Positions 1 through 64,000 of a stretch of 64,000 nucleotides of DNA are shown piece after piece; position 1 is the stretch's first letter, and every line of letters starts with the position of its first letter. The DNA is taken from contig NZ_JAQGEI010000026.1 in the NCBI RefSeq assembly GCF_029017505.1, positions 1-64,000 on the forward strand, read 5' to 3'. Position numbers and translations under genes: made by a program. The stretch comes from Sedimenticola hydrogenitrophicus (GTDB lineage Bacteria; Pseudomonadota; Gammaproteobacteria; Chromatiales; Chromatiaceae). The notes beneath the pieces are model-generated. The model was not told the DNA's origin and made no database searches. It saw only the letters and a list, made by a program, of their open reading frames with translations.

Positions 1-332
1 GCACGAACCGCATCAATTTCAGTGCCTGCGACCGATGCGGTTCGCAAGCTCACCAGCATCCTACAGAACAGCACAATTTTTGTACCCACCTGCTGCGTCG
101 ATGCGAGCCCTTAATACAATCTGTGTCCATCCGTGTGGATCCGTGGTTCGGATAGAGGCGGCCGCACTGTTCCCCCGTTACCGGTACCACCCATAGGGCG
201 GACCGTACCCGCCGACGGCGCCCATGGGGCGCCCTATGATCGGAAATCGAAAGGAGTCAAGCCGGTCGAAATGGAGCAGCAGGTTCCCGGAGATATGCGG
301 CCTGACTCCGACCCTCGGCGGTATTGTCGGCA
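1..332. other. Intergenic left edge with an inverted repeat
   Basis: I support no gene here. CGAACCGCATC (4-14) and GATGCGGTTCG (34-44) form a perfect 11-bp inverted repeat with a 19-nt loop and no T-run, so it is a hairpin of unknown role cut close to the window edge. A TGTGTCCATCCGTGTGGATC-type word at 122-148 is similar to one near 42920-42950 and is probably a dispersed intergenic repeat. Short reading frames here show no family features. Confidence 0.5.
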
Positions 333-968
333 TCACTCGTTGGCGAGCAGATAACGGACAGCTTCGAGGATCACCGGCGACGGGGTGGCATGGGGAAAGA
401 TAAATCGCAGGACGCCCTGCCGGGAGATCAGGTAGATCACCGAAGAGTGATTTACCGCATAGCCGAAGGATGAGCCCTCCAGTTCCACCTGGTAATAGCG
501 GGCACCGTATTGTGCCGCGACCTGCGCCACCGCCTCCGGACTTCCGGTGATGCCGGTGATTTTCTCATGAAAATAGTCGGCATACTCATCCAGCACGGCA
601 AAGGTATCACGCTCCGGATCGACACTGACAAACAGTCCCTGCACCCGTGCCAGTTCGGCTTCGTCCAGACCATTCAGCACCTGGGTCATCACGGAGAGCG
701 AGGTGGGGCAGACATCCGGGCACTTGGTGTAGCCGAAGTAGAGCAGCACCACCTGGTCGCGGAAATCCTTCAGGGCGACGGATCCGCGACTGGAGTCGAG
801 CTGGAAATCACCCCCGGCGGGAGCCTCGCTGATTGGCGGCGCCTCCCCGGCTGAAGGGAAACCCTCCGCCATTACCGCGGCACTCCAGAAAGAGATAAAA
901 AGCACGATCAACGGCAGTGTAGGGCGGGCACGCTTTTTCTGCCCACGCGGTTCATTCAACCCCCACAT
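333..968 (-). CDS. SCO1/SenC family copper chaperone
   Basis: This 211-aa protein has a thioredoxin fold. SCO proteins bind copper and reduce thiols during copper-centre assembly of respiratory oxidases. An N-terminal hydrophobic segment (about residues 18-34) would anchor or export it. The copper ligands are visible: the CPDVC motif (C83, C87) and a distal histidine in VNHSS (H174). The start fits a strong AGGAGG site 7 nt upstream. It lies downstream of the bd-like oxidase/cytochrome operon in the same direction but is separated from it by 519 bp of repeats, so it may have its own promoter. A copper chaperone is unexpected beside a bd-type oxidase, which has no copper; the cupredoxin-like protein at 10294 is a possible client (inference). 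Confidence 0.93.
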   Translation of the reverse strand: MWGLNEPRGQKKRARPTLPLIVLFISFWSAAVMAEGFPSAGEAPPISEAPAGGDFQLDSSRGSVALKDFRDQVVLLYFGYTKCPDVCPTSLSVMTQVLNGLDEAELARVQGLFVSVDPERDTFAVLDEYADYFHEKITGITGSPEAVAQVAAQYGARYYQVELEGSSFGYAVNHSSVIYLISRQGVLRFIFPHATPSPVILEAVRYLLANE

Positions 969-1048
969 GATTCACCTCCTGTCATTGATGCGGTCACCCG
1001 TGTGCCGTGTCGATACAACGGGACCGCTCCGGGGCAATAGCCAGCAAA

Positions 1049-1163
1049 TGTAGGGTGGATAAGCCGGTAGGCGCATGCCATCCTCAGGTCCGTAAACGGT
1101 ACATCCATGTACCACTCCTCACCGTAGCACTGGTAGATGCGCCTCTGGCTTATCCACCCTACA
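1049..1163. mobile_element. Palindromic MITE-like element (family D)
   Basis: Perfect 17-bp terminal inverted repeats TGTAGGGTGGATAAGCC (1049-1065) and their complement (1147-1163) bound a 115-bp non-coding element. The arms extend inward imperfectly through a shared GGCGCAT. Its size, termini and lack of coding capacity suggest a MITE or REP-type element. This sequence word is common in proteobacterial intergenic regions. Confidence 0.65.
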
Positions 1164-1184
1164 AAATTTTGCGAGTAACTACTC

Positions 1185-1304
1185 ACTGAAAGTCGGCCCG
1201 AAGGGTGAGCGAAGCGAATCATCCAGGAATACCGCAACCATTAAGCCGCCTGGATCCCGGCATACGCCGGGATGACGGTGGTTCTTGGCTTAATAAGTGC
1301 CATT
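1185..1304 (-). mobile_element. Truncated family A MITE, joined to a solo family B end
   Basis: Read on the minus strand, 1304-1185 matches the first half of the complete element at 41013-41215, starting with a GAATGGCACTTA end and breaking off at the ACTTTCAGT word. Immediately beyond the break, GTAACTACTCAC (1175-1186) is the terminal repeat of family B. The intact end is followed by CGCACTGACCC, which resembles the target duplications of the two complete copies. An ATTCCGGC-GCAT-GCCGGAAT palindrome follows at about 1320-1339. The remaining intergenic DNA to 1487 shows nothing else. Confidence 0.65.
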
Positions 1305-1487
1305 CCGCACTGACCCCGTCATTCCGGCGCATGCCGGAATCCAGATGCTCTACACGATTGTCCACCGTCTGTCTTTTAGTTGCGGACATCGATATTGATG
1401 CGGCTCGTGCCTCACCGTCATCCTACGCCTGGATGCAACAACCAATCACGGGGCAGGCGTTGCATTGTGCCCACCCCGCGCGTGCTC

Positions 1488-3920
1488 TCAGCGCTTCTTG
1501 CGCTGTGCCGATACCAACCAAAGTCCGGCGAGAAAAATCAACAGGGCAATACCGATGGGCAGTCCATACACCTTGTAGACATCCATCTCCGGCGGCAGGA
1601 ACAGCCAGTACCAGGTACTCAGGGTATGCTTTGACCCCACCTCCCCGTTACTGCCATCCCAATTGGCGAACGAGACCGGCATGAACTGCCCTTCCTGGAA
1701 TACCATGTCGCCATTCCCCGCATCCCTGGGCCGCTTCATGAGGACACGCCACTTGCCGTCCTGCCAGGCACCTTGCGCCGTGAACGAACCATCGGCATCA
1801 CGCGGTTTCAGCTTTTTATCCGGCCCACTGCCTTCCAGGAGCATGCCCGCGGCATCCCGCGCCGGTTCCACGCTGCCCGCGTTCCAGTACCAGATGGTGG
1901 TGTTGTGCTTGGCGTCGCCGTGCCGATAGAGCGGTTTCTCCACCATGGGCGCGGAGAGGTACCCATCCTCACGGGGGAACTGGATGGCGAAGGCATCCGG
2001 ATGCATTTCAAGATTCTCGTCCTGCAGCTCGGTGAAATACTCGATACCCGGACGGCTCTCGGTGCGGTCATCCATCTCCAGCAGGAAGGCGATCTCCTTG
2101 TCGTCGTAGAGCGCCCGCACCGTCACCGCATCATTCAGTGGCGTGAACAGGCGATCGGCCTTGATGATATTGGGCACCAGTTGAAGCGTGACCGCCGGCG
2201 CCTCCGACCAGCGCTGATCGTCCAGCGTGGCCGGCACGCCACCCGCCACCTTCATGCCCGCCACCACCGGACCATCCTTCGGTTGTACCGTGGTTTCACG
2301 CAGACTGTAGACATAGTTGGCGATATGCCAGCGGTCCTCCAGGCTCACCGGGTCCTTGTTGCCCTCTTCCACCGCGCGATGCGCCGGCATCGGGGTGCCG
2401 GGAATACCGATGGAGAGCCGGGTATAGATATTGCGGATGGTGGCCTCTCGCGATTTCTCACCCTTCTCGCGCGCCTCGGTGGCCCGCCAGGTCCAGGGCT
2501 TGGTCAGGTCACGCGGCCAGATGCGGTTGCCCCAGTCGTCCTGCAACTGCTTGCCGGACATGATGTTACCCCGCCCAGTATTGCCGTGGCACTCGGAACA
2601 GGACTTTTCGAAGGCGACCTTGCCCTTGGCCAGGGACTCTTCGGAATAGGTGATCTGTCCCTCGTGCGGTTCCTGGTCGGTGATCACCCGGAAATCGCTT
2701 TTCGTATAGCGGCCCTCGTCATCGAACGCTGCTTCATCGGCGCCCTCCGGCGGCCAGGCCGATGTGAAATCAAAGCCCTTGATCACCGGCAACAGGCTGC
2801 GGATCTGATCATCCGTCATCATCGAGCCCCAGCCGGGCATGCCGGTTCCGGGCAGGCCGTATTTAATCGTGTTAAACAGATCCTCATCCCTGGGCAGGGT
2901 GGTGCCGGGCGTCGTCTTGTACTTGAACAGGGCCAGACTGAAGTCGCGGGGCTTGGGGTACATACGCTCCGCCGCGATACCATCACCCATGCCCTGCTCG
3001 CCATGGCACACCTCGCAGCGGAATTGGTAGAGCTCCTTGCCCTTTATGCCCGCCCGCTTTGCCAGCACCTTGTCCTTCATCCCGGTAACGGTTTTCGAAA
3101 CCGCCGGATCCCAGATACGCGGCACCTGGCCGTTGTAATCAAAAAGGAAAGTGATGACATTCCAGACATCCTGCTCCTTGAGCATCTCATGCCATACCGG
3201 CATGGCCGAGTTCCAGGGCGTACCCTCTTTCGGCAGGCCCGGTCCACCCGTGGTGATACGCCAGAACAGGAAGGACTCCTGCAACTGGGGAATAATGGTG
3301 GCATCCTGGAAATTGATTGGTTGCGGATTGAATCCGGCCGCATAGTGTCCCTTGCCATCCAGCAGATCGCCATGACAGTAGAAGCAGTTCTGGTAATAGA
3401 CATCCCGGCCGGCGGTGACCGCCGCCTGATATTTTTCCCATCCCGCCTCTTCATCCCGGGCCAGGGTCTGGAGGATCTCTTCCCGCACCGGGTTTTCCAG
3501 CGTTCCCAGGTCAAAGGTCTTGTTGAACACCTTGACCGACGCCGGCGGCGCCGGGTGCACCTGGCGCAACTCCACGGGGGCATCACTGGTGGGCAACACC
3601 ATTCCATATACGGTATAGCCGACAATTGCCGGGACCAGCAACAGCAACGACCAGCGCACCAGCGCCTTGCCGTCATCACGCAGTGTGGAAAGTATCGGCG
3701 CCTTGAATTCAACCCAGCGACTGTCATCAAAGGCGAAATAGAGCAGCACGGCAATCACGGTGATCACCATGTACTGCACCATCAGCGTCTTCGGCATCAG
3801 CGCCGAGTGCGCTTCACCGGTCAGCAGATTGATCAGGACAAAAATATTGTCAAACAGTAGGTAGGCACCGATTATGACCAGCACGGCCTGCCAAAAGGCG
3901 GGGATTCTGATTGCATTCAC
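1488..3920 (-). CDS. Membrane trihaem cytochrome c with C-terminal ethylbenzene-dehydrogenase-type haem domain
   Basis: This 810-aa protein starts with about three membrane segments (residues 10-125). Three c-type haem sites follow: CFYCH (about 178), CEVCH (about 301) and CSECH (about 441). Residues about 553-775 resemble the EB_dh family, the haem b domain of ethylbenzene and dimethyl sulfide dehydrogenase gamma subunits. One C-terminal membrane helix (about 783-803) ends in a basic tail. It overlaps the upstream dihaem cytochrome gene by 4 bp, so the two are probably translationally coupled. The likely role is periplasmic electron transfer to or from the neighbouring bd-like subunit; the electron donor cannot be told from sequence. 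It is last in the oxidase operon. Domain calls are firm; the physiological role is inferred. Confidence 0.88.
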   Translation of the reverse strand: MNAIRIPAFWQAVLVIIGAYLLFDNIFVLINLLTGEAHSALMPKTLMVQYMVITVIAVLLYFAFDDSRWVEFKAPILSTLRDDGKALVRWSLLLLVPAIVGYTVYGMVLPTSDAPVELRQVHPAPPASVKVFNKTFDLGTLENPVREEILQTLARDEEAGWEKYQAAVTAGRDVYYQNCFYCHGDLLDGKGHYAAGFNPQPINFQDATIIPQLQESFLFWRITTGGPGLPKEGTPWNSAMPVWHEMLKEQDVWNVITFLFDYNGQVPRIWDPAVSKTVTGMKDKVLAKRAGIKGKELYQFRCEVCHGEQGMGDGIAAERMYPKPRDFSLALFKYKTTPGTTLPRDEDLFNTIKYGLPGTGMPGWGSMMTDDQIRSLLPVIKGFDFTSAWPPEGADEAAFDDEGRYTKSDFRVITDQEPHEGQITYSEESLAKGKVAFEKSCSECHGNTGRGNIMSGKQLQDDWGNRIWPRDLTKPWTWRATEAREKGEKSREATIRNIYTRLSIGIPGTPMPAHRAVEEGNKDPVSLEDRWHIANYVYSLRETTVQPKDGPVVAGMKVAGGVPATLDDQRWSEAPAVTLQLVPNIIKADRLFTPLNDAVTVRALYDDKEIAFLLEMDDRTESRPGIEYFTELQDENLEMHPDAFAIQFPREDGYLSAPMVEKPLYRHGDAKHNTTIWYWNAGSVEPARDAAGMLLEGSGPDKKLKPRDADGSFTAQGAWQDGKWRVLMKRPRDAGNGDMVFQEGQFMPVSFANWDGSNGEVGSKHTLSTWYWLFLPPEMDVYKVYGLPIGIALLIFLAGLWLVSAQRKKR

Positions 3921-4753
3921 TGTTTCTTCTCCGCCAACAACTTCACGATCATCTCCAACTCCCTGACCGTCATCTTTTCCGCAAAATCCCCCGGCATGGC
4001 GGCCGGAAAGCCCTCCGCGATCACCGCATTGGGATCGATAATGCTCTGCCGAATCTCACCCTCGGACAGGCGTGCGCCGACGCTGCCAAGGCCCGGCCCC
4101 ACCAGGGTATCGTCGCTGTCCAGGGCATGGCATGCCGTGCAGGTATACTTGGCCAATCCCTCTTCTCCACTGGCTGCCGGCGCCGGAGCGGCACCAGCCC
4201 CTCCCGGAGCGGCGTCACTTTTCGCTACTTCCGCCGCCGCATCCGGCGATGGCAAGGCCACCGTGACCTCGTTGCCGTCCTTCGCCTGCAGGTAGGCGAT
4301 GATGGCATCCACCTCGATGTCGCTCAGCTGGATCGGCGGCTTATCGACGGCCGGCATGGGCGACTCGGCGTCATCACTTCCCTTCTTGCCCCAGCCGGCT
4401 ACCACGTAGGCGCTTGGTTCGAGCATCGACTCCAGGATATAGGAAGCCGCATCGGTCGCCTTGCCTTGGTAGCGCTCATCGGCCAGCCGTTCCGTCGTAA
4501 TGGCGACCATGTTCGTGCCCTGCACATCCGGTGCCCGACCCAGGGGTGCCGGTTTGTGGCAGAGTGTGCAAGTGCCCTTGTTGTTGAACAGATCCTCGCC
4601 CATGGCGACAAAGTCATCCATGGTCAACGCACTGAGATCCACCTTGACATCCACCGGTGCGTCGCCCTCTACCTGGGGCAGCATATTGGCCACGCCGGTA
4701 AACACCAGGGTCAGCCCAAGGCTGAAACCCACTGTCTTGATCAATACACTCAT
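3917..4753 (-). CDS. Dihaem cytochrome c, membrane-anchored
   Basis: This 278-aa protein has an N-terminal signal or anchor helix (residues 5-25) and two cytochrome c domains, with CTLCH near residue 61 and CTACH near 204. A Pro/Ala-rich flexible linker (about 165-195) joins them. Conserved GMP/AMP motifs after each haem site are plausible methionine ligands. The start overlaps the end of the bd-like oxidase gene by 4 bp, and the stop overlaps the trihaem cytochrome gene. This strict coupling suggests a stoichiometric complex in which the protein carries electrons between periplasmic donors and the membrane subunit. Confidence 0.9.
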   Translation of the reverse strand: MSVLIKTVGFSLGLTLVFTGVANMLPQVEGDAPVDVKVDLSALTMDDFVAMGEDLFNNKGTCTLCHKPAPLGRAPDVQGTNMVAITTERLADERYQGKATDAASYILESMLEPSAYVVAGWGKKGSDDAESPMPAVDKPPIQLSDIEVDAIIAYLQAKDGNEVTVALPSPDAAAEVAKSDAAPGGAGAAPAPAASGEEGLAKYTCTACHALDSDDTLVGPGLGSVGARLSEGEIRQSIIDPNAVIAEGFPAAMPGDFAEKMTVRELEMIVKLLAEKKQ

Positions 4754-6663
4754 GCCACTCCCTCCATCGCCGCCGCACGAACAGGCACCGGTTGTCTGCT
4801 GCTGCCGAGGTTGGCGATCCAGAACATGAACAGGACAAACAGCAGGAACAGCACGGTCACGATGGTGATCATATTGCCGGCATAACCGATGGTCGGGATG
4901 AAGTTATCTGGCGAGTTATCCTGCATCACCGTATAGACATGCCAGTGGGTCTTGACCGAGGAGCGCACATAGCCCATCAGCCCCATCAACCAGGTAAAGG
5001 CGATGGGCAGCGCAAACAGGGCGTACTGGGCGCGATCGGGAATCCGACCCCAGTGTGACGGCAGGGTCCTGGCGCCCCGGAACATCAGGCTGTCGATCAC
5101 GATACCGGCGATGATGACCACCAGCGTGGAGGCGACCTGCGCCACCGATGAACCCACCTTATAGACCGTATTGGTGAAGTAACCGAAATAGACCCCGAGG
5201 AAGATGACGTTCACGATCGCCACCACGTAGATCGCCACCAGCAAGGCATTGCCGGCAGGCGCCCAGGAGACGGTCGCCACCTTATCCGAACGCCGGTAAA
5301 GCTGGAACGAGAGGAAGGTGACGATCAGCATCAGGTTCACCGCGATGTTCTTCGCCGGCATGATGCCGAGCGGGCCGAGGTAGTGATGATGACTGCCGCC
5401 CAGCGCGGCGATCTCCGTGGCCGACAGCAGTAGCGTGTGAGGCGTTACCCAGATGAGGAAACAGACCACCAGGATCAGGGCGATATATTTGATCAGCCAC
5501 TGATAGCGAGACGAGCCCTCGGTACGCGACATACCGGCCCAGAGATAGTAGTTGGCGGCCAGCAGGATGGTGCCGATCAGCACCGCCTGGACGATAAACA
5601 GCCAGGCCAGGATACCCCCCATGGCGGTGATGCCCATCTGCTGCGAATAGGCATAGATCTCCGCCATCAGCCAGTAGCCGGCGAACGGCAGCGGTAGGAA
5701 AGCCAGCAGGGCAATGAAATTGGAGGTGTAACCCATCCAGTCATAATGCGCCCGCTTCGCCGGATCCCGGGTGCTGAGAAACTTGAAGGCGGCATAGGCA
5801 CCGACCACCGCGCCACCGAAGGCGATATTGGCGATAAACCGATGCAGGTTGACCGGATTCCACAGCGGCCCCTTCATCACCTCCCAGATATTTCCGACAA
5901 TCGCCCCCACTTCGTTCACGCCGGAGGGCGCCATCATGAAGGTGGCCCAGGAGTTGGCCATCACCATGATGGTCATACCGGCACCATTGAGCAGCAGACC
6001 CAGGGTCAGGTGCAACCATTTCAGGTTGCCATAACGCATGGCGTTCCAGCCGTAGTAATAGGTGTAGAGGAAGAAGCTCTCCAGGAAAAAGAGCCCGGCG
6101 TAGACGATCCACTGGGCGCCGAACACCCGCATCATGTAGCCCATGAAATCGGGATAGAGCACAAACAGGGCCAGCGCCAGGGTGCCGCCAAAAATCGCGG
6201 TAATGGAGAAGCCGGTAAGGCTGATCTTCATGAACTCATGCGCCATGTCGTCATAGCGCTCGTCACCCGTGGACTGCCCCACCAGTTCGATAATCAACAC
6301 AAACAGCGGCACCGCCAGCACCAGGGCACCGAAGAAGAGATGCATCTGGGCCAGAATCCACACTACGGCGCGACTGCTGACGCCGATATCGGGATAATCC
6401 TTGCGCGTCGGACGCGGCGCCACGTAGACCGGCGCCTCCTCGGTCGCCACCTCCGCAACCGGTTCGGTTTCCGGCGCGGGCTCTCCCTCGACCCACACCT
6501 GACCCACCGGAGCGATCCGTTGCGCGACGCTCTCGCCGCCCGTGTCCTGGGCCGCCTGCACCATTGCACTCAGCGAGAACCCCAGCAACAGGGTCAGCAG
6601 CATGGCAACCAGCGACGGCTTCCAGCACGACCTGCCGGAAGCAAAATCATTTCTATACATCAT
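4750..6663 (-). CDS. Cytochrome bd-superfamily oxidase subunit I-like protein lacking the quinol-site motif
   Basis: This 637-aa integral membrane protein has a signal-like N-terminus (about residues 18-38), a Glu/Pro-rich periplasmic stretch (about 45-90) and about 13 membrane helices. The first half resembles CydA. His in AQMHLFF fits the haem b595 ligand H19, FFLES keeps the E107 position, and WLMAEIY fits the E445 region. By my alignment the E99 position is not acidic, the H186 (haem b558) position is Ala, and the CydA GRQPW motif after E445 is replaced by YAYSQQ. It is longer than CydA (about 520 aa), and the rest is extra helices. Loss of the quinol motif together with two coupled cytochrome c genes suggests electrons come from cytochrome c, as proposed for bd-like proteins of Nitrospira and related lineages. 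No cydB is present. Oxygen reduction is inferred. Confidence 0.8.
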   Translation of the reverse strand: MMYRNDFASGRSCWKPSLVAMLLTLLLGFSLSAMVQAAQDTGGESVAQRIAPVGQVWVEGEPAPETEPVAEVATEEAPVYVAPRPTRKDYPDIGVSSRAVVWILAQMHLFFGALVLAVPLFVLIIELVGQSTGDERYDDMAHEFMKISLTGFSITAIFGGTLALALFVLYPDFMGYMMRVFGAQWIVYAGLFFLESFFLYTYYYGWNAMRYGNLKWLHLTLGLLLNGAGMTIMVMANSWATFMMAPSGVNEVGAIVGNIWEVMKGPLWNPVNLHRFIANIAFGGAVVGAYAAFKFLSTRDPAKRAHYDWMGYTSNFIALLAFLPLPFAGYWLMAEIYAYSQQMGITAMGGILAWLFIVQAVLIGTILLAANYYLWAGMSRTEGSSRYQWLIKYIALILVVCFLIWVTPHTLLLSATEIAALGGSHHHYLGPLGIMPAKNIAVNLMLIVTFLSFQLYRRSDKVATVSWAPAGNALLVAIYVVAIVNVIFLGVYFGYFTNTVYKVGSSVAQVASTLVVIIAGIVIDSLMFRGARTLPSHWGRIPDRAQYALFALPIAFTWLMGLMGYVRSSVKTHWHVYTVMQDNSPDNFIPTIGYAGNMITIVTVLFLLFVLFMFWIANLGSSRQPVPVRAAAMEGVA

Positions 6664-6684
6664 TGAAAAAACCCCGGTTCTCTA

Positions 6685-6831
6685 TCACTGTGCCGGACTC
6701 AGGTCCATATTCAGCGGCAGCCCCTGAATACTCATCACAAAATGGTCAAGTCCATAGAATGCGGCCAGGACCACCACAAAGGCCATGACAGTCGCCGCAA
6801 CGACCATACCTCTCTGCATATTTTTATCCAC
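6685..6831 (-). CDS. Tiny single-helix membrane protein in the oxidase operon
   Basis: This 48-aa protein starts at GTG (6831) just after a GGAGG site; an internal ATG at codon 5 is an alternative start. Residues about 9-28 form one hydrophobic helix (VVAATVMAFVVVLAAFYGL), followed by a short polar tail. It lies 21 bp before the bd-like gene and 19 bp after another tiny membrane protein. By analogy with CydX or CcoQ it may be a small accessory subunit of the oxidase. No family can be assigned from sequence. Confidence 0.72.
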   Translation of the reverse strand: MDKNMQRGMVVAATVMAFVVVLAAFYGLDHFVMSIQGLPLNMDLSPAQ

Positions 6832-6850
6832 GCAACCTCCTTAACTGTGC

Positions 6851-7006
6851 CTAACCGTGCTGAACAACCACACCGCCGGAGTAGATCAGCAGCCAGTAGA
6901 AGAAAACCAACAAGGCCAGCAGCGTGGCGAGAAACAGCTTTGGCCCCCAGGCTTTTTTTCCTGGATCCCGGACGGTTTCACTATGCTCATCAGGTGCACG
7001 ATTCAT
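6851..7006 (-). CDS. Tiny single-helix membrane protein, first gene of the oxidase operon
   Basis: This 51-aa protein has a polar, charged N-terminus (residues 1-22) and one helix (about 24-42, KLFLATLLALLVFFYWLL), followed by a short tail. The ATG lies just below a GGGGG/GGCTGGG purine-rich stretch. It is the promoter-proximal gene, about 55 nt below the predicted transcription start of the sigma-54-type promoter at 7072-7088. Size, topology and position suggest a small oxidase subunit or assembly factor. Confidence 0.7.
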   Translation of the reverse strand: MNRAPDEHSETVRDPGKKAWGPKLFLATLLALLVFFYWLLIYSGGVVVQHG

Positions 7007-7071
7007 TTTTCCCCCAGCCACACCGCAAAGGTGTTTTCGAATATCTGTTTATGTGAAGCTCCCAAGGCCAG

Positions 7072-7088
7072 AGCAAAATGCAGGCCAA
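7072..7088 (-). promoter_or_regulatory. Candidate sigma-54 promoter of the bd-like oxidase operon
   Basis: On the minus strand the sequence is TTGGCCTGCATTTTGCT. GG and GC are separated by exactly 10 nt, and the -24 (TTGGC) and -12 (TTTGCT) elements are close to the consensus TGGCAC-N5-TTGCW. Predicted transcription starts near 7061, ahead of the first small gene (ATG at 7006). Confidence 0.55.
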
Positions 7089-7326
7089 CACAACATATAC
7101 CGGGCACCTAGGTCGAAAATAATCCACGGATTCCGCGGCTAACCCTTAGATAACCCTGTAACTCGGGCACAATCTGGAAGCGCGCCCGGTAGGCGGGTAT
7201 ATCATCAGATCACCGGTTTCAGACGCGGGAGTACAGAACGAACTATTCACACAACATTTTTCAATGGCATTTTTTATTCAACCGCAGGCGGGGGTGGTGA
7301 CCATTGAGTTTGGGAGGGAGAAAAAG

Positions 7327-7343
7327 GTGAACACTTTGTTCAC
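7327..7343. promoter_or_regulatory. Palindrome between the divergent operons, candidate activator site
   Basis: GTGAAC-ACTTT-GTTCAC is a perfect 6-bp inverted repeat with a 5-nt spacer. It lies between the two divergent sigma-54-type promoters (about 240 and 320 bp away), a distance compatible with an enhancer. The NtrC-type regulator at 20604 is the obvious candidate to bind it (inference). Confidence 0.4.
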
Positions 7344-7444
7344 TCCACGCCGAACTTCCGGCCGCGATTGAACAATTCATGCCACTCAAAAAGGATTGAA
7401 AATACCCGCCGCGGGCCGCAATCGCGGGATCAGTCAAGATTTTT

Positions 7445-7653
7445 CGTAGCTACTCACCCGATCTGCAAGTGATTGGCCTGCCTTGTTGGCTGATCTCGGT
7501 GGCGCCTCGAATCCGGCCCCTTTTTCAGTTTCAAGCCTGCCCTTGTTTGAGCGAAGCGAGTTTGGGCAGGCGCTGAAAAAGGGGCCGGATTCGAGGATAC
7601 AAGCCATCGTGTGAGGCCGGCAAGGCAGGCCAATCACCCCGTGAGTAGTTACG
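7445..7653. mobile_element. Family B MITE, copy 1
   Basis: The ends are CGTAGCTACTCAC and GTGAGTAGTTACG, almost perfect terminal inverted repeats, flanked on both sides by ATTTTT (7439-7444 and 7654-7659), a possible target duplication. The 209-bp interior is a long imperfect palindrome, so transcripts would fold strongly. It matches the copy at 13766-13973 in the opposite orientation. Short reading frames inside it are not genes. Confidence 0.75.
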
Positions 7654-7663
7654 ATTTTTCAAC

Positions 7664-7679
7664 TGGTACGATTAGTGCA
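7664..7679 (+). promoter_or_regulatory. Candidate sigma-54 promoter of the HEAT/cupredoxin/UspA gene series
   Basis: TGGTACGATTAGTGCA has GG and GC exactly 10 nt apart and matches TGGCACG at six of seven -24 positions. It starts only 10 bp after the family B element. Transcription would begin near 7690, about 30 nt before the ATG at 7721. Confidence 0.55.
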
Positions 7680-7720
7680 TTCTCACTGGGCAACTCAAAT
7701 ACCAGGACATTTGCATTTCC

Positions 7721-10261
7721 ATGCCATCATGCAACCAAACCGTCGAAGCACTGTGTGAACTCATTCAAACGGGCGATGAAGCGGATCGCTGCCATGCCAT
7801 ACGCGCACTGGGCGCTTTGAAGGCGGAGAGCGCCGTCACACAGCTCATCCCCTATCTGCGGAATGAAGATATCGATGTCTGTGTCGATACGGCGGACGCG
7901 CTGGGTAAGATCGGCTCGGCGGTCGCGGTTCCCGACTTGGTTGAAGCCCTGAACAATGAGACGGACGGCGAAATCTGTGCGTCGATAGCGGAGGCGGTCG
8001 GCCATATCGGTGGAGAAGCTGCCATCCAGGCGTTACATCGAGTCATGAACCAGCGCCCGGTGGGGATGGAGTGGGAGAGTGACTGGGATCCCTGGTGGAA
8101 TGTGCAACTGGAAGCGGTAAAGGCACTGGGCAGATTGCGGGCGGAGTCCGTCGTCGATGACCTGGAAAGAATTCTTGACGACGAGAACGAGCAGGATATC
8201 GAGAATGAAATCCTGCGTGCCCTGGCACAGATCCCAAATCGCGGGGTCGAAACGCTGATCGCCCGCCTGCAGAACAGCGAACGCCGCCCACAATCCCGTT
8301 ATCGCGCCGCCCGGGCACTGCGATATGCCGAGCCCGATCAGGCGGTCAAGGCGTTGGGCCGGGCGCTGCAGGACAGTGAACCTGAGGTAAGGGCCGAGGC
8401 GGCCGAATCCCTGGCGGCGCTCCATGCTACCCACTACCTGCGGGCACTGCTGCTGATGCTGCGTGACCCCGAGGAACGGGTCCGGGATGCCGCGATCAGG
8501 TCAGTCTTGCAATTGAGTGGAACGGGCTCCGCCGTCGACGGGCTCCAGGAGGCCCTGCTTCCCCTGCTGCGTGATCCCAGCAGTCAGGTGCGGCGCACCT
8601 TGATGAACGCATTGATTCCCGTGGCCGGTGTCAATCCGTTGTCCGCACGGAACCTGGAGGCGGTCAGCGACAGCCTGATGGATGGCAGCGTGGAGACGGC
8701 CTCCGCGGCCGCTTCACTTCTGGGACACAATTGCGACACGGCGGTCGAGCCGACACTGCTGGTCATATTGCAGAATCGCGCGGGCCATCCGATGGTACGC
8801 CGCGAGGCGGCCCTGGCACTCGGCCGCATGGGATGCCTGACCGGGGAGACCGTTGAAATCCTCACCCAGTGCATCGGCGACCGGCAGCAACCCGTTCGGC
8901 TGGCGGCGCTCGCCGCCCTGATGGAGCTGGATAAAAACAGCGTATTATCCTCTGCTGAAGCGGAAGCGCATCCCCGTCCCCTGGAAATCATCATCTCCGC
9001 CGTCAGGGGCGAGATCACCCTCGCTCCGGATCGCCAGGAGATCCTTGAGAAACTGCAACAGACAGCCACCGCGGATGCCGACAGCCCCGCCCTGGAGAAT
9101 CCACACAACGACGACGAGGCGGTGGACGCCGATCCACTGCGAGTGCCCGCGGATTACAATCCAGATGCGCATGCAATCGAAATTTCGACAGAAGACTCGG
9201 CAGCTCTGGAGGTGACGCAGGAGGTAACACCGGAGCCGCTCCCTGAAGTGCTGGCCGATTATATTCAGCCGCCCTCATCGACAGCCAACCTGCAACTGCC
9301 GGAAAAGGCTGGCCGTATTGTCCAGGCCGGGGAAGTGAGGCAGGCGATCTCCACCCTGGACGCCATTGCCATGGACAATGTGGAAGTCACCCTGGGGATA
9401 TCCGAGCCCGCGACGGAAACTGAAGCGGATGAAGAGACGCAGGAATTCATGGAGGTAGTGGATGAAAACATCAATACCATGAAACGCCTTCGCTCACAGC
9501 GGAACATTACACCGGAGCAGGATGTACGCCGCCTGGGGGCACGCATTCTCGCGGACAGCCATAGCAGCGATGCCGTCTCCGCACTTGTACAGGCTTTGAG
9601 TGACGACGATAGTCTGCTGCGACGCGAAGCGGCCGATGCCATCGGCCTGATCGGCAGACGCAATCCCGCCACGCCGGGATTGATGGATGCAGTGGGCATT
9701 TTGATCACCCAATTAACCGTCGGTGATATGGAACAACGGGTCACCTGCGCCCGTGCCCTGGGCAACCTGGGCAACCGCGTCGCGCTCGCTCCGTTGATCG
9801 CAACCTTGCATGATGAAGATGCCAACGTACAGATTCAGGCGATCGGCGCCTTGGCACAACTGGCTGTGCATGGAGCCGATCCAGACGAGGCGGATCATAT
9901 GGTCATCCGCAACATTCCACCCCTCGCCGTGGCCAGGGAGTTATTGGAAAAACTGGACAGTCCGGAAATGGCGGTTCGTTTGGCGGCATCACGCGCGCTG
10001 GGACCGCTTGTCGACAAAGCGTCTGACAAGACCTTTTCTAAAACAGCGGCGGCCAAAATAATCGACAGCGTGGCCAACTGGTCTGGCGAGGAGGCGCGGC
10101 CCATCGGCCAGGCGCTGCAGCTATTCGACTTTGATTTTTGTGCCGACCGGCTCCTGTGCCAGCTGAAATGTGCCGACAGCAGCCTCAAGCGCAGCGTCTA
10201 CATCGAGATACTGGAAACATTATTGAATACAAACCCTCAGCAGCCCCAGCAGGCTGCCTGA
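7721..10261 (+). CDS. HEAT-repeat protein (PBS-lyase type)
   Basis: This 846-aa soluble protein has no signal peptide. Residues about 1-410 and 575-840 consist of HEAT/armadillo repeats of the PBS-lyase type, with recurring RRxAAxALG-like helices. An acidic, low-complexity linker (about 435-575, rich in Glu, Asp, Ala and Pro) separates the blocks. HEAT arrays are protein-interaction scaffolds; the PBS-lyase subtype is named after bilin lyases such as CpcE/F, which handle an open-chain tetrapyrrole. It is the first gene after the plus-strand sigma-54-type promoter and is followed 32 bp later by the cupredoxin-like gene. A scaffold or maturation role in the oxidase system is inferred; I see no catalytic residues. 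Confidence 0.85.
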   Translation: MPSCNQTVEALCELIQTGDEADRCHAIRALGALKAESAVTQLIPYLRNEDIDVCVDTADALGKIGSAVAVPDLVEALNNETDGEICASIAEAVGHIGGEAAIQALHRVMNQRPVGMEWESDWDPWWNVQLEAVKALGRLRAESVVDDLERILDDENEQDIENEILRALAQIPNRGVETLIARLQNSERRPQSRYRAARALRYAEPDQAVKALGRALQDSEPEVRAEAAESLAALHATHYLRALLLMLRDPEERVRDAAIRSVLQLSGTGSAVDGLQEALLPLLRDPSSQVRRTLMNALIPVAGVNPLSARNLEAVSDSLMDGSVETASAAASLLGHNCDTAVEPTLLVILQNRAGHPMVRREAALALGRMGCLTGETVEILTQCIGDRQQPVRLAALAALMELDKNSVLSSAEAEAHPRPLEIIISAVRGEITLAPDRQEILEKLQQTATADADSPALENPHNDDEAVDADPLRVPADYNPDAHAIEISTEDSAALEVTQEVTPEPLPEVLADYIQPPSSTANLQLPEKAGRIVQAGEVRQAISTLDAIAMDNVEVTLGISEPATETEADEETQEFMEVVDENINTMKRLRSQRNITPEQDVRRLGARILADSHSSDAVSALVQALSDDDSLLRREAADAIGLIGRRNPATPGLMDAVGILITQLTVGDMEQRVTCARALGNLGNRVALAPLIATLHDEDANVQIQAIGALAQLAVHGADPDEADHMVIRNIPPLAVARELLEKLDSPEMAVRLAASRALGPLVDKASDKTFSKTAAAKIIDSVANWSGEEARPIGQALQLFDFDFCADRLLCQLKCADSSLKRSVYIEILETLLNTNPQQPQQAA

Positions 10262-10293
10262 CGCTAACGGTCATTACGATCAGGAGAATCCGT

Positions 10294-11037
10294 ATGAAGA
10301 AGTTATTACTTTCCCTCAGTGTCGCCACCCTCTGCACACTCCCGCTGGCGGCCCAGTCCGCGGCCTACAAGGAGGCTGCGGTCAGCGGCGGCGGCAGCAT
10401 CACCGGCAAGGTCAAGTTTGCCGGCAAGGATGAGTCGGCCAAGAGCTACACCATATCCAAGGATAACGATGTCTGCGGCAACGGCAGCCGCGAAATCGAT
10501 TTCGTGCGGGTAAAGGATGGCCATCTGTTGGACAGCGTGGTCTACCTGGATAAAGTGAAAGAGGGTAAGGCCTTCCCGGCGGAGGTTGCCGACGCCACGG
10601 TCACCCAGAAGGGGTGTGAATTCAGCCCGTTTCTTCAGGTGATGCGTAACGAAAATAATCTGGTGGCGGTGAATAAGGACCCGGTCCTGCACAACATCCA
10701 TACCTATGAGTTGCTCACCGGCTCCTACACCGGCCCGAAAAAGACCCAGAGCAATGTCAGCCAGCCCGAACCCAACACCGTCACCAAGCAGGTGGCACTG
10801 AAAAAAGGGCCGGCGATGAAGATCGAGTGCGATGCGCATGATTTCATGCACGGCTTTGTGTTTGTCGCCCAGAACCCCTACTTCGCCGTGGTCCAGGAGG
10901 ATGGCTCTTTCACCATCGACAACGTACCGCCCGGTAAATACACCATCAAGGCGTGGCACGGCCTGCTGAAAAACCAGAAAGGCACCGTCGAAGTAGCGGC
11001 CAATGGCACCGCAACCGTTGACTTCACGTTCAAATAA
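10294..11037 (+). CDS. Exported cupredoxin-like protein with carboxypeptidase-regulatory-type C-terminus
   Basis: This 247-aa protein starts at ATG 10294 behind AGGAGA; a longer frame upstream would lack a proper signal peptide. Residues 1-24 are a classical signal peptide (MKKLLLSLS... AQSAA). The middle shows a cupredoxin-like beta pattern with HNIHTYE (about 130-136) and a late IECDAHDFMHGFVFV motif whose Cys, His and Met could form a copper site. The C-terminal part (DGSFTIDNVPPGKYTIKAWH) resembles carboxypeptidase regulatory-like domains, a combination seen in proteins annotated as methylamine-utilisation or plastocyanin-like. The TAA is directly followed by the ATG of the next small gene. 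It may be a periplasmic copper electron carrier; metal binding is inferred. Confidence 0.82.
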   Translation: MKKLLLSLSVATLCTLPLAAQSAAYKEAAVSGGGSITGKVKFAGKDESAKSYTISKDNDVCGNGSREIDFVRVKDGHLLDSVVYLDKVKEGKAFPAEVADATVTQKGCEFSPFLQVMRNENNLVAVNKDPVLHNIHTYELLTGSYTGPKKTQSNVSQPEPNTVTKQVALKKGPAMKIECDAHDFMHGFVFVAQNPYFAVVQEDGSFTIDNVPPGKYTIKAWHGLLKNQKGTVEVAANGTATVDFTFK

Positions 11038-11157
11038 ATGAGCGACACGCGGAAACAGAAATGGTACCCCACCCCGCTGGATTACCTGGCCATGGTGGGG
11101 GCGGCCATCAATGCCGTGGTGATTGCCACCATCATCGGTTACTGGCTTCTGCAATAA
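11038..11157 (+). CDS. Tiny membrane protein coupled to the cupredoxin-like gene
   Basis: This 39-aa protein starts immediately after the upstream stop codon (TAAATG). It has a basic, Trp/Pro-containing N-terminus (residues 1-16) and one helix (about 17-38, LAMVGAAINAVVIATIIGYWLL). The arrangement suggests a membrane partner for the exported protein or a third small subunit of the respiratory system. No family was recognised. Confidence 0.68.
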   Translation: MSDTRKQKWYPTPLDYLAMVGAAINAVVIATIIGYWLLQ

Positions 11158-11221
11158 CCACAGTTTGTAGTTTGGTATGCATTCCCACGCGGAGCGCGGG
11201 AACGAGAAAACGGACAGACCC

Positions 11222-11364
11222 AACTGGAACTTACTTAAGGCGAATTGCAGGATTTTCGTCATCCCGGCGCAGGCCGGGACCCAGACTGCTTAATGGTGGC
11301 GGTATTCCTGGATTCCGGCCTGCGCCGGAATGACGGTGGTTCTTGGCTTACTTAAGTGCCATTC
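11222..11364. mobile_element. Family A MITE with 11-bp target duplication
   Basis: A 143-bp non-coding element with ends AACTGGAACTTACTTAAG and its near-complement ending GTGCCATTC. It is flanked on both sides by an exact 11-bp repeat, CGGACAGACCC (11211-11221 and 11365-11375), the signature of transposition. The interior has strong GC hairpins. It is related to the elements at 1185-1304 and 41013-41215. Confidence 0.82.
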
Positions 11365-11412
11365 CGGACAGACCCGGTTTATCCGTAGGTGATCTTTAAT
11401 CGATTAGCCGCA

Positions 11413-11434
11413 GTTGTCGAACGATAGCGACAAC
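11413..11434. promoter_or_regulatory. Palindrome upstream of the UspA/PCP_red gene
   Basis: GTTGTCG-N8-CGACAAC is a perfect 7-bp inverted repeat 33 bp before the ATG at 11467. It has no T-run, so an operator is more likely than a terminator. No binding protein can be assigned. Confidence 0.4.
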
Positions 11435-11466
11435 ACCGCCTTGCCCTGAATCCCGGAGCGATCCCG

Positions 11467-13746
11467 ATGAACACACAGCCACAGCCACGTGATGACACCC
11501 CCCAGCCGCTGACGGCTTACAAAGCCATTCTGCTGGCCGTGGACTCATCGGATCACAGTAACCGCGCCACCCGGGAGGCGGTGGATCTGGCCTGCCGGTT
11601 CGGCAGCCGGCTGACTTCCGCTCACGTCTACGCCGCCAAACTGCATGACCTGCGCTTTCGGCAGATGGAGGGTGGTCTCCCGGACCAGTTCCGGGAAGAA
11701 CAGGAGCTGGAGCGGCAGCGCGACGTGCACGACTCGCTGATCACCAAGGGACTCTCCATCATCACCGACTCCTACCTGGATCAGGTGGACCGACAGGCGG
11801 CAGCTTCACAACTGACCATTCAACGGCGCTCGCTGGAGGGAAAAAACTATCGTGAGCTGGCCAGGGAGACCAACTGCGGCCGTTACGACCTGCTGGTGAT
11901 GGGCGCCCTCGGCCTGGGAGCGGTCAAGGGCAGTCGCCTGGGCACGGTGTGCCAGCGGGTGTCGCGGCGCAGCCGGATTGACACATTGATTGTCAAGCAA
12001 CCGGAACGCACCCTCGGCGACGGTCCCATTGTGGTGGGCATCGACGGCTCGCCCAAATCCTATGGCGGCCTGTTGACCGCGCTTTCGCTTGCCGGCACCT
12101 GGCATGTCCCGGTCAAGGTGATTTCCGCTTTTGACCCCTATTATCACTACGTCGCCTTTAACCGCATTGCCGGAGTGCTCTCGGAAGAGGCGGGAAAAGT
12201 ATTCCGCTTTCAGGAGCAGGAGAAGCTGCACGAGGAGATCATCGACTCCGGCCTGGCCAAAATCTACCAGGGTCACCTGGCCGTGGCCCAGGAGATCGCC
12301 AGGGATTACGGCATGGAGGTCGAGACCGTGCTGCTGGATGGCAAACCCCACGAGGTGATGCTGCGCTATCTGCAGGAGACCAACCCCTCGCTGCTGATTC
12401 TCGGCACCACCGGCATTCATGCCGACGACGAACTGGACATCGGCGGCAATACCGAATATCTGCTCAATGACGCCCCCTGCGCGGTACTGCTCAGCCAGCA
12501 GACCTACACACCCCGGATCGACCGGCTGGCCGAGGTCACCACCTCCTGGACCCATGAGGCCGAACAGCGCATGGAGCGGGTACCCTCCTTTGTCCGGCCC
12601 ATGGCGAGGATGGCCATTCTGCGCTATGCCCAGGAGCAGGGGCATACCGTCATTACCGAAAGCATTGTCGAAGAGGCCACCGCGCAACTGATGCCCAACC
12701 ACGCCGAGCAGGCGATGGAGGAGATTGTCGAGGCCTATGACAGCGGCAAACTCAAGCAAAAACCGACCGCTGAACAGGCCATGCGCTGGAGCGACGAGGC
12801 CACCCGTCTGCTGCTCACGGTCAAGGATCTCAGTCTGCGCGGCAATCTCAGTATGCGGGCGGAGAAGCGCGCCCGCGGCGAGGGCACGCGCCAGGTCGAG
12901 GCCACCCATATCCGTCATTTTCTTGAGAATCAACCTGAGCAACAACCCGTTTCCGGAAATGAAGCCGTTGCCGCTCCTGGGCATCCCTGCCCCCGCGGCA
13001 TTAGTGAATCCGTTCACGCCGCCGCCCCGGATCATTCACCCGCCGGCGATATGACCTGGCAAACCGCCGCCCTGGCACGCCTGATGCGCGTACCCGCGGG
13101 TTTCATGCGCGACAGCTCGAAGCAGCGTATCGAGGCGTATGCACGCCAGCAAGGCACGGGCGAGATCACCCTGGCCGTGGCCGAGGCGGGGCTGGCCGAG
13201 GCGCGTTCCGCGATGATGGAGATGAACGTGGCTGAGGGGAGACCACGGGGGGAGAAACCACAAGGGGATAAGCCAAGCGCCTGCCCCTTCGCCGGCGCCG
13301 GCGCCAATACCCAGCCTGGCCGGGACGCTGCTCCGGCGGCAGCCGCCAAACCGGACGTCTTGGAGTGGACCGCGGAGGCACGCGCCATGCTCGGCGGCGT
13401 ACCGGTGGGATTCTGCCGCGACATGTCGGTCAACGCCGCCGAATCCATCGCCCGGCATAACGGGGTGCGGATCATCGATGCCGCCTTCATCTCCCTGGTG
13501 CTGGAGACGATCAAGAACGGCTCGGAATCGGCCGGTACCAGCATGACCTGGAGTGCGGAGGCCGAACAGCGCCTCAGCCGGGTGCCGGATTTCGTGCGCG
13601 GCATGCTGGTACGCGAAATCGAGGATTGGGCCGGGCGCCAAGGCAAGACCACCATCGATCGGGAGGCGGTGGAAGTGGTCAGGGCACAGTGGCAGGAGCG
13701 CGGCGCCTTCCATCTCGACCCGGCCGACCCGCGCAACAGTGGGTGA
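11467..13746 (+). CDS. Double UspA protein with five tandem PCP_red-like domains
   Basis: This 759-aa cytoplasmic protein starts with two universal-stress-protein domains (residues about 18-178 and 187-345), each with nucleotide-binding-like motifs. Five copies of a roughly 50-residue unit follow (about 360-410, 441-487, 529-577, 633-683, 693-742). The unit pattern is W-x2-EA-x3-L-x2-VP-x-F-x-R, then a basic/acidic helix, then an IT-type strand. This matches PCP_red, the C-terminal domain of the BchB/ChlB subunit of dark protochlorophyllide reductase, which helps hold the tetrapyrrole. Residues about 502-521 are encoded by a REP-like insertion also present in the hemY-like gene. GGAG precedes the ATG. 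A role in binding or delivering porphyrin is inferred; the same domain recurs in the radical SAM protein downstream. Confidence 0.85.
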   Translation: MNTQPQPRDDTPQPLTAYKAILLAVDSSDHSNRATREAVDLACRFGSRLTSAHVYAAKLHDLRFRQMEGGLPDQFREEQELERQRDVHDSLITKGLSIITDSYLDQVDRQAAASQLTIQRRSLEGKNYRELARETNCGRYDLLVMGALGLGAVKGSRLGTVCQRVSRRSRIDTLIVKQPERTLGDGPIVVGIDGSPKSYGGLLTALSLAGTWHVPVKVISAFDPYYHYVAFNRIAGVLSEEAGKVFRFQEQEKLHEEIIDSGLAKIYQGHLAVAQEIARDYGMEVETVLLDGKPHEVMLRYLQETNPSLLILGTTGIHADDELDIGGNTEYLLNDAPCAVLLSQQTYTPRIDRLAEVTTSWTHEAEQRMERVPSFVRPMARMAILRYAQEQGHTVITESIVEEATAQLMPNHAEQAMEEIVEAYDSGKLKQKPTAEQAMRWSDEATRLLLTVKDLSLRGNLSMRAEKRARGEGTRQVEATHIRHFLENQPEQQPVSGNEAVAAPGHPCPRGISESVHAAAPDHSPAGDMTWQTAALARLMRVPAGFMRDSSKQRIEAYARQQGTGEITLAVAEAGLAEARSAMMEMNVAEGRPRGEKPQGDKPSACPFAGAGANTQPGRDAAPAAAAKPDVLEWTAEARAMLGGVPVGFCRDMSVNAAESIARHNGVRIIDAAFISLVLETIKNGSESAGTSMTWSAEAEQRLSRVPDFVRGMLVREIEDWAGRQGKTTIDREAVEVVRAQWQERGAFHLDPADPRNSG
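12970..13028. repeat. In-frame REP-like insertion, copy 1
   Basis: A 59-bp segment inside the UspA/PCP_red gene is about 88 percent identical to 16919-16977 in the unrelated hemY-like gene, in the same reading frame (AAPG-PCP-GISES). It contains the small dyad GTGAATCCGTTCAC. It lies in an inter-domain linker, which explains why it is tolerated. Confidence 0.8.
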
Positions 13747-13765
13747 TTATCTTGTATAACCGCAT

Positions 13766-13973
13766 CGTAACTACTCACGGGCTGATTGGCCTAACTTGCC
13801 GGCCTCACGTGATGGCTTATCTCCTCGAATCCGGCCCCATTTTCAGCGCCTGCCCAAACTCGCTTCGCTCAGACAAGGGCAGGCTTGAATCTGAAAAAGG
13901 GGCCGGATCCAAGGCGCCATCAAGATCGGCCAACAAGCCAGGCCAATCACTTACAGGCCAGGTGAGTAGTTGC
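13766..13973. mobile_element. Family B MITE, copy 2
   Basis: CGTAACTACTCAC at the left and GTGAGTAGTTGC at the right bound a 208-bp palindromic element. It is an inverted relative of 7445-7653 and sits between the UspA/PCP_red gene and the radical SAM gene, inside the presumed transcription unit. It could terminate, attenuate or process the transcript. Confidence 0.75.
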
Positions 13974-14003
13974 ACCTTGTCGCATACGTTGGGTTAAACG
14001 CGC

Positions 14004-16127
14004 ATGCATGATCTTTACCTGATCGCCATCAACCTGACCCGGCGTTGCAATCTGGCCTGCGAGCATTGCTATATGGATGCCGATGGCCGCGCCAGCGCCG
14101 CCGGCGAGCTCGGCACCGCCGAGGTGACGCAACTGCTCGACGAGATTGCCGCGCGCGGCACCGAGACCATGGTGGTGCTGACCGGCGGCGAACCGCTGCT
14201 AAGACGCGACCTGGAACGGCTGGTGAGCCATGGGAGCCAACTGGGACTGGCCATGGTGGTGGGCACCAACGGGGTGTTGCTGAACGAATCCCGGGTGGTA
14301 TCACTGAAACGGGCCGGCGTCATGGGCATCGGCATCAGTCTCGATTCACTGGAGCCTGACAGCCACGACCGCTTCCGCGGCTGTAACGGCAGTTGGGAAA
14401 AGACCCTGGCCGGAATGGATTTCTGCCGCCGGCATCAGCTACCGTTTCAGGTCCATTTCTCGGTCACCGACCGGAATGCCCATGAGGTGCGGTCGATGAT
14501 CGATTTCACCCGGGCGGCCGGCGCCCATGTGTTGAACATCTTCTTCCTGGTCTGCACCGGGCGCGGCGAGTCCATGTCCGATATCTCTCCGGCCCGCTAC
14601 GAAGCGGTGCTGAACGAACTGGTCGAGGCCCAGGCCAACACCCCCGAACTGCTGATCCGCGCCCGTTGCGCCCCCCATTTCAAGCGGGTGGCCTATGAGC
14701 GCGATCCAGACTCCCCCTTGACACGGGCCCAGGGCTACGAGGGGGGCGGTTGCCTGGCCGGCATCCATTACTGCCGCATCACCCCGGAGGGGGCGGTGAC
14801 CGCCTGCCCCTATATCCCGGATGAGCAGGGCAATATCCGCCAGGAGAGTTTCTGGCGGATCTGGGATCACGCACCGCAGATGCAATCGCTGCGCCAGCCC
14901 ACGCTGACCGGCAAATGCGGCAAATGCGAATACCGCAAACTCTGCGGCGGCTGCCGCGCCCGGCCGCTGGGTATCGCCCGCGCGGCGGAACCGATAGCGT
15001 TACCGTCCGATGCGACGGAGTACCACCTCCTCACCACCGAGCGGCTCGGACATGGCGAGGCCTTGATGCGGGCCGATCCCTGGTGCGGGCACTACCCGAC
15101 CGGCAAGCCGCTGATAGAACCCCTGAACGAGAGCGGGCCTACCACCATAAGCTGGTCTCCCGAGGCGGAACAGCGCCTGGCCCGGGTCCCCGGTTTTTTG
15201 CGCAAGATGGTGCGCAAGCGGGCCGAGGCCCATGCCGTGGAACAGGGGGAATCGCAGGTCACGGTGGCGCACATGAGCGCCCTGGCGGCCAAACGGTTTG
15301 GCGACAACATGCCCGCACGGCCAACCGCTTCCGGGGATCAGGCTACTCCTGGGAATCAGGCCTCAGGGGAGATCCCCCCGGAGTCGCCGGTACGGCGGTT
15401 GGCCTGGACCGCCGAGGCGACGGAGTATCTGCAACAAACCCCCACCTTTCTGCGCGAGGGGGTGTTTGCCGTGGCGGAGGATGTCGCCCGCCAGGAGGGC
15501 CGGCTTGAGGTCAACATCAACCTGCTGCGGCGCCTGGAAGCGGAAGACGATCCGGCGCGCAAGCTGTTCTGGGAGGATCAGGCGGAGGAACTGCTGGAGG
15601 TGGTGCTGGCCGGCCGCGCCCCGCAGGTGGCGCTGTTCGTTCGACCCAGTATGGAGGCGGCCGCCGAACGGGAGGCCAAACGCCGCGATTCGATCGTGGT
15701 CAGCGAGGCCGACGTGGCCGTGGTGATCGCCACCGACATGGCCGGCGTAGAGTGGGACGCGGATGCCCTGGCGCGGGTCGAATCGGCACCGGATTTCGTC
15801 CGTGGCGGGATCAAGAAGGCGGCCGAGTTCGGCGCCCGCCGCGAGGGGCTAAGCCGGATCACCGCCGAGGATCTGACCCGATTCCGCAACCGGGCGATGA
15901 TGCGCGCGGTGCGCCGCATGAAGGGCTTCGGCATGGCCGACCTCGACTTCGACGCCTTCGCCATCGCCCGGGAGCGGGTACCCCGGCTCAAGGGGAATGA
16001 ACAGGCCGTGAAGCGCTTCCAACAGATCCGCTCCTATGTCGAATCGAAACAGGCGCCCGATGGCGGTGGCCTGGGGCTGCTGGACCGTGATCTGCTGGAG
16101 CGGATGCGGGCCGAGCTGAGACGCTGA
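14004..16127 (+). CDS. NirJ/AhbD-like radical SAM protein with four C-terminal PCP_red-like domains
   Basis: This 707-aa protein carries the radical SAM cluster motif CNLACEHC (C15, C19, C22) and a TGGEPLL motif. Residues about 245-330 hold a second cysteine set (GGCLAG, YC, AC, KCGKC, LCGGC) typical of SPASM-type auxiliary clusters. The core (about 1-375) is most like haem-pathway enzymes NirJ (haem d1) and AhbC/AhbD (alternative haem), which are normally about 400 aa. The extra 330 residues contain four PCP_red-like units (about 383-430, 468-513, 522-575, 582-632). No good ribosome binding site precedes the ATG. The hemY-like gene follows 8 bp later. Modification of a haem or porphyrin side chain is the best inference; the exact reaction is unknown. 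Confidence 0.83.
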   Translation: MHDLYLIAINLTRRCNLACEHCYMDADGRASAAGELGTAEVTQLLDEIAARGTETMVVLTGGEPLLRRDLERLVSHGSQLGLAMVVGTNGVLLNESRVVSLKRAGVMGIGISLDSLEPDSHDRFRGCNGSWEKTLAGMDFCRRHQLPFQVHFSVTDRNAHEVRSMIDFTRAAGAHVLNIFFLVCTGRGESMSDISPARYEAVLNELVEAQANTPELLIRARCAPHFKRVAYERDPDSPLTRAQGYEGGGCLAGIHYCRITPEGAVTACPYIPDEQGNIRQESFWRIWDHAPQMQSLRQPTLTGKCGKCEYRKLCGGCRARPLGIARAAEPIALPSDATEYHLLTTERLGHGEALMRADPWCGHYPTGKPLIEPLNESGPTTISWSPEAEQRLARVPGFLRKMVRKRAEAHAVEQGESQVTVAHMSALAAKRFGDNMPARPTASGDQATPGNQASGEIPPESPVRRLAWTAEATEYLQQTPTFLREGVFAVAEDVARQEGRLEVNINLLRRLEAEDDPARKLFWEDQAEELLEVVLAGRAPQVALFVRPSMEAAAEREAKRRDSIVVSEADVAVVIATDMAGVEWDADALARVESAPDFVRGGIKKAAEFGARREGLSRITAEDLTRFRNRAMMRAVRRMKGFGMADLDFDAFAIARERVPRLKGNEQAVKRFQQIRSYVESKQAPDGGGLGLLDRDLLERMRAELRR

Positions 16128-16135
16128 GGAAAATC

Positions 16136-17617
16136 ATGGCGAACCCCCAAGTATTGATTATCGGCGCCGGCATCTCCGGACTCTCGACCGCCTGGTGGCT
16201 GGCGCGGCAAGGCATCGCCGTTGAAGTCTGGGAAGCGGACGGCCGTCCCGGCGGAAAGATCCAGAGCACCCATGAAGCGGGCTACCTCACCGAACGCGCC
16301 GCCGGGCTGCTGGTCAACTTTCGCCCGGAGATCGACCGGCTGGTCGATCAGTGTGGTCTCGCCGGGTCGAAACGCACCCGGCCGGATGACCTGAATCGCT
16401 ATGTGGTGCACCGGGGCCGCCTCACCGCCGTGCCGATGCGGGTCGCCGGCCTGATACACTCGCCGCTGTGGAGTTGGCAGGCCAAGCTGCGCCTGCTGGC
16501 GGAGGGATTCATCCCCCGGGGCGAGCAGCCGGGCGAGAGCGCCAGCCGGTTCATCACCCGGCGCCTGGGCCGCGAGGTATTGGAAACGGCGTTCGATCCC
16601 TTTATCGCCGGCACCCTGGCCTCCGATCCGGCATTGGCCGAGGCCCGGTCGGTGCTGCCGCGCCTGACCGCCCTGGAACAACGTTACGGCAGCATCACCC
16701 TGGGCGTGCTGATCAACAGTCTGCTGAAAAAGAAAAAACGCCGGGCCAACAGCGCCGACACCTTCTCGTTCCAGGGCGGCATGTCCGAGCTGACCGACCG
16801 GCTGAGCCGCGCGCCGGGGGTCAGCATACGCTACCACACGCGGGTAACCGGGATCGAACCCGCCGGGCGTGGCTGGCGGGTCACCGCCCGCTCGGGTACG
16901 GGTACGGATTCGGGCATGGCCGCGCCTGGGCGTCCCTGCCCCTGCGGCATTAGTGAATCCCTTCACGTCGCCACGCCCGCCCTACAGGTCCCCCAACTGG
17001 TGATCACCACACCCGCCGATAGCGCTGCGATGCTGCTGTCGGATCTGGACCGGTCGTTGAGCGGCTTGCTGGCGCAAATAAGTTATGCCCCGGTCTCCAT
17101 CGTGCATCTCGGCATGGATGAACGCCAGGTGGGACACCCCCTGGACGGCACCGGGTTCCTGGTACCCGGGAAGGAAAAGCTGGGATTTAACGGCAACCTG
17201 TGGATGAGCCGCCTGTTTCCCGGCCGTGCCCCCGAGGGCAAGACGCTGCTCACCAGCTATCTGGGCGGGGCGCGTCAGGCCGACAGCATCGGCTGGAGCG
17301 ATGAACGAATCGTCAGCCTGCTGCTCGGCCAGCTGTCGCCACTGATCGGTCTGCAAGGCGAAGCGGATTACATCCGCGTCGACCGTCATCCCCGTGGGTT
17401 GCCGCTCTATCATGGGCAACATCAGGCCCGGGTGGAGGCCATACGCGCGCGCCTGTCGAACCACCCGGGGCTCCATCTGACGGCCAACTACCTGGATGGC
17501 GTCTCGGTCCGGGACCGGATTTTTCAGGGCAGCAGAACGGCCCGGGCGATCCTGGAGAGCCTGCCGCGGGCCACCCTGCAACAGGCCATCCGGACCACCC
17601 ACGCCTTGACGGCATAG
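16136..17617 (+). CDS. hemY: HemY-type protoporphyrinogen oxidase
   Basis: This 493-aa flavoprotein has an N-terminal FAD-binding motif (IGAGISGLSTAWWLA, then ExDGRPGG) and the overall pattern of the oxygen-dependent or HemY/PPOX amine-oxidase superfamily, including a C-terminal NYLDGVSV-type FAD segment. The family oxidises protoporphyrinogen IX (or coproporphyrinogen III) to the porphyrin. The start has a GAGGAA site and lies 8 bp after the radical SAM gene, so the two are co-transcribed. Residues about 262-281 are encoded by a REP-like insertion shared with the UspA/PCP_red gene. Position next to the radical SAM enzyme suggests a dedicated branch of haem synthesis rather than the housekeeping copy; that is inference. 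Confidence 0.85.
   Translation: MANPQVLIIGAGISGLSTAWWLARQGIAVEVWEADGRPGGKIQSTHEAGYLTERAAGLLVNFRPEIDRLVDQCGLAGSKRTRPDDLNRYVVHRGRLTAVPMRVAGLIHSPLWSWQAKLRLLAEGFIPRGEQPGESASRFITRRLGREVLETAFDPFIAGTLASDPALAEARSVLPRLTALEQRYGSITLGVLINSLLKKKKRRANSADTFSFQGGMSELTDRLSRAPGVSIRYHTRVTGIEPAGRGWRVTARSGTGTDSGMAAPGRPCPCGISESLHVATPALQVPQLVITTPADSAAMLLSDLDRSLSGLLAQISYAPVSIVHLGMDERQVGHPLDGTGFLVPGKEKLGFNGNLWMSRLFPGRAPEGKTLLTSYLGGARQADSIGWSDERIVSLLLGQLSPLIGLQGEADYIRVDRHPRGLPLYHGQHQARVEAIRARLSNHPGLHLTANYLDGVSVRDRIFQGSRTARAILESLPRATLQQAIRTTHALTA
16919..16977. repeat. In-frame REP-like insertion, copy 2
   Basis: Second copy of the 59-bp element at 12970-13028, here inside the hemY-like gene and in the same frame. It falls between the substrate and FAD-binding parts of the protein, just before a VPQLVITTP strand. 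Confidence 0.8.
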
Positions 17618-17637
17618 CGACCCGGCAGGCATATAAT
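17606..17637 (+). promoter_or_regulatory. Weak candidate sigma-70 promoter for the kinase/regulator genes
   Basis: TTGACG (17606-17611) and a perfect TATAAT (17632-17637) precede the small membrane gene at 17681. The 20-nt spacer is too long for a strong promoter. A separate promoter for the regulators would make sense if they must be present before the system is induced. Confidence 0.3.
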
Positions 17638-17680
17638 GAAACTGACGACGCCGATCAGGCGACCGGTAATATTCTAAATC

Positions 17681-18013
17681 ATGACCGCACCACAGGTTTT
17701 AGACAATGCACAACAACCGCCCTTCCGGCCGTTACGGCTGGTGGCGGTGGTGCTGTTGATCCTGCTCGGCATCTCCGGCGCCGCCCAATGGTACTCCCGC
17801 AACGTCACCCTGCCTCGCTATTGCGAGGATCCGGCCACGGTGCTGGAACGGGTACACCGGCTGCTGACCGAGGCGCAACCGGCGGGGGAAGGGGACCGCA
17901 AACCCTACATCATCGCGGCGCGACTTACCTTTCTGATCCCACGGGGCCATGATGAGCCGCTGACCGCTTACCTGAACCGGCTGCAGAGGCATATGGAGCA
18001 ACAATGCCGATAA
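17681..18013 (+). CDS. Small single-helix membrane protein upstream of the kinase
   Basis: This 110-aa protein has a proline-rich cytoplasmic start, one helix (about residues 20-38, LRLVAVVLLILLGISGAA), and a periplasmic C-terminal part with two cysteines (YCED, QQCR) that could pair. It overlaps the histidine kinase gene by 10 bp. No family was recognised. Position suggests an accessory to the sensor kinase or to the haem-related operon. Confidence 0.65.
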   Translation: MTAPQVLDNAQQPPFRPLRLVAVVLLILLGISGAAQWYSRNVTLPRYCEDPATVLERVHRLLTEAQPAGEGDRKPYIIAARLTFLIPRGHDEPLTAYLNRLQRHMEQQCR

Positions 18014-20607
18014 CCCCGCCCATGCCGCAGTCACGCCTGAGCCTGGTGAAAGGGTTCGCAGGCATCTTCATGTCGCTCCTGCTGATGCTGGGAATAGTCG
18101 GTTCGATGCACTATTACACCTACTACACCACCGAGCGCAGCAACCGCGAAGCCAGCGAAAGCCTCAATGTGGACCTGGCCCGACGCATGATCGTCAGCGA
18201 TATCTCCAGCGTGGCCAGCGATCTGATGTTTCTGGCCCGGCATGTCGAACAGCAGGGTCTGTTGCAGGCACCGCGGCACGTCCTGGAACAACGTGTTGCC
18301 CTGGAGTTCTCCGTCTTTGCCGAAGAAAAGAGACTGTTCGATCAGATCCGTTATCTGGACAGGGCCGGCCGGGAGGTTGTGCGGGTCAACTACAATGGCG
18401 GACAGCTGCGCACCGTGCCCCGCGATGAGCTCCAGAACAAGGCGGACCGCTACTATATCCAGGATGTAATGAGCCAATCGCGAGGCGGACTCTACCTCTC
18501 GCCGCTGGATCTCAATATCGAAGATGGAAAAATAGAGTACCCGTTAAAACCGATGATCCGTTTTGCCACCCCGGTATTTGACGATGCGGGGGTAAAACAG
18601 GGCGCCATCATGCTCAACTATTTTGGTGACCGGCTGATCGGCAACTTCACCCAGGCCGCGGCCAACATTGCCGATCATGTCGTACTGGTCAATGAGCAGG
18701 GCTACTGGCTGAAAAGCCTGAACCGAAAAGATGAGTGGGGCTTTATGTTCGGTAGCGACAAGACATTCGCCACCGAACAGCCACGCGCCTGGGATATCAT
18801 CCAGCGATCCGAGAGCGGCCAGTTCCAGACATCCGCGGGACTCTTCACCTTCCACACCGTCTCCCCGCTCAGCGTGGCCAGGCAAACATCGCAACCCGGC
18901 AGCCCGGCGGTCCAGGGCAATCCCCCTGGTCACTGGAAGATCATTGCCCAGGTCTCTTCCCGTGAACTGTCGGCGACGCTGCCGTTTTTCATCCAGCAGC
19001 ATCTGGCGCTCTATCTCGGCATGCTGGGGCTGATTATCATCAGCGCGTTGTTTCTCGCCCACTCACAGTACCACCACCGGCGCACCGATGCCCAACGCGA
19101 GTATGAACAAAGATTCCGCCATACCCTTGAAAACATCGAATTGGTGGCGGTCGCACTGGATCGCCAGGGCCTGATCACCTTCTGTAATGACTATTTTCTG
19201 CGCCTTACCGACTGGAAACGCAAGGATGTCATAGGCAAGGCATGGATAGAGACCTTTATCCCGGACGAATTTAAAGCCGACATGCTGGGCATCATCGACC
19301 GGATGCGCCATCCCGAGCAATTCCCACCCCGCTATGAGGGCCGGGTGCTGGCCCGTGACGGCAGTCTGCTGCTGATCGCATGGAACAACACCCTCTCCTA
19401 TAACCCCGCCGGGGCGGTGATCGGCGTAACCGGTATTGGTGAGGACATCACCGAGCAACGTCGTTCCGAAGAAGAGTTGCGCAAACTGAACCGTGCGGTG
19501 GAACAGAGTCCCAGTGTTGTCATGATCACCAACAGGCAGGGACTGATCGACTATGTCAATCCAAAGTTTACCGAGGTGTCCGGCTATACCCGGGAAGAGG
19601 TGGTCGGCAGAAACCCACGGATTCTGAAGTCCGGAGAAACCAGCAAGGCCGAGTATAAAAATCTTTGGGCAACGGTCTACCGGGGCGAGGAGTGGCGGGG
19701 CGAATTCCATAATCGCCGGAAATCGGGGGAGCTCTATTGGGAGAGTGCCACTATATCCGCTATTCGAAATCCCGAGGGTGAAATCACCCACTTTCTTGCC
19801 GTCAAAGAGGATATTACCGAACATAAGCGGCTCGAAGCGGAAGTTGAGGAGCGCAATCGTGAGCTGTCCAAAAACCAGGCGCTGGCCGCCATGGGGCGCA
19901 TGGCCAGCATGATCGCCCATGACCTGCGCAATCCCCTCTCCTCGGTGAAGATGACGCTGCAGATCCTGGGCAAACAGAACGGAGACCAGGCACTGGCGGA
20001 GACGGACGAATTGCGCCAGATCTCGCTGGAGCAGATCCGCTACATGGAGGAGATCCTTTCCGACATGCTCACCTATTCAAAACCCGATGCGCTGAACCCG
20101 GAATGGATCACCATCGATCGGGTGATCGATATGGCGATCGGCCTGTCACAGCGCAAGATCGAGGAGTTCGATGTCCAGGTTTCGACCCAGTATCATCCGG
20201 GCCTGCCGACCCTTTATGGTGATGCCACCAAACTCCGCCAGGTATTCAGTAACCTCATTACCAACGCCGCCCAGTCGACCGATGGCATCCACAGACCCCG
20301 GGTGGCTATTGATGTCATGGTGGAATTGGGCTTGAGCGGCACCTGCATCCGGGTGGATATCTGCGACAACGGCAATGGCATTGATCCCGAGGAACGGGAA
20401 CGGCTGTTTGAGCCGTTTTTCACCACCCGAACCAAGGGAACGGGGCTCGGTCTGGCGATTGTCAAACGCATCCTCGATCAACATCGGGCCGCCATCGAAC
20501 TCCTGCCCAATGAACCGCAGGGCACCCGGGTCTCCGTGGTATTACCCATTTCACCGAATTCCATTCAGCAAGATGAAGAGCAATCAGCGGAGAACAGCCC
20601 GGCATGA
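18004..20607 (+). CDS. Sensor histidine kinase with periplasmic double-Cache-like domain and two PAS domains
   Basis: This 867-aa protein has a first helix at about 16-38, a large periplasmic domain (about 40-330) with LDRAGREVVRVNYN and FATPVFDDAGVKQGAIMLNY strands typical of Cache sensors, and a second helix (about 336-356). Two PAS domains follow (about 368-490 and 495-620), the second with a PAC-like segment. The HisKA box is MIAHDLRNPLSS (His near residue 639), and the ATPase domain (about 735-855) shows DNGNGID and GTGLGLAI. It ends 4 bp inside the response regulator gene, so they form a coupled pair. The signal is periplasmic and unknown. It is likely to control the adjacent oxidase/haem genes through the sigma-54 activator. 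Confidence 0.92.
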   Translation: MPITPPMPQSRLSLVKGFAGIFMSLLLMLGIVGSMHYYTYYTTERSNREASESLNVDLARRMIVSDISSVASDLMFLARHVEQQGLLQAPRHVLEQRVALEFSVFAEEKRLFDQIRYLDRAGREVVRVNYNGGQLRTVPRDELQNKADRYYIQDVMSQSRGGLYLSPLDLNIEDGKIEYPLKPMIRFATPVFDDAGVKQGAIMLNYFGDRLIGNFTQAAANIADHVVLVNEQGYWLKSLNRKDEWGFMFGSDKTFATEQPRAWDIIQRSESGQFQTSAGLFTFHTVSPLSVARQTSQPGSPAVQGNPPGHWKIIAQVSSRELSATLPFFIQQHLALYLGMLGLIIISALFLAHSQYHHRRTDAQREYEQRFRHTLENIELVAVALDRQGLITFCNDYFLRLTDWKRKDVIGKAWIETFIPDEFKADMLGIIDRMRHPEQFPPRYEGRVLARDGSLLLIAWNNTLSYNPAGAVIGVTGIGEDITEQRRSEEELRKLNRAVEQSPSVVMITNRQGLIDYVNPKFTEVSGYTREEVVGRNPRILKSGETSKAEYKNLWATVYRGEEWRGEFHNRRKSGELYWESATISAIRNPEGEITHFLAVKEDITEHKRLEAEVEERNRELSKNQALAAMGRMASMIAHDLRNPLSSVKMTLQILGKQNGDQALAETDELRQISLEQIRYMEEILSDMLTYSKPDALNPEWITIDRVIDMAIGLSQRKIEEFDVQVSTQYHPGLPTLYGDATKLRQVFSNLITNAAQSTDGIHRPRVAIDVMVELGLSGTCIRVDICDNGNGIDPEERERLFEPFFTTRTKGTGLGLAIVKRILDQHRAAIELLPNEPQGTRVSVVLPISPNSIQQDEEQSAENSPA

Positions 20608-21989
20608 GCAAAATCCTTATTGTCGATGACGACGTCGCCAGCTGCCGGACACTGCAGGTTCATCTGCGCAACCAGGGACATAATGTGGAGATCGCCCACA
20701 GTGTCGACCAGGGTCTTGCGGCGGCAGAGACCAAACCCGACCTGGTCATTCTGGATATCCGCATGCCGGGCCGTTCCGGGCTGGAGGGCATTCCCGATTT
20801 CAAAACCGCCCTGCCCCAGGCCAGGATCATCATGATCACCGCCTTCCACGATATGGAGAGCACCATCGAGGCGATGCAGAGCGGGGCGGATGATTATATT
20901 CACAAACCGATCGATATCGACGAACTGGAAAGTGCCATTGCCAAGCTGATGGTACCGGTCCAGGAGAGTGAAAATCTGTTGCCGGCGCATATCGGCGATA
21001 CCAGCAGCCTCTCCATGGTCGGGCGCAGCCGGGGGATGAAAGAGGTATTCAAGACCATCGGCATGGTGGCAAAAAGCCCGGCCACGGTACTTATTACCGG
21101 CGAATCCGGCACAGGCAAAGAGTTGGTGGCACGCGCCATTCACCGTTCGGGAGAGAACCCGGGTGGTCCCTTTGTCGCTGTCAATTGCGCGGCACTGGTG
21201 GAAACCCTGCTCGAATCCGACATGTTTGGCCACGAGAAGGGGGCCTTTACCGGTGCGGTCGGCCGGCAGGAAGGTAAATTTTCCCTGGCTAGGGGGGGCA
21301 CCATCTTTCTCGATGAGGTGGGTGAGATGTCCCCCGCCATGCAGGCCAAGCTGCTGCGGGTGCTGCAGTACAAGGAGTACACCCCATTGGGAGCAAAACA
21401 GGCCCAGACAACCGATGCGCGAGTCATCACCGCCACCAATGTCAATCTCGAGGAAGCCGTGAAGGCCGGTAAGTTCAGGGAGGACCTCTATTACCGGCTA
21501 CAGGTGGTCAACATCCATCTGCCACCCTTGCGGGAACGAAAAGAGGACCTGATGGACCTGATCCAGGTGCTGCTTGGGCGTATCAACAAGGAACTGCATC
21601 GGAATGTGACCCACATTTCCCAAGAGGTGCTGGATTGCCTGGAACGCTATGACTGGCCGGGCAATGTGCGGGAACTGGAGAATGTGCTGATGAAGAGTAT
21701 CGCCCTCTCGCATGGCGATGCGCTTTCCCGCGACCTGCTGCCTCCGCCGCTGGATAACCTGTCCCGAAAAGACCGCAATAACCATGCGAAAGCCCCGGCA
21801 GATCAAAGCCTTGAAGAGATGGAGGCAACCCATATAGCCAGGGTCCTGGAGGCAACCCAATGGCACAAGGGTCGGGCCTGTGAGATTCTCGGGATCTCCC
21901 GTCCACGTTTGCGAAGGATGATAAGGCACTACCAACTGACCCCTCCGGAACATATCGTGATTGAGCGGGAAGAGGAGGATTTTGAGTAA
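20604..21989 (+). CDS. NtrC-family sigma-54-dependent response regulator
   Basis: This 461-aa protein has a receiver domain (1-120) with acidic pocket D8-D9-D10, phospho-acceptor D51 and K102-region KPID. The AAA+ domain has Walker A GESGTGKE (about 167-174), the sigma-54 contact loop GAFTGA (about 213-218) and GTIFLDEVGEM Walker B. A Fis-type helix-turn-helix ends the protein (about 415-450, GRACEILGISRPRLRRM). It overlaps the kinase gene by 4 bp. The candidate sigma-54 promoters at 7072-7088 and 7664-7679 make the divergent oxidase and maturation operons its likely targets. Confidence 0.94.
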   Translation: MSKILIVDDDVASCRTLQVHLRNQGHNVEIAHSVDQGLAAAETKPDLVILDIRMPGRSGLEGIPDFKTALPQARIIMITAFHDMESTIEAMQSGADDYIHKPIDIDELESAIAKLMVPVQESENLLPAHIGDTSSLSMVGRSRGMKEVFKTIGMVAKSPATVLITGESGTGKELVARAIHRSGENPGGPFVAVNCAALVETLLESDMFGHEKGAFTGAVGRQEGKFSLARGGTIFLDEVGEMSPAMQAKLLRVLQYKEYTPLGAKQAQTTDARVITATNVNLEEAVKAGKFREDLYYRLQVVNIHLPPLRERKEDLMDLIQVLLGRINKELHRNVTHISQEVLDCLERYDWPGNVRELENVLMKSIALSHGDALSRDLLPPPLDNLSRKDRNNHAKAPADQSLEEMEATHIARVLEATQWHKGRACEILGISRPRLRRMIRHYQLTPPEHIVIEREEEDFE

Positions 21990-22029
21990 ACCGGCCGGTA
22001 TCTCCCGGCGGGGAATCCTCTATACTCTA

Positions 22030-22255
22030 GGAGCCTGTCGGATTTAACACTGACCTACTGCGGAAAAACCGAATTTGGCCATATTTTCCGATCTTCCTCG
22101 TTAAATAGGCCAACTATTCGCCTCGAAAGATCAAAAAATCTGGCTCATTCAATTGCCAGGAGCGATTGAAGTGCAAACCCCGAGGGGTGAAGCACAGGGA
22201 TGTGCGGAACAAATCGGCTTTCCCTCGCTACGGTCGGTCAAACCCGACAGGCTCC
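22030..22255. mobile_element. Family C MITE-like element
   Basis: Ends GGAGCCTGTCGGATTTA and the near-complement TCAAACCCGACAGGCTCC form inverted repeats around about 226 bp without a gene. A truncated copy lies at 43011-43050. These ends resemble insertion-sequence termini, so the element is probably mobilised in trans. Together with short flanks it fills the gap between the response regulator and the attachment-protein gene. Confidence 0.65.
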
Positions 22256-22304
22256 CAGTATCCAGGGTCATCGACCCGATCATCAACTTGAGAGAGGAAT
22301 GATT

Positions 22305-22739
22305 ATGAATGCAGCCTGGGTAGTAGTTGCTGACACAAGCCGTGCAAGAATCTTCTCCGTGGAAAACGCCTTCAGCCCCCTGGTCGAGATCCAGACCCTG
22401 GATCACCCCGAGGCGCGGCTGCATGCCGGCGACCTGGTGACCGACAAGCCGGGCCGCGATCGCAATTCCGGCCCGCGCAGCCATGACATCGGCCATGTGG
22501 ACGAGGCGAAACACGATGAAGCGGTACGTTTTGCCCACCAGGTCTGTGCCGCCCTGGAATCCGGCCGTGCCCAGGGCCATTTCAACAAACTCCATGTCAT
22601 CGCCGCACCCAGCTTCCTCGGCCTGCTGAGAAAGCAACAACCGCAACCGCTACAGAAACTGGTTGCCAGCGAAATCTCCAAGAACCTCACCGCCCACGAC
22701 GTTGAGACCATCCGCAAGAACCTGCCCCACCGACTCTAG
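22305..22739 (+). CDS. Host-attachment-type protein (AtsA/baeRF-like family)
   Basis: This 144-aa protein resembles the family annotated as 'protein required for attachment to host cells' (PF10116), first named from Agrobacterium. Features include the N-terminal WVVVADTSRARIF, a His-rich middle (SHDIGHVDEAKHDEAVRFA) and LHVIAAPSFLGLLR. The start at 22305 has an AGAGAGG site 7 nt upstream; an ATG at 22299 is closer to that site and less likely. It stands alone and its real biochemical role is not established. Confidence 0.85.
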   Translation: MNAAWVVVADTSRARIFSVENAFSPLVEIQTLDHPEARLHAGDLVTDKPGRDRNSGPRSHDIGHVDEAKHDEAVRFAHQVCAALESGRAQGHFNKLHVIAAPSFLGLLRKQQPQPLQKLVASEISKNLTAHDVETIRKNLPHRL

Positions 22740-22754
22740 GCAGTCGCCCGTACC

Positions 22755-22786
22755 GGCCGTGGCACACCGGTTGTCCCGCCACGGCC
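22755..22786 (+). terminator. Hairpin after the attachment-protein gene
   Basis: GGCCGTGGC and GCCACGGCC form a perfect 9-bp stem with a 14-nt loop 15 bp after the stop codon. There is no T-run, so termination would be weak or Rho-assisted. Confidence 0.45.
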
Positions 22787-22816
22787 ATTCACGATCAATC
22801 GGTATAAACCTAAAAA

Positions 22817-22923
22817 CGTAACTACTCCCGGGGTAATTGGCCTACCTTGCCGGCCTCACACGATGGCTTATCTCCTCCGCGGTGTATCGAAGGGGCCTTA
22901 ATGGCCCCCGGGTGAGTAGTTGC
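22817..22923. mobile_element. Family B MITE, short copy 3
   Basis: CGTAACTACTC and GAGTAGTTGC bound a 107-bp element that keeps the GGCCTACCTTGCCGGCCTCA word of the longer copies but lacks their centre. A short A-run flanks both sides and may be a target duplication. It lies in the 370-bp gap before sthA. Confidence 0.7.
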
Positions 22924-23109
22924 AAAATAATAGTACAATCATCTTATTTTTTGTGGGCAAAATTATTCTGCATCTGGCTCGAACCGCATCGACAGAGTAT
23001 ACTAATGATTCTATTAAAAAATTAGATAACAGATCCCGGACCGGACCAACGCGGTGACAGCCGTGGACACTTCCCGGCAACCCAGACACCTCTCTGAAGA
23101 ACGGAAAAT

Positions 23110-24507
23110 ATGACGCAAAAGCACTACGACACCCTGGTTATCGGCAGCGGTCCCGGCGGCGAAGGCGCCGCCATGAAACTGACCAAATCGGGCCAGAAGA
23201 TCGCCATTGTCGAGAAACACGACAAGGTCGGCGGTGGCTGCACCCACTGGGGCACCATCCCCAGCAAGGCGCTGCGCCACAACATCTCCATGATGGTGGA
23301 CTACAAGCGCAACCCGCTGTTTCAGCACACGGTGGAACAGGTCAACGTGGACTACCCGCGCATGCTGCGGGCGGCGGAATCGGTCATCCAGGAGCAGGTG
23401 AGCACTCGCTATCGCTACTACTCCCGCAACAACGTGGATATTTTCTACGGAATCGCGACATTTTTTGACGAGCACACCCTGAACATTCAGCACTTCGACG
23501 GCTCCGCCGAACGGGTGACGGCGGATCATTTCGTGATCGCCACCGGCTCCTCCCCCTATCACCCGGAGGATGTCGATTTCTCCCACCCCCGGGTGCATGA
23601 CAGCGACACCATCCTGTCACTGACGCACACCCCAAAATCCCTGACTGTGTATGGGGCGGGGGTGATCGGCTGCGAATACGCCTCCATCTTCTGCAATCTG
23701 GACGTCAAGGTGAACCTGGTGGACACCCGCGACCGCCTGCTCTCGTTCCTGGATGACGAGATCACCGACGCCCTCAGCTACCATCTGCGCAACCAGGGGG
23801 TGGTGATCCGCAACAACGAGGAGTACACCCGGGTGGAAGCGCTGGACGACGGCGTGGTGCTGCACTGCAAATCCGGAAAAAAGTTTAAGACGGACATCCT
23901 ACTCTGGGCCAACGGCCGCTCCGGCAACACCAGCGGTATGGGACTGGAGGAGATCGGCGTCCGCATCAACCACCGGGGGCAGATCGAGGTCAATGAAAAA
24001 TACCAGACCGACCAGGCACATATCTTCGCCGCCGGCGACGTGGCCGGACCGCCGGGACTGGCCAGCGCCAGTTACGACCAGGGTCGTTTCGTCGGCGCCC
24101 AGATCAGTGCCGGAAAGTGCGATTGGAGCCTGATCGAACAGTTCCCCACCGGCATCTATACCAACCCGGAGATCAGCTCCCTGGGAAAAAGCGAGCGGGA
24201 ACTGACGGAACAGCAGGTGCCCTACGAGGTGGGGCACGCCATGTTCAAGAGCATCGCCCGGGCGCAGATCACCGGGCATACCGTGGGCATGCTGAAGATC
24301 CTGTTTCACCGCGAGACCTTCGAGATCCTCGGTATCCACTGTTTCGGCGAGACCGCCGCGGAGATCATCCACATCGGCCAGGCCATCATGTCCCAGAAGG
24401 GGAGCGCCAACAGCCTGCTCTACTTCACCGAGACCACCTTCAACTACCCAACCATGGCCGAGGCCTATCGGGTGGCGGCACTGAACGGCCTGAACCGCAT
24501 CTTCTGA
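23110..24507 (+). CDS. sthA: Soluble pyridine nucleotide transhydrogenase
   Basis: This 465-aa flavoprotein (E. coli SthA has 466) transfers hydride between NADPH and NAD+, usually to dispose of NADPH. It has the FAD motif [11 protein letters not shown], the SthA hallmark [17 protein letters not shown], where one cysteine of the usual redox pair is replaced as in the family, and the NAD(P) motif [14 protein letters not shown] second FAD motif is [15 protein letters not shown]. It is a single gene, convergent with the Sel1 gene 15 bp away. The long AT-rich leader (22924-23109) probably holds its promoter. Confidence 0.96.
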
Positions 24508-24522
24508 TCCCCGCCGGCCCGA

Positions 24523-25365
24523 TCAGGCGTCGATCCGCCGCAGGCGCCTGACGGCGCCGGGGTGCCCCTGGGCGGCCGCCTTGCGGTACCAGCGGATGGC
24601 CTGCCGCGGGTCCTGCTGGCCGCCGCGCCCGATGCGGAACATCTCCGCCAGATTGTACTGGGCCATGGGATCGCCGTGCAGGGCCGCCTCGCGGTACCAG
24701 TTGATCGCCTCCAGCGGATCCGCCTCCACGCCCAGGCCCTGGTCATACAGATACCCCAGGTTGACCTGGGCGTAGCCGTAACCCTGCCGCGCCGCCAGGG
24801 TCAGCCAGTACAGTGCCTGGGCATAGTCGCGCGCCACACCGTCACCGGTTCGATACATATCCCCCAGGCAGTTGCGCGCCGCGGCGTGCCCCTGCTCGGC
24901 CGCCCGGCGGTACCACGCTGCCGCCTGCGCCTGGTTTCTCGCCAGTCCCAGCCCCTGATCATAACAGCGCGCCAGGCGGTATTGGGCCTCGGTATCGCCC
25001 TGCTCGGCCGCCTTGCGGAACCAGTGCACGGCCTGGCTGCGGCTGCCCTGAACGCCGATCCCCTCGTTGTAGAGCACGGCCAGGTTGTACTGGGCGTCCG
25101 CCAGCCCCTGGTTGGCGGCCCGCTGATACCAGGCGACGGCCGTGGCGAGATCCCGGGCGATCCCCTCGCCGCGGTCGAACAGCACCGCCAGGCCATATTG
25201 CGCCTGGGCGTCACCCGCCTCGGCCAGCGGTGACCAGCAGCGACAGGCCTCTTCGTAGGCACGCCGCGCATAGGCGGCCACCCCCTGCTCATAAGAGGGA
25301 CCATCCTGCCGCACCGCCGCAGGGGCATCCTCATCCCGTGATATGGAACGCCGCGGAGAGAGCAT
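24523..25365 (-). CDS. Sel1-repeat (SLR) protein
   Basis: This 280-aa protein is almost entirely Sel1/TPR-like repeats: about seven 36-residue units with A-x-W-Y-R-x-A-A-x-Q-G-x-x-x-A-Q-x-x-L. No signal peptide is visible, so it is probably cytoplasmic. I chose ATG 25365 because AAGGAG lies 8 nt upstream; the longer frame to 25410 has no such site. Sel1 proteins act as adaptors in signalling or envelope processes; the partner is unknown. Confidence 0.88.
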   Translation of the reverse strand: MLSPRRSISRDEDAPAAVRQDGPSYEQGVAAYARRAYEEACRCWSPLAEAGDAQAQYGLAVLFDRGEGIARDLATAVAWYQRAANQGLADAQYNLAVLYNEGIGVQGSRSQAVHWFRKAAEQGDTEAQYRLARCYDQGLGLARNQAQAAAWYRRAAEQGHAAARNCLGDMYRTGDGVARDYAQALYWLTLAARQGYGYAQVNLGYLYDQGLGVEADPLEAINWYREAALHGDPMAQYNLAEMFRIGRGGQQDPRQAIRWYRKAAAQGHPGAVRRLRRIDA

Positions 25366-25480
25366 CCCGTAGACTCCTTCAAGATTATAAAAAACGGCGT
25401 AGTATCCCACGAAAAGCGGCGCGTTTCCCGTCCGGGATCAATTTCCCACCGGCTGCTGAAGATCCGACCGCGAGTGCCAG

Positions 25481-25515
25481 TTATCCACAATTCCTGTGGA
25501 TAAGACTGTGGAAAA
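25481..25515. promoter_or_regulatory. Cluster of three DnaA boxes beside AT-rich DNA
   Basis: TTATCCACA (25481-25489) and TGTGGATAA (25495-25503) are two perfect consensus DnaA boxes facing each other 5 bp apart. TGTGGAAAA (25507-25515) fits the relaxed TTWTNCACA consensus. An AT-rich stretch (25545-25620) follows. No dnaA, dnaN, gidA or rpmH lies nearby, so a regulatory or DnaA-titrating site is more likely than the chromosomal origin. Confidence 0.6.
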
Positions 25516-25675
25516 GTTGCTCATATCTGCCCGGACGGCCTGTTCATCAAACTGCAATATTAATTTGGATACTTTTTGTACAATTTTTAATCCACATTAA
25601 AATCAAACAGTTATAATGAACGGCCGGAGAACGGGCAGACCGGACCGGCAACCATGCTGAAAATTCTCACTGATC

Positions 25676-25691
25676 TGGCACGGTGTTAGCA
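25676..25691 (+). promoter_or_regulatory. Near-consensus sigma-54 promoter upstream of ycgN
   Basis: TGGCACGGTGTTAGCA has a perfect -24 element (TGGCACG), GG-N10-GC spacing and a -12 with one mismatch. Predicted transcription starts near 25702, leaving a leader of about 130 nt before the ATG at 25832. The leader contains GC-rich hairpins and might be a regulatory or small RNA. Confidence 0.5.
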
Positions 25692-25831
25692 AACTCTCAA
25701 GCGGACAATGACTTAGCGGCTAATCCAGACAAATGTCGCTCCCGGATCCGGCCGGCCCCGGTGCTTCCAACCCGGGACGAAATCCACACTCGGGGCAGCC
25801 ACATCCGGCCAATCACTGGTAGAATAGCTGG

Positions 25832-26275
25832 ATGTCGCCATCCGCAATCCCATTCTGGGTCCACAAGTCCCTCGCGCAGATGACCCCCGAAGAGTGGGAG
25901 TCGCTGTGCGACGGCTGCGGCAAATGTTGCCTGCACCGCTTTGAAGATGAAGAGACCCGGGAGATTCAGTTCACCAATGTCTGTTGCCGTTATCTGGACC
26001 AGTCCGTCTGCCGCTGCAGCGACTATCCCAACCGCTCGCTCAATGTGCCCGACTGCGTCAGCATCACCCTGGAGGTGCTGGAGGACCCCTACTGGCTCCC
26101 CGAGAGTTGCGCCTACCGGTTACTGGCGGAGGGAAGGCCGCTGCCGGAGTGGCACCCGCTTGTCTCCGGAACCGGGGAGACGGTCATCTACAGTGGCAAT
26201 TCGGTGGGCGGACGGGTGATCAGTGAACTGCAGGCCGACAACCTGGATCACCACATCATCGACTGGATCAGATAA
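25832..26275 (+). CDS. YcgN-family cysteine-cluster protein (UPF0260)
   Basis: This 147-aa protein is full length for the YcgN/UPF0260 family. It shows the characteristic cysteine set: CDGCGKCC near residues 28-35, CCRYLD, CRCSDYPNR, PDC and the SCAYRLL block. These suggest metal or Fe-S binding, and the family function is unknown. The DUF3549 gene follows 21 bp later, so the two are likely co-transcribed. Confidence 0.92.
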   Translation: MSPSAIPFWVHKSLAQMTPEEWESLCDGCGKCCLHRFEDEETREIQFTNVCCRYLDQSVCRCSDYPNRSLNVPDCVSITLEVLEDPYWLPESCAYRLLAEGRPLPEWHPLVSGTGETVIYSGNSVGGRVISELQADNLDHHIIDWIR

Positions 26276-26296
26276 CCGCAGAGCGGCGAGACCCCC

Positions 26297-27355
26297 GTGG
26301 AACCGATCAGCACCATTACCGAATTTCTGCAAACCAGCGGTGCCCGACTGCGCTTTTTTGACATGGGACGGCGGGTGGACCAGCTCCCCCGCGACCGCTT
26401 CATGCAGTTCGAAAAGACCGAAATCCCCTACCCTTACCCGCTGCAGCAGCAGGCCTGGTTCGCCCTGCTGTTGCAGGACAAGAACGCTCGACAGGAGCCA
26501 TTGATCTGGTTCCTGCGCCTGCCGCTGGACGAACAGGGCCGCCTGCTGCAGGCGGCCCGCGACGATTTCATGCACCGCCTGATCGAGCGGATCGGTGAAA
26601 GGGTGCAGGCGGACAATGAAGATCGGCAACTGGACACCGCGCTGCAGGACAACCCCTACAGCTTCAAGCCGAAGGAAGAGCGCATGGCGGTGTTCCATGC
26701 CCAGGTTTCCCGTCTGCTGAACGCCCCACCCTCCCGCTTCTATGCGCATGCACAGCAATACATTTCCGGCCAGCCCGGATGGGAGCAGTGGTCCTTCGTC
26801 GGCTATCAGGGCATCGCCGACCTGGCGGCCCGGCTGGATCAGGATGGCAACGAGACCGCCCTGGTCAAGGCCATCCCCGCGCTGCCGGTCCAGCCCTTGA
26901 TCGCCCTCTGCCACTGCCTGGAGAATGAGGCCACCTCCCGGGGAATAACCGAGGCCCTGCTCGACCGGGTCGCGCAGGAGCTGCAGCGGACCAACCCCGA
27001 CCCCGGCCTGCTGGCGGCCGCCATCCGCGGCAGCGCCCGCTCCGGCGCGCCGGGGCCGCAACGGGCACTGATCAGCCGGATTCTCGCCTCCCCGGGCGGC
27101 AACCATATCGAGATCCTGAGCGCCGTCTCCGGGCGCGCCTGGGAACAGCTGCTGGACGTCGAGCTGCGCCGCCTGTTCCTGGAGCGCCTGGCCGAGAACA
27201 GCGCCGGTCAGGAGGCGTTCAACCTCTGCATGGCCGATCTGCTCTACCTGCCGGGCATGCGCCAGCCGCTCCTGGCCGCGGTCCGCGACCCCGGCCGTTC
27301 GGTACCGCTTTCGCGTGCGATCGGCGCCCTGTTTCAGGGTGTCACGCAGGGCTAG
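26297..27355 (+). CDS. DUF3549 family protein
   Basis: This 352-aa soluble protein matches the DUF3549 pattern, with an N-terminal TITEFLQTSGARLRFFDMGRR motif, FWFLRLPLDEQG-like middle and long helical C-terminal half. It starts at GTG (26297) close behind ycgN. The family occurs widely in gammaproteobacteria and has no established function. Confidence 0.88.
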   Translation: MEPISTITEFLQTSGARLRFFDMGRRVDQLPRDRFMQFEKTEIPYPYPLQQQAWFALLLQDKNARQEPLIWFLRLPLDEQGRLLQAARDDFMHRLIERIGERVQADNEDRQLDTALQDNPYSFKPKEERMAVFHAQVSRLLNAPPSRFYAHAQQYISGQPGWEQWSFVGYQGIADLAARLDQDGNETALVKAIPALPVQPLIALCHCLENEATSRGITEALLDRVAQELQRTNPDPGLLAAAIRGSARSGAPGPQRALISRILASPGGNHIEILSAVSGRAWEQLLDVELRRLFLERLAENSAGQEAFNLCMADLLYLPGMRQPLLAAVRDPGRSVPLSRAIGALFQGVTQG

Positions 27356-27677
27356 CACTGACCTTTACCCATATAAGTCCACATAAGTGGGACGGCGTGC
27401 ATCCGGCGTAGGATGGGTGGCGCGCCCCCATGAACTCTCCGCCCGCTCCCTCTCCAGCGCGCAACCCATCGCGCACCCGCATCCGCATCCGAAGATGGGT
27501 TCCGGCGCGCCCGACCGCCGCGGACAGCTGTCAACAAGGGTGCCGCGTGTCCATCGGTATAACCTCACCACCACGCTGCCGTCAGTCACCGAATAAAACC
27601 ACAACAAAGCCAGTCAAATCAGTCAGTTCTGGCAAAAAAATAACTCCGCGACAGAAACCATGCCCTATGCTTAAGGT
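27356..27677. repeat. Intergenic stretch with an imperfect inverted repeat
   Basis: GATGGGTGGCGCGC (27412-27425) and GCGCGCAACCCATC (27457-27470) form a 14-bp inverted repeat with one mismatch, and a related word follows near 27494. This looks like a REP-type element. The rest of the 322-bp gap shows no gene or clear promoter. Confidence 0.45.
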
Positions 27678-28088
27678 ATGTCACACCTCTACCTGTCCCA
27701 ACACCTGCGCGATCAGCTGGGACTGCTGGCCAGTCTCGCGTATCCGCATGAGACCTGTGGCGTCCTGTTCGGCAAGCAGGTACAGGGACATATCTCGGTG
27801 CATAAAGTGGAGCAGGTGGCCTACCCGGACCAGATGGAAGGCGACTTCCACCTGGAACTGCTCAACCAGCAGCAGCTTGACCGCAAAACCCGACAGCAGG
27901 GGCTGGAGATCGTCGGCATCTGGCGCGCCCTGCCGGACCACAGCCATGTCCCCTCCGAGGACGAACGGCACCTGGTCACCCCCGGCTACTCCTACCTGAT
28001 CGCCTCCGTCACCCCGGTGGGGATCGCGGAGCTGCGCTCGTGGCGTCTCAGCAGCAACCGCTTCGAAGAGGAGGATCTGGTCTCTTGA
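27678..28088 (+). CDS. JAMM/MPN-like protein lacking the zinc ligands
   Basis: This 136-aa protein has the MPN/Mov34 fold pattern of bacterial JAMM peptidases: an early HETCGVLFG with the conserved Glu (E25) and a late GIW...PDH...VPSED block. In active relatives this block reads H-S-H-P-D-H-x3-P-S-x2-D. Here the two zinc-binding histidines are Arg83 and Leu85 and the final Asp is Glu96. The protein is therefore probably not a metallopeptidase and may only bind a ubiquitin-like or sulfur-carrier protein. A short AAGG lies close to the ATG. Confidence 0.75.
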   Translation: MSHLYLSQHLRDQLGLLASLAYPHETCGVLFGKQVQGHISVHKVEQVAYPDQMEGDFHLELLNQQQLDRKTRQQGLEIVGIWRALPDHSHVPSEDERHLVTPGYSYLIASVTPVGIAELRSWRLSSNRFEEEDLVS

Positions 28089-28246
28089 CTCGCCTTGCTT
28101 ACAAAATCCCAGCCGGCCGCGACAACTCCTCACGCCGTGATATTTCACCCTGCAAGCGGCAGGAATCCCGCCGCCGGTAGCCGAATTGCATTCGATGCCG
28201 CGAAGTGTCATGCTCCGGAAAATCCCATTATTCCCGAGCCTTAGGC

Positions 28247-29095
28247 ATGGATATCGCACTGCTCAGAACTTTTCTCGAGGTGGCCAAGGTACGTCATTTC
28301 GGCAAGGCGGCGGAGACGCTCTGCGTCACCCAGTCCGCCGTCAGCGCGCGCATCAAACAGCTTGAGTCGACCCTGGGCGTGGATCTGTTCATCCGCAAAC
28401 GCGGCGACATCCAGTTGACCCTCGCCGGCAACAGGCTGCAGCGCCATGCCGAGACCATCGTCAAGGGGTGGGCGCGGGCGCGCCAGGATATCGCCATGGA
28501 GTCCTCGCTCTCCGACTCCATTGCCATCGGCTGCATGAATGACCTCTGGGACATTCTGGTAAAGGGGTTATGCCTGCAGCTGGCCCATCAGGCCCCGGAG
28601 ATGATGCTGCAGGTGGAGATCCTGACCCGCGAGACCCTGGTCCAGCGTCTCACCTCCGGTCTGCTCGACCTGGTGTTCATGTTTGAACCGCCGCAGATGT
28701 CCGAGTTGAGCATCAGCAAGGTGATGGAGGTCCCGCTGGTCATGGTCTCCTCCCGGCAGGGGCTTTGCGCCGCCGAAGCGGTACACTCCGGCTACACCCT
28801 GGTGGACTGGGGCAACAGTTTTGCCAGCCTGCACGCCGAGTACTTTCCCGATGCGGCGGTGCCGATGATGCGCGCCGGATCGGGCGGGCTGGCCTACGAC
28901 CTGATCCGGCAACAGGGCGGCACCGCCTATCTTGCCGAACAGATGGTGGCCGGGGCGCTGGAACAGGGCCAGCTGTTCCGGGTCGCGGACGCGCCGGTGA
29001 TCGAGCGGCAGGTTTATCGGGTCGTACGCCCCGAGAGCGAATACCGCAAACCGGTCAGGAGTGCCCTCGCCTGTCTGCAGGCGGGCGCCTGCTAA
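28247..29095 (+). CDS. LysR-family transcriptional regulator (HdfR-like)
   Basis: This 282-aa regulator starts at MDIALLRTFLEV, the usual LysR beginning, so I place the start at 28247 rather than at 28205. Residues 1-60 form the winged helix-turn-helix (AAETLCVTQSAVSARIKQLESTLGVDLF). The ligand-binding domain covers about 90-280. No divergent partner gene is close, so the target is unclear. Confidence 0.9.
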   Translation: MDIALLRTFLEVAKVRHFGKAAETLCVTQSAVSARIKQLESTLGVDLFIRKRGDIQLTLAGNRLQRHAETIVKGWARARQDIAMESSLSDSIAIGCMNDLWDILVKGLCLQLAHQAPEMMLQVEILTRETLVQRLTSGLLDLVFMFEPPQMSELSISKVMEVPLVMVSSRQGLCAAEAVHSGYTLVDWGNSFASLHAEYFPDAAVPMMRAGSGGLAYDLIRQQGGTAYLAEQMVAGALEQGQLFRVADAPVIERQVYRVVRPESEYRKPVRSALACLQAGAC

Positions 29096-29277
29096 GGGCT
29101 ATGGGCTCGCGCAGGAAGCATTTCCCATCGCCGGTGCGCGGCTTGACTCCGACCCCGGTGTGATTCGGCGATTTTATAAACGGTTTTCGACCCGATGAGA
29201 CTGATGGGTCATCAGGAAGGCGGATGGGATGGGTTGAAGATGCCGGTACGGCAGGGCGCGTACCGGCATCGCCGAAA

Positions 29278-29466
29278 TCAGAAAAAATCCGAATGCTTGT
29301 CGGTATTCCGGCGGGGACTGCTGGGTTTGCGCGCGCCCTCTTTGTCACGCATCGTAGAGCGCTTGCTTCTGCCCCCGTCATTCTGCTTACGGTTCTTATG
29401 ATGCACTTTATCCGACCACTCACCGAGGTCGTCATCATACTCATCCCTATCGGAACGTCTACTCAC
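29278..29466 (-). CDS. Small charged hypothetical protein
   Basis: This 62-aa protein starts at GTG with GGAGAT 6 nt upstream. It is very rich in Arg, Lys, Asp and Ser, with an acidic N-terminus (DRDEYDDDLGEW) and a basic remainder, and is probably disordered. The good ribosome site supports it as real. No function can be given. Confidence 0.55.
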   Translation of the reverse strand: MSRRSDRDEYDDDLGEWSDKVHHKNRKQNDGGRSKRSTMRDKEGARKPSSPRRNTDKHSDFF

Positions 29467-29652
29467 TGTCAGATCTCCAACAAATATTGGCTAGAAATTG
29501 ATGGTCAGGTGATATTTTTTACTGCGAAATGGACCGAAAAAACAACTTAAAAATTTTATGACGTATTCAACGTGGCGGCCTGCTCCGGCTTTTAACCCGC
29601 TATGTTCCAGGCCGGACGGGCGGCCAGACCGGCGCCTGGGCCGGCAAAACAG

Positions 29653-29838
29653 TCAGTCAAGGCCATTGAAATCGGGATCGCCCAACAGCTGACGCAGCCG
29701 GCGCAGCTCCATCAGCTGTTCCACCCGGCGCCTGGCCTCAGGCGAACTCTTCTTCGCCTTTGAGGAGATATATTCCATATCGGACTCCTCCTCGGATTCC
29801 AGATCATCATTATCCAGAACATCATCTACCGTATTCAT
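29653..29838 (-). CDS. PA3496-family small protein
   Basis: This 61-aa protein has an acidic first half (DDVLDNDDLESEEESD) and a conserved-looking helical C-terminus (ARRRVEQLMELRRLRQLLGD). This pattern matches the small PA3496 family, annotated as putative envelope integrity proteins. It stands alone between LysR and trhP. Confidence 0.7.
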   Translation of the reverse strand: MNTVDDVLDNDDLESEEESDMEYISSKAKKSSPEARRRVEQLMELRRLRQLLGDPDFNGLD

Positions 29839-29992
29839 TCATGCCCAACTCACGCAAATAAAAGAGGCACAGTAATTACTCCCAGTGGCCTGGAGAGGTA
29901 AAGTTAATATTTTTTGTCGTGAAGATGAAAATAATTGATCGATAGCCGTGCCATCGCGGCCTGCTTTCCGCGACCGGGGAGGTCCCATAATA

Positions 29993-31324
29993 CTAGCCGA
30001 TGGCGCGACCCCGCTCCTCAAGCAGGCGGGTAATGAGCCCCATCCGCACATCGTCCCGGGGCAGCCGGGCCTTGACCACATAGCCGCCACCGGGGGCCTC
30101 GGTCATGGGATTGCCGTGCTGGTCCTCCAGCGCATCCAGGATGAACTGCCGGTTGCCCGCCGGCGTCAGCAACTCCAGCCGGTCACCCACGGCAAACTTG
30201 TTCTTCACGTCCAGCCACACCTTGCCCTCCCCGGCATCCCCCACCAGTACCTCGGCCACGAACTGCTGGCGGGCGCTGCGGGAGGAGTTGTCCCGGTAGG
30301 ATTGCAGCTCCTGGCTTTCATGGCGCTGGTAGAAACCGTCGGTATAGCCGCGACTGGAGAGATTCTCCAGCTCGCCCATCAGCTCGGGACGGAACGGCCG
30401 CCCGGCGACCGCGTCATCGATCGCCTGCCGGTAGATCTGGGTGGTGCGGGCGGTGTAATAGTGGGACTTGGTGCGGCCCTCGATCTTCAGGCAGTCGACC
30501 CCGATCTGGACTAGCCGGTGGATGTGCTCCACCGCCCGCAGGTCCTTGGAGTTCATGATATAGGTGCCCTGCTCATCCTCGAAGATCGGCATGTACTCCC
30601 CGGGCCGCTCCTTCTCCTCCAGCAGATAGACACTGTCAGCCGCCGGGTGGCGCGGCTGACCCGACTGGCCCGACTGGGCCACTCCGGTGAGCTCTTCCCC
30701 CGCGGTGGTCTGCCCCACCTTGTACTCCCAGCGGCAGGAGTTGGTGCAGCTGCCCTGGTTGGCGTCGCGATGGTTGAAATAACCCGACAGCAGGCAGCGC
30801 CCGGAGTAGGCGATGCAGAGCGCGCCATGCACGAACACCTCCAGCTCCATCTCCGGACAGGCCTGACGGATCTCCTCGACCTCATCCAGGGAGAGTTCCC
30901 GGGAGAGGATCACCCGGGTCAGGCCCACCTGCTGCCAGAACCGGACCGAGGCGGCATTCACCGTGTTCTCCTGTACCGAGAGATGCACCGGCAGCTCCGG
31001 CCAGCGCTCGCGCACCAGCATAATCAGGCCGGGATCGGACATGATCAGGGCATCCGGGCCCAGCGCCACCACCGGCGCTATATCCTCCATGAAGGTCTTC
31101 AACTTGGCCCCGTGAGGCATCAGGTTGCAGGCCAGGAAGAACTGCTTGCCCTGATCGTGGGCCTCGGCGATGCCGATGGCCAGGTTCTCCTCCATGAAAT
31201 CGTTATTGCGCACCCGCAGGCTGTAGCGGGGCATCCCGGCATAGACCGCGTCGGCGCCATAGGCGAAGGCGTAGCGCATGTTCTTCAGGGTTCCCGCGGG
31301 GGAGAGCAGTTCGGGTCGTTTCAT
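29993..31324 (-). CDS. trhP: tRNA hydroxylation protein TrhP (YegQ, peptidase U32 family)
   Basis: This 443-aa protein (E. coli YegQ has 453) begins with PELLSPAGTLKNMRYAFAYGADAVYAG and has the U32 signature EVFVHGALCIAYSGRCLLSGYFNHRDANQGSC with its cysteines. In E. coli YegQ/TrhP takes part in prephenate-dependent hydroxylation of U34 in tRNA. The N-terminal ATG has no long upstream extension, and the 117-bp gap to the divergent GGDEF gene would hold both promoters. Confidence 0.93.
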   Translation of the reverse strand: MKRPELLSPAGTLKNMRYAFAYGADAVYAGMPRYSLRVRNNDFMEENLAIGIAEAHDQGKQFFLACNLMPHGAKLKTFMEDIAPVVALGPDALIMSDPGLIMLVRERWPELPVHLSVQENTVNAASVRFWQQVGLTRVILSRELSLDEVEEIRQACPEMELEVFVHGALCIAYSGRCLLSGYFNHRDANQGSCTNSCRWEYKVGQTTAGEELTGVAQSGQSGQPRHPAADSVYLLEEKERPGEYMPIFEDEQGTYIMNSKDLRAVEHIHRLVQIGVDCLKIEGRTKSHYYTARTTQIYRQAIDDAVAGRPFRPELMGELENLSSRGYTDGFYQRHESQELQSYRDNSSRSARQQFVAEVLVGDAGEGKVWLDVKNKFAVGDRLELLTPAGNRQFILDALEDQHGNPMTEAPGGGYVVKARLPRDDVRMGLITRLLEERGRAIG

Positions 31325-31441
31325 GGGCTAGAGGATTATCAGCGTTGTTCGTGGGGCCGGTGGGGTCGGAGAGGCGAACTATAACGCAGAGCCCGGCGCA
31401 GGACCAAAGGAACATGACCCCGTATTTGACAAGGTAAGCCG

Positions 31442-34057
31442 ATGCCGCCGGTTAAAGTCTCGCTCCCCGCGGCCGCTAATGCCCTGTACCCCTTTCAGCC
31501 CCGGCATTATGGCATGATCTGCAGTCAAGAAATCAGCACTGAATCCACCAGGAGTATCACGGTCGGCGACATCATCAGCCGAAAAATCCTCAACTGTCCG
31601 CCGTCGACGCCGATCATTGAAGCCGCCAATATGATGTGGCAGTCACGTTGCAGCGCCATTGTCATCACCTACAACCAGTTGCCGCTGGGGATCTGGACCG
31701 AGGCGGACGCTCTGAAACTGGACCTGACCGAGGATCCACAGGCGGTCCATCAACCGATCTCCAGCGTCATGAGCCGACCGGTTAAGAGTATTGAACAGCA
31801 CGCCACGCTGGAGAAGGCCGAACGGCTGCTGCAACTGGAACAGATCCGTCACCTGCTGGTCATCGACCGGGATGCCCAGCCGGTGGGCCTGCTCAGCCAG
31901 AGCGACCTGGTCCGCGCCCAGGGGGTGGAGCACGATTTGCTGTTGCGCAACATCTCCACCCTATTGAAGCGACCGCTGGTCATCCTCGCGGCGCACCTGC
32001 CACTCAACCAGGCGATCCAAAGGCTACGCGAAGCCGGGGTCGATGCGGCGGCCGTTTTCTATGCTGACGATGCGCCCTACGGCATCTTCACCGAGCGGGA
32101 TTTCCTCAAGACCATCGCCACCCGGTGCACAAGCGCCTGTGTCGGCGACGTGGCCAGCCGCCCGCTGTTGATGCAACCGGACCACCTGTCGCTGATGCAG
32201 GCACGAACCATTTTCGATCAACAGGGCTTCCGCCATCTCGGCATCACCGGCGCGGGCGGCAACCTGATGGGTATCCTCTCGTTTTCCGAGATCCTCACCG
32301 GCATCGATCACCATCACGTGGACGACCTGCGCAACGCCCTGCGGGACCGGCGCATTGCCCTGGAGCATTCGCAGGAGAACCTGCACCTGGCGCAGCAGGT
32401 CATCAGGGCCTCCCGCGACGGCATCATGGTGACCGACGCCAGGGGCTTCATCCAGTCGGTCAATCCGGCCTTCACCCGGATCACCGGCTACAGCGCGGAA
32501 GAGAGCATCGGCAACACCCCGGCGCTGCTCAAATCGGGCCGCCACGACGCCGCCTTCTACCAGCAGATGTGGGGCGCCGTGCACAGCGACGGTTACTGGG
32601 CCGGCGAAGTGTGGAACCGGCGCAAAAATGGCGAGATCTATCCGGAGTGGCTGAGCATCAACGTCATCCGCAATCATGAAGGCGAGATCACCAAGCTGGC
32701 GGCCATACTGTCGGACATCACCGACCGCAAGAAGAGTGAAGAGCAGATCAAGAACCTCGCCTTCTATGATGTGCTCACCGGCCTGCCCAACCGGCGCCTG
32801 TTCAACGACCGTCTCAACGTGGCCATCGCCAACGCCCACCGTCACGACCACCTGCTGGGGATCGTGTTCATCGACCTGGACCTGTTCAAGCGCATCAACG
32901 ACACCCTGGGACACAGCGCCGGCGACCAGCTGCTGGTGGAGGTGGCCCGGCGTATCCAGAGCGAGATGCGTGAGGGCGACACCGCCGCGCGCATGGGTGG
33001 GGACGAGTTCACCCTGCTGCTACAGGAGATCGAGGATGCCGATGCCGCGGTGGCCATGGTGCACCGGATCATCGGCGCCATCGCCAAGCCGATCACCCTG
33101 GCCAACAACACACTCTACATCACCGCCAGTATCGGCATCAGCATCTACCCCCACGACGGCAACAACAGCGAGACCCTGATCCGCAACGCGGATACCGCCA
33201 TGTACCGTGCCAAGGATGACGGCAGAAACAGCTACCAGCTCTACACCGCCACCATGAACGCCACCTCCCTGGAGCACCTGGCGATGGAGAGCAACCTGCG
33301 CAAGGCGATCAAGGAGCGGGAATTCACCTTGCACTACCAGGCCAAGGTGCTGGCGGAGAGCGGCCGGATCACCGGCGTTGAGGCGTTGATCCGCTGGCAA
33401 CACGCCGAACTGGGCTATATCGCACCCGCCCTGTTCATCCCGCTGGCGGAGAATATCGGCCTCATCCCCGAACTGGGCGACTGGGTGCTGGAGACCGCCA
33501 TCAACCAGTGCCGCGAGTGGATCGGCAAGGGCCTGGGGGAGTTCCGTATCGCGGTCAATGTCTCGGCACGCCAGCTGATCCAGCCCGAATTCAGCGAGCG
33601 GCTGATCGGCATGCTGCAACAGGCGCGGGTGGAGCCCCGCTACCTGGAGCTGGAACTGACCGAGAGCGCGGTGATGGAGCGTCCGCACGAAGTCATTCCC
33701 ATGCTCACGGCCCTGAAGAGCCACGGCATCCATATCTCCATCGACGACTTCGGCACCGGCTACTCCAACTTCGGCTACCTGAAACGGCTGCCAATCGACA
33801 AGCTGAAGATCGATCTCTCGTTCATCCGCGATGTACCGACCAACCGGGATGACGCCGAACTGGTGGCGGCGATGATCGCCATGGCCCACAAACTGAGGCT
33901 CTCGGTGATCGCCGAGGGGGTGGAGAACCGGCAGCAGATCGATTTCCTCAAACAGCACCACTGCGACGAACTGCAGGGCTACTTCATTACCCGTCCCCTG
34001 CCGGCCAAGTCCATCGAGCCGCTGCTGATTGCCGGCACCCTCCCACTGGATCGGTAA
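31442..34057 (+). CDS. CBS-PAS-GGDEF-EAL protein
   Basis: This 871-aa cytoplasmic protein contains four CBS motifs (about residues 40-300), which usually sense adenine nucleotides, then a PAS domain (about 318-430). The GGDEF domain has an intact RMGGDEF (about 520) with an upstream REGD inhibitory site. The EAL domain has GVEALIRW and DDFGTGYSNFGYL motifs. Both c-di-GMP synthesis and hydrolysis are therefore possible. No membrane segment is present. AAGG precedes the ATG by 7 nt; a start at the later MICSQE (codon 25) is an alternative. Confidence 0.92.
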   Translation: MPPVKVSLPAAANALYPFQPRHYGMICSQEISTESTRSITVGDIISRKILNCPPSTPIIEAANMMWQSRCSAIVITYNQLPLGIWTEADALKLDLTEDPQAVHQPISSVMSRPVKSIEQHATLEKAERLLQLEQIRHLLVIDRDAQPVGLLSQSDLVRAQGVEHDLLLRNISTLLKRPLVILAAHLPLNQAIQRLREAGVDAAAVFYADDAPYGIFTERDFLKTIATRCTSACVGDVASRPLLMQPDHLSLMQARTIFDQQGFRHLGITGAGGNLMGILSFSEILTGIDHHHVDDLRNALRDRRIALEHSQENLHLAQQVIRASRDGIMVTDARGFIQSVNPAFTRITGYSAEESIGNTPALLKSGRHDAAFYQQMWGAVHSDGYWAGEVWNRRKNGEIYPEWLSINVIRNHEGEITKLAAILSDITDRKKSEEQIKNLAFYDVLTGLPNRRLFNDRLNVAIANAHRHDHLLGIVFIDLDLFKRINDTLGHSAGDQLLVEVARRIQSEMREGDTAARMGGDEFTLLLQEIEDADAAVAMVHRIIGAIAKPITLANNTLYITASIGISIYPHDGNNSETLIRNADTAMYRAKDDGRNSYQLYTATMNATSLEHLAMESNLRKAIKEREFTLHYQAKVLAESGRITGVEALIRWQHAELGYIAPALFIPLAENIGLIPELGDWVLETAINQCREWIGKGLGEFRIAVNVSARQLIQPEFSERLIGMLQQARVEPRYLELELTESAVMERPHEVIPMLTALKSHGIHISIDDFGTGYSNFGYLKRLPIDKLKIDLSFIRDVPTNRDDAELVAAMIAMAHKLRLSVIAEGVENRQQIDFLKQHHCDELQGYFITRPLPAKSIEPLLIAGTLPLDR

Positions 34058-34171
34058 TCAGACTTCCGGTCCAAAGCAATTGGGCCGTGGCTTTGTTCCG
34101 CGCCGGGTTTACAGTATCCTCCCCTTCAGCACAACGACTCTCCCACAACCTTTGCAGCACCGGGCAGATCC

Positions 34172-35608
34172 ATGAGCAGCCAACAGACCCCGTTCGCAGA
34201 TGATGCCGCCATCGTGGTACAGGCCCTGGCCGACTACATCCGTGAGTCGGCCGACCAGGCGGCCCCGGTGATCCACCAGGAGTCCCTGGAACGATTGATC
34301 GATCAACTCGATCTGCGCCGACACCTGGCACAGGGCGACCTGACCGGAGAATCGCTGAAACGGTTCGTCACCGACTACCTGGCGGCCACCACCCGCCTCC
34401 ACCATCCCGGCTTCCTGGCCCATCAGGTGGCCGTGCCCCACCCCACCGGGGCGCTCGGCTCGCTGATCGACGGCGCCACCAACAATGCCATGGCCATTTA
34501 CGAGATGGGTCCGGCGGCCGCCTGCATCGAATACTTCATGGTCAACTGGATGCTGGAAAAAATCGGCTGGCGGGGGGTGCCCAGCAACCGCCAGCTCGAC
34601 CCGCACTCGCCACACGCCGGCGGGGTCCTGACCCATGGCGGATCGCTGGCCAATCTCACCGCCCTGCTGGCGGCACGCAGCGCCCGGGTGCCGGAGTTCT
34701 GGAGGCGGGGCAACCCCGGCAACCTGGTGGTGCTGGTGCCGGAGCAGTCGCACTACTCGATGAAACGGGCGGTGGCGATCCTCGGCCTGGGCGAGGACAA
34801 CTGCCTGACCCTGCCGGCCGATGCCGGCGGCCGGGTGCTGCCCTCGGCGATGGAGCGGCAGATTAGCGAACTGCAATCCCGCGGCAAGCGCATCTTGGCC
34901 ATCGTCGCCAACGCCTGCGGCACCGCGGCCGGCCTGTACGATCCGCTGCCGGAGATCGCAGCCATCTGCCGCCGGCACGCCATCTGGCTACACGTGGACG
35001 CGGCCCACGGCGGCGGCGCCCTGGTGTCGGATAACCTGCGCCACCTGCTGCAGGGTATTGACCAGGCCGACTCGGTGGTCTGGGATGCCCACAAGATGAT
35101 GTGCACCCCCACCGTCTGCGCCGGCGTGCTGGTGCGCGATCACCGCCACCTGGACCACGCCTTCGAGCAGGAGGCGAGCTACCTGTTGCACGCCAAGGAC
35201 CAGCCCGGCTTCGACTTCATCTCGCGCACCGTGGAGTGCACCAAGGCGGGGCTGGGGCTGCGCCTGTTCATGACCGTCGCGGCGCTGGGCGAGCAGGGGC
35301 TGGCGCGACATGTGGAGGGGCTGGTGCAGCGTGCCCGGGAGGCCGCCGAGCTGATCCAGGGCGGGGACGAATTTGAGCTGGCCATCCGCCCCGAGACCAA
35401 TATCCTCTGCTTCCGGATCGACGGGGATGATCACATCCAACTGGAGATCCGTCGCCAGCTGCTGGAGCGGGGCGACTTTTACATCTCCTCCACGCTCTAC
35501 AAGGGTCGTCGCTGGCTGCGCCTGGTGTTCATGAACCCCCGCACCCGGCTGGAGGATATCGAACACCTGCTGGACGAGATCAGGGAGATCCGCGCCGCCC
35601 TCGGCTGA
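34172..35608 (+). CDS. Group II PLP-dependent decarboxylase
   Basis: This 478-aa protein belongs to the glutamate/diaminobutyrate/aromatic amino acid decarboxylase group. The PLP-binding region shows HVDAAHGGGALVS and WDAHKMM, with the Schiff-base lysine near residue 307; THGGSLANLTALLAAR binds the phosphate. The substrate cannot be read from sequence. L-2,4-diaminobutyrate or glutamate-type activity is possible. It is convergent with the GGDEF-EAL gene 11 bp away. Confidence 0.88.
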   Translation: MSSQQTPFADDAAIVVQALADYIRESADQAAPVIHQESLERLIDQLDLRRHLAQGDLTGESLKRFVTDYLAATTRLHHPGFLAHQVAVPHPTGALGSLIDGATNNAMAIYEMGPAAACIEYFMVNWMLEKIGWRGVPSNRQLDPHSPHAGGVLTHGGSLANLTALLAARSARVPEFWRRGNPGNLVVLVPEQSHYSMKRAVAILGLGEDNCLTLPADAGGRVLPSAMERQISELQSRGKRILAIVANACGTAAGLYDPLPEIAAICRRHAIWLHVDAAHGGGALVSDNLRHLLQGIDQADSVVWDAHKMMCTPTVCAGVLVRDHRHLDHAFEQEASYLLHAKDQPGFDFISRTVECTKAGLGLRLFMTVAALGEQGLARHVEGLVQRAREAAELIQGGDEFELAIRPETNILCFRIDGDDHIQLEIRRQLLERGDFYISSTLYKGRRWLRLVFMNPRTRLEDIEHLLDEIREIRAALG

Positions 35609-35619
35609 ACAGCGGGCCC

Positions 35620-38217
35620 TTAGACAGCCCCTCCCACCACATCATCCACCTCCCCCTCCATCCAGCGATCACTGAATTCGGCCGCCGGAACCGGCTTGCC
35701 GAACAGGAACCCCTGGGCGGTCTGGCACCCCTCCTCGGTCAGGATCGCCAGCTGCTGTTCCGTCTCCACCCCCTCCGCCACCAGCGACAGGCCCAACGCC
35801 CGCCCCATACTGATGGCGGCCGAGACGATGGTGCGATAATCCGGGTCATCGGTCATGTCGTTGATGAAACTGCGGTCGATCTTGAGGGTGTGGAAGGGGA
35901 AGTTCTTCAGGTAACTGAGGGATGAATAGCCGGTACCGAAATCATCCATGGCCAGACGCACGCCCAGCCGATCGAGCGTGGTCAGCGCCTCCTGCACCTC
36001 GGGAAGATTCCTGATCAGCAGCCCTTCGGTGACCTCTATCTGCAATTGATTGATGGGAAACAGTGACTGTTTCAGGCTGCGCAGAATGGTCCCGGTGATG
36101 AAGCCGCCGCGGAACTGGCGTGGGGAGACATTGATCGACATGAGAAAATCCGGCAGCAGGTTCTGCCACAGGCAGGCCTGTTGGCAGGCGTGCTGCATCG
36201 CCCACTCGCCCAACTGCACGATCAGACCGGTCTGTTCCGCCAGGCCGATAAAGTGGTTCGGCGACACCAGGCCGAAGGCGCGACTGTTCCAGCGTATCAA
36301 GGCCTCGGCGCCAACCAGTTTGCGGCTCTTGATATCAAACAGCGGCTGGTAGTAGAGCTCCATCTCTTCCCGCTCCAGGGCATGGCGCAGCTCCCGCTCC
36401 AGCTCGAGTCGCTGCAGGGAGTGGTCATGAATCATCCGATTATAGAAATGGAAGGTGTTCCGCCCATCCTCCTTGGCCTGGTACATCGCCAGGTCGGCAT
36501 TGCGCAGCAATTTACCCGGATCCTCACCATCCTCGGGATAGACCGCCAGTCCGATACTGGGCGTCACCACCAGGTCATGCCCATCGACCAGGAACGAGCA
36601 GTTGAATGACTTGAGAATATTCTCCACCACCGGCTCCGCGTCCGCTCCGGTCGTGAGGCCATCCAGTATCACCAGGAACTCATCCCCGCCCTGGCGCGCC
36701 ACGGTGTCACTCTTCCGCACCGCCTGCTTCAGCCGGGCGGCGGCCTGCATGAGCAACTTGTCGCCGATCTCATGACCGAGCGAATCATTGATCTTCTTGA
36801 AATCATCCAGATCCAGGAACATCAGCACCACCTTGCTGCCGTGGCGCTCGGCGGCGACCATCGAGTGGGAGAGCCGATCCAGGGCCAGGGCCCGGTTGGG
36901 CAGGTCGGTGAGACTGTCGAATTGTGCCTGATAGAGAATTTTCGCCTCCTGCTGCTTGCGTACCGTGACATCCTCCTTGATAGCCAGGAAGTGCGTGATC
37001 TGCCGGTCGGCGCTCTTTACCGGAGCGATCCGCAGGCTCATCCACTCAAACACCCCACCCTCGAGCCTGACTTCGACCTCGCCCCGCCACTCCTGACCGG
37101 CATTGATGGTGGCAATCAGCTCCCGGGTGACATCCCGCGGTATGGCCTTCTGGATCAACAGCAGAAAACTCTCGCCGGTCAGCGCCGCGCTGTGGTAGCC
37201 CAAACTCTTCACGAAGGCGTCGTTCACATATTCGATGCGCCCCTTGATATCGGCGATAAAGACCCCGACCGGGCTCTGCTCCATCGCCTGAGAGAGCAGT
37301 TTGAGAGAGATCTCAACACGCCGCCGTTCATCCATCTCCTGCTGCAGATGCTGATTTGACGCATTGAGCTCCCGAGTGCGATGTTCCACACGCATCTCCA
37401 GGGTGTCATGTGCCTCTGTCAGGGCGCGTTCCCGGCTCTGAACCTGTTGCTGCATCTGATTGAAGGCCGCGGCCAGACTGGCCAGCTCGTCGTTCCCATC
37501 GACATGAATCGGACTGTGGGTAAATCCCCTGGAAACCCGCTCGGCGGCATCCCGCAACGAGATCACCCGCCGCGACAGGGAGCGGGAAAACAGCACGACA
37601 AAGCTAATGACCACAAACAGGCCCAGCAGGGAGACCAGGGTGAAACCGCTCCTTAACTGCTGCTGTTCCTGCTCGGTCCGCAGATAGGCTTGCTGAACGG
37701 CCTGTTTCATGCTGCTGGAGACCGCCTGCAGCTGCAGCTGTATATCCTTGAAGTGCAAAACGGATTGGAAGCTTGAGACCCGGATGGCCTCACCCATCTG
37801 CATCTTTTTGGCATACCCGCTCACCACTTGCAGATCCTGCCGATAGAGCTCCCAGCTTCTGCCTAGACTGCGCATGACCGCGCCGCTGGCATACTGTTGC
37901 TGCTGTTCAAACAGTTCCAGTTCGCGCTGGAACTCCGTGATCTGCCGGTTCAATGTCTGGAGCTCGTTAGCCACCGCAAAGTAGTCGGTCAGATTCGCCA
38001 ACTCGATCTCGACCAGACGCAGTCTGCCGATACGCAGATGCAGATCATTGGCACTGGCCAGCACCTGGACCTGATCCGAGATAAGCCGGGTAAACTGTTT
38101 GATCGATACGCCGGCGATCTGATTGCCCAGCAACAGCATGATCATTACCAATACGCCGATACCGCCAAAGGCGGCCAACAACTGCTTACGGAATGAGGTG
38201 AATCTCCACATGTTCAT
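35620..38217 (-). CDS. Membrane HAMP-PAS-GGDEF-EAL protein
   Basis: This 865-aa protein has helix 1 at about 14-36, a mostly helical periplasmic domain to about 190, helix 2 (about 193-214), HAMP (about 215-268), a coiled coil, and a PAS domain (about 305-430). GGDEF is intact (RQGGDEF with RKSD upstream), and EAL is intact (GAEALIRWN, MDDFGTGYSSLSYL). It lies 17 bp after a solute-binding protein gene and is co-transcribed with it. The binding protein probably passes a ligand signal to this protein's periplasmic domain. Confidence 0.92.
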   Translation of the reverse strand: MNMWRFTSFRKQLLAAFGGIGVLVMIMLLLGNQIAGVSIKQFTRLISDQVQVLASANDLHLRIGRLRLVEIELANLTDYFAVANELQTLNRQITEFQRELELFEQQQQYASGAVMRSLGRSWELYRQDLQVVSGYAKKMQMGEAIRVSSFQSVLHFKDIQLQLQAVSSSMKQAVQQAYLRTEQEQQQLRSGFTLVSLLGLFVVISFVVLFSRSLSRRVISLRDAAERVSRGFTHSPIHVDGNDELASLAAAFNQMQQQVQSRERALTEAHDTLEMRVEHRTRELNASNQHLQQEMDERRRVEISLKLLSQAMEQSPVGVFIADIKGRIEYVNDAFVKSLGYHSAALTGESFLLLIQKAIPRDVTRELIATINAGQEWRGEVEVRLEGGVFEWMSLRIAPVKSADRQITHFLAIKEDVTVRKQQEAKILYQAQFDSLTDLPNRALALDRLSHSMVAAERHGSKVVLMFLDLDDFKKINDSLGHEIGDKLLMQAAARLKQAVRKSDTVARQGGDEFLVILDGLTTGADAEPVVENILKSFNCSFLVDGHDLVVTPSIGLAVYPEDGEDPGKLLRNADLAMYQAKEDGRNTFHFYNRMIHDHSLQRLELERELRHALEREEMELYYQPLFDIKSRKLVGAEALIRWNSRAFGLVSPNHFIGLAEQTGLIVQLGEWAMQHACQQACLWQNLLPDFLMSINVSPRQFRGGFITGTILRSLKQSLFPINQLQIEVTEGLLIRNLPEVQEALTTLDRLGVRLAMDDFGTGYSSLSYLKNFPFHTLKIDRSFINDMTDDPDYRTIVSAAISMGRALGLSLVAEGVETEQQLAILTEEGCQTAQGFLFGKPVPAAEFSDRWMEGEVDDVVGGAV

Positions 38218-38234
38218 CGACCGCCGGCTCCCTG

Positions 38235-39704
38235 CTACTCATGTGCCGTGTGTGGGTAAAGTCCACGTATCTGCCGCCAATAGCGTATCTGCTCCTCCCG
38301 GCCATAGCGGTCGGTGATCCGGTTCCACGCTTCGGCGGTCTGTTCCATGGCGACGGCCGCGCTCAGCTCCCCCTTGGCGGCGCGCCAGAGCTGTTGATTG
38401 AGTACCGCAATATACTCATCGTCACCAGGCAATCCGGTCCCTGCCGGAACCACATCAGCCAGGCTACGGCCCAGCACCGCCAGTACCTCGGCCGTGTAGA
38501 CCTGCTTGATCCTGGGATCATCAAGATGACTGTAACGAAACGGATCCGCAAACCCGGCCTGCACCCCGACGGCGTGCAGCGACACCTCGGGGTCGGTCAC
38601 CCACATAGCAAAAAGAAACGCCAGCAGGGGCTGACGGCTGCTACTGGGAATGACCAGGTTGTTGCCATAGATCAGGGTCGAACGCCGCACCAGCGTATCC
38701 GCCACCCGGCTTCCCGGCATCGGCACTGCGCTGAATTTTCCTTTCACCGGCGAGCTGTCGAGATTGAACAGCTTGGCGCCAGCCAGGGTGATGATGGTGG
38801 CAAATCCCTTGCCGTTGAAAAAGAACGGCAGGGTGTAACTGTAATCTTTTCCAGCACCGAGTATGTCGGGCGGAGAATAAGGTACGGTGCGGATAAAATT
38901 TTCCGTGGCACGGATGCCGGCCGGCGACGCGATGAGCGGGCGCATCCGGTCATCAAACAGGTACTGGTTTGGCACCGCCTGAGATGCATAGCGTGGCATC
39001 CAGTACATCCAGGCGGTGAGCGGTTCCCTGGGTTCAAGTGCCCCGTAAAAACCCGCCTCCGGATGATTGAAAAACGCCGCCAGGCGCAGATAGTCATCCC
39101 AGGTCTCCGGGGCCTGCAATGGCTCGCCATATTGCTGTTGGAACGCGCGCCGGTTCTCCTCATCTTCCAACAGATCACGCCGCAGATAGAGCAGCGCCAC
39201 ATCGCCATCCGCCGGAATGGCATAGACCCGGCCGTCAAAATAGGCCTGTAACCTGGCGAGCAGATACCCGCTGACGGCATCCTCCGGCAATGAGAAGCCG
39301 AAGCGTTGCATCAACGGCGTCAGATCGTTGAGCAGTCCCGCCCTCACCAGATCGGGATACTCGCGATTGCGGGCGATTGTGAGATCCACATCCGTGCCGT
39401 TGCTGATGAACTCATGGGAAGCCAGCTGGGGCATCACCCTGGCATCCAGAAAGGTACCGGTGAGCCGCTCCCAGCGGGCCTTCAGCTCCGACTCCGTACC
39501 GAGGAAATTGGCAATATTGCCCTGCTTGACCATCAACCGCAGGGTACTGCCGGGGCTGATCTCCCCCCGGGCAATCAGCTCCCGAACCAGCAAGGCTGCC
39601 CGGGTGGCCTGTTCACCGGCGTAGACCACATGAGCCGACAGCAGAAGGCATAACAGCAGGAAGCCGCCAAACTGTTTTCGTTTGCGCGCAGATACAGGGG
39701 TCAT
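38235..39704 (-). CDS. Periplasmic solute-binding protein paired with a c-di-GMP protein
   Basis: This 489-aa protein has a signal peptide (residues about 10-30, LLLCLLLSAHVVYA) and the family 1 extracellular solute-binding pattern (VDLTIARNREYPDLVRAGLLNDLTPL, AIPADGDVALLYLRRDLL, ETWDDYLRLAAFF). No ABC permease or ATPase is nearby. With the GGDEF-EAL gene 17 bp downstream, a sensory rather than transport role is likely. The ligand, perhaps a sugar or polyol, is unknown. Confidence 0.86.
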   Translation of the reverse strand: MTPVSARKRKQFGGFLLLCLLLSAHVVYAGEQATRAALLVRELIARGEISPGSTLRLMVKQGNIANFLGTESELKARWERLTGTFLDARVMPQLASHEFISNGTDVDLTIARNREYPDLVRAGLLNDLTPLMQRFGFSLPEDAVSGYLLARLQAYFDGRVYAIPADGDVALLYLRRDLLEDEENRRAFQQQYGEPLQAPETWDDYLRLAAFFNHPEAGFYGALEPREPLTAWMYWMPRYASQAVPNQYLFDDRMRPLIASPAGIRATENFIRTVPYSPPDILGAGKDYSYTLPFFFNGKGFATIITLAGAKLFNLDSSPVKGKFSAVPMPGSRVADTLVRRSTLIYGNNLVIPSSSRQPLLAFLFAMWVTDPEVSLHAVGVQAGFADPFRYSHLDDPRIKQVYTAEVLAVLGRSLADVVPAGTGLPGDDEYIAVLNQQLWRAAKGELSAAVAMEQTAEAWNRITDRYGREEQIRYWRQIRGLYPHTAHE

Positions 39705-40041
39705 CTCTCCTCCGGCACCGGTAAGCTTGAATTCCGGGAAATAGCAGGGTCGGTCACCCCCGGTAAATCACGGCGGGGATTCACCACGGGCGGGTATACC
39801 CACGAGATCGAACTGAACTGCCCGGCTTGAGCCTTATAGTTTTATTGCCGTCGTTAGCGGCACCGGTTGCCAGAACCTTAATCCGATAGTAGGATAAAAC
39901 TTCTGCGCATTTATAAATCATAATGATATTAAGGTTTTATAGATTTAGGCTGGACCCTGAAAATCGTTATTATGTAACGCTCCCGCATGCACACCGACAG
40001 CGCATGCCACATGCTAATCCAGGTACTGGCTGCCGCTTGAT
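39705..40041. other. Intergenic region without identified gene
   Basis: This 337-bp divergent gap has an AT-rich part (about 39890-39960) that probably holds the promoter of the EamA gene and, on the other strand, that of the binding-protein gene. I see no conserved RNA or repeat. Confidence 0.4.
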
Positions 40042-40917
40042 ATGAAACCTTCCGACCTGATGCAGGCCCTGGCCGTGGTGGTGATCTGGGGATTCAATTT
40101 CGTGGTGATCAAGGTCGCGGTGACGGAGATCCCGCCGCTGGCCCTGACCGCGTTGCGTTTTGCCTGCGTCGCCCTGCTGGTCGCGCCCTTTTTCCGCCCG
40201 ACCCGCGCCCAGTTCAGCAGTATTGCCGTACTGGCCGTGGTGCTGGGCTTTGGCCACTTCGGCATGTTGTTTATCGGCCTGCGCGGCGCCGATGCCGCCA
40301 CCACCGCGCTGATGATCCAGCTCGGTATCCCGTTCAGCGTCATCCTCTCCACCCTGCTATTCGCCGACAGCCTGGGCCGGGTGCGTATCCTCGGCATGGC
40401 CCTGGCCTTCTCCGGCGCCGCCCTGCTGGCGGGCGAGCCGGAGGGCGGCACCCCCCTGGCGCTGCTCTCGCTGCTGGTGTCGGCCTTCTGCTGGGCCTGG
40501 GCCAACGTGCTGATCAAACGCCACAGCGAGATACACCCCCTGACCATCATCGGTTGGATGAGCCTGCTGGCCATTCCCATCCTGGTGGCCGCCTCCTGGC
40601 TGTTCGAGTCCGGACAGTGGGACGCCATTCAGGCCGCCCGTTGGCGGGCCTGGGCGGCCCTTGGCTATATCGTCCTCGGCTCCTCCATTGTCGCCTACTA
40701 TCTCTGGTATCGGCTGATTGCCCGCCTCAGCATCAACCAGGTGGCCCCGTTCTCGCTCCTGGCGCCGCTGATCGGCGTGGCCGCCGGCATCCTGATCCTG
40801 GACGAGGCGTTTACCCTGTACAAGGCCATCGGCGGCACCCTGACCATCGCCGGGGTCGGCCTGATCGAGCTGCGCCAGGCACGGCGGCGCCGGTTGGCGC
40901 TGACACCTGATCCCTGA
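40042..40917 (+). CDS. EamA/RhaT-family (DMT) transporter
   Basis: This 291-aa protein has about ten hydrophobic helices in two EamA halves (about residues 5-135 and 145-285), with typical VVIWGFNFVVIKVA and GSSIVAYYLWYRLIARL segments. Family members export amino acids or other metabolites; the substrate is unknown. It is a single gene. Confidence 0.92.
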   Translation: MKPSDLMQALAVVVIWGFNFVVIKVAVTEIPPLALTALRFACVALLVAPFFRPTRAQFSSIAVLAVVLGFGHFGMLFIGLRGADAATTALMIQLGIPFSVILSTLLFADSLGRVRILGMALAFSGAALLAGEPEGGTPLALLSLLVSAFCWAWANVLIKRHSEIHPLTIIGWMSLLAIPILVAASWLFESGQWDAIQAARWRAWAALGYIVLGSSIVAYYLWYRLIARLSINQVAPFSLLAPLIGVAAGILILDEAFTLYKAIGGTLTIAGVGLIELRQARRRRLALTPDP

Positions 40918-41012
40918 CCGCCGCCAACCACGATTTTTTGCCGCGAAGTCGCTCGACGGGTGCAATACTACCGGGATCACAGACAGCCGGGGTGAATTCC
41001 TTATACTGGCCC

Positions 41013-41215
41013 GAATGGCACTTACTTAAGCCAAGAACTACCGTCATCCCGGCGCAGGCCGGGATCCAGACTGCTTAATGGTGGCGGTATTCCTGGATTA
41101 TTCGCTTCGCTCACCCTTCGGGCCGACTTTCAGTCGTTCAACGCGCTTCGCGCTTTTGTCCGGCCTGCGCCGGAATGACGAAAATCCTGCGATTCGCTTT
41201 AAGTAAGTGCCATTC
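41013..41215. mobile_element. Family A MITE, complete copy with 11-bp target duplication
   Basis: Ends GAATGGCACTTACTTAAG and CTTTAAGTAAGTGCCATTC bound a 203-bp element flanked by exact 11-bp repeats TATACTGGCCC (41002-41012, 41216-41226). It is longer than the copy at 11222 because of an internal segment with GCTTCGCTCACCCTTCGGGC. It ends 33 bp before the ATG of the next gene and may separate that gene from its old promoter. Confidence 0.85.
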
Positions 41216-41248
41216 TATACTGGCCCTTCATTTCAGCGGACGTCGCCT

Positions 41249-42202
41249 ATGTCACGGACAGCACGAGAGCGGATTCTGGCCTTTGCAGCGGCCGTTGCCG
41301 TCCTGCTTGGTTCGATGCTGGGACCGGGACCAGCCTCGGCCGCCGCGCCAGCCGTCGCCAAACCGGCAGGAGAAACCCTGTTCCGCACCCTGGCCGCCGC
41401 GGTGGCCCAGGCCGGTCGGCTGGAACGCTACGACTTTGCCACCATCGCCCTGAACGAGTTGGTCACCGCCTACGAGGGCAGCTATCGGGAGAGCGCCGAC
41501 GAACAACATGCCAAACCGAAGGCACGCCTGAAGCTGGCGCGCTGGAGAAGGGAGTCGAAGACATTTATCGATCAACTCAACGCACTGCGGGCCACGGTCA
41601 GCGATCAAAGCCTGATTGAGATCGAATCCGACCAGTCCGGTCCTCTGCTGCTGTTCATAGACAATGTCCCGGTGCTCATCAGCGGTCCGGAAATCGCCAG
41701 GGCCGGGCCGATGGAGCAGCGGATTATGCAACGCTACTGCCAACTGCATGACTGCGAGCGCTACCACGCCACGCCGCCCTCGCCGGTGCTCACCGAGGTG
41801 CCCCGGGTCCGCGGCGGCTGGCACCTGCAGCACCGCCAGGGGGCCAGTTACGAGACCGGGGATGGGCTGATGTTTGTGTTTCGCACGCTGGAGGACCGGG
41901 TGGAAAAACAGGCGCGTTGCGAGGCCATCGCCGCTGATTTGCGCCTGCTCGTGGGCCACCTCCAGAGCGCCCGCCAGGCCGGACATGCCATCGACTGGCA
42001 GCAGCTGACCATCGCCACCCTGCACGACGGAATCACCAAGCAGATCGTCATCAACGACGCCGGGGTCTACCTGAATATGGAGCTGGGTTTTTTCGGCAAC
42101 GACCGGGAGCTGCTGCCGCCGTTTCGCGACTGGGTCCGCAAGCGGGTGGCCGGGGAGCCGGCCAGCGTCGTCATCACCGAGGCGGAGCGGTTGATCCGCT
42201 AG
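41249..42202 (+). CDS. Exported protein of unknown function
   Basis: This 317-aa protein begins at 41249 with a signal peptide (residues about 8-33, ERILAFAAAVAVLLGSMLG... ASA). I prefer this start because the longer frame (41207) reads into the MITE. The mature part is mixed helix and strand, with a possible disulfide in YCQLHDCERY (about 170). I recognise no family. It stands between a MITE insertion and a convergent hypothetical gene. Confidence 0.72.
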   Translation: MSRTARERILAFAAAVAVLLGSMLGPGPASAAAPAVAKPAGETLFRTLAAAVAQAGRLERYDFATIALNELVTAYEGSYRESADEQHAKPKARLKLARWRRESKTFIDQLNALRATVSDQSLIEIESDQSGPLLLFIDNVPVLISGPEIARAGPMEQRIMQRYCQLHDCERYHATPPSPVLTEVPRVRGGWHLQHRQGASYETGDGLMFVFRTLEDRVEKQARCEAIAADLRLLVGHLQSARQAGHAIDWQQLTIATLHDGITKQIVINDAGVYLNMELGFFGNDRELLPPFRDWVRKRVAGEPASVVITEAERLIR

Positions 42203-42213
42203 TGTGATACGCC

Positions 42214-42753
42214 TCAACCGCCCCCGAACAGGCTCTGCCGCAGCGACCGGGCCATGCCGGAGAGCTGCGATTCGGCACGACTGCTCTCCATGATCTCCGG
42301 CCACGCCAGGTGGGCCAGGTGAAAGGCGCTCTCCCCGTTCTCGACGTCCACCAGCCGGAAGATGACAATGGACTCGCCCTTCAGGGCGCGACAGTTGATC
42401 AGCGACAGGGAGAGGCCGGCAAACCAGGCCGCCGTCTGCGCCATCAACGAGAGTCGCCGGTCACCCTGAAACGGCGGGGTGTGGGAAAAGTCCGTGATCA
42501 GCGCGCTCAGCTGTTCCGCCAGGTTGAGCAGCTCCTCACCTTCGGTGTGTTTTACGCGCCGGGTTATCTGTTCCAGGCTCGAGCGTTGGATCACGGAGAA
42601 GAGCAACAGCCGGGTGTGATCGTCGTAGATATAGATGGAGGTCCCGCCCACGACATCCGCATCGAGGCGGGTCGGCATCCATCCCTTGGTCAGCAGTTTT
42701 TTATCGTAATCCTTCCTTGCCTTGTATTTGCAGAAATCAGCGACGTTGCCCAT
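42214..42753 (-). CDS. Hypothetical cytoplasmic protein
   Basis: This 179-aa protein has no signal or membrane segment. An N-terminal MGNVADFCKYKARKDYDKKLL motif resembles starts of small conserved gammaproteobacterial proteins, but I recognise no domain. A GAGGTG site precedes the ATG. It is convergent with the exported protein gene 11 bp away. Confidence 0.7.
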   Translation of the reverse strand: MGNVADFCKYKARKDYDKKLLTKGWMPTRLDADVVGGTSIYIYDDHTRLLLFSVIQRSSLEQITRRVKHTEGEELLNLAEQLSALITDFSHTPPFQGDRRLSLMAQTAAWFAGLSLSLINCRALKGESIVIFRLVDVENGESAFHLAHLAWPEIMESSRAESQLSGMARSLRQSLFGGG

Positions 42754-43062
42754 TGCTACACCTCAGGTGACCGCTTCATTACCTTAAGGGTAGTTTAACC
42801 CCCGGAGAGTAACAAGCTTCCTTCTGAAAGGATTGTCCGCTAGGAGTCCAGCAATTCTAAATTTGACGAGACTTAGCCTCAGCATTTCTTGGCACGGATT
42901 CAGAATTCTGATCTCCTCTCTGTGTGAATCTGTGTGAATCCGTGGTTCCTTACTAACCGGACTGGGATAACTAAACGGCTATTGAAAGCCATACTTTAGA
43001 ATTGTTGGCTAGGAGTCTGTCGGGTTTGATCGATCGTAGCGAGGGGAAGCCGGCAGACCCCT
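42754..43062. repeat. Intergenic stretch with repeat remnants, including a truncated family C MITE
   Basis: TAGGAGTCTGTCGGGTTTGA and following bases (43011-43050) match the right end of the family C element at 22030-22255, with no partner end. A TGTGTGAATCCGTGGTTC-type word near 42920-42950 resembles one at 122-150. No gene is seen. The fragment abuts the last gene of the sulfur operon. Confidence 0.55.
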
Positions 43063-43668
43063 CTAGCGCAGCTGATCCCGGGTATAACGGAAAAACCGGG
43101 CTATATCGCTATCGCTGAAGGGATTTTCCAGTACGGTATAGCTGTCACCACGCACCCCCCCTAGCAACCGGGCCAGCCACTCCTGATCGCCCATGGAGCG
43201 GGAGAAGCTGCCAAGGTCACCAATCACCACGGAGTTATCGCCCGCGGGAGCGACGTGGCAACCAAGACACATCTGGTTAAAGCTGTCAGTGGTGCGAGAT
43301 ATTTCATCAATCTTCAGCGGACGCTGCAGATCGACCGTGAACCGGATCGGAAATCGGCCACTCAAACGGGAAGCGACTTCATGTAGTTCAGGGGGCTGCT
43401 GTCGGGTCTGTTGCAAGGCAACTATCTGTGCAGAGAGGTCAGTAATATCCGCACCCTGCTCCTGCCCGTAGTAGCGGGCCAGCAGGGGTAGAATATTCAA
43501 CTCGTTGATCACTCGCGCTTCAATCCATGCTCTTTTGACCGGCGACAGTGAATCTTCCAGCAACAGCCTGCTGTCTCCTACCAACAGGGCCAACTCAACT
43601 GCCAGCCTTCTTTCATGTTCGCCACTTGCAAAGACGGTGGCAGGGAACAGCAGTGTGAACCCTGCCAC
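43063..43668 (-). CDS. Periplasmic monohaem cytochrome c, last gene of the sulfur operon
   Basis: This 201-aa protein has an N-terminal signal-like segment and one c-type haem site, CLGCH (about 134-138), in a C-terminal domain; the first 120 residues are helical with no recognised family. The GTG start at 43668 gives a signal peptide without positive charges. Extending upstream in frame to ATT at 43692 (or CTG at 43695) adds IAKAIILW, a better signal sequence, 7-10 nt after AGGAGG and overlapping the upstream TGA (TGATT). A non-standard start is therefore likely. It may take electrons from sulfur compounds handled by the operon. Confidence 0.75.
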   Translation of the reverse strand: MAGFTLLFPATVFASGEHERRLAVELALLVGDSRLLLEDSLSPVKRAWIEARVINELNILPLLARYYGQEQGADITDLSAQIVALQQTRQQPPELHEVASRLSGRFPIRFTVDLQRPLKIDEISRTTDSFNQMCLGCHVAPAGDNSVVIGDLGSFSRSMGDQEWLARLLGGVRGDSYTVLENPFSDSDIARFFRYTRDQLR

Positions 43669-43691
43669 CCACAGGATGATGGCTTTCGCAA

Positions 43692-44615
43692 TCAGAGCTT
43701 GACCTCCTGGACCATTGGCAGGGATTCATCCGCACTCCACTCAAGCATTGAACCGTCATACAGCCGGGTCTTTTTATTGCCGATCAGTTCACTGCCGACA
43801 AACCAGCCAACAGACGCCCAGTGACCGGTATTGCAGAAGTTGATCGCCTCGCCCTCGGTCGGCACATCAGCAAGCTGGTACAGCTTCTTCAGGGTGGCGA
43901 CGTCACGGAACTTGCCACCGCCGTTTTCCGTCATCCAGCTCTCCGGCAGACTATGCGCCTGTGGGATCGTGCCACTGCGTTTCGCCTTTTCATGACGATT
44001 GATGCCACGGTATTGATTATCAGGCCGATTGTCGACCAGGCTAATACCACTGTCGATGGCCTTTTTCACATCCTCCTTACTGGCCAACAACTCCTGGTTC
44101 AGCGTAGCGGTGAATTTTTTGGCCTCCGGTGCCTTATTGCCTTTCTCCAGCGGATTTTTCTTGTCCTGGGTATAGGCTGCCAAACCGCCATCGAGGATCG
44201 ATACATTATCATGACCCAGAACCTTGAAGGTCCAGTAGACTCGCGTTGCACTACCCAGGTCGAGTGCGTTCTTACCGGCGTGATAAATTACCACATGGGT
44301 GTTGTTATCAATACCAAGATCACCAATCAACTTGGTGATCTTGTCGGTCGGTGGCAGCTGTCCCGGGACATTTTTTACGCTGGTGCGCCAGCCGCCCTTG
44401 AGATAGTCGGTATGAACGGCACAGGGAATATGTCCTCTCAGATAATCGGTCTTGGATCCTCCATCAAGTGGATTGCGTACATCCAGAACACGCACATCGG
44501 CATTACAACTGTTTGCCTTTATCCATGCCACATCAACCAGCGGATCGGCAGCCCAGGACATTGACACGATACACCACAGGGCAGCTCCACCAATCAGTTT
44601 TTTAGTTATGTTCAT
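43692..44615 (-). CDS. Periplasmic two-domain rhodanese (sulfurtransferase)
   Basis: This 307-aa protein has a signal peptide (residues 1-22, SMSWAA) and tandem rhodanese domains. The first is inactive (VVIYHAGKNAL). The second has the active loop FCNTGHWAS with Cys261 as the persulfide carrier, and the CxTGxxA loop is typical of thiosulfate or 3-mercaptopyruvate sulfurtransferases. It probably moves sulfane sulfur from thiosulfate in the periplasm. It lies 17 bp after the small DsrE-operon gene. Confidence 0.92.
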   Translation of the reverse strand: MNITKKLIGGAALWCIVSMSWAADPLVDVAWIKANSCNADVRVLDVRNPLDGGSKTDYLRGHIPCAVHTDYLKGGWRTSVKNVPGQLPPTDKITKLIGDLGIDNNTHVVIYHAGKNALDLGSATRVYWTFKVLGHDNVSILDGGLAAYTQDKKNPLEKGNKAPEAKKFTATLNQELLASKEDVKKAIDSGISLVDNRPDNQYRGINRHEKAKRSGTIPQAHSLPESWMTENGGGKFRDVATLKKLYQLADVPTEGEAINFCNTGHWASVGWFVGSELIGNKKTRLYDGSMLEWSADESLPMVQEVKL

Positions 44616-44632
44616 TTGTATCCTCCTAGTGT

Positions 44633-44818
44633 TTAAAGCACAATCAAGCGTTCAGCGGCCAGGATTTCATCTAGCACTCGATCCCAGTCGTCGTCGGCAA
44701 GGTCATCCCGGGTTGCGTCATAGCAATAGACATTGCAACTCGGTAAAAGATGGTCGATACCCGAATCCAGGGTCTCGGTATCTGGAAACAGCCCCGTCTT
44801 CAGCACAGCAATATTCAT
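44633..44818 (-). CDS. Small protein of the sulfur operon
   Basis: This 61-aa protein starts at 44818, 16 bp after the DsrE-like gene and behind GAGGAGG (11 nt spacing). It contains two close cysteines (CNVYCYD) and an acidic middle; the fold is unclear. A longer frame overlaps the upstream gene and is unlikely. A partner of the DsrE-like proteins is possible. Confidence 0.62.
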   Translation of the reverse strand: MNIAVLKTGLFPDTETLDSGIDHLLPSCNVYCYDATRDDLADDDWDRVLDEILAAERLIVL

Positions 44819-44834
44819 CTTCGCGCAGGCCTCC

Positions 44835-45107
44835 TCAAAGGTTAATGACACTGTCGGCATGTAGCAGCGCCATCGATAGCGCGGCACTGTCCAGATAAGG
44901 TAAATCTTCACCCCGGACTGTCGTTTCCGGCTCGATATCACACAGTTCCAGTGTCTCGGCCTGCTCAATATTCTCAGCCGTCTCCGCCACCGGCAAGTGC
45001 ATGAAGATCAGCCTCACACCATGGCCGGCGATAGTCAGTCCAGCGGCAACCCGCATCGCCTCTGCATGATTGCGTCGCGCCAGTACAACAAGCTGCTTGG
45101 TTCCCAT
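44835..45107 (-). CDS. DsrE-like protein 2
   Basis: This 90-aa protein begins with a Rossmann-like strand and helix (QLVVLARRNHAEAMRVAAGL) as in DsrE/F/YchN proteins and has one cysteine (LELCDI, about residue 56) and a C-terminal LLHADSVINL. DsrE-type proteins carry sulfur as cysteine persulfide in cytoplasmic relays. It lies 9 bp after the previous DsrE-like gene. Confidence 0.72.
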   Translation of the reverse strand: MGTKQLVVLARRNHAEAMRVAAGLTIAGHGVRLIFMHLPVAETAENIEQAETLELCDIEPETTVRGEDLPYLDSAALSMALLHADSVINL

Positions 45108-45116
45108 CTCCCCTCC

Positions 45117-45407
45117 TTATAGGCTGATGATTCGTTCTGCTTCACCAACCATAATGCTGTTCTGTGTCTGACTGCCGAGTTCTACCGGACAGATCTTCTC
45201 ACCCATGTAGCGGGCCCAGGAGTGTTCACAAACCACCACCCGCAGGGCACAGCGGGTAGCCTCTTTAATATCGGGGTCGGCAAGATTATTGACACCATCA
45301 TTGGTAAAGAAACAGCTCCAGCGCGCCCCTTTTCGCTGGCAGGCAGCTACCAGGGGCAACAACAGACGTCCTGCGCCTGGTGTTGATACGATAAACAAAA
45401 GACTCAT
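45117..45407 (-). CDS. DsrE-like protein 1
   Basis: This 96-aa protein resembles DsrE/DsrF/TusD-type sulfur carriers: LLFIVSTPGAGRLLLPLVAAC, then FFTNDGVNNL and a central RVVVCEHSWARYMG with Cys60 as the likely persulfide residue. It sits directly before a second DsrE-like gene, suggesting a hetero-oligomer. It follows the inactive rhodanese gene by 26 bp. Confidence 0.8.
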   Translation of the reverse strand: MSLLFIVSTPGAGRLLLPLVAACQRKGARWSCFFTNDGVNNLADPDIKEATRCALRVVVCEHSWARYMGEKICPVELGSQTQNSIMVGEAERIISL

Positions 45408-45433
45408 TCATACCTCCGTTTGCCCAGCAGTGT

Positions 45434-46285
45434 TTATTGATAGCCGACTCTCAGCTTTTGGTCATCATTAAAACTTTCTGAATCGACTGGCAGGGTGCTG
45501 TCCGCCGCCCAGACCCGCCAGCCATCGATCAGCAGATACACCGACTCTTCCCATTGCGACTGCAGGCGGGTGAAACTCGCTATAGAGTCAAGGGGTGCAT
45601 GGCCATAGATAACGGTCTGGATACCATTGGCCGTCATCCTGGTCGACTGGAGATCGGTGATATCCAGATGCTCAGCACCGGGAATATGGCCACCCCGGTA
45701 TCCCCTGATACGGACCCCCCAGTACTCCGCATCGCTGCGTGCATCCAGCACTCTGGGCGATTGCGCCTGTATCAGCCGCCAGAGTTCGTGGCGTAAAACA
45801 ATCTGCCTGTCTCTTGGCGTTGCCACATACTGGGTCTCGCGACTCATACTGCGTCTCTGTCCCGGACCCACGGGCCAGTTTTTCGAGCTGATCGACTGGC
45901 TTAACGGGGTTCGCAAGACAAGTACCCTCCGCTGCCCCGCCAGATAGATCACACCGGCGATAAAGTCACGTTCAAGTCCTGGACGACCGGCTATCACAAC
46001 CGTCTCCTCACCACTCAAGCCGAGACTGCCCAGCAACCAGGTAATATCGCGCAAACTGGGCAGGCGATCCCTTTGCCCCAACAGCTGATCGACCGAAAGA
46101 CAACGTGCGCCCTGGATCGATCGCTGCTCGCAGCGCTCGACGGAACGGCTATCCAGCAGCCGCCAGCCATCGCCATCCGGCAGCTGATCGATATAAACCA
46201 GCCCGGTTGCCGCAGCGGAGAGTGGAGACACCATAAGCATCATCCACAACAGGGGCAGCGGCAGCATGGTGTCGCTAATTTTCAT
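45434..46285 (-). CDS. Exported double rhodanese without catalytic cysteines
   Basis: The start is at 46285 (one base after the upstream TAG), giving 283 aa with a signal peptide (MLPLPLLWMMLMVSPLSAAA). Two rhodanese-like domains are visible (VLDARSDAEYWGVRIRGYRGGHIPGAEHL in the second). The active-loop cysteine is absent in both: VVIAGRPGLERD and TVIYGHAPLDSI. It is probably a structural or binding partner of the active rhodanese encoded three genes downstream. Confidence 0.8.
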   Translation of the reverse strand: MKISDTMLPLPLLWMMLMVSPLSAAATGLVYIDQLPDGDGWRLLDSRSVERCEQRSIQGARCLSVDQLLGQRDRLPSLRDITWLLGSLGLSGEETVVIAGRPGLERDFIAGVIYLAGQRRVLVLRTPLSQSISSKNWPVGPGQRRSMSRETQYVATPRDRQIVLRHELWRLIQAQSPRVLDARSDAEYWGVRIRGYRGGHIPGAEHLDITDLQSTRMTANGIQTVIYGHAPLDSIASFTRLQSQWEESVYLLIDGWRVWAADSTLPVDSESFNDDQKLRVGYQ

Positions 46286-46286
46286 C

Positions 46287-46556
46287 CTAGCAACCGCCAA
46301 AGTGCTGCTGCTTCGGCGCACTGCCGGACTCTTTTACCGGCGGGTTTTCAAGGTAGTAACCCATCAGCTCGATGACCGGGACCTGGCCGTAGTCCGGCCC
46401 CAGATCGGCATCCGGAAATGCCTCCATCGGCAGTGGCTGTTCGGCCGCCCGCAACGTCTCCTCGGGCAGGCTGGCATAGGGAAAAAGTACCGCACTGGCA
46501 CCCAGTGTCAGCAGCAGACTGGCTATATTGAACGCCCAAATTTTCCGACTGATCAT
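46287..46556 (-). CDS. Small membrane-anchored protein of the sulfur operon
   Basis: This 89-aa protein has an N-terminal helix (about residues 7-25, WAFNIASLLLTLGASAVLF) and a Pro/Glu-rich extracytoplasmic tail ending in a cysteine (HFGGC). No family was recognised. The stop is one base from the next start, which implies translational coupling. Confidence 0.68.
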   Translation of the reverse strand: MISRKIWAFNIASLLLTLGASAVLFPYASLPEETLRAAEQPLPMEAFPDADLGPDYGQVPVIELMGYYLENPPVKESGSAPKQQHFGGC

Positions 46557-46565
46557 GCCCCCTCC

Positions 46566-46658
46566 TCAAGATGAGTCGCTGGTCATACTGAAATAGAGAA
46601 TGGCCATCGACAGCACAAACATACCGAGCTGTATCCAGCTTTGCAGATCAAGCGTCAT
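46566..46658 (-). CDS. 30-residue single-helix membrane protein
   Basis: The 93-nt frame encodes 30 residues: MTLDLQSWIQ, then a helix (about 10-24) and TSDSS. A GGGGGAG site lies 4 nt before the ATG, and the gene sits 1 bp after the 70-aa gene and 9 bp before the 89-aa gene. This tight packing supports it as a genuine miniprotein, perhaps stabilising one of the membrane partners. Confidence 0.62.
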   Translation of the reverse strand: MTLDLQSWIQLGMFVLSMAILYFSMTSDSS

Positions 46659-46659
46659 A

Positions 46660-46872
46660 TCACTCCCCCTTGTAGTGACGGATGAGTTCGCCCATCTCCA
46701 CTGGCTCCCCCCCATCAGGATTAATCACCGGTGGCGTATAGAAAGGCACTCCATCCCGGTCGGACCTGAGATAGTCCGGCTGCACAACACTGATATAAAC
46801 CAGCGAGGCGATGGAGATCCCCAGCACTGTCAGCGCCAGGCCGGACATAATCAGAAAGTCCCTTGACATCAC
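46660..46872 (-). CDS. Small single-helix membrane protein
   Basis: This 70-aa protein has one helix (about residues 7-29, IMSGLALTVLGISIASLVYIS) and a polar tail containing RSDRDGVPFYTPPVINPDGGEPV. It lies 5 bp after the TusA-like gene. No family is recognised. The second Met (codon 2) is an equally possible start. Confidence 0.68.
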   Translation of the reverse strand: MMSRDFLIMSGLALTVLGISIASLVYISVVQPDYLRSDRDGVPFYTPPVINPDGGEPVEMGELIRHYKGE

Positions 46873-46877
46873 GCCCC

Positions 46878-47189
46878 CTACTGCCTGCGTACAATAACGC
46901 GCCAGTAACGATCGGCCTTGAGGGTACCGATATAGGTACTGTTCAACTCCGGCATCATCGGCGGTATCGCCTCCATGGAGGTCGGATTGTCGATACGTAC
47001 CTCAATCACGTCACCCGTCGCCGCCGAGGCAAGGGCCTTCTTGGTCATCAACTGGGGTCGGGGACAGGAGTCACCGATACAATCCACGACCTGACTGACC
47101 TGGTAGGTTGCGCCATCTTCAAGCGTGACCTCGCCGGCGGGGCCGGCGGCGGCCGTGGGCTGCGTTTTCTTGCGTCCAAAAAGTCCCAT
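46878..47189 (-). CDS. TusA/SirA-like sulfur carrier
   Basis: The gene starts at 47189, with GGAGG 7 nt upstream, giving 103 aa. A linker of about 30 residues precedes a TusA domain with the active motif SCPRPQL (Cys42) in VVDCIGDSCPRPQLMTKKAL. TusA proteins pass persulfide sulfur within the cytoplasm, in tRNA thiolation or in the rDsr/sHdr oxidation pathways. Here it lies between YeeE transport genes and small membrane genes, suggesting that it receives imported sulfur. The longer reading frame upstream is noise. Confidence 0.88.
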   Translation of the reverse strand: MGLFGRKKTQPTAAAGPAGEVTLEDGATYQVSQVVDCIGDSCPRPQLMTKKALASAATGDVIEVRIDNPTSMEAIPPMMPELNSTYIGTLKADRYWRVIVRRQ

Positions 47190-47376
47190 AATTTTTCCTC
47201 CGTTGGGGGTAGGGTTCGCGTAAGAATAATTTCGTAGTACCGAGGGCGTCACTGGGCCATGCCGGCAAGGCACGCTTTGCAGGCAATGGCTGTTCCCTTG
47301 CCAAAAAGCGTAACGCCGGCGGCGGGGTCCAGTGGCGACCGAATACCGGAACTTATTTTTGCGCGAGCCCTTAGTT

Positions 47377-48063
47377 TCAGGATTCACTTTCCAGTGCCGG
47401 TTTATTGCCTGCCAGTGCCGGTTCATGGCCCGTCAGTGCCGGTTCATTGCCGGGTCGGGGCTGACTGACACGCTGATTCTGTGTCGCAATGCGCTGCTCC
47501 TTGCGCAGGATCGCCCGGTAAACGGCATACAGCACGGCAGTCTGCAGCAGTCCGAAGAACAGCGCCGGGATCCCGGTTTTCTCCTGCAGTGTTGATGCAT
47601 TGGCAAAGCCGAACTGCAGGCCGGCCAGATTCGGTTCCCCGGTCATGGCGGCCGATGCCGGCGGCCAATAGGTGTAGGACCAGACCAGGGAAAAGATAAA
47701 CATGCCGATAAAGGTGAACAGCAGGGCCCACATGGCCCCCACATTGCCTTCGCCAGCCTTGACCCAGGTGGAGACGGTACAGGCGCCGGCAAGCACCATG
47801 CCGATGCCGAACAGGAACAGACCAATGACCTGATTTATACCGACATCGAAACGTAGCGGATAACCATCACCGAAGGTCATGAAGGTGGTGAAGCCCACGG
47901 TGAGAATCATCATGGTGACCAGCAGCGCCTTGGTGTTGCGATAGGTCTTGAACATCATGGCATCGCGTAGCGCCGCCGTATTGCAGAAGCGTGAACGTTG
48001 CACCAGAAAACCGACAATCGAGCCGAAAACAAAGGCGGCAATACATTGACCGACAACCGACAT
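47377..48063 (-). CDS. YeeE/YedE-type transporter, second half
   Basis: This 228-aa protein has about five membrane helices and the motif AGACTVSTW with the conserved cysteine; another Cys lies in RSRFCNTAAL. YeeE/YedE (TsuA) proteins import thiosulfate or related sulfur species. The gene starts 1 bp after the other half, so the two halves probably assemble together. The C-terminus holds three 7-residue repeats of a PAL-x-G type (NEPALTGHEPALAGNKPAL), from a 21-bp tandem repeat in the DNA. Confidence 0.88.
   Translation of the reverse strand: MSVVGQCIAAFVFGSIVGFLVQRSRFCNTAALRDAMMFKTYRNTKALLVTMMILTVGFTTFMTFGDGYPLRFDVGINQVIGLFLFGIGMVLAGACTVSTWVKAGEGNVGAMWALLFTFIGMFIFSLVWSYTYWPPASAAMTGEPNLAGLQFGFANASTLQEKTGIPALFFGLLQTAVLYAVYRAILRKEQRIATQNQRVSQPRPGNEPALTGHEPALAGNKPALESES
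47394..47460. repeat. 21-bp tandem repeat at the 3' end of yeeE
   Basis: Three copies of a 21-bp unit beginning CAGTGCCGGTT lie end to end inside the coding region and encode the PAL-x-G repeats. The copy number could vary between strains. Confidence 0.65.
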
Positions 48064-48064
48064 A

Positions 48065-48556
48065 TCAACCCTCCAGTACTTTTTTGTAGATGAGTGAACC
48101 GACCCAGGCGCCGGCGATAATGCCGGTCATTGACAAATAGCCACCCAGATTCATCTGCGGGGTCAGTCCGAAGAAGGTGCTCACGTTGCAGACAAAGGCG
48201 AGCCGGATACCGATACCCATCAGCAGTCCACCGATGGTGATCATCACCCACTCGGAGAGATGCCTCGGCACACGCCAGTAGAACTCCTTGCTCAACAGCG
48301 CACCGACCAGGGCGCCAAACAGCATGCCGAGGCTGATATAGATCTTCCAGTAGCCGGGGTCGGGCTTGAACACCAGATCCCAGAATGGAATGCGGGCCAG
48401 TTCATCGCCGAGAAAGAACTCGGCAATAAGACCGGTCATCATGGTTTCGCCACCACCCACGGTCCAGGCCCCGACGGTAAGAAACAGGAAGATATTGAGG
48501 ACTGAAATGATCGCCAGTGAAATCACCGGGTCGTAGGTTTTCTTGAAAAGCTCCAT
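48065..48556 (-). CDS. YeeE/YedE-type transporter, first half
   Basis: This 163-aa membrane protein starts at 48556 behind GGAGGGGG. It has about four helices, an AFVCNVSTFFG motif with the conserved cysteine and FFLGDELARIPFWD between helices. It is the first gene of the twelve-gene operon and follows the sigma-54 promoter by about 40 bp. Split YeeE pairs are common in sulfur-oxidising bacteria. Thiosulfate or a sulfane-sulfur ion is the likely substrate. Confidence 0.88.
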   Translation of the reverse strand: MELFKKTYDPVISLAIISVLNIFLFLTVGAWTVGGGETMMTGLIAEFFLGDELARIPFWDLVFKPDPGYWKIYISLGMLFGALVGALLSKEFYWRVPRHLSEWVMITIGGLLMGIGIRLAFVCNVSTFFGLTPQMNLGGYLSMTGIIAGAWVGSLIYKKVLEG

Positions 48557-48597
48557 GTACCCCCTCCGAGGCCAGTTGGTCATTGGCAAAAGGGAGG

Positions 48598-48613
48598 AGC
48601 AAGGGTGATGCCA
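48598..48613 (-). promoter_or_regulatory. Sigma-54 promoter of the sulfur-trafficking operon
   Basis: On the minus strand TGGCATCACCCTTGCT has GG-N10-GC spacing, a -24 TGGCA and a -12 TTGCT, both consensus. Transcription would begin near 48587, just ahead of the yeeE ribosome site. The adjacent sigma-54 response regulator supports it. Confidence 0.78.
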
Positions 48614-48677
48614 GAGAGGGCAGTGGTTATTTTTCTTTTAATTTCATACGGTTAAATAAATTATGATATGCTTATTC

Positions 48678-48693
48678 TGATCTATTTTGATCA
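48678..48693. promoter_or_regulatory. Palindromic candidate enhancer for the sulfur operon
   Basis: TGATC-N6-GATCA is a perfect inverted repeat about 65-80 bp upstream of the -24 element, the usual distance for an NtrC-type activator site. It lies just after the stop of the regulator gene. Confidence 0.5.
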
Positions 48694-48712
48694 CCCCCTG
48701 TAGCAAAATGAG

Positions 48713-50050
48713 TCACCCCACCTGATTCATTTTGCGCCGCAGGGTGGAACGGCTGATACCGAGCACCCGGGCCGCGGCCACCTGATTATGCCCATTCGCC
48801 TCCAGTACCGCCCGGATGTGTCGCGCCTCCACCTCGGCGAGGCTCAGCGCAACTTCCGGGCGGGTTTCCCCGGCAATGACCTTGCCCGGTGTAGAGATAA
48901 TGATCTCGTGCGCGTGCAGAACCGGACCGGAGAACAGGGCAAAACTGCGCTCGATGATATTCTCCAGCTGGCGCACATTACCCGGCCAGTCATACTGCTG
49001 CAGTTTTTCCTGGGCACTGGCCGAGAGACCCAGATCATCACGTCCCAGACGCTCACGCAGCTGATGCACGAAATGCCATGCCAGCGGCAGGATATCCTCC
49101 CGCCGCTCACTCAGCGAGGGCAGATGGATCGGTAGTACATTGAGCCGAAACAGCAGGTCACTGCGGAACTCGCCCTCCGCCACCATCTGCTCCAGGTCAC
49201 GATTAGTGGCGGCAATGATTCTCACATCAACCGTTTGGGTTGAGTTGCCACCCACCGGTCTGATCTCTCCCTCCTGCAGAGCCCGCAGCAGCTTCGCCTG
49301 GAGGCGCGGACTGACATCGCCTACCTCATCCAGAAACAGCGTACCGCCATCTGCCTGTTGAAACAGGCCCTGCCGATTGCCGACTGCGCCGGTATAGGCC
49401 CCCTTGCGGTGACCGAACAGCTCAGAGTCCAGCAGATCCTCCGGAAGGGTGCAGCAGTTGATTGCAATAAAGGGTTTCTCAGCGCGTGCACTGGTGGCGT
49501 GCAGCGCCTGTGCGATAACCTCTTTTCCGGTACCGGTTTCACCGGTAATCAGGACCGGAATATCCCGGTCCTGAATCCGGGTCACCACATCCAGCACCTG
49601 CTGCATGGCGGCGCTGGCGGCAACGATTGAACGCATCTGCTCACGACCATCAAGCACCATGCGTAAACGCTTCACTTCCTCGCGCAACGCCTTACGCTCC
49701 AGAACCTTCTTTACTCGCAACATCAGCTCATCTGGATTGATCGGCTTGGTCAGGTAATCATAGGCGCCCAAACGCATCGCCTCGACGGCGGTCTCTATCG
49801 ATCCATAGGCGGTCATGACGATACTCTCCGCCGTCACGGCCCGTTCCTGGAGTCGCTCCAGCAGCCGTATACCGCTATCTGAACCGATACGCAGATCTGT
49901 AATCACCAGATCAATAGGATGACTGTCAAAGTAACCGAGTGCCTCATTGATACCTGCCGCCTCAAGCGGGGTAAATCCCTCGGCCCGCAACAACAGACTC
50001 AGGGTCTTGCGAATGGAGAACTCATCATCGACTATCAGTACGTTACCCAT
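48713..50050 (-). CDS. NtrC-family sigma-54-dependent response regulator of the sulfur operon
   Basis: The gene starts at 50050 (MGNVLIVDDE), giving 445 aa. The receiver domain has D8-D9 and phospho-acceptor D52. The AAA+ domain has GETGTGKE, a GAYTGA loop (the Tyr variant is known in active members) and GTLFLDEVGDV. A Fis-type C-terminus carries AAARVLGISRSTLRRKM. It overlaps the kinase gene by 8 bp and lies just upstream of the sigma-54 promoter at 48598-48613, its probable target. Confidence 0.94.
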   Translation of the reverse strand: MGNVLIVDDEFSIRKTLSLLLRAEGFTPLEAAGINEALGYFDSHPIDLVITDLRIGSDSGIRLLERLQERAVTAESIVMTAYGSIETAVEAMRLGAYDYLTKPINPDELMLRVKKVLERKALREEVKRLRMVLDGREQMRSIVAASAAMQQVLDVVTRIQDRDIPVLITGETGTGKEVIAQALHATSARAEKPFIAINCCTLPEDLLDSELFGHRKGAYTGAVGNRQGLFQQADGGTLFLDEVGDVSPRLQAKLLRALQEGEIRPVGGNSTQTVDVRIIAATNRDLEQMVAEGEFRSDLLFRLNVLPIHLPSLSERREDILPLAWHFVHQLRERLGRDDLGLSASAQEKLQQYDWPGNVRQLENIIERSFALFSGPVLHAHEIIISTPGKVIAGETRPEVALSLAEVEARHIRAVLEANGHNQVAAARVLGISRSTLRRKMNQVG

Positions 50051-51506
50051 GATTTTCACGATCCAGGTCAAAGCAAGCTTCAGTACCGGAACCTTCCCGA
50101 CTGGTAATACTCAGCACGCTGGTATGTTGAGCCAGGATACGCTGCACCACAGACAGTCCCAGTCCGGTGCCGTTTTTTCTGCCGGAGAAAAACGGCTTGC
50201 TGATCTGTGACATGATGTGCTCCGGTATACCGCCACCATTATCGACTATACTCAGATTCACCCGATCACCGTTGCGCTTCAGCCTTACTATCAGCTTACC
50301 CTCGCCCTGCATCGCCTGCATGGCGTTGAGCAGCAGATTGAGCAGCACCTGGCGCATCAGGTCGGGATCAAAAAGACACTGGTTATCCGGCTCGTAGCGA
50401 CAGTCAAAAGTGATCCGTCCGCTGTAACGGGGGTCTTGCCTGACCAGCTCAACGGTCTCTTCAACCAACTGCTTGAGATCACCGTTCTGTAATTGAGCGG
50501 CCGGCAGCCTGGAGAAGGTCAAAAAATCATCCAGAATACGCTGCAGCCGCTTGGACTCGGTATCGACAATACGGGTCACGATGGCATGATCATCCTTGAC
50601 CAGCTTCTGATCACCCAACAGTTTCACCGAGTTGAGCAGGGCCGCCAGCGGATTACGTATCTCATGGGCAATCGAAGCCGCCATCTCGCCCACACAGGCA
50701 AGCCGTTCCGCTTCGGTTCGCTTTTGATGCTCCTGTTCGATCTCCCTGGCGTTGCGTTGCAGCGACGCGGCCATGGAGTTGAACGCGTGCGCCAGCGTCC
50801 CTGCTTCATCCTGGCTGCGCACCTCCACCCGGGCACCCAAATCACCGTCACCAATCCGTTTTGCCGCCAGGGTAAGCGCATGCAGATTACGCGTCACCGT
50901 GATCGACAGCAGCCAGGCCGCGACGCTCCCGATCACCAGTGCCAGCAGGGTATACTGAATACCGCGATTGCGGGTTGCTGCCAGGGCACTTTCCAGATTT
51001 TCGGTAGACAGGCCAAGCACCACGAATCCTACCGGTTTGTCACCGATGAGTACGGCCTGGCGAAGATCAAGCACGCGATCCGTTTTGACAAGGGGAAACT
51101 GTTCACTCACCTTGATCACCGGCCCAACCGAGCGCCCTACCCGACCATCACGGGTGCTGGCCATCACATACCCCCTGACATCGACTATCTCGCCATAGGA
51201 TACATCCTCACGCTCGCCTACCCTGCGGGTCACCTCGGCCAGTGAGGCCAGATCCTCCGCCAGCAGGGCGTTGGTCGAAGCAACCACCATCAGACTGGCC
51301 AGGGAGCGCCCCTGATTGACCATCTCCTGTCGCAGTTCCTGGGACTGACGATGAACCGCCTCCCAAGTAAATAACCCCATCAGCACCACATGCACCAGCG
51401 CCACGGAGAAAATCAACCGTATCCGCAGTGTATGAAATAGCTGTGGAAACCAGCCCCCATGCCGATCCATAGTCGGCCCAACAGTCGGAAGTGGCAAATC
51501 GGTCAC
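50043..51506 (-). CDS. Sensor histidine kinase of the sulfur operon
   Basis: This 487-aa protein has two membrane helices (about residues 28-50 and 183-205) around a periplasmic domain of about 130 residues. HAMP (about 206-258) follows, then the HisKA box SIAHEIRNPLAAL (His near residue 275) and an ATPase domain with DNGGGIP and GTGLGLSV. A later Met (codon 13) is also possible as start. Its start overlaps the end of the PhnD-like gene by 4 bp, so a binding protein, kinase and regulator form a three-component unit. Confidence 0.93.
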   Translation of the reverse strand: MTDLPLPTVGPTMDRHGGWFPQLFHTLRIRLIFSVALVHVVLMGLFTWEAVHRQSQELRQEMVNQGRSLASLMVVASTNALLAEDLASLAEVTRRVGEREDVSYGEIVDVRGYVMASTRDGRVGRSVGPVIKVSEQFPLVKTDRVLDLRQAVLIGDKPVGFVVLGLSTENLESALAATRNRGIQYTLLALVIGSVAAWLLSITVTRNLHALTLAAKRIGDGDLGARVEVRSQDEAGTLAHAFNSMAASLQRNAREIEQEHQKRTEAERLACVGEMAASIAHEIRNPLAALLNSVKLLGDQKLVKDDHAIVTRIVDTESKRLQRILDDFLTFSRLPAAQLQNGDLKQLVEETVELVRQDPRYSGRITFDCRYEPDNQCLFDPDLMRQVLLNLLLNAMQAMQGEGKLIVRLKRNGDRVNLSIVDNGGGIPEHIMSQISKPFFSGRKNGTGLGLSVVQRILAQHTSVLSITSREGSGTEACFDLDRENHG

Positions 51507-52327
51507 TGATTGACCTCCAGGTACTCGTCATCGTTAGCCGGTTCAAAACCCCTTTTGAATCCGAGTTGTTGAATGATCACCTCACCCTGACTGCTCTCGG
51601 CAAGTTCGACCAGGGCGCGTCGCAGACGCTCGATGTCCTCTGCAGGCAGATCATCCCGGACCGCTATCGGCATCTGTGGCTGTGGCGGCGTTTCGGCAAT
51701 AATCCGCAGATCCCGACGTACCACCTCAGGCATGGAACGCAGCGATGGGCGCCAGGTCCCGGTAATATCCACCAGTCCGTTAAAGAGGGCCAGAATGGCC
51801 GAATCCTGAGAGCCGAAATACTGCACCTGCAGCTGCCTTTCGACATCGATACCGATCGACTCCAGATATTTCCAGACCATTACCGTTGCCGCAAAAGCGC
51901 CCGGATCGGGAAACCCGATACGCGTGTCGGGCGGCAGCGAAGTGCCTGAAAGCTGATTGATCCGCCCCTTTTTGCGGACCACCAAAATGCCGGTAAAAGG
52001 CTCGGAAGCGACCTTGGCGATCACCCGGTAGCCATACTGGCGGGATCGCCCATACAGCATCGGGTTGAGGTAGATAATGTCATACTGGCGATCCGCGACC
52101 TTTTCCATAAAGCTGGTGAAGTTACTGCTGGTGACAAACTGCAACGGCCGCCCCAGTTGCCGCCCCAGATAGTCGGACAGGGGCAGAAACATCCCGGCCA
52201 GTTTGGTCGGACTCTGCAGCGGCAGCACACCAAAGCGAAGATGATCAGAACGGTGTTCCGCCGCCAACAGCGCGGTTGACGTGAACAGCAACAATAACAG
52301 TGACCAGTGATTGGCCTTCCTCAACAC
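51503..52327 (-). CDS. PhnD-like periplasmic binding protein, sensor partner
   Basis: This 274-aa protein has a signal peptide (residues 1-22) and the PhnD/phosphonate-type fold: LRFGVLPLQSPTKLAGMFLPLSDYL, YDIIYLNPMLYGRSRQ and GFPDPGAFAATVMVWKYLE. No transport genes adjoin it. Coupling to the kinase suggests it detects a ligand and signals through it. The control of sulfur genes points to a sulfur oxyanion such as thiosulfate as ligand (inference). Confidence 0.88.
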   Translation of the reverse strand: MLRKANHWSLLLLLFTSTALLAAEHRSDHLRFGVLPLQSPTKLAGMFLPLSDYLGRQLGRPLQFVTSSNFTSFMEKVADRQYDIIYLNPMLYGRSRQYGYRVIAKVASEPFTGILVVRKKGRINQLSGTSLPPDTRIGFPDPGAFAATVMVWKYLESIGIDVERQLQVQYFGSQDSAILALFNGLVDITGTWRPSLRSMPEVVRRDLRIIAETPPQPQMPIAVRDDLPAEDIERLRRALVELAESSQGEVIIQQLGFKRGFEPANDDEYLEVNQ

Positions 52328-52657
52328 CTGCCTCCCAAATTGCTGTAATCCAGAGAAGTGGCACCAGGGGAGCCTAGCGCGGACGCCGCCACGCCATGGC
52401 AGACTTTAACTCTGAATTGAGTAGACCAACTATCCACCAGACAGTCGGTTTTATAATTATGAATTTCCGTATGGACAGCGCTCATAGAGCAGGTTGCACT
52501 CACAACCTGTTGTGCCATTCCAAGAAAGAGTTCTGCTGCGACAAAGATAACAGAGTTTTCAACAAAGTCATGCAGATTGATGCAGCGCGCTCCGACGGAT
52601 TGGCAATGGGTGTATCCGGGGTAACAGCAGCCTCTCCAATGGATAAGCCGGCAAGAC

Positions 52658-52693
52658 TTGACGTATAAAAATACTGGTGGTATACAATATACC
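52658..52693 (+). promoter_or_regulatory. frc promoter with overlapping palindromic operator
   Basis: TTGACG (52658-52663) and TATACA (52681-52686) are 17 bp apart, a strong sigma-70-type promoter. The -10 is embedded in the palindrome GGTATA-CAA-TATACC (52679-52693), followed by another GTATAC. A related palindrome lies before gcl. The arrangement suggests repression by a GntR-type regulator. The leader to the ATG at 52866 is about 170 nt. The rest of the 52328-52865 gap shows no gene. Confidence 0.65.
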
Positions 52694-52865
52694 GTATACG
52701 CAAAGTACCCGGGACAGCAGCGTTCTGAGCTCTGCAGTATCACCGTCTGGCTGAATCGTTTGGGGATTCAGATTCGGCAAGTGCGTGGTCGGGAATTTTG
52801 CTCGGTATATCGCCAAGCTTCACGGCTTAAATGTAATTACAACATTGGATGAAGGAAACTCAATA

Positions 52866-54122
52866 ATGAGCACACCACTACCACTAGATGGCATAAAGGT
52901 CATTGATTTCACCCACGTACAAGCAGGCCCAGCCTGTACACAACTGTTGGCGTGGTATGGCGCCGACGTGCTAAAAGTTGAGCGTCCAGGCTCAGGCGAC
53001 GTCACCCGCAGCCAGTTGCGCGACGACCCAGATGCTGATGCCCTCTACTTCACCATGCTTAACAGCAACAAGCGTTCACTGACCCTCAATACCAAAGACC
53101 CTGCTGGTAAGGAAGTACTCGAAAAACTGATCAGACAGTCCGATGTACTGGTTGAGAACTTTGCCCCCGGGGCACTTGACCGCATGGGCTTCACTTGGGA
53201 AAGGATCCAGGAACTCAACCCAAAAATGATCCTCGCGTCTGTCAGCGGCTTCAGTGAAGGCCATCACTATGAGGATCTGAAGGTCTATGAGAACGTGGCG
53301 CAATGTGCCGGCGGCGCGGCTTCAACCACCGGCTTCTGGGATGGCCCACCCACCGTCAGTGCTGCCGCGCTGGGCGACTCCAACACCGGCATGCATCTGG
53401 CAATTGGTATTCTAACCGCGCTGAGGGGTCGGGACAAAACCGGAAAAGGTCAGAAGGTTGCCTGTGCCATGCAGGACGCCGTACTCAACCTCTGCCGTGT
53501 GAAACTACGCGACCAGCAGCGCCTGGATAAGATCGGCTACCTTGAAGAGTACCCGCAGTACCCACATGGCGAGTTCAGTGACGTAGTACCCCGTGGCGGC
53601 AACGCCGGAGGTGGCGGGCAACCCGGCTGGGTGCTCAAGTGTAAAAGCTGGGAAACCGATCCCAATGCATACATCTACTTCACTATCCAGGGCCATGCGT
53701 GGCAACCCATCTGCCGAGCATTGAACAAGCCAGAATGGATTGACGATCCAGCCTACAACACCGCTGAAGCTCGTCAGGACAAAATCATGGAAATCTTTGC
53801 ATTCATCGAAGAGTGGCTCAAAGACAAGACTAAATACGAAGCGGTGGATATCCTGCGCAAGTTCGACATCCCCTGCGCACCCGTCGCGTCCATGAAAGAG
53901 CTGGCCGAAGACAAGTCACTGCGCGAGAGCGGATCCATTGTCGAGGTTCCACACAAACAGCGCGGCACCTATCTCACCGTCGGCAGCCCCATCAAGTTCT
54001 CAGGCTTTAAGCCTGTAATTACCGGCTCCCCCCTGTTAGGAGAGCACTCTGATGAGGTACTGGCTGAGCTCGGTTACAACGTAGAGCAGATTGCCGCGAT
54101 GCATGAGTCAAATACGATCTGA
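52866..54122 (+). CDS. frc: Formyl-CoA:oxalate CoA-transferase
   Basis: This 418-aa class III CoA-transferase (E. coli Frc has 416) moves CoA from formyl-CoA to oxalate to give oxalyl-CoA. Hallmarks match E. coli Frc closely: [49 protein letters not shown] cut into blocks, [12 protein letters not shown] with the catalytic Asp, and the glycine loop [12 protein letters not shown]. The start at 52866 is preceded by AAGGAA. The usual partner oxc is not in the window. A clear terminator follows. Confidence 0.94.
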
Positions 54123-54167
54123 TTAGCAACTTATCTGTAATTTAAGCACGGTCCTTCACTTCGCTTG

Positions 54168-54200
54168 GCGGCGTCCCTCCCCTGGACGCCGCATTTTTTT
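54168..54200 (+). terminator. Rho-independent terminator after frc
   Basis: GCGGCGTCC and GGACGCCGC form a perfect 9-bp stem with a 7-nt loop, followed by ATTTTTTT. It lies 46 bp after the frc stop codon. Confidence 0.9.
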
Positions 54201-54274
54201 CTAAGTGGTGTGCTCGATGCACCGATATAAGGCCGTCCAAATGACGTATAATCTCAATGTTAAGGAGCAATAAA

Positions 54275-54703
54275 ATGGCAGCAGAAATCGATTTCCAGCA
54301 ACTCATTAATGTCATTGGCGAAGCCGTGGTCATATCCGACCCAGACGGTGCTATCACGCTATGGAATCCTGCAGCCGAGCGCCTGTTTGGTTACACCAAG
54401 GATGAGGCAATGGGACAGTCACTGGACCTGATTATTCCGGAAAAGCAGCAAAAAAGGCATTGGGATGGATACCACAAGACCATGAAGAGCGGCCAGACCC
54501 GTTACGGAAATGACCTGCTCAGGGTGCCAGCGACCCATAAGGATGGGCACCGACTCTCGATCGCATTCACTGTTGCGCTACTCTATTCAACGGATAATGA
54601 AATCACAGGCATAGCAGCAGTGATTCGCGATGAAACCGAACGCTTCAACCAGGATCGCGAGCTGCGCAAACGCTTGGCGGAGCTCGAAGGCCAGTCCGCC
54701 TAG
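54275..54703 (+). CDS. Stand-alone PAS-domain protein
   Basis: This 142-aa soluble protein starts at 54275 behind AAGGAG. It is essentially one PAS domain (VIGEAVVISDPDGAITLWNPAAERLFGYTKDEAMGQSL) with a PAC-like C-terminus (GIAAVIRDETERFNQDRELRKRL). No output domain is attached, so it may deliver a redox or ligand signal to a partner in trans. Confidence 0.87.
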   Translation: MAAEIDFQQLINVIGEAVVISDPDGAITLWNPAAERLFGYTKDEAMGQSLDLIIPEKQQKRHWDGYHKTMKSGQTRYGNDLLRVPATHKDGHRLSIAFTVALLYSTDNEITGIAAVIRDETERFNQDRELRKRLAELEGQSA

Positions 54704-55085
54704 CAAACACCGAGCGCGCTCCGACTGGAACAACCGTTTTGCCAGGTCAAGGCAGGACTCTTGAATAGCCGAAACAGGAGACCCACTTCCTGGAGGGCAT
54801 CGTTGTGGCCGCGTCCCGGCCGAAATCCTTAGCTCACTTGAGCGGGTCGGTATTCGCCATCGCTTTTGGGTATCGCGACTCGCCGGATCGCTTCCGGCGA
54901 TTTTGTCGCCGAACCAGTACTTTGCCTTTTACCGCCCCTTCGGTCGCCCTCGTCTTCGGCTCCTTCAAATGCCGCCGCGCGACGGACACCTTGCCGTTCG
55001 GCTAAGCGTTCCCCCTGCCAGGCTGTTAGCGGGTTTGCACCTTCAAGTCACCACCGAAGGATTTCTCGTTAGCCTGAAAGACCAG
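54704..55085. other. Intergenic region of unclear origin
   Basis: The 382-bp stretch is GC-rich at its start and contains an inverted GCTAA...TTAGC pair near 55000-55030. A 66-residue frame (54805-55005) is rich in Arg and Ser, shows no ribosome site and no recognisable family. It may be a decayed mobile-element remnant; nothing firm is supported. Confidence 0.35.
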
Positions 55086-55436
55086 TTAACCTTGAGGTCC
55101 GATACCGGTACCCTTACTCATGAATCCCGGTACCCGGCACATCTCAAACCATGCCCCCAATCCAATGGCAGCATGAGCCGCATAGAGCGCATCCAATCCC
55201 GTCAGCATTTGACCAGAAGCGTCACGGGCTTTGTATTCTCCGCCTAATCCCTCCGCATCCACACCATAATCTGATGCAATATCTGGCGTCTTGGAGAGAT
55301 CGAGAAACTCAAGATTGTTATTGGCATTCTTGGATTTCAAAAAGGCAACCTCATGGGCCATTGCCACCTCTCTTGTATCATAGAGTAGCGTAACGGGAAT
55401 AGTGAGATTTTTAGAGTCAAAGGAAACGCTTTTCAT
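55086..55436 (-). CDS. DCC/DUF393-like protein without the CxxC motif
   Basis: This 116-aa protein starts at 55436 behind GGAGGTGG. Its pattern (LYDxxxxxA..EVAFLK, FLDLS, DYGVDAEGL, DASGQMLTGLDALYAAHAAIGLG) follows the DCC family of thiol-disulfide oxidoreductase-like proteins. The family's DGxCxxC is replaced by DTREVAM, so both redox cysteines are absent. The biochemical role is therefore uncertain. Confidence 0.68.
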   Translation of the reverse strand: MKSVSFDSKNLTIPVTLLYDTREVAMAHEVAFLKSKNANNNLEFLDLSKTPDIASDYGVDAEGLGGEYKARDASGQMLTGLDALYAAHAAIGLGAWFEMCRVPGFMSKGTGIGPQG

Positions 55437-55488
55437 AACCACCTCCTTCTAGAGAAATATAGACAAAAAGACATCGATAACCGTGTCA

Positions 55489-56187
55489 TCAAATCTTTTG
55501 CCAGCACCCAATAACAAAGGCGCCGGATTCACTCTCCCGGCGCGTGCCTTCCAACTCGACCAGCCGGGCTTTATCGACATTCATATCTTTTTCAAAGTGA
55601 ATGGCTGTACGAATCTTACCTGCTACCGGCGCCAATCCACGAAGCTCATCGGGAGAGCGAAAACAGGCGTGATTAAACACCGATTCTTGTTTCTCGCTGG
55701 CAGCCGATTTTCTGCGGTCGGCCCAGGGACTAAGACTATTGAGGGTAGCAACAACAATCAAGCCACCGGTACGTGTTACACGAAATAACTCATCAAACGC
55801 GGGCTGGGCATCCGCAATAAATTCTAGTGCTGTGATGCTGAGTGTTTTATCGAAACAATCATTTTCAAATGGCAGGGCGCACATATCCCCCACAATCGGC
55901 ATAAATGCTGTTACAGGTAACAGATCCCTGGCCGCATTCAGCATCGGCTCCGAAACATCCAGACCGATCACCTCTGCACCACACTGCACTACACACTCGG
56001 TAAACAGTCCACTGCCACAACCAGCATCAAGAATTTTCTCCCCCGGCTGCGGATCAAGCATATCCAGCATCAATGCGAGTTCATACTGTTTTACCAATAC
56101 TCCGATAGGCGTCTCAAACCAACACCGGTACTTATCCGCCCAGGTATCAAAAAGTTGTGGTCCTGACAAAGAGCTGTGCATCTGCAA
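55489..56187 (-). CDS. SAM-dependent methyltransferase
   Basis: This 232-aa class I methyltransferase has motif I LDAGCGSGLFTE, then GLDVSEPML, and DMCALPFENDCFDKTLSITALEF. It resembles Methyltransf_11 proteins acting on small molecules or quinone precursors; the substrate is unknown. It ends 52 bp before the DCC-like gene, in the same direction. Confidence 0.88.
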   Translation of the reverse strand: MQMHSSLSGPQLFDTWADKYRCWFETPIGVLVKQYELALMLDMLDPQPGEKILDAGCGSGLFTECVVQCGAEVIGLDVSEPMLNAARDLLPVTAFMPIVGDMCALPFENDCFDKTLSITALEFIADAQPAFDELFRVTRTGGLIVVATLNSLSPWADRRKSAASEKQESVFNHACFRSPDELRGLAPVAGKIRTAIHFEKDMNVDKARLVELEGTRRESESGAFVIGCWQKI

Positions 56188-56193
56188 AGCACG

Positions 56194-56508
56194 CTAAATT
56201 GCATCTAATTTCAGATAACTGTGCTTTTTGGAAGTCAAATAATAATAGGGCAGCAACGGGATCAACAGCTTCCAGTCATCACAGCGGTTTCTGACTTCAA
56301 GACGGGCAGTGTCCGAGAGTTGTTCCAAGAAAACGGGATTACTGGAAAAACGAGCCACCGACGCAAAAATATACTCCGCCTCAGGCGGCACCTCGATCTC
56401 AACCTCCTGTCTTGGCAGGATGGTCCCTATTACAGCGTTTTCTGTCCTGATTTCATAGGGGCGTCCCATATCCATAATCTGCCAAGGCCGTGTCACCTTC
56501 ACCTTCAT
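56194..56508 (-). CDS. Hypothetical protein
   Basis: This 104-aa protein starts at 56508 behind AAGGTGG. It is mostly beta-strand in the first 60 residues (MKVKVTRPWQIMDMGRPYEIR, VEIEVPPEAEYIF) with a helical end. No domain is recognised. It is 6 bp upstream of the methyltransferase gene, so the two are likely co-transcribed. A TTATACAGTTAT word lies just upstream of the start and is a weak relative of the frc/gcl palindrome. Confidence 0.66.
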   Translation of the reverse strand: MKVKVTRPWQIMDMGRPYEIRTENAVIGTILPRQEVEIEVPPEAEYIFASVARFSSNPVFLEQLSDTARLEVRNRCDDWKLLIPLLPYYYLTSKKHSYLKLDAI

Positions 56509-56638
56509 AAAGCCACCTTATGTTATACAGTTATCCTACGTTCGCTCTTACCGGAATTCCAGGATCGGTACTACCAATATCGACTCCGGTGATTGGTGCT
56601 TGCGCCGGAACATTGTAATCAAGCCAATGGGATAAGGG

Positions 56639-57457
56639 TCAATAACAGTGTTCTGGCGCAGGGAAATGTCCGTTTTTTACCGCCCTGTCAAATGCAATCA
56701 TAGCCTCAAGTACCCCTTTATTTTCGGCCAGAAAATTGTGCGCGAACTTTGGCGTGTGCCCGCGGGTAATACCCAACATATCGTACAGCACCAGCACCTG
56801 GGCATCACAATCAGGTCCAGCCCCGATGCCAATAACCGGGATATTCAGGGACCGGCTCAGTCGCGCCCCAAGTTCTGATGGAATACATTCTGTTACCAGC
56901 ATATCCGCCCCTGCCTCTTGCAGGGCCAGCGCTTCTTCCATCATACGATCTGCCGCTTCGGACTGCCGCCCCTGGACTTTATATCCTCCCAACTTATTAA
57001 CAGATTGCGGCAGCAGTCCCAAGTGGCCACAGACGGGCACGCCATTGGCGGCCAACAGGCGGATGGACTCCAGATGTTGCTGCCCCCCTTCGAGCTTGAC
57101 TACCTGGGCGCGACCTTCCTGCATCAGCAAGGTGGCATTCTTCAATGCAAGCTCGGGGGTCGCGTAACTGAGAAAAGGCAGATCAGCGATCAGCAGCGCA
57201 CGATCGCAGCCACGCGAAACCAGCCGGGAGTGGTAAGCCATCTCCTCGGGGGTGGTCAATACCGTGGTTTTGTTGCCCTGCACCACCATGCCCAGTGAAT
57301 CGCCTACCAATATAGCCGCGATGCCGGATTGATCGATCAACTGGGCAAATGTTGAATCATAGGCCGTTAAAACCGAGAATTTTTCACCCAACTGCTTCAT
57401 CTGCTGCAGCTTGGTAACCGTAACCGGCGATTCATCGATTGTATTTGCGTAACCCAT
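56639..57457 (-). CDS. panB: 3-methyl-2-oxobutanoate hydroxymethyltransferase
   Basis: This 272-aa PanB protein makes ketopantoate for pantothenate and CoA synthesis. It shows LTAYDSTFAQLIDQSG, VGDSLGMVVQG (metal-binding Asp), VKLEGG, PVCGHLGLLPQSVNKLGGYKVQGR and TECIPSELGARL. The ATG at 57457 restores the usual length; the frame to 57604 is read-in. No panC is adjacent, so this may be a second copy or a relocated gene. Confidence 0.9.
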   Translation of the reverse strand: MGYANTIDESPVTVTKLQQMKQLGEKFSVLTAYDSTFAQLIDQSGIAAILVGDSLGMVVQGNKTTVLTTPEEMAYHSRLVSRGCDRALLIADLPFLSYATPELALKNATLLMQEGRAQVVKLEGGQQHLESIRLLAANGVPVCGHLGLLPQSVNKLGGYKVQGRQSEAADRMMEEALALQEAGADMLVTECIPSELGARLSRSLNIPVIGIGAGPDCDAQVLVLYDMLGITRGHTPKFAHNFLAENKGVLEAMIAFDRAVKNGHFPAPEHCY

Positions 57458-57509
57458 GCCCGACTCACTAATTAAATACAACTTTGTGCCCTCGCGGGCA
57501 TGCTTCAGC

Positions 57510-57893
57510 TCATGGATTATCTCGGAGCTGTTCCACGCGAACAAGATCACCATCATGGATTGAGGCCAGTATACGAGGATCTTCCAGCAGCTTGCCAATA
57601 ACATTGACCCTTGATATCAGGCGGCACTCATTACCCTGAGATATGGGCGTCGGACCATAGGGCAAGGCCAGCGACTGACCCTCGACCCAGATACACAGGG
57701 TACCGGGCTCCACGACCTGGCGTGCATCTGCATCAAGTTCCACATCAGCTGGTATTTTAAAGTAGGCTTCTTCACCCCAGGTATTTGCGCGACTTTCGCA
57801 AGGCAAAGAGTCCAGCAGAGCTTGTGCCGATGCAGTTTCCAGCAAGCTTGCCTGCACTTTGGAGCTGCCCCATGATATCTGAATCTTCGCCAT
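57510..57893 (-). CDS. Cyclophilin-like-fold protein (TM1367-type)
   Basis: This 127-aa protein has the pattern of the small cyclophilin-like family (PF04126): TASAQALLDSLPCESRANTWGEEAYFKIPA, then PGTLCIWVEGQSLALPYGPTPIS and RVNVIGKLLED. The strong AAGGAG before the ATG supports the start. The function of this family is unknown; it is not a proven isomerase. It lies 52 bp upstream of panB in the same direction. Confidence 0.82.
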   Translation of the reverse strand: MAKIQISWGSSKVQASLLETASAQALLDSLPCESRANTWGEEAYFKIPADVELDADARQVVEPGTLCIWVEGQSLALPYGPTPISQGNECRLISRVNVIGKLLEDPRILASIHDGDLVRVEQLRDNP

Positions 57894-57980
57894 TAATTTT
57901 ACTCCTTAAATGGGCCAATGCCGGGTAACCATTACTCACGAACCGAGACGTCACAGCACCTGAGTATCAACCTGGTGAAT

Positions 57981-59408
57981 TCAATCTCCAATCTTATTGA
58001 TATGTAGCAGGTTGGTGCTTCCGGACTGACCAAAGGGCAGACCGGCCGCAATGGCGATATTGTCGCCACACTTGGCGAATCGCTGCTCTACGGCAATTTT
58101 GGATGCCTCATTCAGGACATGCGTCACATCCGTATCAGCACCGGATACATCGACCTGTACCGCGTGAATACCCCAAGCCATGGCCAGCTTGCGCGCGACG
58201 CCAATAGCCGGCGTAAGACTCAGAATCGGAGCCTTGGGCCTTTGCCGCGCTGCTCGCAACGCGGTGTATCCTGATGATGTATAGGTCACTATAACGGTGG
58301 TTGAAAGCACACGGGTAACTTGGCGCAACGCACTGCAAACCGCATCCCCCACGGTATCCTGAGACTCTGGTTGTACTGCCTCCAGGATATTCCGGTAGTA
58401 GGGGTCCCTCTCCACTTGCGCAATGATCTGATTCATCATCTTAACGCTCTGAACCGGGTAATCACCTGACGCTGATTCAGCGGACAGCATCACCGCGTCG
58501 GCCCCATCATAGACGGCCGTTGCAACATCGGAGGCTTCTGCACGTGTGGGTACCGGAGTGTGCACCATCGAGTCCAGCATGTGGGTGGCAACAACCACCG
58601 GCTTACCCGCCTTGCGACACACCTGAATGATATGCTTCTGAGCGCCGGGAACCTGTTCAGGTGGCAACTCGACACCGAGGTCCCCCCGGGCCACCATGAT
58701 CGCATCGGAAAGTTCCACGATCTCCTCCAGCAAATACAACGCTGAGGGTTGCTCCAGCTTGACGATGATAGAGGCCCGATCGCCGATCAGTTCACGCAGC
58801 TCTGCAACATCCTCGGGCCTTTGTACAAATGACTGGGCAACCCAGTCCGCACCCAGCTCAAGACCAAACGCCAAGTCCTCACGATCCTTCTCGGTCAAGG
58901 CCGATATGGCCAGTTCGACACCTGGTACGTTGACCCCTTTGTGATCCCGCAAATCACCACCCACGGTGACGACGGTTTCGGCATGATCGGAACCACAGGA
59001 GACCACCTGCAATCTGACCTTGCCATCATCAATCAGCAGATCCTGACCCACCTTCAGGGCCTGAAATACCGCCTCGTGGGGCAGTTGTACACGATGCTTA
59101 TCACCCGGTGTGTTATCCAGATCGAAACGGAACAGATCACCAATATTAAGGGTGATCGGGCCATGGGCGAACTCGCCAATACGGACCTTTGGCCCTTGTA
59201 GATCAACCATGACGCCAATCGGATGTCCCGTATCACTTTCAATAGCGCGGATAGTATCGTACAACGCCTTGTGGCTTTCGTGGGTTCCATGGCTGAAGTT
59301 AAGGCGAAAGACATCCGCTCCCGCATCAAATAGTGCACGAAGCGTTTCGGCACTTGAACTGGCAGGCCCAAGCGTGGCAACAATTTTCGCCTTGCGATTA
59401 CGGCGCAT
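57981..59408 (-). CDS. pyk: Pyruvate kinase
   Basis: This 475-aa glycolytic enzyme converts phosphoenolpyruvate and ADP to pyruvate and ATP. It has KIVATLGPASSS, RLNFSHGTHE, the catalytic lysine in IIVKLEQ, the metal-binding MVARGDLGVELP, and VATHMLDSM with the ADAVMLSAESA block. It follows the glyoxylate genes but is separated from glxR by a terminator at 59462-59496, so read-through may be partial. Tartronate-semialdehyde-derived glycerate would pass through glycerate kinase and enolase to reach it; no glycerate kinase gene is present here. Confidence 0.95.
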   Translation of the reverse strand: MRRNRKAKIVATLGPASSSAETLRALFDAGADVFRLNFSHGTHESHKALYDTIRAIESDTGHPIGVMVDLQGPKVRIGEFAHGPITLNIGDLFRFDLDNTPGDKHRVQLPHEAVFQALKVGQDLLIDDGKVRLQVVSCGSDHAETVVTVGGDLRDHKGVNVPGVELAISALTEKDREDLAFGLELGADWVAQSFVQRPEDVAELRELIGDRASIIVKLEQPSALYLLEEIVELSDAIMVARGDLGVELPPEQVPGAQKHIIQVCRKAGKPVVVATHMLDSMVHTPVPTRAEASDVATAVYDGADAVMLSAESASGDYPVQSVKMMNQIIAQVERDPYYRNILEAVQPESQDTVGDAVCSALRQVTRVLSTTVIVTYTSSGYTALRAARQRPKAPILSLTPAIGVARKLAMAWGIHAVQVDVSGADTDVTHVLNEASKIAVEQRFAKCGDNIAIAAGLPFGQSGSTNLLHINKIGD

Positions 59409-59461
59409 TATCCTGATTCCTTGTACGTTTTCAGTTTATGAAACAAATCCTGCATAACGTT

Positions 59462-59496
59462 AAAAAAGATTGCGGCGGGAGATCCCAGCGCCGCAA
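59462..59496 (-). terminator. Rho-independent terminator between glxR and pyk
   Basis: On the minus strand TTGCGGCG and CGCCGCAA form an 8-bp stem (11-nt loop) followed by TCTTTTTT. It lies 41 bp after the glxR stop and 54 bp before pyk. Confidence 0.75.
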
Positions 59497-59537
59497 GTAG
59501 AGGAGAATCATTTCAATTCGAACTTTTACTTGGCAAA

Positions 59538-60422
59538 TTATTGGCCAATCTCATGCATTGCCATGAATTCAAGAGCACGCACCATTGCAGAGTGATCCCA
59601 AGCTTTGCCTTCATGCGCAGAACAGGCATTAAACAACTCTTGAGCTGTCGCCGTATTAGGCAGGCTAAGGCCCATGGCTCGAGCACCCGAGAGTGCCAGG
59701 TTTAGGTCTTTTTGATGCAGTTCAATACGGAATCCGGGATCAAAGGTCCGCTTGATCATCCGCTCGCCATGGACCTCCAGAACCTTCGAAGAGGCAAATC
59801 CACCCATAAGTGCCTCGCGCACCTTGGCAGGGTCGGCCCCGGCCTTGGAAGCAAACAGCAGCGCCTCGCCTACCGCCTCGATATTGAGTGCGACGATAAT
59901 CTGATTGGCCACTTTACAAGTCTGGCCGTCACCGTTACCACCCACCAGGGTAATGTTCTGGCCCATCAGCTCAAACAATGACTTGATCTGATCAAAGGTA
60001 GCCTGTTCACCACCGACCATGATGGTCAGGGTTGCATTCCTGGCACCCACTTCCCCACCCGAAACCGGCGCATCCATATATTGACACCCAAGCTCATTAA
60101 TACGCTTGGCAAAGACCTTGGTCTCAAGCGGCGCGATAGAGCTCATATCGATAACCACATTACCGGCGACCAAACCGCCGGCTATGCCATCTTCACCGAA
60201 CAGGGCTGCTTCCACATGCGGGGTATCGGGCACCATAGTGATGATAATATCGGACTGCGCGGCCACCTCACGACTGGAGCGGCAGGCCTTGCCACCCTTC
60301 TCAACCAGCTCTGACGGCACCTGCTTGATGTCATAGAGGAACAGGTCATGCCCGGCATCAATGAGGTGCCCGGCCATATGCCGGCCCATAATTCCCAATC
60401 CAACGAAGCCAACTTTGCTCAT
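59538..60422 (-). CDS. glxR: 2-hydroxy-3-oxopropionate (tartronate semialdehyde) reductase
   Basis: This 294-aa beta-hydroxyacid dehydrogenase (E. coli GarR 294, GlxR 292) reduces tartronate semialdehyde to glycerate. The NAD(P) motif is GFVGLGIMGRHMAGHL. The substrate motif is MDAPVSGGEVGARNATLTIMVGG, and the catalytic lysine is in GDGQTCKVANQII. AGGAGA precedes the ATG. It follows hyi by 77 bp. Confidence 0.94.
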   Translation of the reverse strand: MSKVGFVGLGIMGRHMAGHLIDAGHDLFLYDIKQVPSELVEKGGKACRSSREVAAQSDIIITMVPDTPHVEAALFGEDGIAGGLVAGNVVIDMSSIAPLETKVFAKRINELGCQYMDAPVSGGEVGARNATLTIMVGGEQATFDQIKSLFELMGQNITLVGGNGDGQTCKVANQIIVALNIEAVGEALLFASKAGADPAKVREALMGGFASSKVLEVHGERMIKRTFDPGFRIELHQKDLNLALSGARAMGLSLPNTATAQELFNACSAHEGKAWDHSAMVRALEFMAMHEIGQ

Positions 60423-60499
60423 GTATCTCTCCTAGCCACTAAATCAAGTGGTTTTATCAGTCTTTGTAATGTTATCTGTTGCACTTGTTACGCGGGCGA

Positions 60500-61276
60500 T
60501 CACAAATAGGCTGAGAGCCAACCAAGTCCTTCATTTGTTGTAGTCGCCGGCTTGTACTCACATCCGATCCAACCCCGATATCCGATCTTGTCCAGGAACG
60601 CGAATATAAACGGATAATTAATCTCCCCGGTCCCTGGTTCATGGCGCCCGGGATTGTCTGCCAGCTGAATGTGATCGATATGCGACAAGTTATTCTGTAT
60701 CGTTCGCGCCAGATCACCTTCCATAATCTGCATATGGTAGATGTCATATTGCAGGGCAAGATTATCTGAACCTACCGCTTTCAGCACATCCAGTCCCTGG
60801 GCGGTCCCATTCAGATAGAAACCCGGGATATCGATAGTGTTTATTGGCTCAATCAATAGGCGAATACCCTGCTCTGCCAATTGCCCTGCCGCAAACGTCA
60901 GATTCTCGACAAAGGTCTTTTGCAGCAACTTGGGATCCGTATCTACGGGTGCAATGCCCGCTAGACAATTGACCTGTTTGCAGCCAAGTCCTGTAGCATA
61001 ATCAATAGCCTTTGCCACTCCGTCGCGAAACTCGTCGACCCGGTCAGGATGGCAGGCAATACCTCGCTCACCCGCACCCCAATCCCCGGCCGGCAGATTG
61101 TGCAATACCTGCGTTAGATTATTGCTTTTCAGCGCATCGACAAGCACCTCTTTATCAAAATCATAAGGAAACAGATATTCAACACCGTGAAAGCCCGCCT
61201 TGCTTGCCGCCTCGAAACGGTCCAGAAAATCTACCTCGTTGAACATCATTGATAGGTTTGCAGCAAATTTTGGCAC
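60500..61276 (-). CDS. hyi: Hydroxypyruvate isomerase
   Basis: I place the start at GTG 61276, because AGGAG lies 7 nt upstream and the protein is then 258 aa, exactly the length of E. coli Hyi. An ATG at 61300 would add eight residues with no homologous counterpart. The xylose-isomerase-like fold shows MPKFAANLSMMF, TLHNLPAGDW-like LHNLPAGDWGAGERG, LLIEPINTIDIPGF and QYDIYHMQIMEGDL metal-site motifs. It interconverts hydroxypyruvate and tartronate semialdehyde. Confidence 0.93.
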   Translation of the reverse strand: MPKFAANLSMMFNEVDFLDRFEAASKAGFHGVEYLFPYDFDKEVLVDALKSNNLTQVLHNLPAGDWGAGERGIACHPDRVDEFRDGVAKAIDYATGLGCKQVNCLAGIAPVDTDPKLLQKTFVENLTFAAGQLAEQGIRLLIEPINTIDIPGFYLNGTAQGLDVLKAVGSDNLALQYDIYHMQIMEGDLARTIQNNLSHIDHIQLADNPGRHEPGTGEINYPFIFAFLDKIGYRGWIGCEYKPATTTNEGLGWLSAYL

Positions 61277-61336
61277 GTTAGCACTCCTCACAACTGACAT
61301 GTTTTTCCATTAGGATAAAAAGGCCACCCGATTATT

Positions 61337-63106
61337 CTAGGTACGATCCTTGATACTGGTATTCGAATCAAGATCGATGATTTCTTCAAATTCATTGATA
61401 TTATCAATCTCAACGCCCATCGAGATGTTGGTTATACGCTCAAGAATCACTTCAACCACCACCGGAACCCGGTACTCTCTCATTAAATGCTCAGCCTCGC
61501 TAAAGGCCGCTTCCAGCTTGTTTGGATCGGTTACCCGGATCGCCTTACAACCCAGACCTTCAACCACCTTGATGTGATCAACCCCGTAACCTTCAGTCTC
61601 TGGACTGTTTACATTCTCAAAGCCCAACTGCACGCAGTAGTCCATATCGAAATTACGCTGTGCTTGACGAATCAGACCCAGGTAGGCGTTATTAACAAGA
61701 ACATGAATATAGGGCAGATTAAATTGCGCGCCCACTGCCAACTCTTCAATCATAAACTGGAAATCATAGTCACCTGACAAGGCGACGATCTTCCGATTCG
61801 GATCCGCGGCACGCACACCCAGCGCAGCGGGTATGGTCCAACCCAGAGGACCGGCCTGGCCGCAGTTGATCCAGTGGCGCGCCTTATACACATGCAGGAA
61901 CTGCGCTGCCGCGATCTGTGACAGGCCTATCGTACTCACATAACAAACCTCTTTACCAAAGGCATTGTTCATCTCCTGGTAGACACGGTGCGGCTTGATA
62001 GGGATATTGTCAAAATCTGTCTTGCGCAGCATGGTGCGCTTACGCTCCTGGCATTTAGCCGACCAGCTACTGCGGTCTTTTAACTTACCCGCGGCCTTCC
62101 ACTCGCGCGCCACTTCCAGGAACAGATCCAGTGCAGAGCCTGCATCGGAGACAATACCGAAATCCGGCATGAACACACGCCCAATCTGGGTCGGCTCAAT
62201 ATCCACATGCACAAACTTACGCCCTTCTGTGTAGACACTCACGGAACCCGTATGGCGATTCGCCCAGCGGTTGCCCAGGCCCAGCACAAAATCCGACTCC
62301 AGCATTGTGGCATTGCCATAGCGATGCGAGGTCTGCAGACCCACCATCCCCGCCATCAGCGGATGATCGTCAGGAATACTGCCCCAGCCCATCAGGGTCG
62401 GGATGACCGGCGTCCCGGTCAACTCCGCGAACTCAACCAAACGATCGGAGGCATCTGCATTGAAGATACCGCCACCAGCGACGATGAGCGGTGCCTGCGA
62501 CTCATTCATCATTGACAAGGCCTTTTCTATCTGGGCGCGTGTTGCCCTGGGCTTGAAGACCTGCAGTGGCTCGTAGGTGTCCGGATCAAACTCGATCTCG
62601 GCAACTTGCACGTCAAATGGCAGATCAATCAATACCGGCCCGGGACGAGACGAACGCATCAGATGGAAGGCCTTCTGGAATACGCCCGGAACCAGGGCCG
62701 GCTCCATCACCGTCACTGACCATTTGGTTACGGGCTTGGCAATCGACTCAATATCAACCGCCTGGAAATCTTCCTTGTCCAGCCTTGCACGCGGGGCCTG
62801 GCCGGTGATACAGAGGATCGGGATGGAATCAGCCGAGGCAGAATAGAGCCCGGTGATCATATCGGTTCCGGCCGGACCTGAAGTCCCGATACAAACGCCG
62901 ATGTTATTCGGTTTGGCGCGGGTATATCCCTCCGCCATATGAGACGCACCCTCTACGTGACGCGCGAGCACGTGCCTGATTCCACCAGAATCCTTCATGG
63001 CCTTGTAAAACGGATTAATCGCCGCCCCCGGAATGCCGAACGCAACCTCTATCCCCTCTTTTTGCATGATACAAACGGCCGCCGCCACTGCTGTCATCTT
63101 AGCCAT
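61337..63106 (-). CDS. gcl: Glyoxylate carboligase (tartronate-semialdehyde synthase)
   Basis: This 589-aa ThDP enzyme (E. coli Gcl 593) joins two glyoxylates into tartronate semialdehyde with loss of CO2. The start MAKMTAV at 63106 follows GGAG. It shows the family hallmarks [66 protein letters not shown] (as separate blocks) and the ThDP/Mg motif [19 protein letters not shown]...NN. The usual Glu of ThDP enzymes is replaced by Val/Ile in this family (AFGIPG). It is the first gene of the gcl-hyi-glxR operon. Confidence 0.96.
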
Positions 63107-63232
63107 GAAAGTCTCCACCAATTATTGATCTGATAGAGCAGATTGAAGCACAATGAATTCTTTCGGTCAATCTAAAACGGAAAATGCTTCCATTTTATTG
63201 TTTTTATTATTTTCTCTTATTATCAATACACT

Positions 63233-63261
63233 ATATATCGGTATACAGTATAACGATATAT
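63233..63261. promoter_or_regulatory. Palindromic operator upstream of gcl
   Basis: Outer arms ATATATCG (63233-63240) and CGATATAT (63254-63261) enclose an inner perfect palindrome TATAC-A-GTATA (63242-63252). The GGTATACAnTATA core is shared with the frc operator at 52679-52693. The surrounding 63107-63325 is very AT-rich and holds the divergent promoters of gcl and the hydrolase; no clear -10/-35 pair can be fixed. Confidence 0.6.
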
Positions 63262-63325
63262 TATCTGTATTATTAATTAAGCTATATATGGCAATTTATT
63301 TCTGTCAATAACAGGCGCACAGCGG

Positions 63326-64000
63326 ATGCCCTACGCAGACACCAAACAAATCAAGATCTATTACGAACTGGCCGGCCGCGGACCGCGATTACTTTTCATC
63401 GGAGGCGTCGGAGGCGACCTGCGCAGCCACCCCAACGCTTTCGACTCGCCATTGAAGGAACATTTTGAGTTGCTGGCCTTTGACCAGCGCGGTACGGGCC
63501 GCACAGCGAAACCCGACCAGCAGTACAGCCTTCAAGACTATGTCCAGGACACCATCGCTTTATTGGATAACTGCCACTGGGACAAAAGCCATGTGGTCGG
63601 TGTCTCGTTTGGTGGCATGGTGGCTCAAGAGCTGGCCATACAGCATCCGGAAAGGGTCCAGGGGCTTGTCCTGGCCTGCACCACCGCTGGCGGTGCAGGT
63701 GGAAGCTCTTACCCACTGCATGAGCTGAGCGATCTGCCTGCGGAGCAACGGGCGCGGCTAATGCTCGGTATAGCCGACACCCGAAAAGGGCCTGCCTGGC
63801 AAGCCGAAAATCCTGAAAGGACGCTGGAACTGATAAGGCAAGGCGCTGAAAATGCAGCGCCATTTCTGAGCGAACCCGGCGGCATAGCGGGGATCCGGCG
63901 GCAGATCCAGGCCCGCCGTCACCACGACACCTACAATCGATTACACCGGATCAGCGCCCCCACGCTGGTTTGCGCCGGGAAATTTGATGGTCAGGCCAAA
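63326..64000 (+). CDS. Alpha/beta hydrolase, truncated by the window edge
   Basis: The frame is open from ATG 63326 to the right edge (225 codons so far). It has the alpha/beta-hydrolase pattern of enol-lactonase or haloperoxidase-like enzymes: RLLFIGGVGGDLRSH oxyanion strand, FDQRGTGRT, the nucleophile elbow GVSFGGM with the catalytic Ser, and PTLVCAGKFDGQAK near the expected Asp. The catalytic His lies beyond the edge. The gene is divergent from gcl and may share its operator. Confidence 0.88.
   Translation, partial: MPYADTKQIKIYYELAGRGPRLLFIGGVGGDLRSHPNAFDSPLKEHFELLAFDQRGTGRTAKPDQQYSLQDYVQDTIALLDNCHWDKSHVVGVSFGGMVAQELAIQHPERVQGLVLACTTAGGAGGSSYPLHELSDLPAEQRARLMLGIADTRKGPAWQAENPERTLELIRQGAENAAPFLSEPGGIAGIRRQIQARRHHDTYNRLHRISAPTLVCAGKFDGQAK

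Follow-up and report, generated by a model that had tools for sequence, protein, structure and literature searches.

A bd-superfamily gene group linked to a candidate tetrapyrrole-tailoring gene set in Sedimenticola hydrogenitrophicus and other sulfur- and iron-oxidizing bacteria

In sulfur- and iron-oxidizing bacteria, the gene for a cytochrome bd-like membrane protein is usually found with a set of tetrapyrrole-related genes. Within the window, the 64,000-nucleotide stretch of Sedimenticola hydrogenitrophicus DNA that was analyzed, these genes form two divergent groups between positions 333 and 21989, and every gene named in a first-pass annotation lies where it had been placed. We consider it somewhat more probable than otherwise that both groups form one unit, consisting of a cytochrome c-linked bd-superfamily reductase and a set of proteins that mature its tetrapyrrole. 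Gene content, co-occurrence, linkage in several arrangements, conserved residues of the iron-sulfur and heme regions, the lack of HemY and the radical SAM gene in most sister genomes, and sigma-54-like sites in relatives are directly supported. A more specific proposal, offered tentatively and rated a little short of probable, is that HemY and a PCP_red-bearing radical SAM enzyme of the AhbD/NirJ type produce an undescribed heme variant, which a UspA-PCP_red protein delivers as active-site cofactor to a c-linked bd-like O2 or NO reductase; the genes would have spread as a cassette through sulfur- and iron-oxidizing Proteobacteria, in some lineages beside clade III N2O reductase.

The minus-strand group encodes a 637-aa bd-superfamily integral membrane subunit (positions 4750 to 6663), a 278-aa diheme cytochrome c with two CxxCH motifs (3917 to 4753; PF00034 and PF13442), and an 810-aa cytochrome (1488 to 3920) with three CxxCH motifs and a C-terminal EB_dh domain like that of NxrC and the gamma subunit of type II DMSO reductases. 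Neighbors among these three genes overlap by 4 nt. The 810-aa cytochrome matched PF13442, PF00034, and PF09459 and scored 73.6 bits against TIGR03477, under the cutoff of that model; in Gallionella-type loci it is represented by two separate genes. A 211-aa protein resembling the SCO1/SenC copper chaperones (333 to 968, minus strand; PF02630, 139.6 bits) is encoded 519 nt beyond the cytochrome and bd genes, and because of this gap its membership in the same operon is presumptive. An SCO gene adjoins cytochrome genes in the loci of seven relatives (L067, L069, L073, L079, L082, L083, and L084).

Assignment of the 637-aa protein to the cytochrome bd superfamily is based on its PF01654 score (62.1 bits against a cutoff of 26.2). 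It has 14 predicted long helices plus one N-terminal helix, and its AlphaFold model (pLDDT 71.5, pTM 0.73) retrieved only cytochrome bd chains among the best ten Foldseek matches (E values of 1.1e-7 to 1.4e-4), with partial coverage of the fold (TM-scores by query length of 0.30 to 0.40). The PF01654 heme core is what the protein shares with canonical CydAB. An alignment of the window protein with 32 of 41 clean bd proteins (33 rows; the bd tree used all 41) contained seven invariant histidines (His108, 218, 274, 306, 409, 426, and 575) and an invariant Glu195. His108 and Glu195 align with the heme-site residues His21 and Glu108 of the CydA structure 5doq, and the position of 5doq Glu101 is an invariant Tyr188. 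His186 of 5doq aligns with Arg275, one residue from the invariant His274, so that this heme ligand may be retained. The Q-loop of quinol-oxidizing cytochrome bd carries a motif of the GRQPW type, and QPW occurred in none of the 33 rows. Pfam or NCBIfam scans of 12 cluster proteins, all but a 39-aa peptide, revealed no CydB. A canonical quinol-oxidizing bd oxidase (qOR, CydAB) was therefore rejected, since both the Q-loop and the partner subunit are missing; canonical CydAB also lacks operon-encoded c cytochromes, whereas the window gene has them in its operon. The substrate of the bd-like complex would probably be O2 and possibly NO, although other roles have been proposed for the bd-like family.

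The same features bear on whether the complex is a terminal reductase or instead links periplasmic donors to quinone in reverse electron transport, an alternative that we regard as improbable. Such a role has been proposed for Nitrospina in the available portions of two earlier studies (PMC3578206, PMC6606698), the EB_dh domain is of the gamma-subunit type of molybdenum enzymes, and two clusters (G354 and G574) keep a molybdenum enzyme on the same strand, the G354 protein having been profile scanned. The uniform absence of the quinol-loop motif and the alignment of the invariant His108 and Glu195 with heme-site residues of a solved CydA argue against it.

The plus-strand group begins with an 846-aa HEAT-repeat protein with PBS-lyase-like repeats (7721 to 10261; PF13646, 203.9 bits), which shows a weak likeness to CpcE/NblB far under the cutoffs. 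Downstream lie a 759-aa protein in which two Usp stretches precede five PCP_red repeats (UspA-PCP_red, 11467 to 13746; PF00582, 118 bits), flanked by gaps of 309 and 257 nt, a 707-aa protein in which a radical SAM/SPASM part precedes four PCP_red repeats (rSAM-PCP_red, 14004 to 16127; PF04055 and PF13186), a 493-aa HemY of the flavin adenine dinucleotide-dependent protoporphyrinogen oxidase family (16136 to 17617), and a 110-aa protein with a hydrophobic N-terminal segment (17681 to 18013), which had no Pfam or NCBIfam match and has homologs in 45 of 80 named loci. The gene list of the first-pass annotation was correct for the genes it named but missed two between the HEAT and UspA genes. One encodes a 247-aa secreted beta-sandwich protein (10294 to 11037, plus strand; PF14686 over its cutoff and PF13620 at its cutoff) with homologs in 46 of the 80 loci; a motif containing His, Cys, and Met near its C-terminal part, judged by eye, suggests that it binds copper. 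The other, absent from the listed reading frames, encodes a 39-aa peptide with a single transmembrane segment (11038 to 11157, plus strand) and begins directly after the stop codon of the 247-aa gene. A short hydrophobic reading frame occupied this site in all 41 loci examined of the 46 with the 247-aa gene, and 40 of these looked alike by eye. Over 73 pairs, differences at codon positions 1, 2, and 3 numbered 616, 455, and 1014. The peptide, which we take to be CydX/CcoQ-like by size only, is a candidate small subunit.

The two PCP_red proteins had been credited with nine PCP_red-like domains in all, and a PF08369 profile search had been set beforehand as the test. The profile matched the repeats, with whole-protein scores of 158.8 bits for UspA-PCP_red and 120.3 bits for rSAM-PCP_red (cutoff, 32.5). 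It recognized seven places, five of them over the cutoff, and all seven matches in the genome fall within these two genes. A repeat model built from orthologs resolved five repeats in UspA-PCP_red (at residues 361, 441, 531, 634, and 695) and four in rSAM-PCP_red (at 384, 468, 523, and 584). The count of nine is thus likely, with one marginal member: the repeat at 523 to 570 of the radical SAM protein has an i-E value of 0.16 in the repeat model, and the predicted structure has a fourth helical repeat there. A photosynthetic remnant was rejected because PF08369 matches nothing else in the genome. Literature searches on PCP_red and PF08369, alone and jointly, returned nothing that looked related.

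The radical SAM protein had been labeled NirJ/AhbD type, and its best NCBIfam matches are indeed TIGR04055 (NirJ2, 302 bits) and TIGR04545 (AhbD, 281 bits), but both fall under the curated cutoff of 500. Cys15, Cys19, and Cys22 (CxxxCxxC) and six further cysteines (Cys250, 268, 305, 308, 314, and 317) are invariant in 12 of 12 sequences; a wider alignment of 38 rows (the window protein and 37 of 69 radical SAM proteins) retains the six without exception and the first three in 90% or more of its rows. It is unlikely to be the heme d1 enzyme of the host, because a separate 395-aa radical SAM homolog, 30% identical to it and probably NirJ, is encoded elsewhere in the genome (G000:C62).

HemY scored 229 bits against TIGR00562 (cutoff, 97.85) and is the single match in its own genome at an E value of ≤1e-10. 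Among 78 relatives without the module, 74 had no match at this threshold and the four others had weak ones; HemY is therefore presumably not the protoporphyrinogen oxidase of those relatives and is unlikely to be the housekeeping enzyme of the group. The HemY alignment comprised the window protein and 25 of 62 HemY proteins. A second HemY-like gene was seen in two genomes (G032 and G053). Given the absence of HemY from most relatives without the module and the other radical SAM protein of the host, the HemY/rSAM set is probably not the housekeeping heme pathway.

It is also possible that the set performs protein chemistry, with a SPASM-type radical SAM enzyme modifying a subunit (the 39-aa peptide or a cytochrome), PCP_red domains acting as protein-protein modules, and HemY as an accessory protoporphyrinogen oxidase. 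The closest folds to the radical SAM model (pTM 0.54) are the SPASM enzymes SkfB, PqqE, and SuiB, all of which act on peptides; its scores lie under both heme-enzyme cutoffs, and the neighboring genes include one for a small conserved peptide. Nevertheless, we judge this explanation unlikely: the best sequence families remain NirJ2 and AhbD, HemY travels with the set, and the UspA-PCP_red repeats match solved chains of a porphyrin reductase, protochlorophyllide reductase (2xdq, 2kru, and 2ynm; E values of 1e-4 to 8e-4). The radical SAM gene also occurs in loci without the 247-aa gene, behind which alone the 39-aa peptide was sought.

Co-occurrence of the bd-like, rSAM-PCP_red, and UspA-PCP_red genes in other genomes, the second test of the original interpretation, held with some exceptions, and the genes stay linked. 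Thirteen of the 93 relatives have a strong bd match (E < 1e-200), and every one of them carries module PCP_red genes (Fisher P = 4e-14). Of the 35 relatives that match bd at all, the 22 others (E values of 1e-10 or weaker) were taken for carriers of ordinary CydA; 20 other PCP_red genomes were treated as BchB-like or unrelated by frame length, and two fragmented assemblies (G012 and G020) count on rSAM fragments only, UspA-PCP_red not being seen there. The rSAM-PCP gene (E ≤ 1e-63) was found in 15 of the 93 relatives, each of which has HemY, and the absence of both genes from most sister genomes newly supports the earlier interpretation. In a class-wide sample of 369 genomes, the bd protein (E ≤ 1e-30) is encoded in 16, and PCP_red accompanies it in 14. 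In 150 genomes of the family of a Gallionella metagenome-assembled genome (G106), taken as Gallionellaceae, 15 have both bd and UspA-PCP (E < 1e-100), 4 have bd only, 2 have UspA-PCP only, and 129 have neither (Fisher P = 3e-15). These P values overstate independence, since the genomes are related. Across 31 loci, the pairwise distances of the bd, UspA-PCP, rSAM, and HemY proteins are only partly correlated (r of 0.51 to 0.83).

Among the 80 named genomes, retained from 226 relatives, bd lies within the fetched stretch in 47; of the remaining 33, 25 have it at another place in the genome, in three cases only as fragments, one of them weak. The arrangement of bd and module is divergent in 37 of the 47 loci, with bd upstream on the same strand in 9 and downstream in 1, and linkage thus survives rearrangement. 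Linked sets were found in gamma-, beta-, zeta-, and alphaproteobacteria, the last two through Mariprofundus and Parvularculaceae, which we take to belong to those classes. Close to the genes for three divergent bd proteins (G354, G359, and G574; E values of 1e-164 to 1e-191) lie those for UspA-PCP, for rSAM-PCP, and for a HemY-like protein (31 to 43% identity), and one genome (G019) has its Usp/rSAM pair, of the window type, on a different contig from its HemY gene and a 57%-identity bd gene. As exceptions, G427 (97% complete) and G327 (90%) have bd but no PCP_red, and four assemblies of 1.6 to 2.0 Mb in the G106 family have bd but no UspA-PCP. Module genes occur without bd in a Lamellibrachia barhami symbiont (L101, 4.2 Mb), seven other named genomes, and G179, in which only some 7 kb separate the locus from the end of its 309-kb contig. 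Plasmid searches returned no records for the bd protein and 497 for the radical SAM protein, none of which reached 60% identity or 80% query coverage.

These distributions weigh on whether HemY and the radical SAM enzyme could be a second general heme pathway for changing oxygen supply, located near the oxidase only through joint induction. HemY needs O2 and AhbD-type enzymes do not, and a two-component system is present, both of which fit this explanation. It is nevertheless highly improbable, because the set closely tracks the bd protein in several lineages and is absent from most of the sister genomes, where heme is presumably still made.

Clade III NosZ is encoded in 11 of the 80 named loci (all 11 proteins scanned exceeded 700 bits against NF052460) and within the bd/HemY region of G019. 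In the G106 family, each of the 11 genomes whose clade III NosZ match exceeds the cutoff has UspA-PCP, so the set might serve NosZ too; 6 of the 17 UspA-PCP genomes lack clade III NosZ, and all six have bd. These counts, like those for bd and UspA-PCP in the family, assume that the same 150 genomes were sampled each time, in keeping with the agreement of the labels given. Either the bd-like subunit could be an NO reductase or the set could serve an N2O reductase, in denitrifying lithotrophs; the available text of two reports, which places bd-like clusters next to nitrite oxidoreductase in other bacteria (PMC3578206, PMC6606698), would also accord with this. However, NF052460 exceeded its cutoff in only 1 of the 93 relatives, although 13 carry the bd protein, and nowhere in the window genome, where the best match (145 bits) is a 774-aa frame, the size of a canonical NosZ. 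In place of clade III NosZ, loci of the Sedimenticola type have a different copper-type protein, and we consider this explanation rather unlikely.

An 867-aa sensor histidine kinase (18004 to 20607, plus strand; PF21623 sensor, PAS, HisKA, and HATPase) and a 461-aa NtrC-type sigma-54 response regulator (20604 to 21989, plus strand; NtrC/AtoC-type matches) complete the second group, their genes overlapping by 4 nt. Sigma-54-like sites lie between the bd and HEAT genes in 23 of 28 divergent loci compared (of 37), against 1.84 expected from mononucleotide shuffles, which keep single-base content only. The window has such a −24/−12 site with two mismatches upstream of the HEAT gene (7664 to 7679, plus strand), which taken alone is not significant. 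Scanning the whole window for sigma-54 sites gave a number close to chance, and sigma-70-like sites were fewer than in shuffles, so that only the comparison across the 28 loci was informative.

From these sequence features we infer a dedicated modified heme for the bd-like complex, together with its substrate, electron path, and regulation. Electrons from lithotrophic donors would pass through the diheme and triheme c/EB_dh cytochromes, perhaps via a copper-type protein served by SCO, to the bd-like subunit, whose conserved heme core would reduce O2 at low tension or possibly NO. HemY would oxidize a porphyrinogen, and the AhbD/NirJ-like radical SAM enzyme would modify the porphyrin or iron-porphyrin at its side chains. 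The tetrapyrrole may be held by the PCP_red repeats of UspA-PCP_red and rSAM-PCP_red and would be carried to the apo-subunit by UspA-PCP_red, and the kinase and sigma-54 regulator may switch both divergent operons together.

The claim of a new respiratory system was too strong for the oxidase half, because a cluster of a bd-like protein, two c cytochromes, and an NxrC-like protein, without assigned function, is already described for Nitrospira, Nitrospina, and anammox bacteria in the available parts of reports from 2013 and 2019 (PMC3578206, PMC6606698); the tetrapyrrole set looks new by the same sources. The OR-N class of bd-like proteins is treated in the accessible part of another report (PMC10839748). 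By description only, the window protein fits this type, with about 14 transmembrane helices, no Q-loop, and neighboring c cytochromes, one with an NxrC/EB_dh-type domain. Those clusters also have cupredoxin-like genes, and HemY, radical SAM, and PCP_red proteins are not mentioned in the portions available; the window cluster contains no nitrite oxidoreductase. The module thereby gives this bd-like type a cofactor hypothesis, and proteins of the same description are now seen in sulfur oxidizers, including S. hydrogenitrophicus SB48, and in iron oxidizers. If the cofactor is a new heme, it would lengthen the short list of respiratory hemes, and nonphotosynthetic PCP_red proteins would gain a function. 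For iron-rich waters, the association with clade III NosZ in relatives of Gallionella is relevant to N2O sinks.

Among systems that handle tetrapyrroles, the dark-operative protochlorophyllide reductase BchB/ChlB shares the PCP_red domain with the window proteins. It has a nitrogenase-like catalytic domain, whereas Pfam recognizes only Usp or radical SAM-type domains in addition to PCP_red in the window proteins, whose repeats are fused to UspA or radical SAM. AhbD (heme b synthase) and NirJ (heme d1) share with the window enzyme the best-matching families and the radical SAM and auxiliary cysteines; the window enzyme differs in its subcutoff scores and its C-terminal PCP_red array. Oxidases and reductases with their own heme-tailoring enzymes include the aa3 oxidase with heme A synthase and NirS with the NirJ set. 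The working principle proposed here is the same, but the enzymes and the oxidase superfamily are different.

Two divergent gene groups separated by a 1,057-bp gap make up the locus. The leftward group encodes, in order, the bd-like subunit (637 aa; 4750 to 6663, reverse strand), a di-haem cytochrome c, a tri-haem cytochrome with an EB_dh domain, and, 519 nt apart from the rest, an SCO protein. The rightward group encodes a HEAT protein (7721 to 10261, forward strand), a secreted copper-type protein of 247 aa (10294 to 11037), a 39-aa membrane peptide (11038 to 11157), UspA-PCP_red, the radical SAM protein rSAM-PCP_red, HemY, a 110-aa protein, a histidine kinase, and a sigma-54 regulator. The genes listed in the first-pass annotation were all right, but the copper-type protein and the peptide had been overlooked. 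A hydrophobic short open reading frame occupied the position of the peptide in all 41 named loci examined (40 alike by eye), encoding a single-transmembrane peptide of 35 to 47 aa shortly 3' of the secreted-protein gene, and its changes between loci fell mostly at third codon positions. In Sedimenticola hydrogenitrophicus SB48, the closest named genome of the scan, the homologues are 99% (bd protein) and 93% (UspA-PCP_red) identical. Long inverted repeats lie in the gaps before the HEAT gene (7469 to 7637; 24-nt perfect arms) and before UspA-PCP_red (11257 to 11335; 28-nt arms, 89%); they could be small mobile elements or REP-like sequences.

The regulator belongs to the NtrC type. Of 28 loci examined, 23 have sigma-54-like sites in the stretch separating the divergent operons (simple shuffles give 1.84), and 12 have one on each strand; the window has a single such site, 41 nt ahead of the HEAT gene, with no site of comparable quality on the other strand.

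PCP_red is elsewhere a porphyrin-reductase domain. The PF08369 profile matched seven repeats in the host genome, five of them exceeding the cut-off and all within UspA-PCP_red and rSAM-PCP_red, so that repeats of the kind proposed from the sequence were recovered in both genes. A model built from orthologues brought their number to the proposed nine: UspA-PCP_red has five and rSAM-PCP_red four, with only marginal support for the ninth. The predicted structure of rSAM-PCP_red contains four helical repeats, and the UspA repeats match solved protochlorophyllide reductase chains. Other lineages have shorter radical SAM forms, as in G071 (422 aa, one PF08369 match) and Mariprofundus (a 455-aa frame). 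Four relatives (G033, G039, G051, and G056) also carry frames of 326 to 355 aa with a PCP_red domain in addition to longer PCP_red frames.

Comparative evidence strongly supports a functional link between the bd-like oxidase and the tailoring genes, with named exceptions. Among 93 relatives, all 13 with a strong bd match (E < 1e-200) carry the module PCP_red genes, as do two further genomes lacking bd (40% and 84% complete); the remaining 22 with any bd match scored 1e-10 or weaker, as expected of ordinary CydA. The same 15 genomes contain rSAM-PCP_red (E <= 1e-63) and HemY, the latter also having weaker matches in four others (19 of 93); two HemY-like genes are present in each of G032 and G053. 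Of 369 genomes sampled across the class, 16 encode the bd protein; PCP_red was found in 14 of those, and locus inspection found homologues of both UspA-PCP_red and rSAM-PCP_red in all 14; the exceptions were G327 (90% complete) and G427 (97% complete). The co-occurrence anticipated by the first-pass annotation was thus borne out, although not without exceptions. In G327 and G447, of one genus (loci L221, L223, and L227), the UspA-PCP_red and rSAM-PCP_red genes are away from the oxidase locus: G447 has divergent copies on another contig, and no PCP_red match was found in G327. In the family to which a Gallionella MAG (G106) belongs (150 genomes; E < 1e-100), 15 had both bd and UspA-PCP_red, 4 bd only, 2 UspA-PCP_red only, and 129 neither.

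A scan of named genomes returned 226 places encoding a relative, of which 80 were kept; the hosts were Sedimenticola, Thiodiazotropha, tubeworm symbionts, Beggiatoa relatives, Thiothrix, Gallionella, Ferrigenium, Mariprofundus, one member of the Parvularculaceae, and many unnamed gammaproteobacterial MAGs. The bd gene lay within the fetched stretch in 47; in the other 33 genomes it had a match elsewhere in 25 (fragments only in three, one of these weak) and no match in 8. A Lamellibrachia barhami symbiont (L101, 1 to 9236) lacks the bd and HEAT genes and has a truncated 247-aa gene, with repeat-rich DNA that by eye looks CRISPR-like at that place; UspA-PCP_red, rSAM-PCP_red, HemY, the kinase, and the regulator are still present.

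The linkage persists through rearrangement. Across the 47 loci, bd was divergent from the set in 37, upstream on the same strand in 9, and downstream in 1, and the two gene groups lie about 12 kb apart in G041 and about 13 kb apart in G071. The bd tree has two deep groups, and the same tailoring genes are linked to both. G019, where the gene groups are on different contigs, has window-type UspA-PCP_red and rSAM-PCP_red, yet its bd protein is only 57% identical to that of the window and adjoins HemY and a clade III NosZ. The tailoring set is also near the divergent bd proteins of G354, G359, and G574, with HemY-like genes only 31 to 43% identical. Between the cytochromes and tailoring genes of G354 and G574, or beside them, is a NarG/NXR-like DMSO-reductase-type molybdenum enzyme of about 1,180 aa (L210, 4353 to 7892; L209, 12425 to 15955); the G354 protein, the one scanned, fell below family cut-offs. 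A second, paralogous bd-like cluster in G246, G461, G559, and G109 (L187, 2322 to 19961; L189; L215; L217) combines an arsenite-oxidase-type gene (passing TIGR02693 in G246, found by likeness to that copy in the others) with HEAT, a bd-like protein of 720 to 750 aa, and c cytochromes; that of G246 (L187) also holds HemY and a kinase/regulator pair resembling that of the window (regulator 67% identical).

The module may alternatively have an NO/N2O role. In 11 named loci, all 11 scanned, a lactonase-type protein over the cut-off of the clade III NosZ profile NF052460 is encoded upstream of UspA-PCP_red (L112, L114, L117, L119, L132, L149, L151, L156, L157, L160, and L162; Gallionella relatives, Thiothrix, Mariprofundus, and one betaproteobacterium), and all 11 NosZ genomes of the G106 family have UspA-PCP_red, including the two without bd; the six G106-family genomes with UspA-PCP_red but no clade III NosZ over the cut-off all have bd. 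However, only 1 of the 93 relatives exceeded that cut-off. Clade III NosZ was seen in these Gallionella relatives despite a statement in a Gallionellaceae pangenome study that nosZ was not detected (PMC10734462).

That the bd-like complex has a dedicated modified haem is a hypothesis to which we give slightly better than even chances. HemY passes its family cut-off, yet 74 of 78 relatives without the module have no HemY match, so that it presumably does not serve them as protoporphyrinogen oxidase. rSAM-PCP_red keeps all cluster cysteines, and the families it matches best are NirJ2 and AhbD, both below cut-off; its closest folds, which count against a dedicated tetrapyrrole, are peptide-acting SPASM enzymes. 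A second host radical SAM gene (contig C62), 30% identical and close to a propeller-type match, is probably NirJ.

The bd protein scores as PF01654 and is modeled with 14 long helices plus one at the N terminus; its best ten Foldseek matches are cytochrome bd chains, with TM-scores of only 0.30 to 0.40 by query length. His108 and Glu195 align with His21 and Glu108 of a solved CydA (5doq), whose Glu101 position is an invariant Tyr188. The His186 of 5doq aligns with Arg275; because the adjoining residue, His274, is invariant, this ligand may have been retained. The quinol-loop motif is absent in a 33-row alignment. Of the new respiratory system first proposed, the oxidase half belongs to, or lies close to, a type that is already known although not characterised. 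The searches made of the open-access literature found no account of the tailoring genes or of their link with the oxidase. Passages in PMC3578206 and PMC6606698 describe bd-like proteins beside nitrite oxidoreductase, and one in PMC10839748 describes the OR-N class; matched by description, the bd protein fits both.
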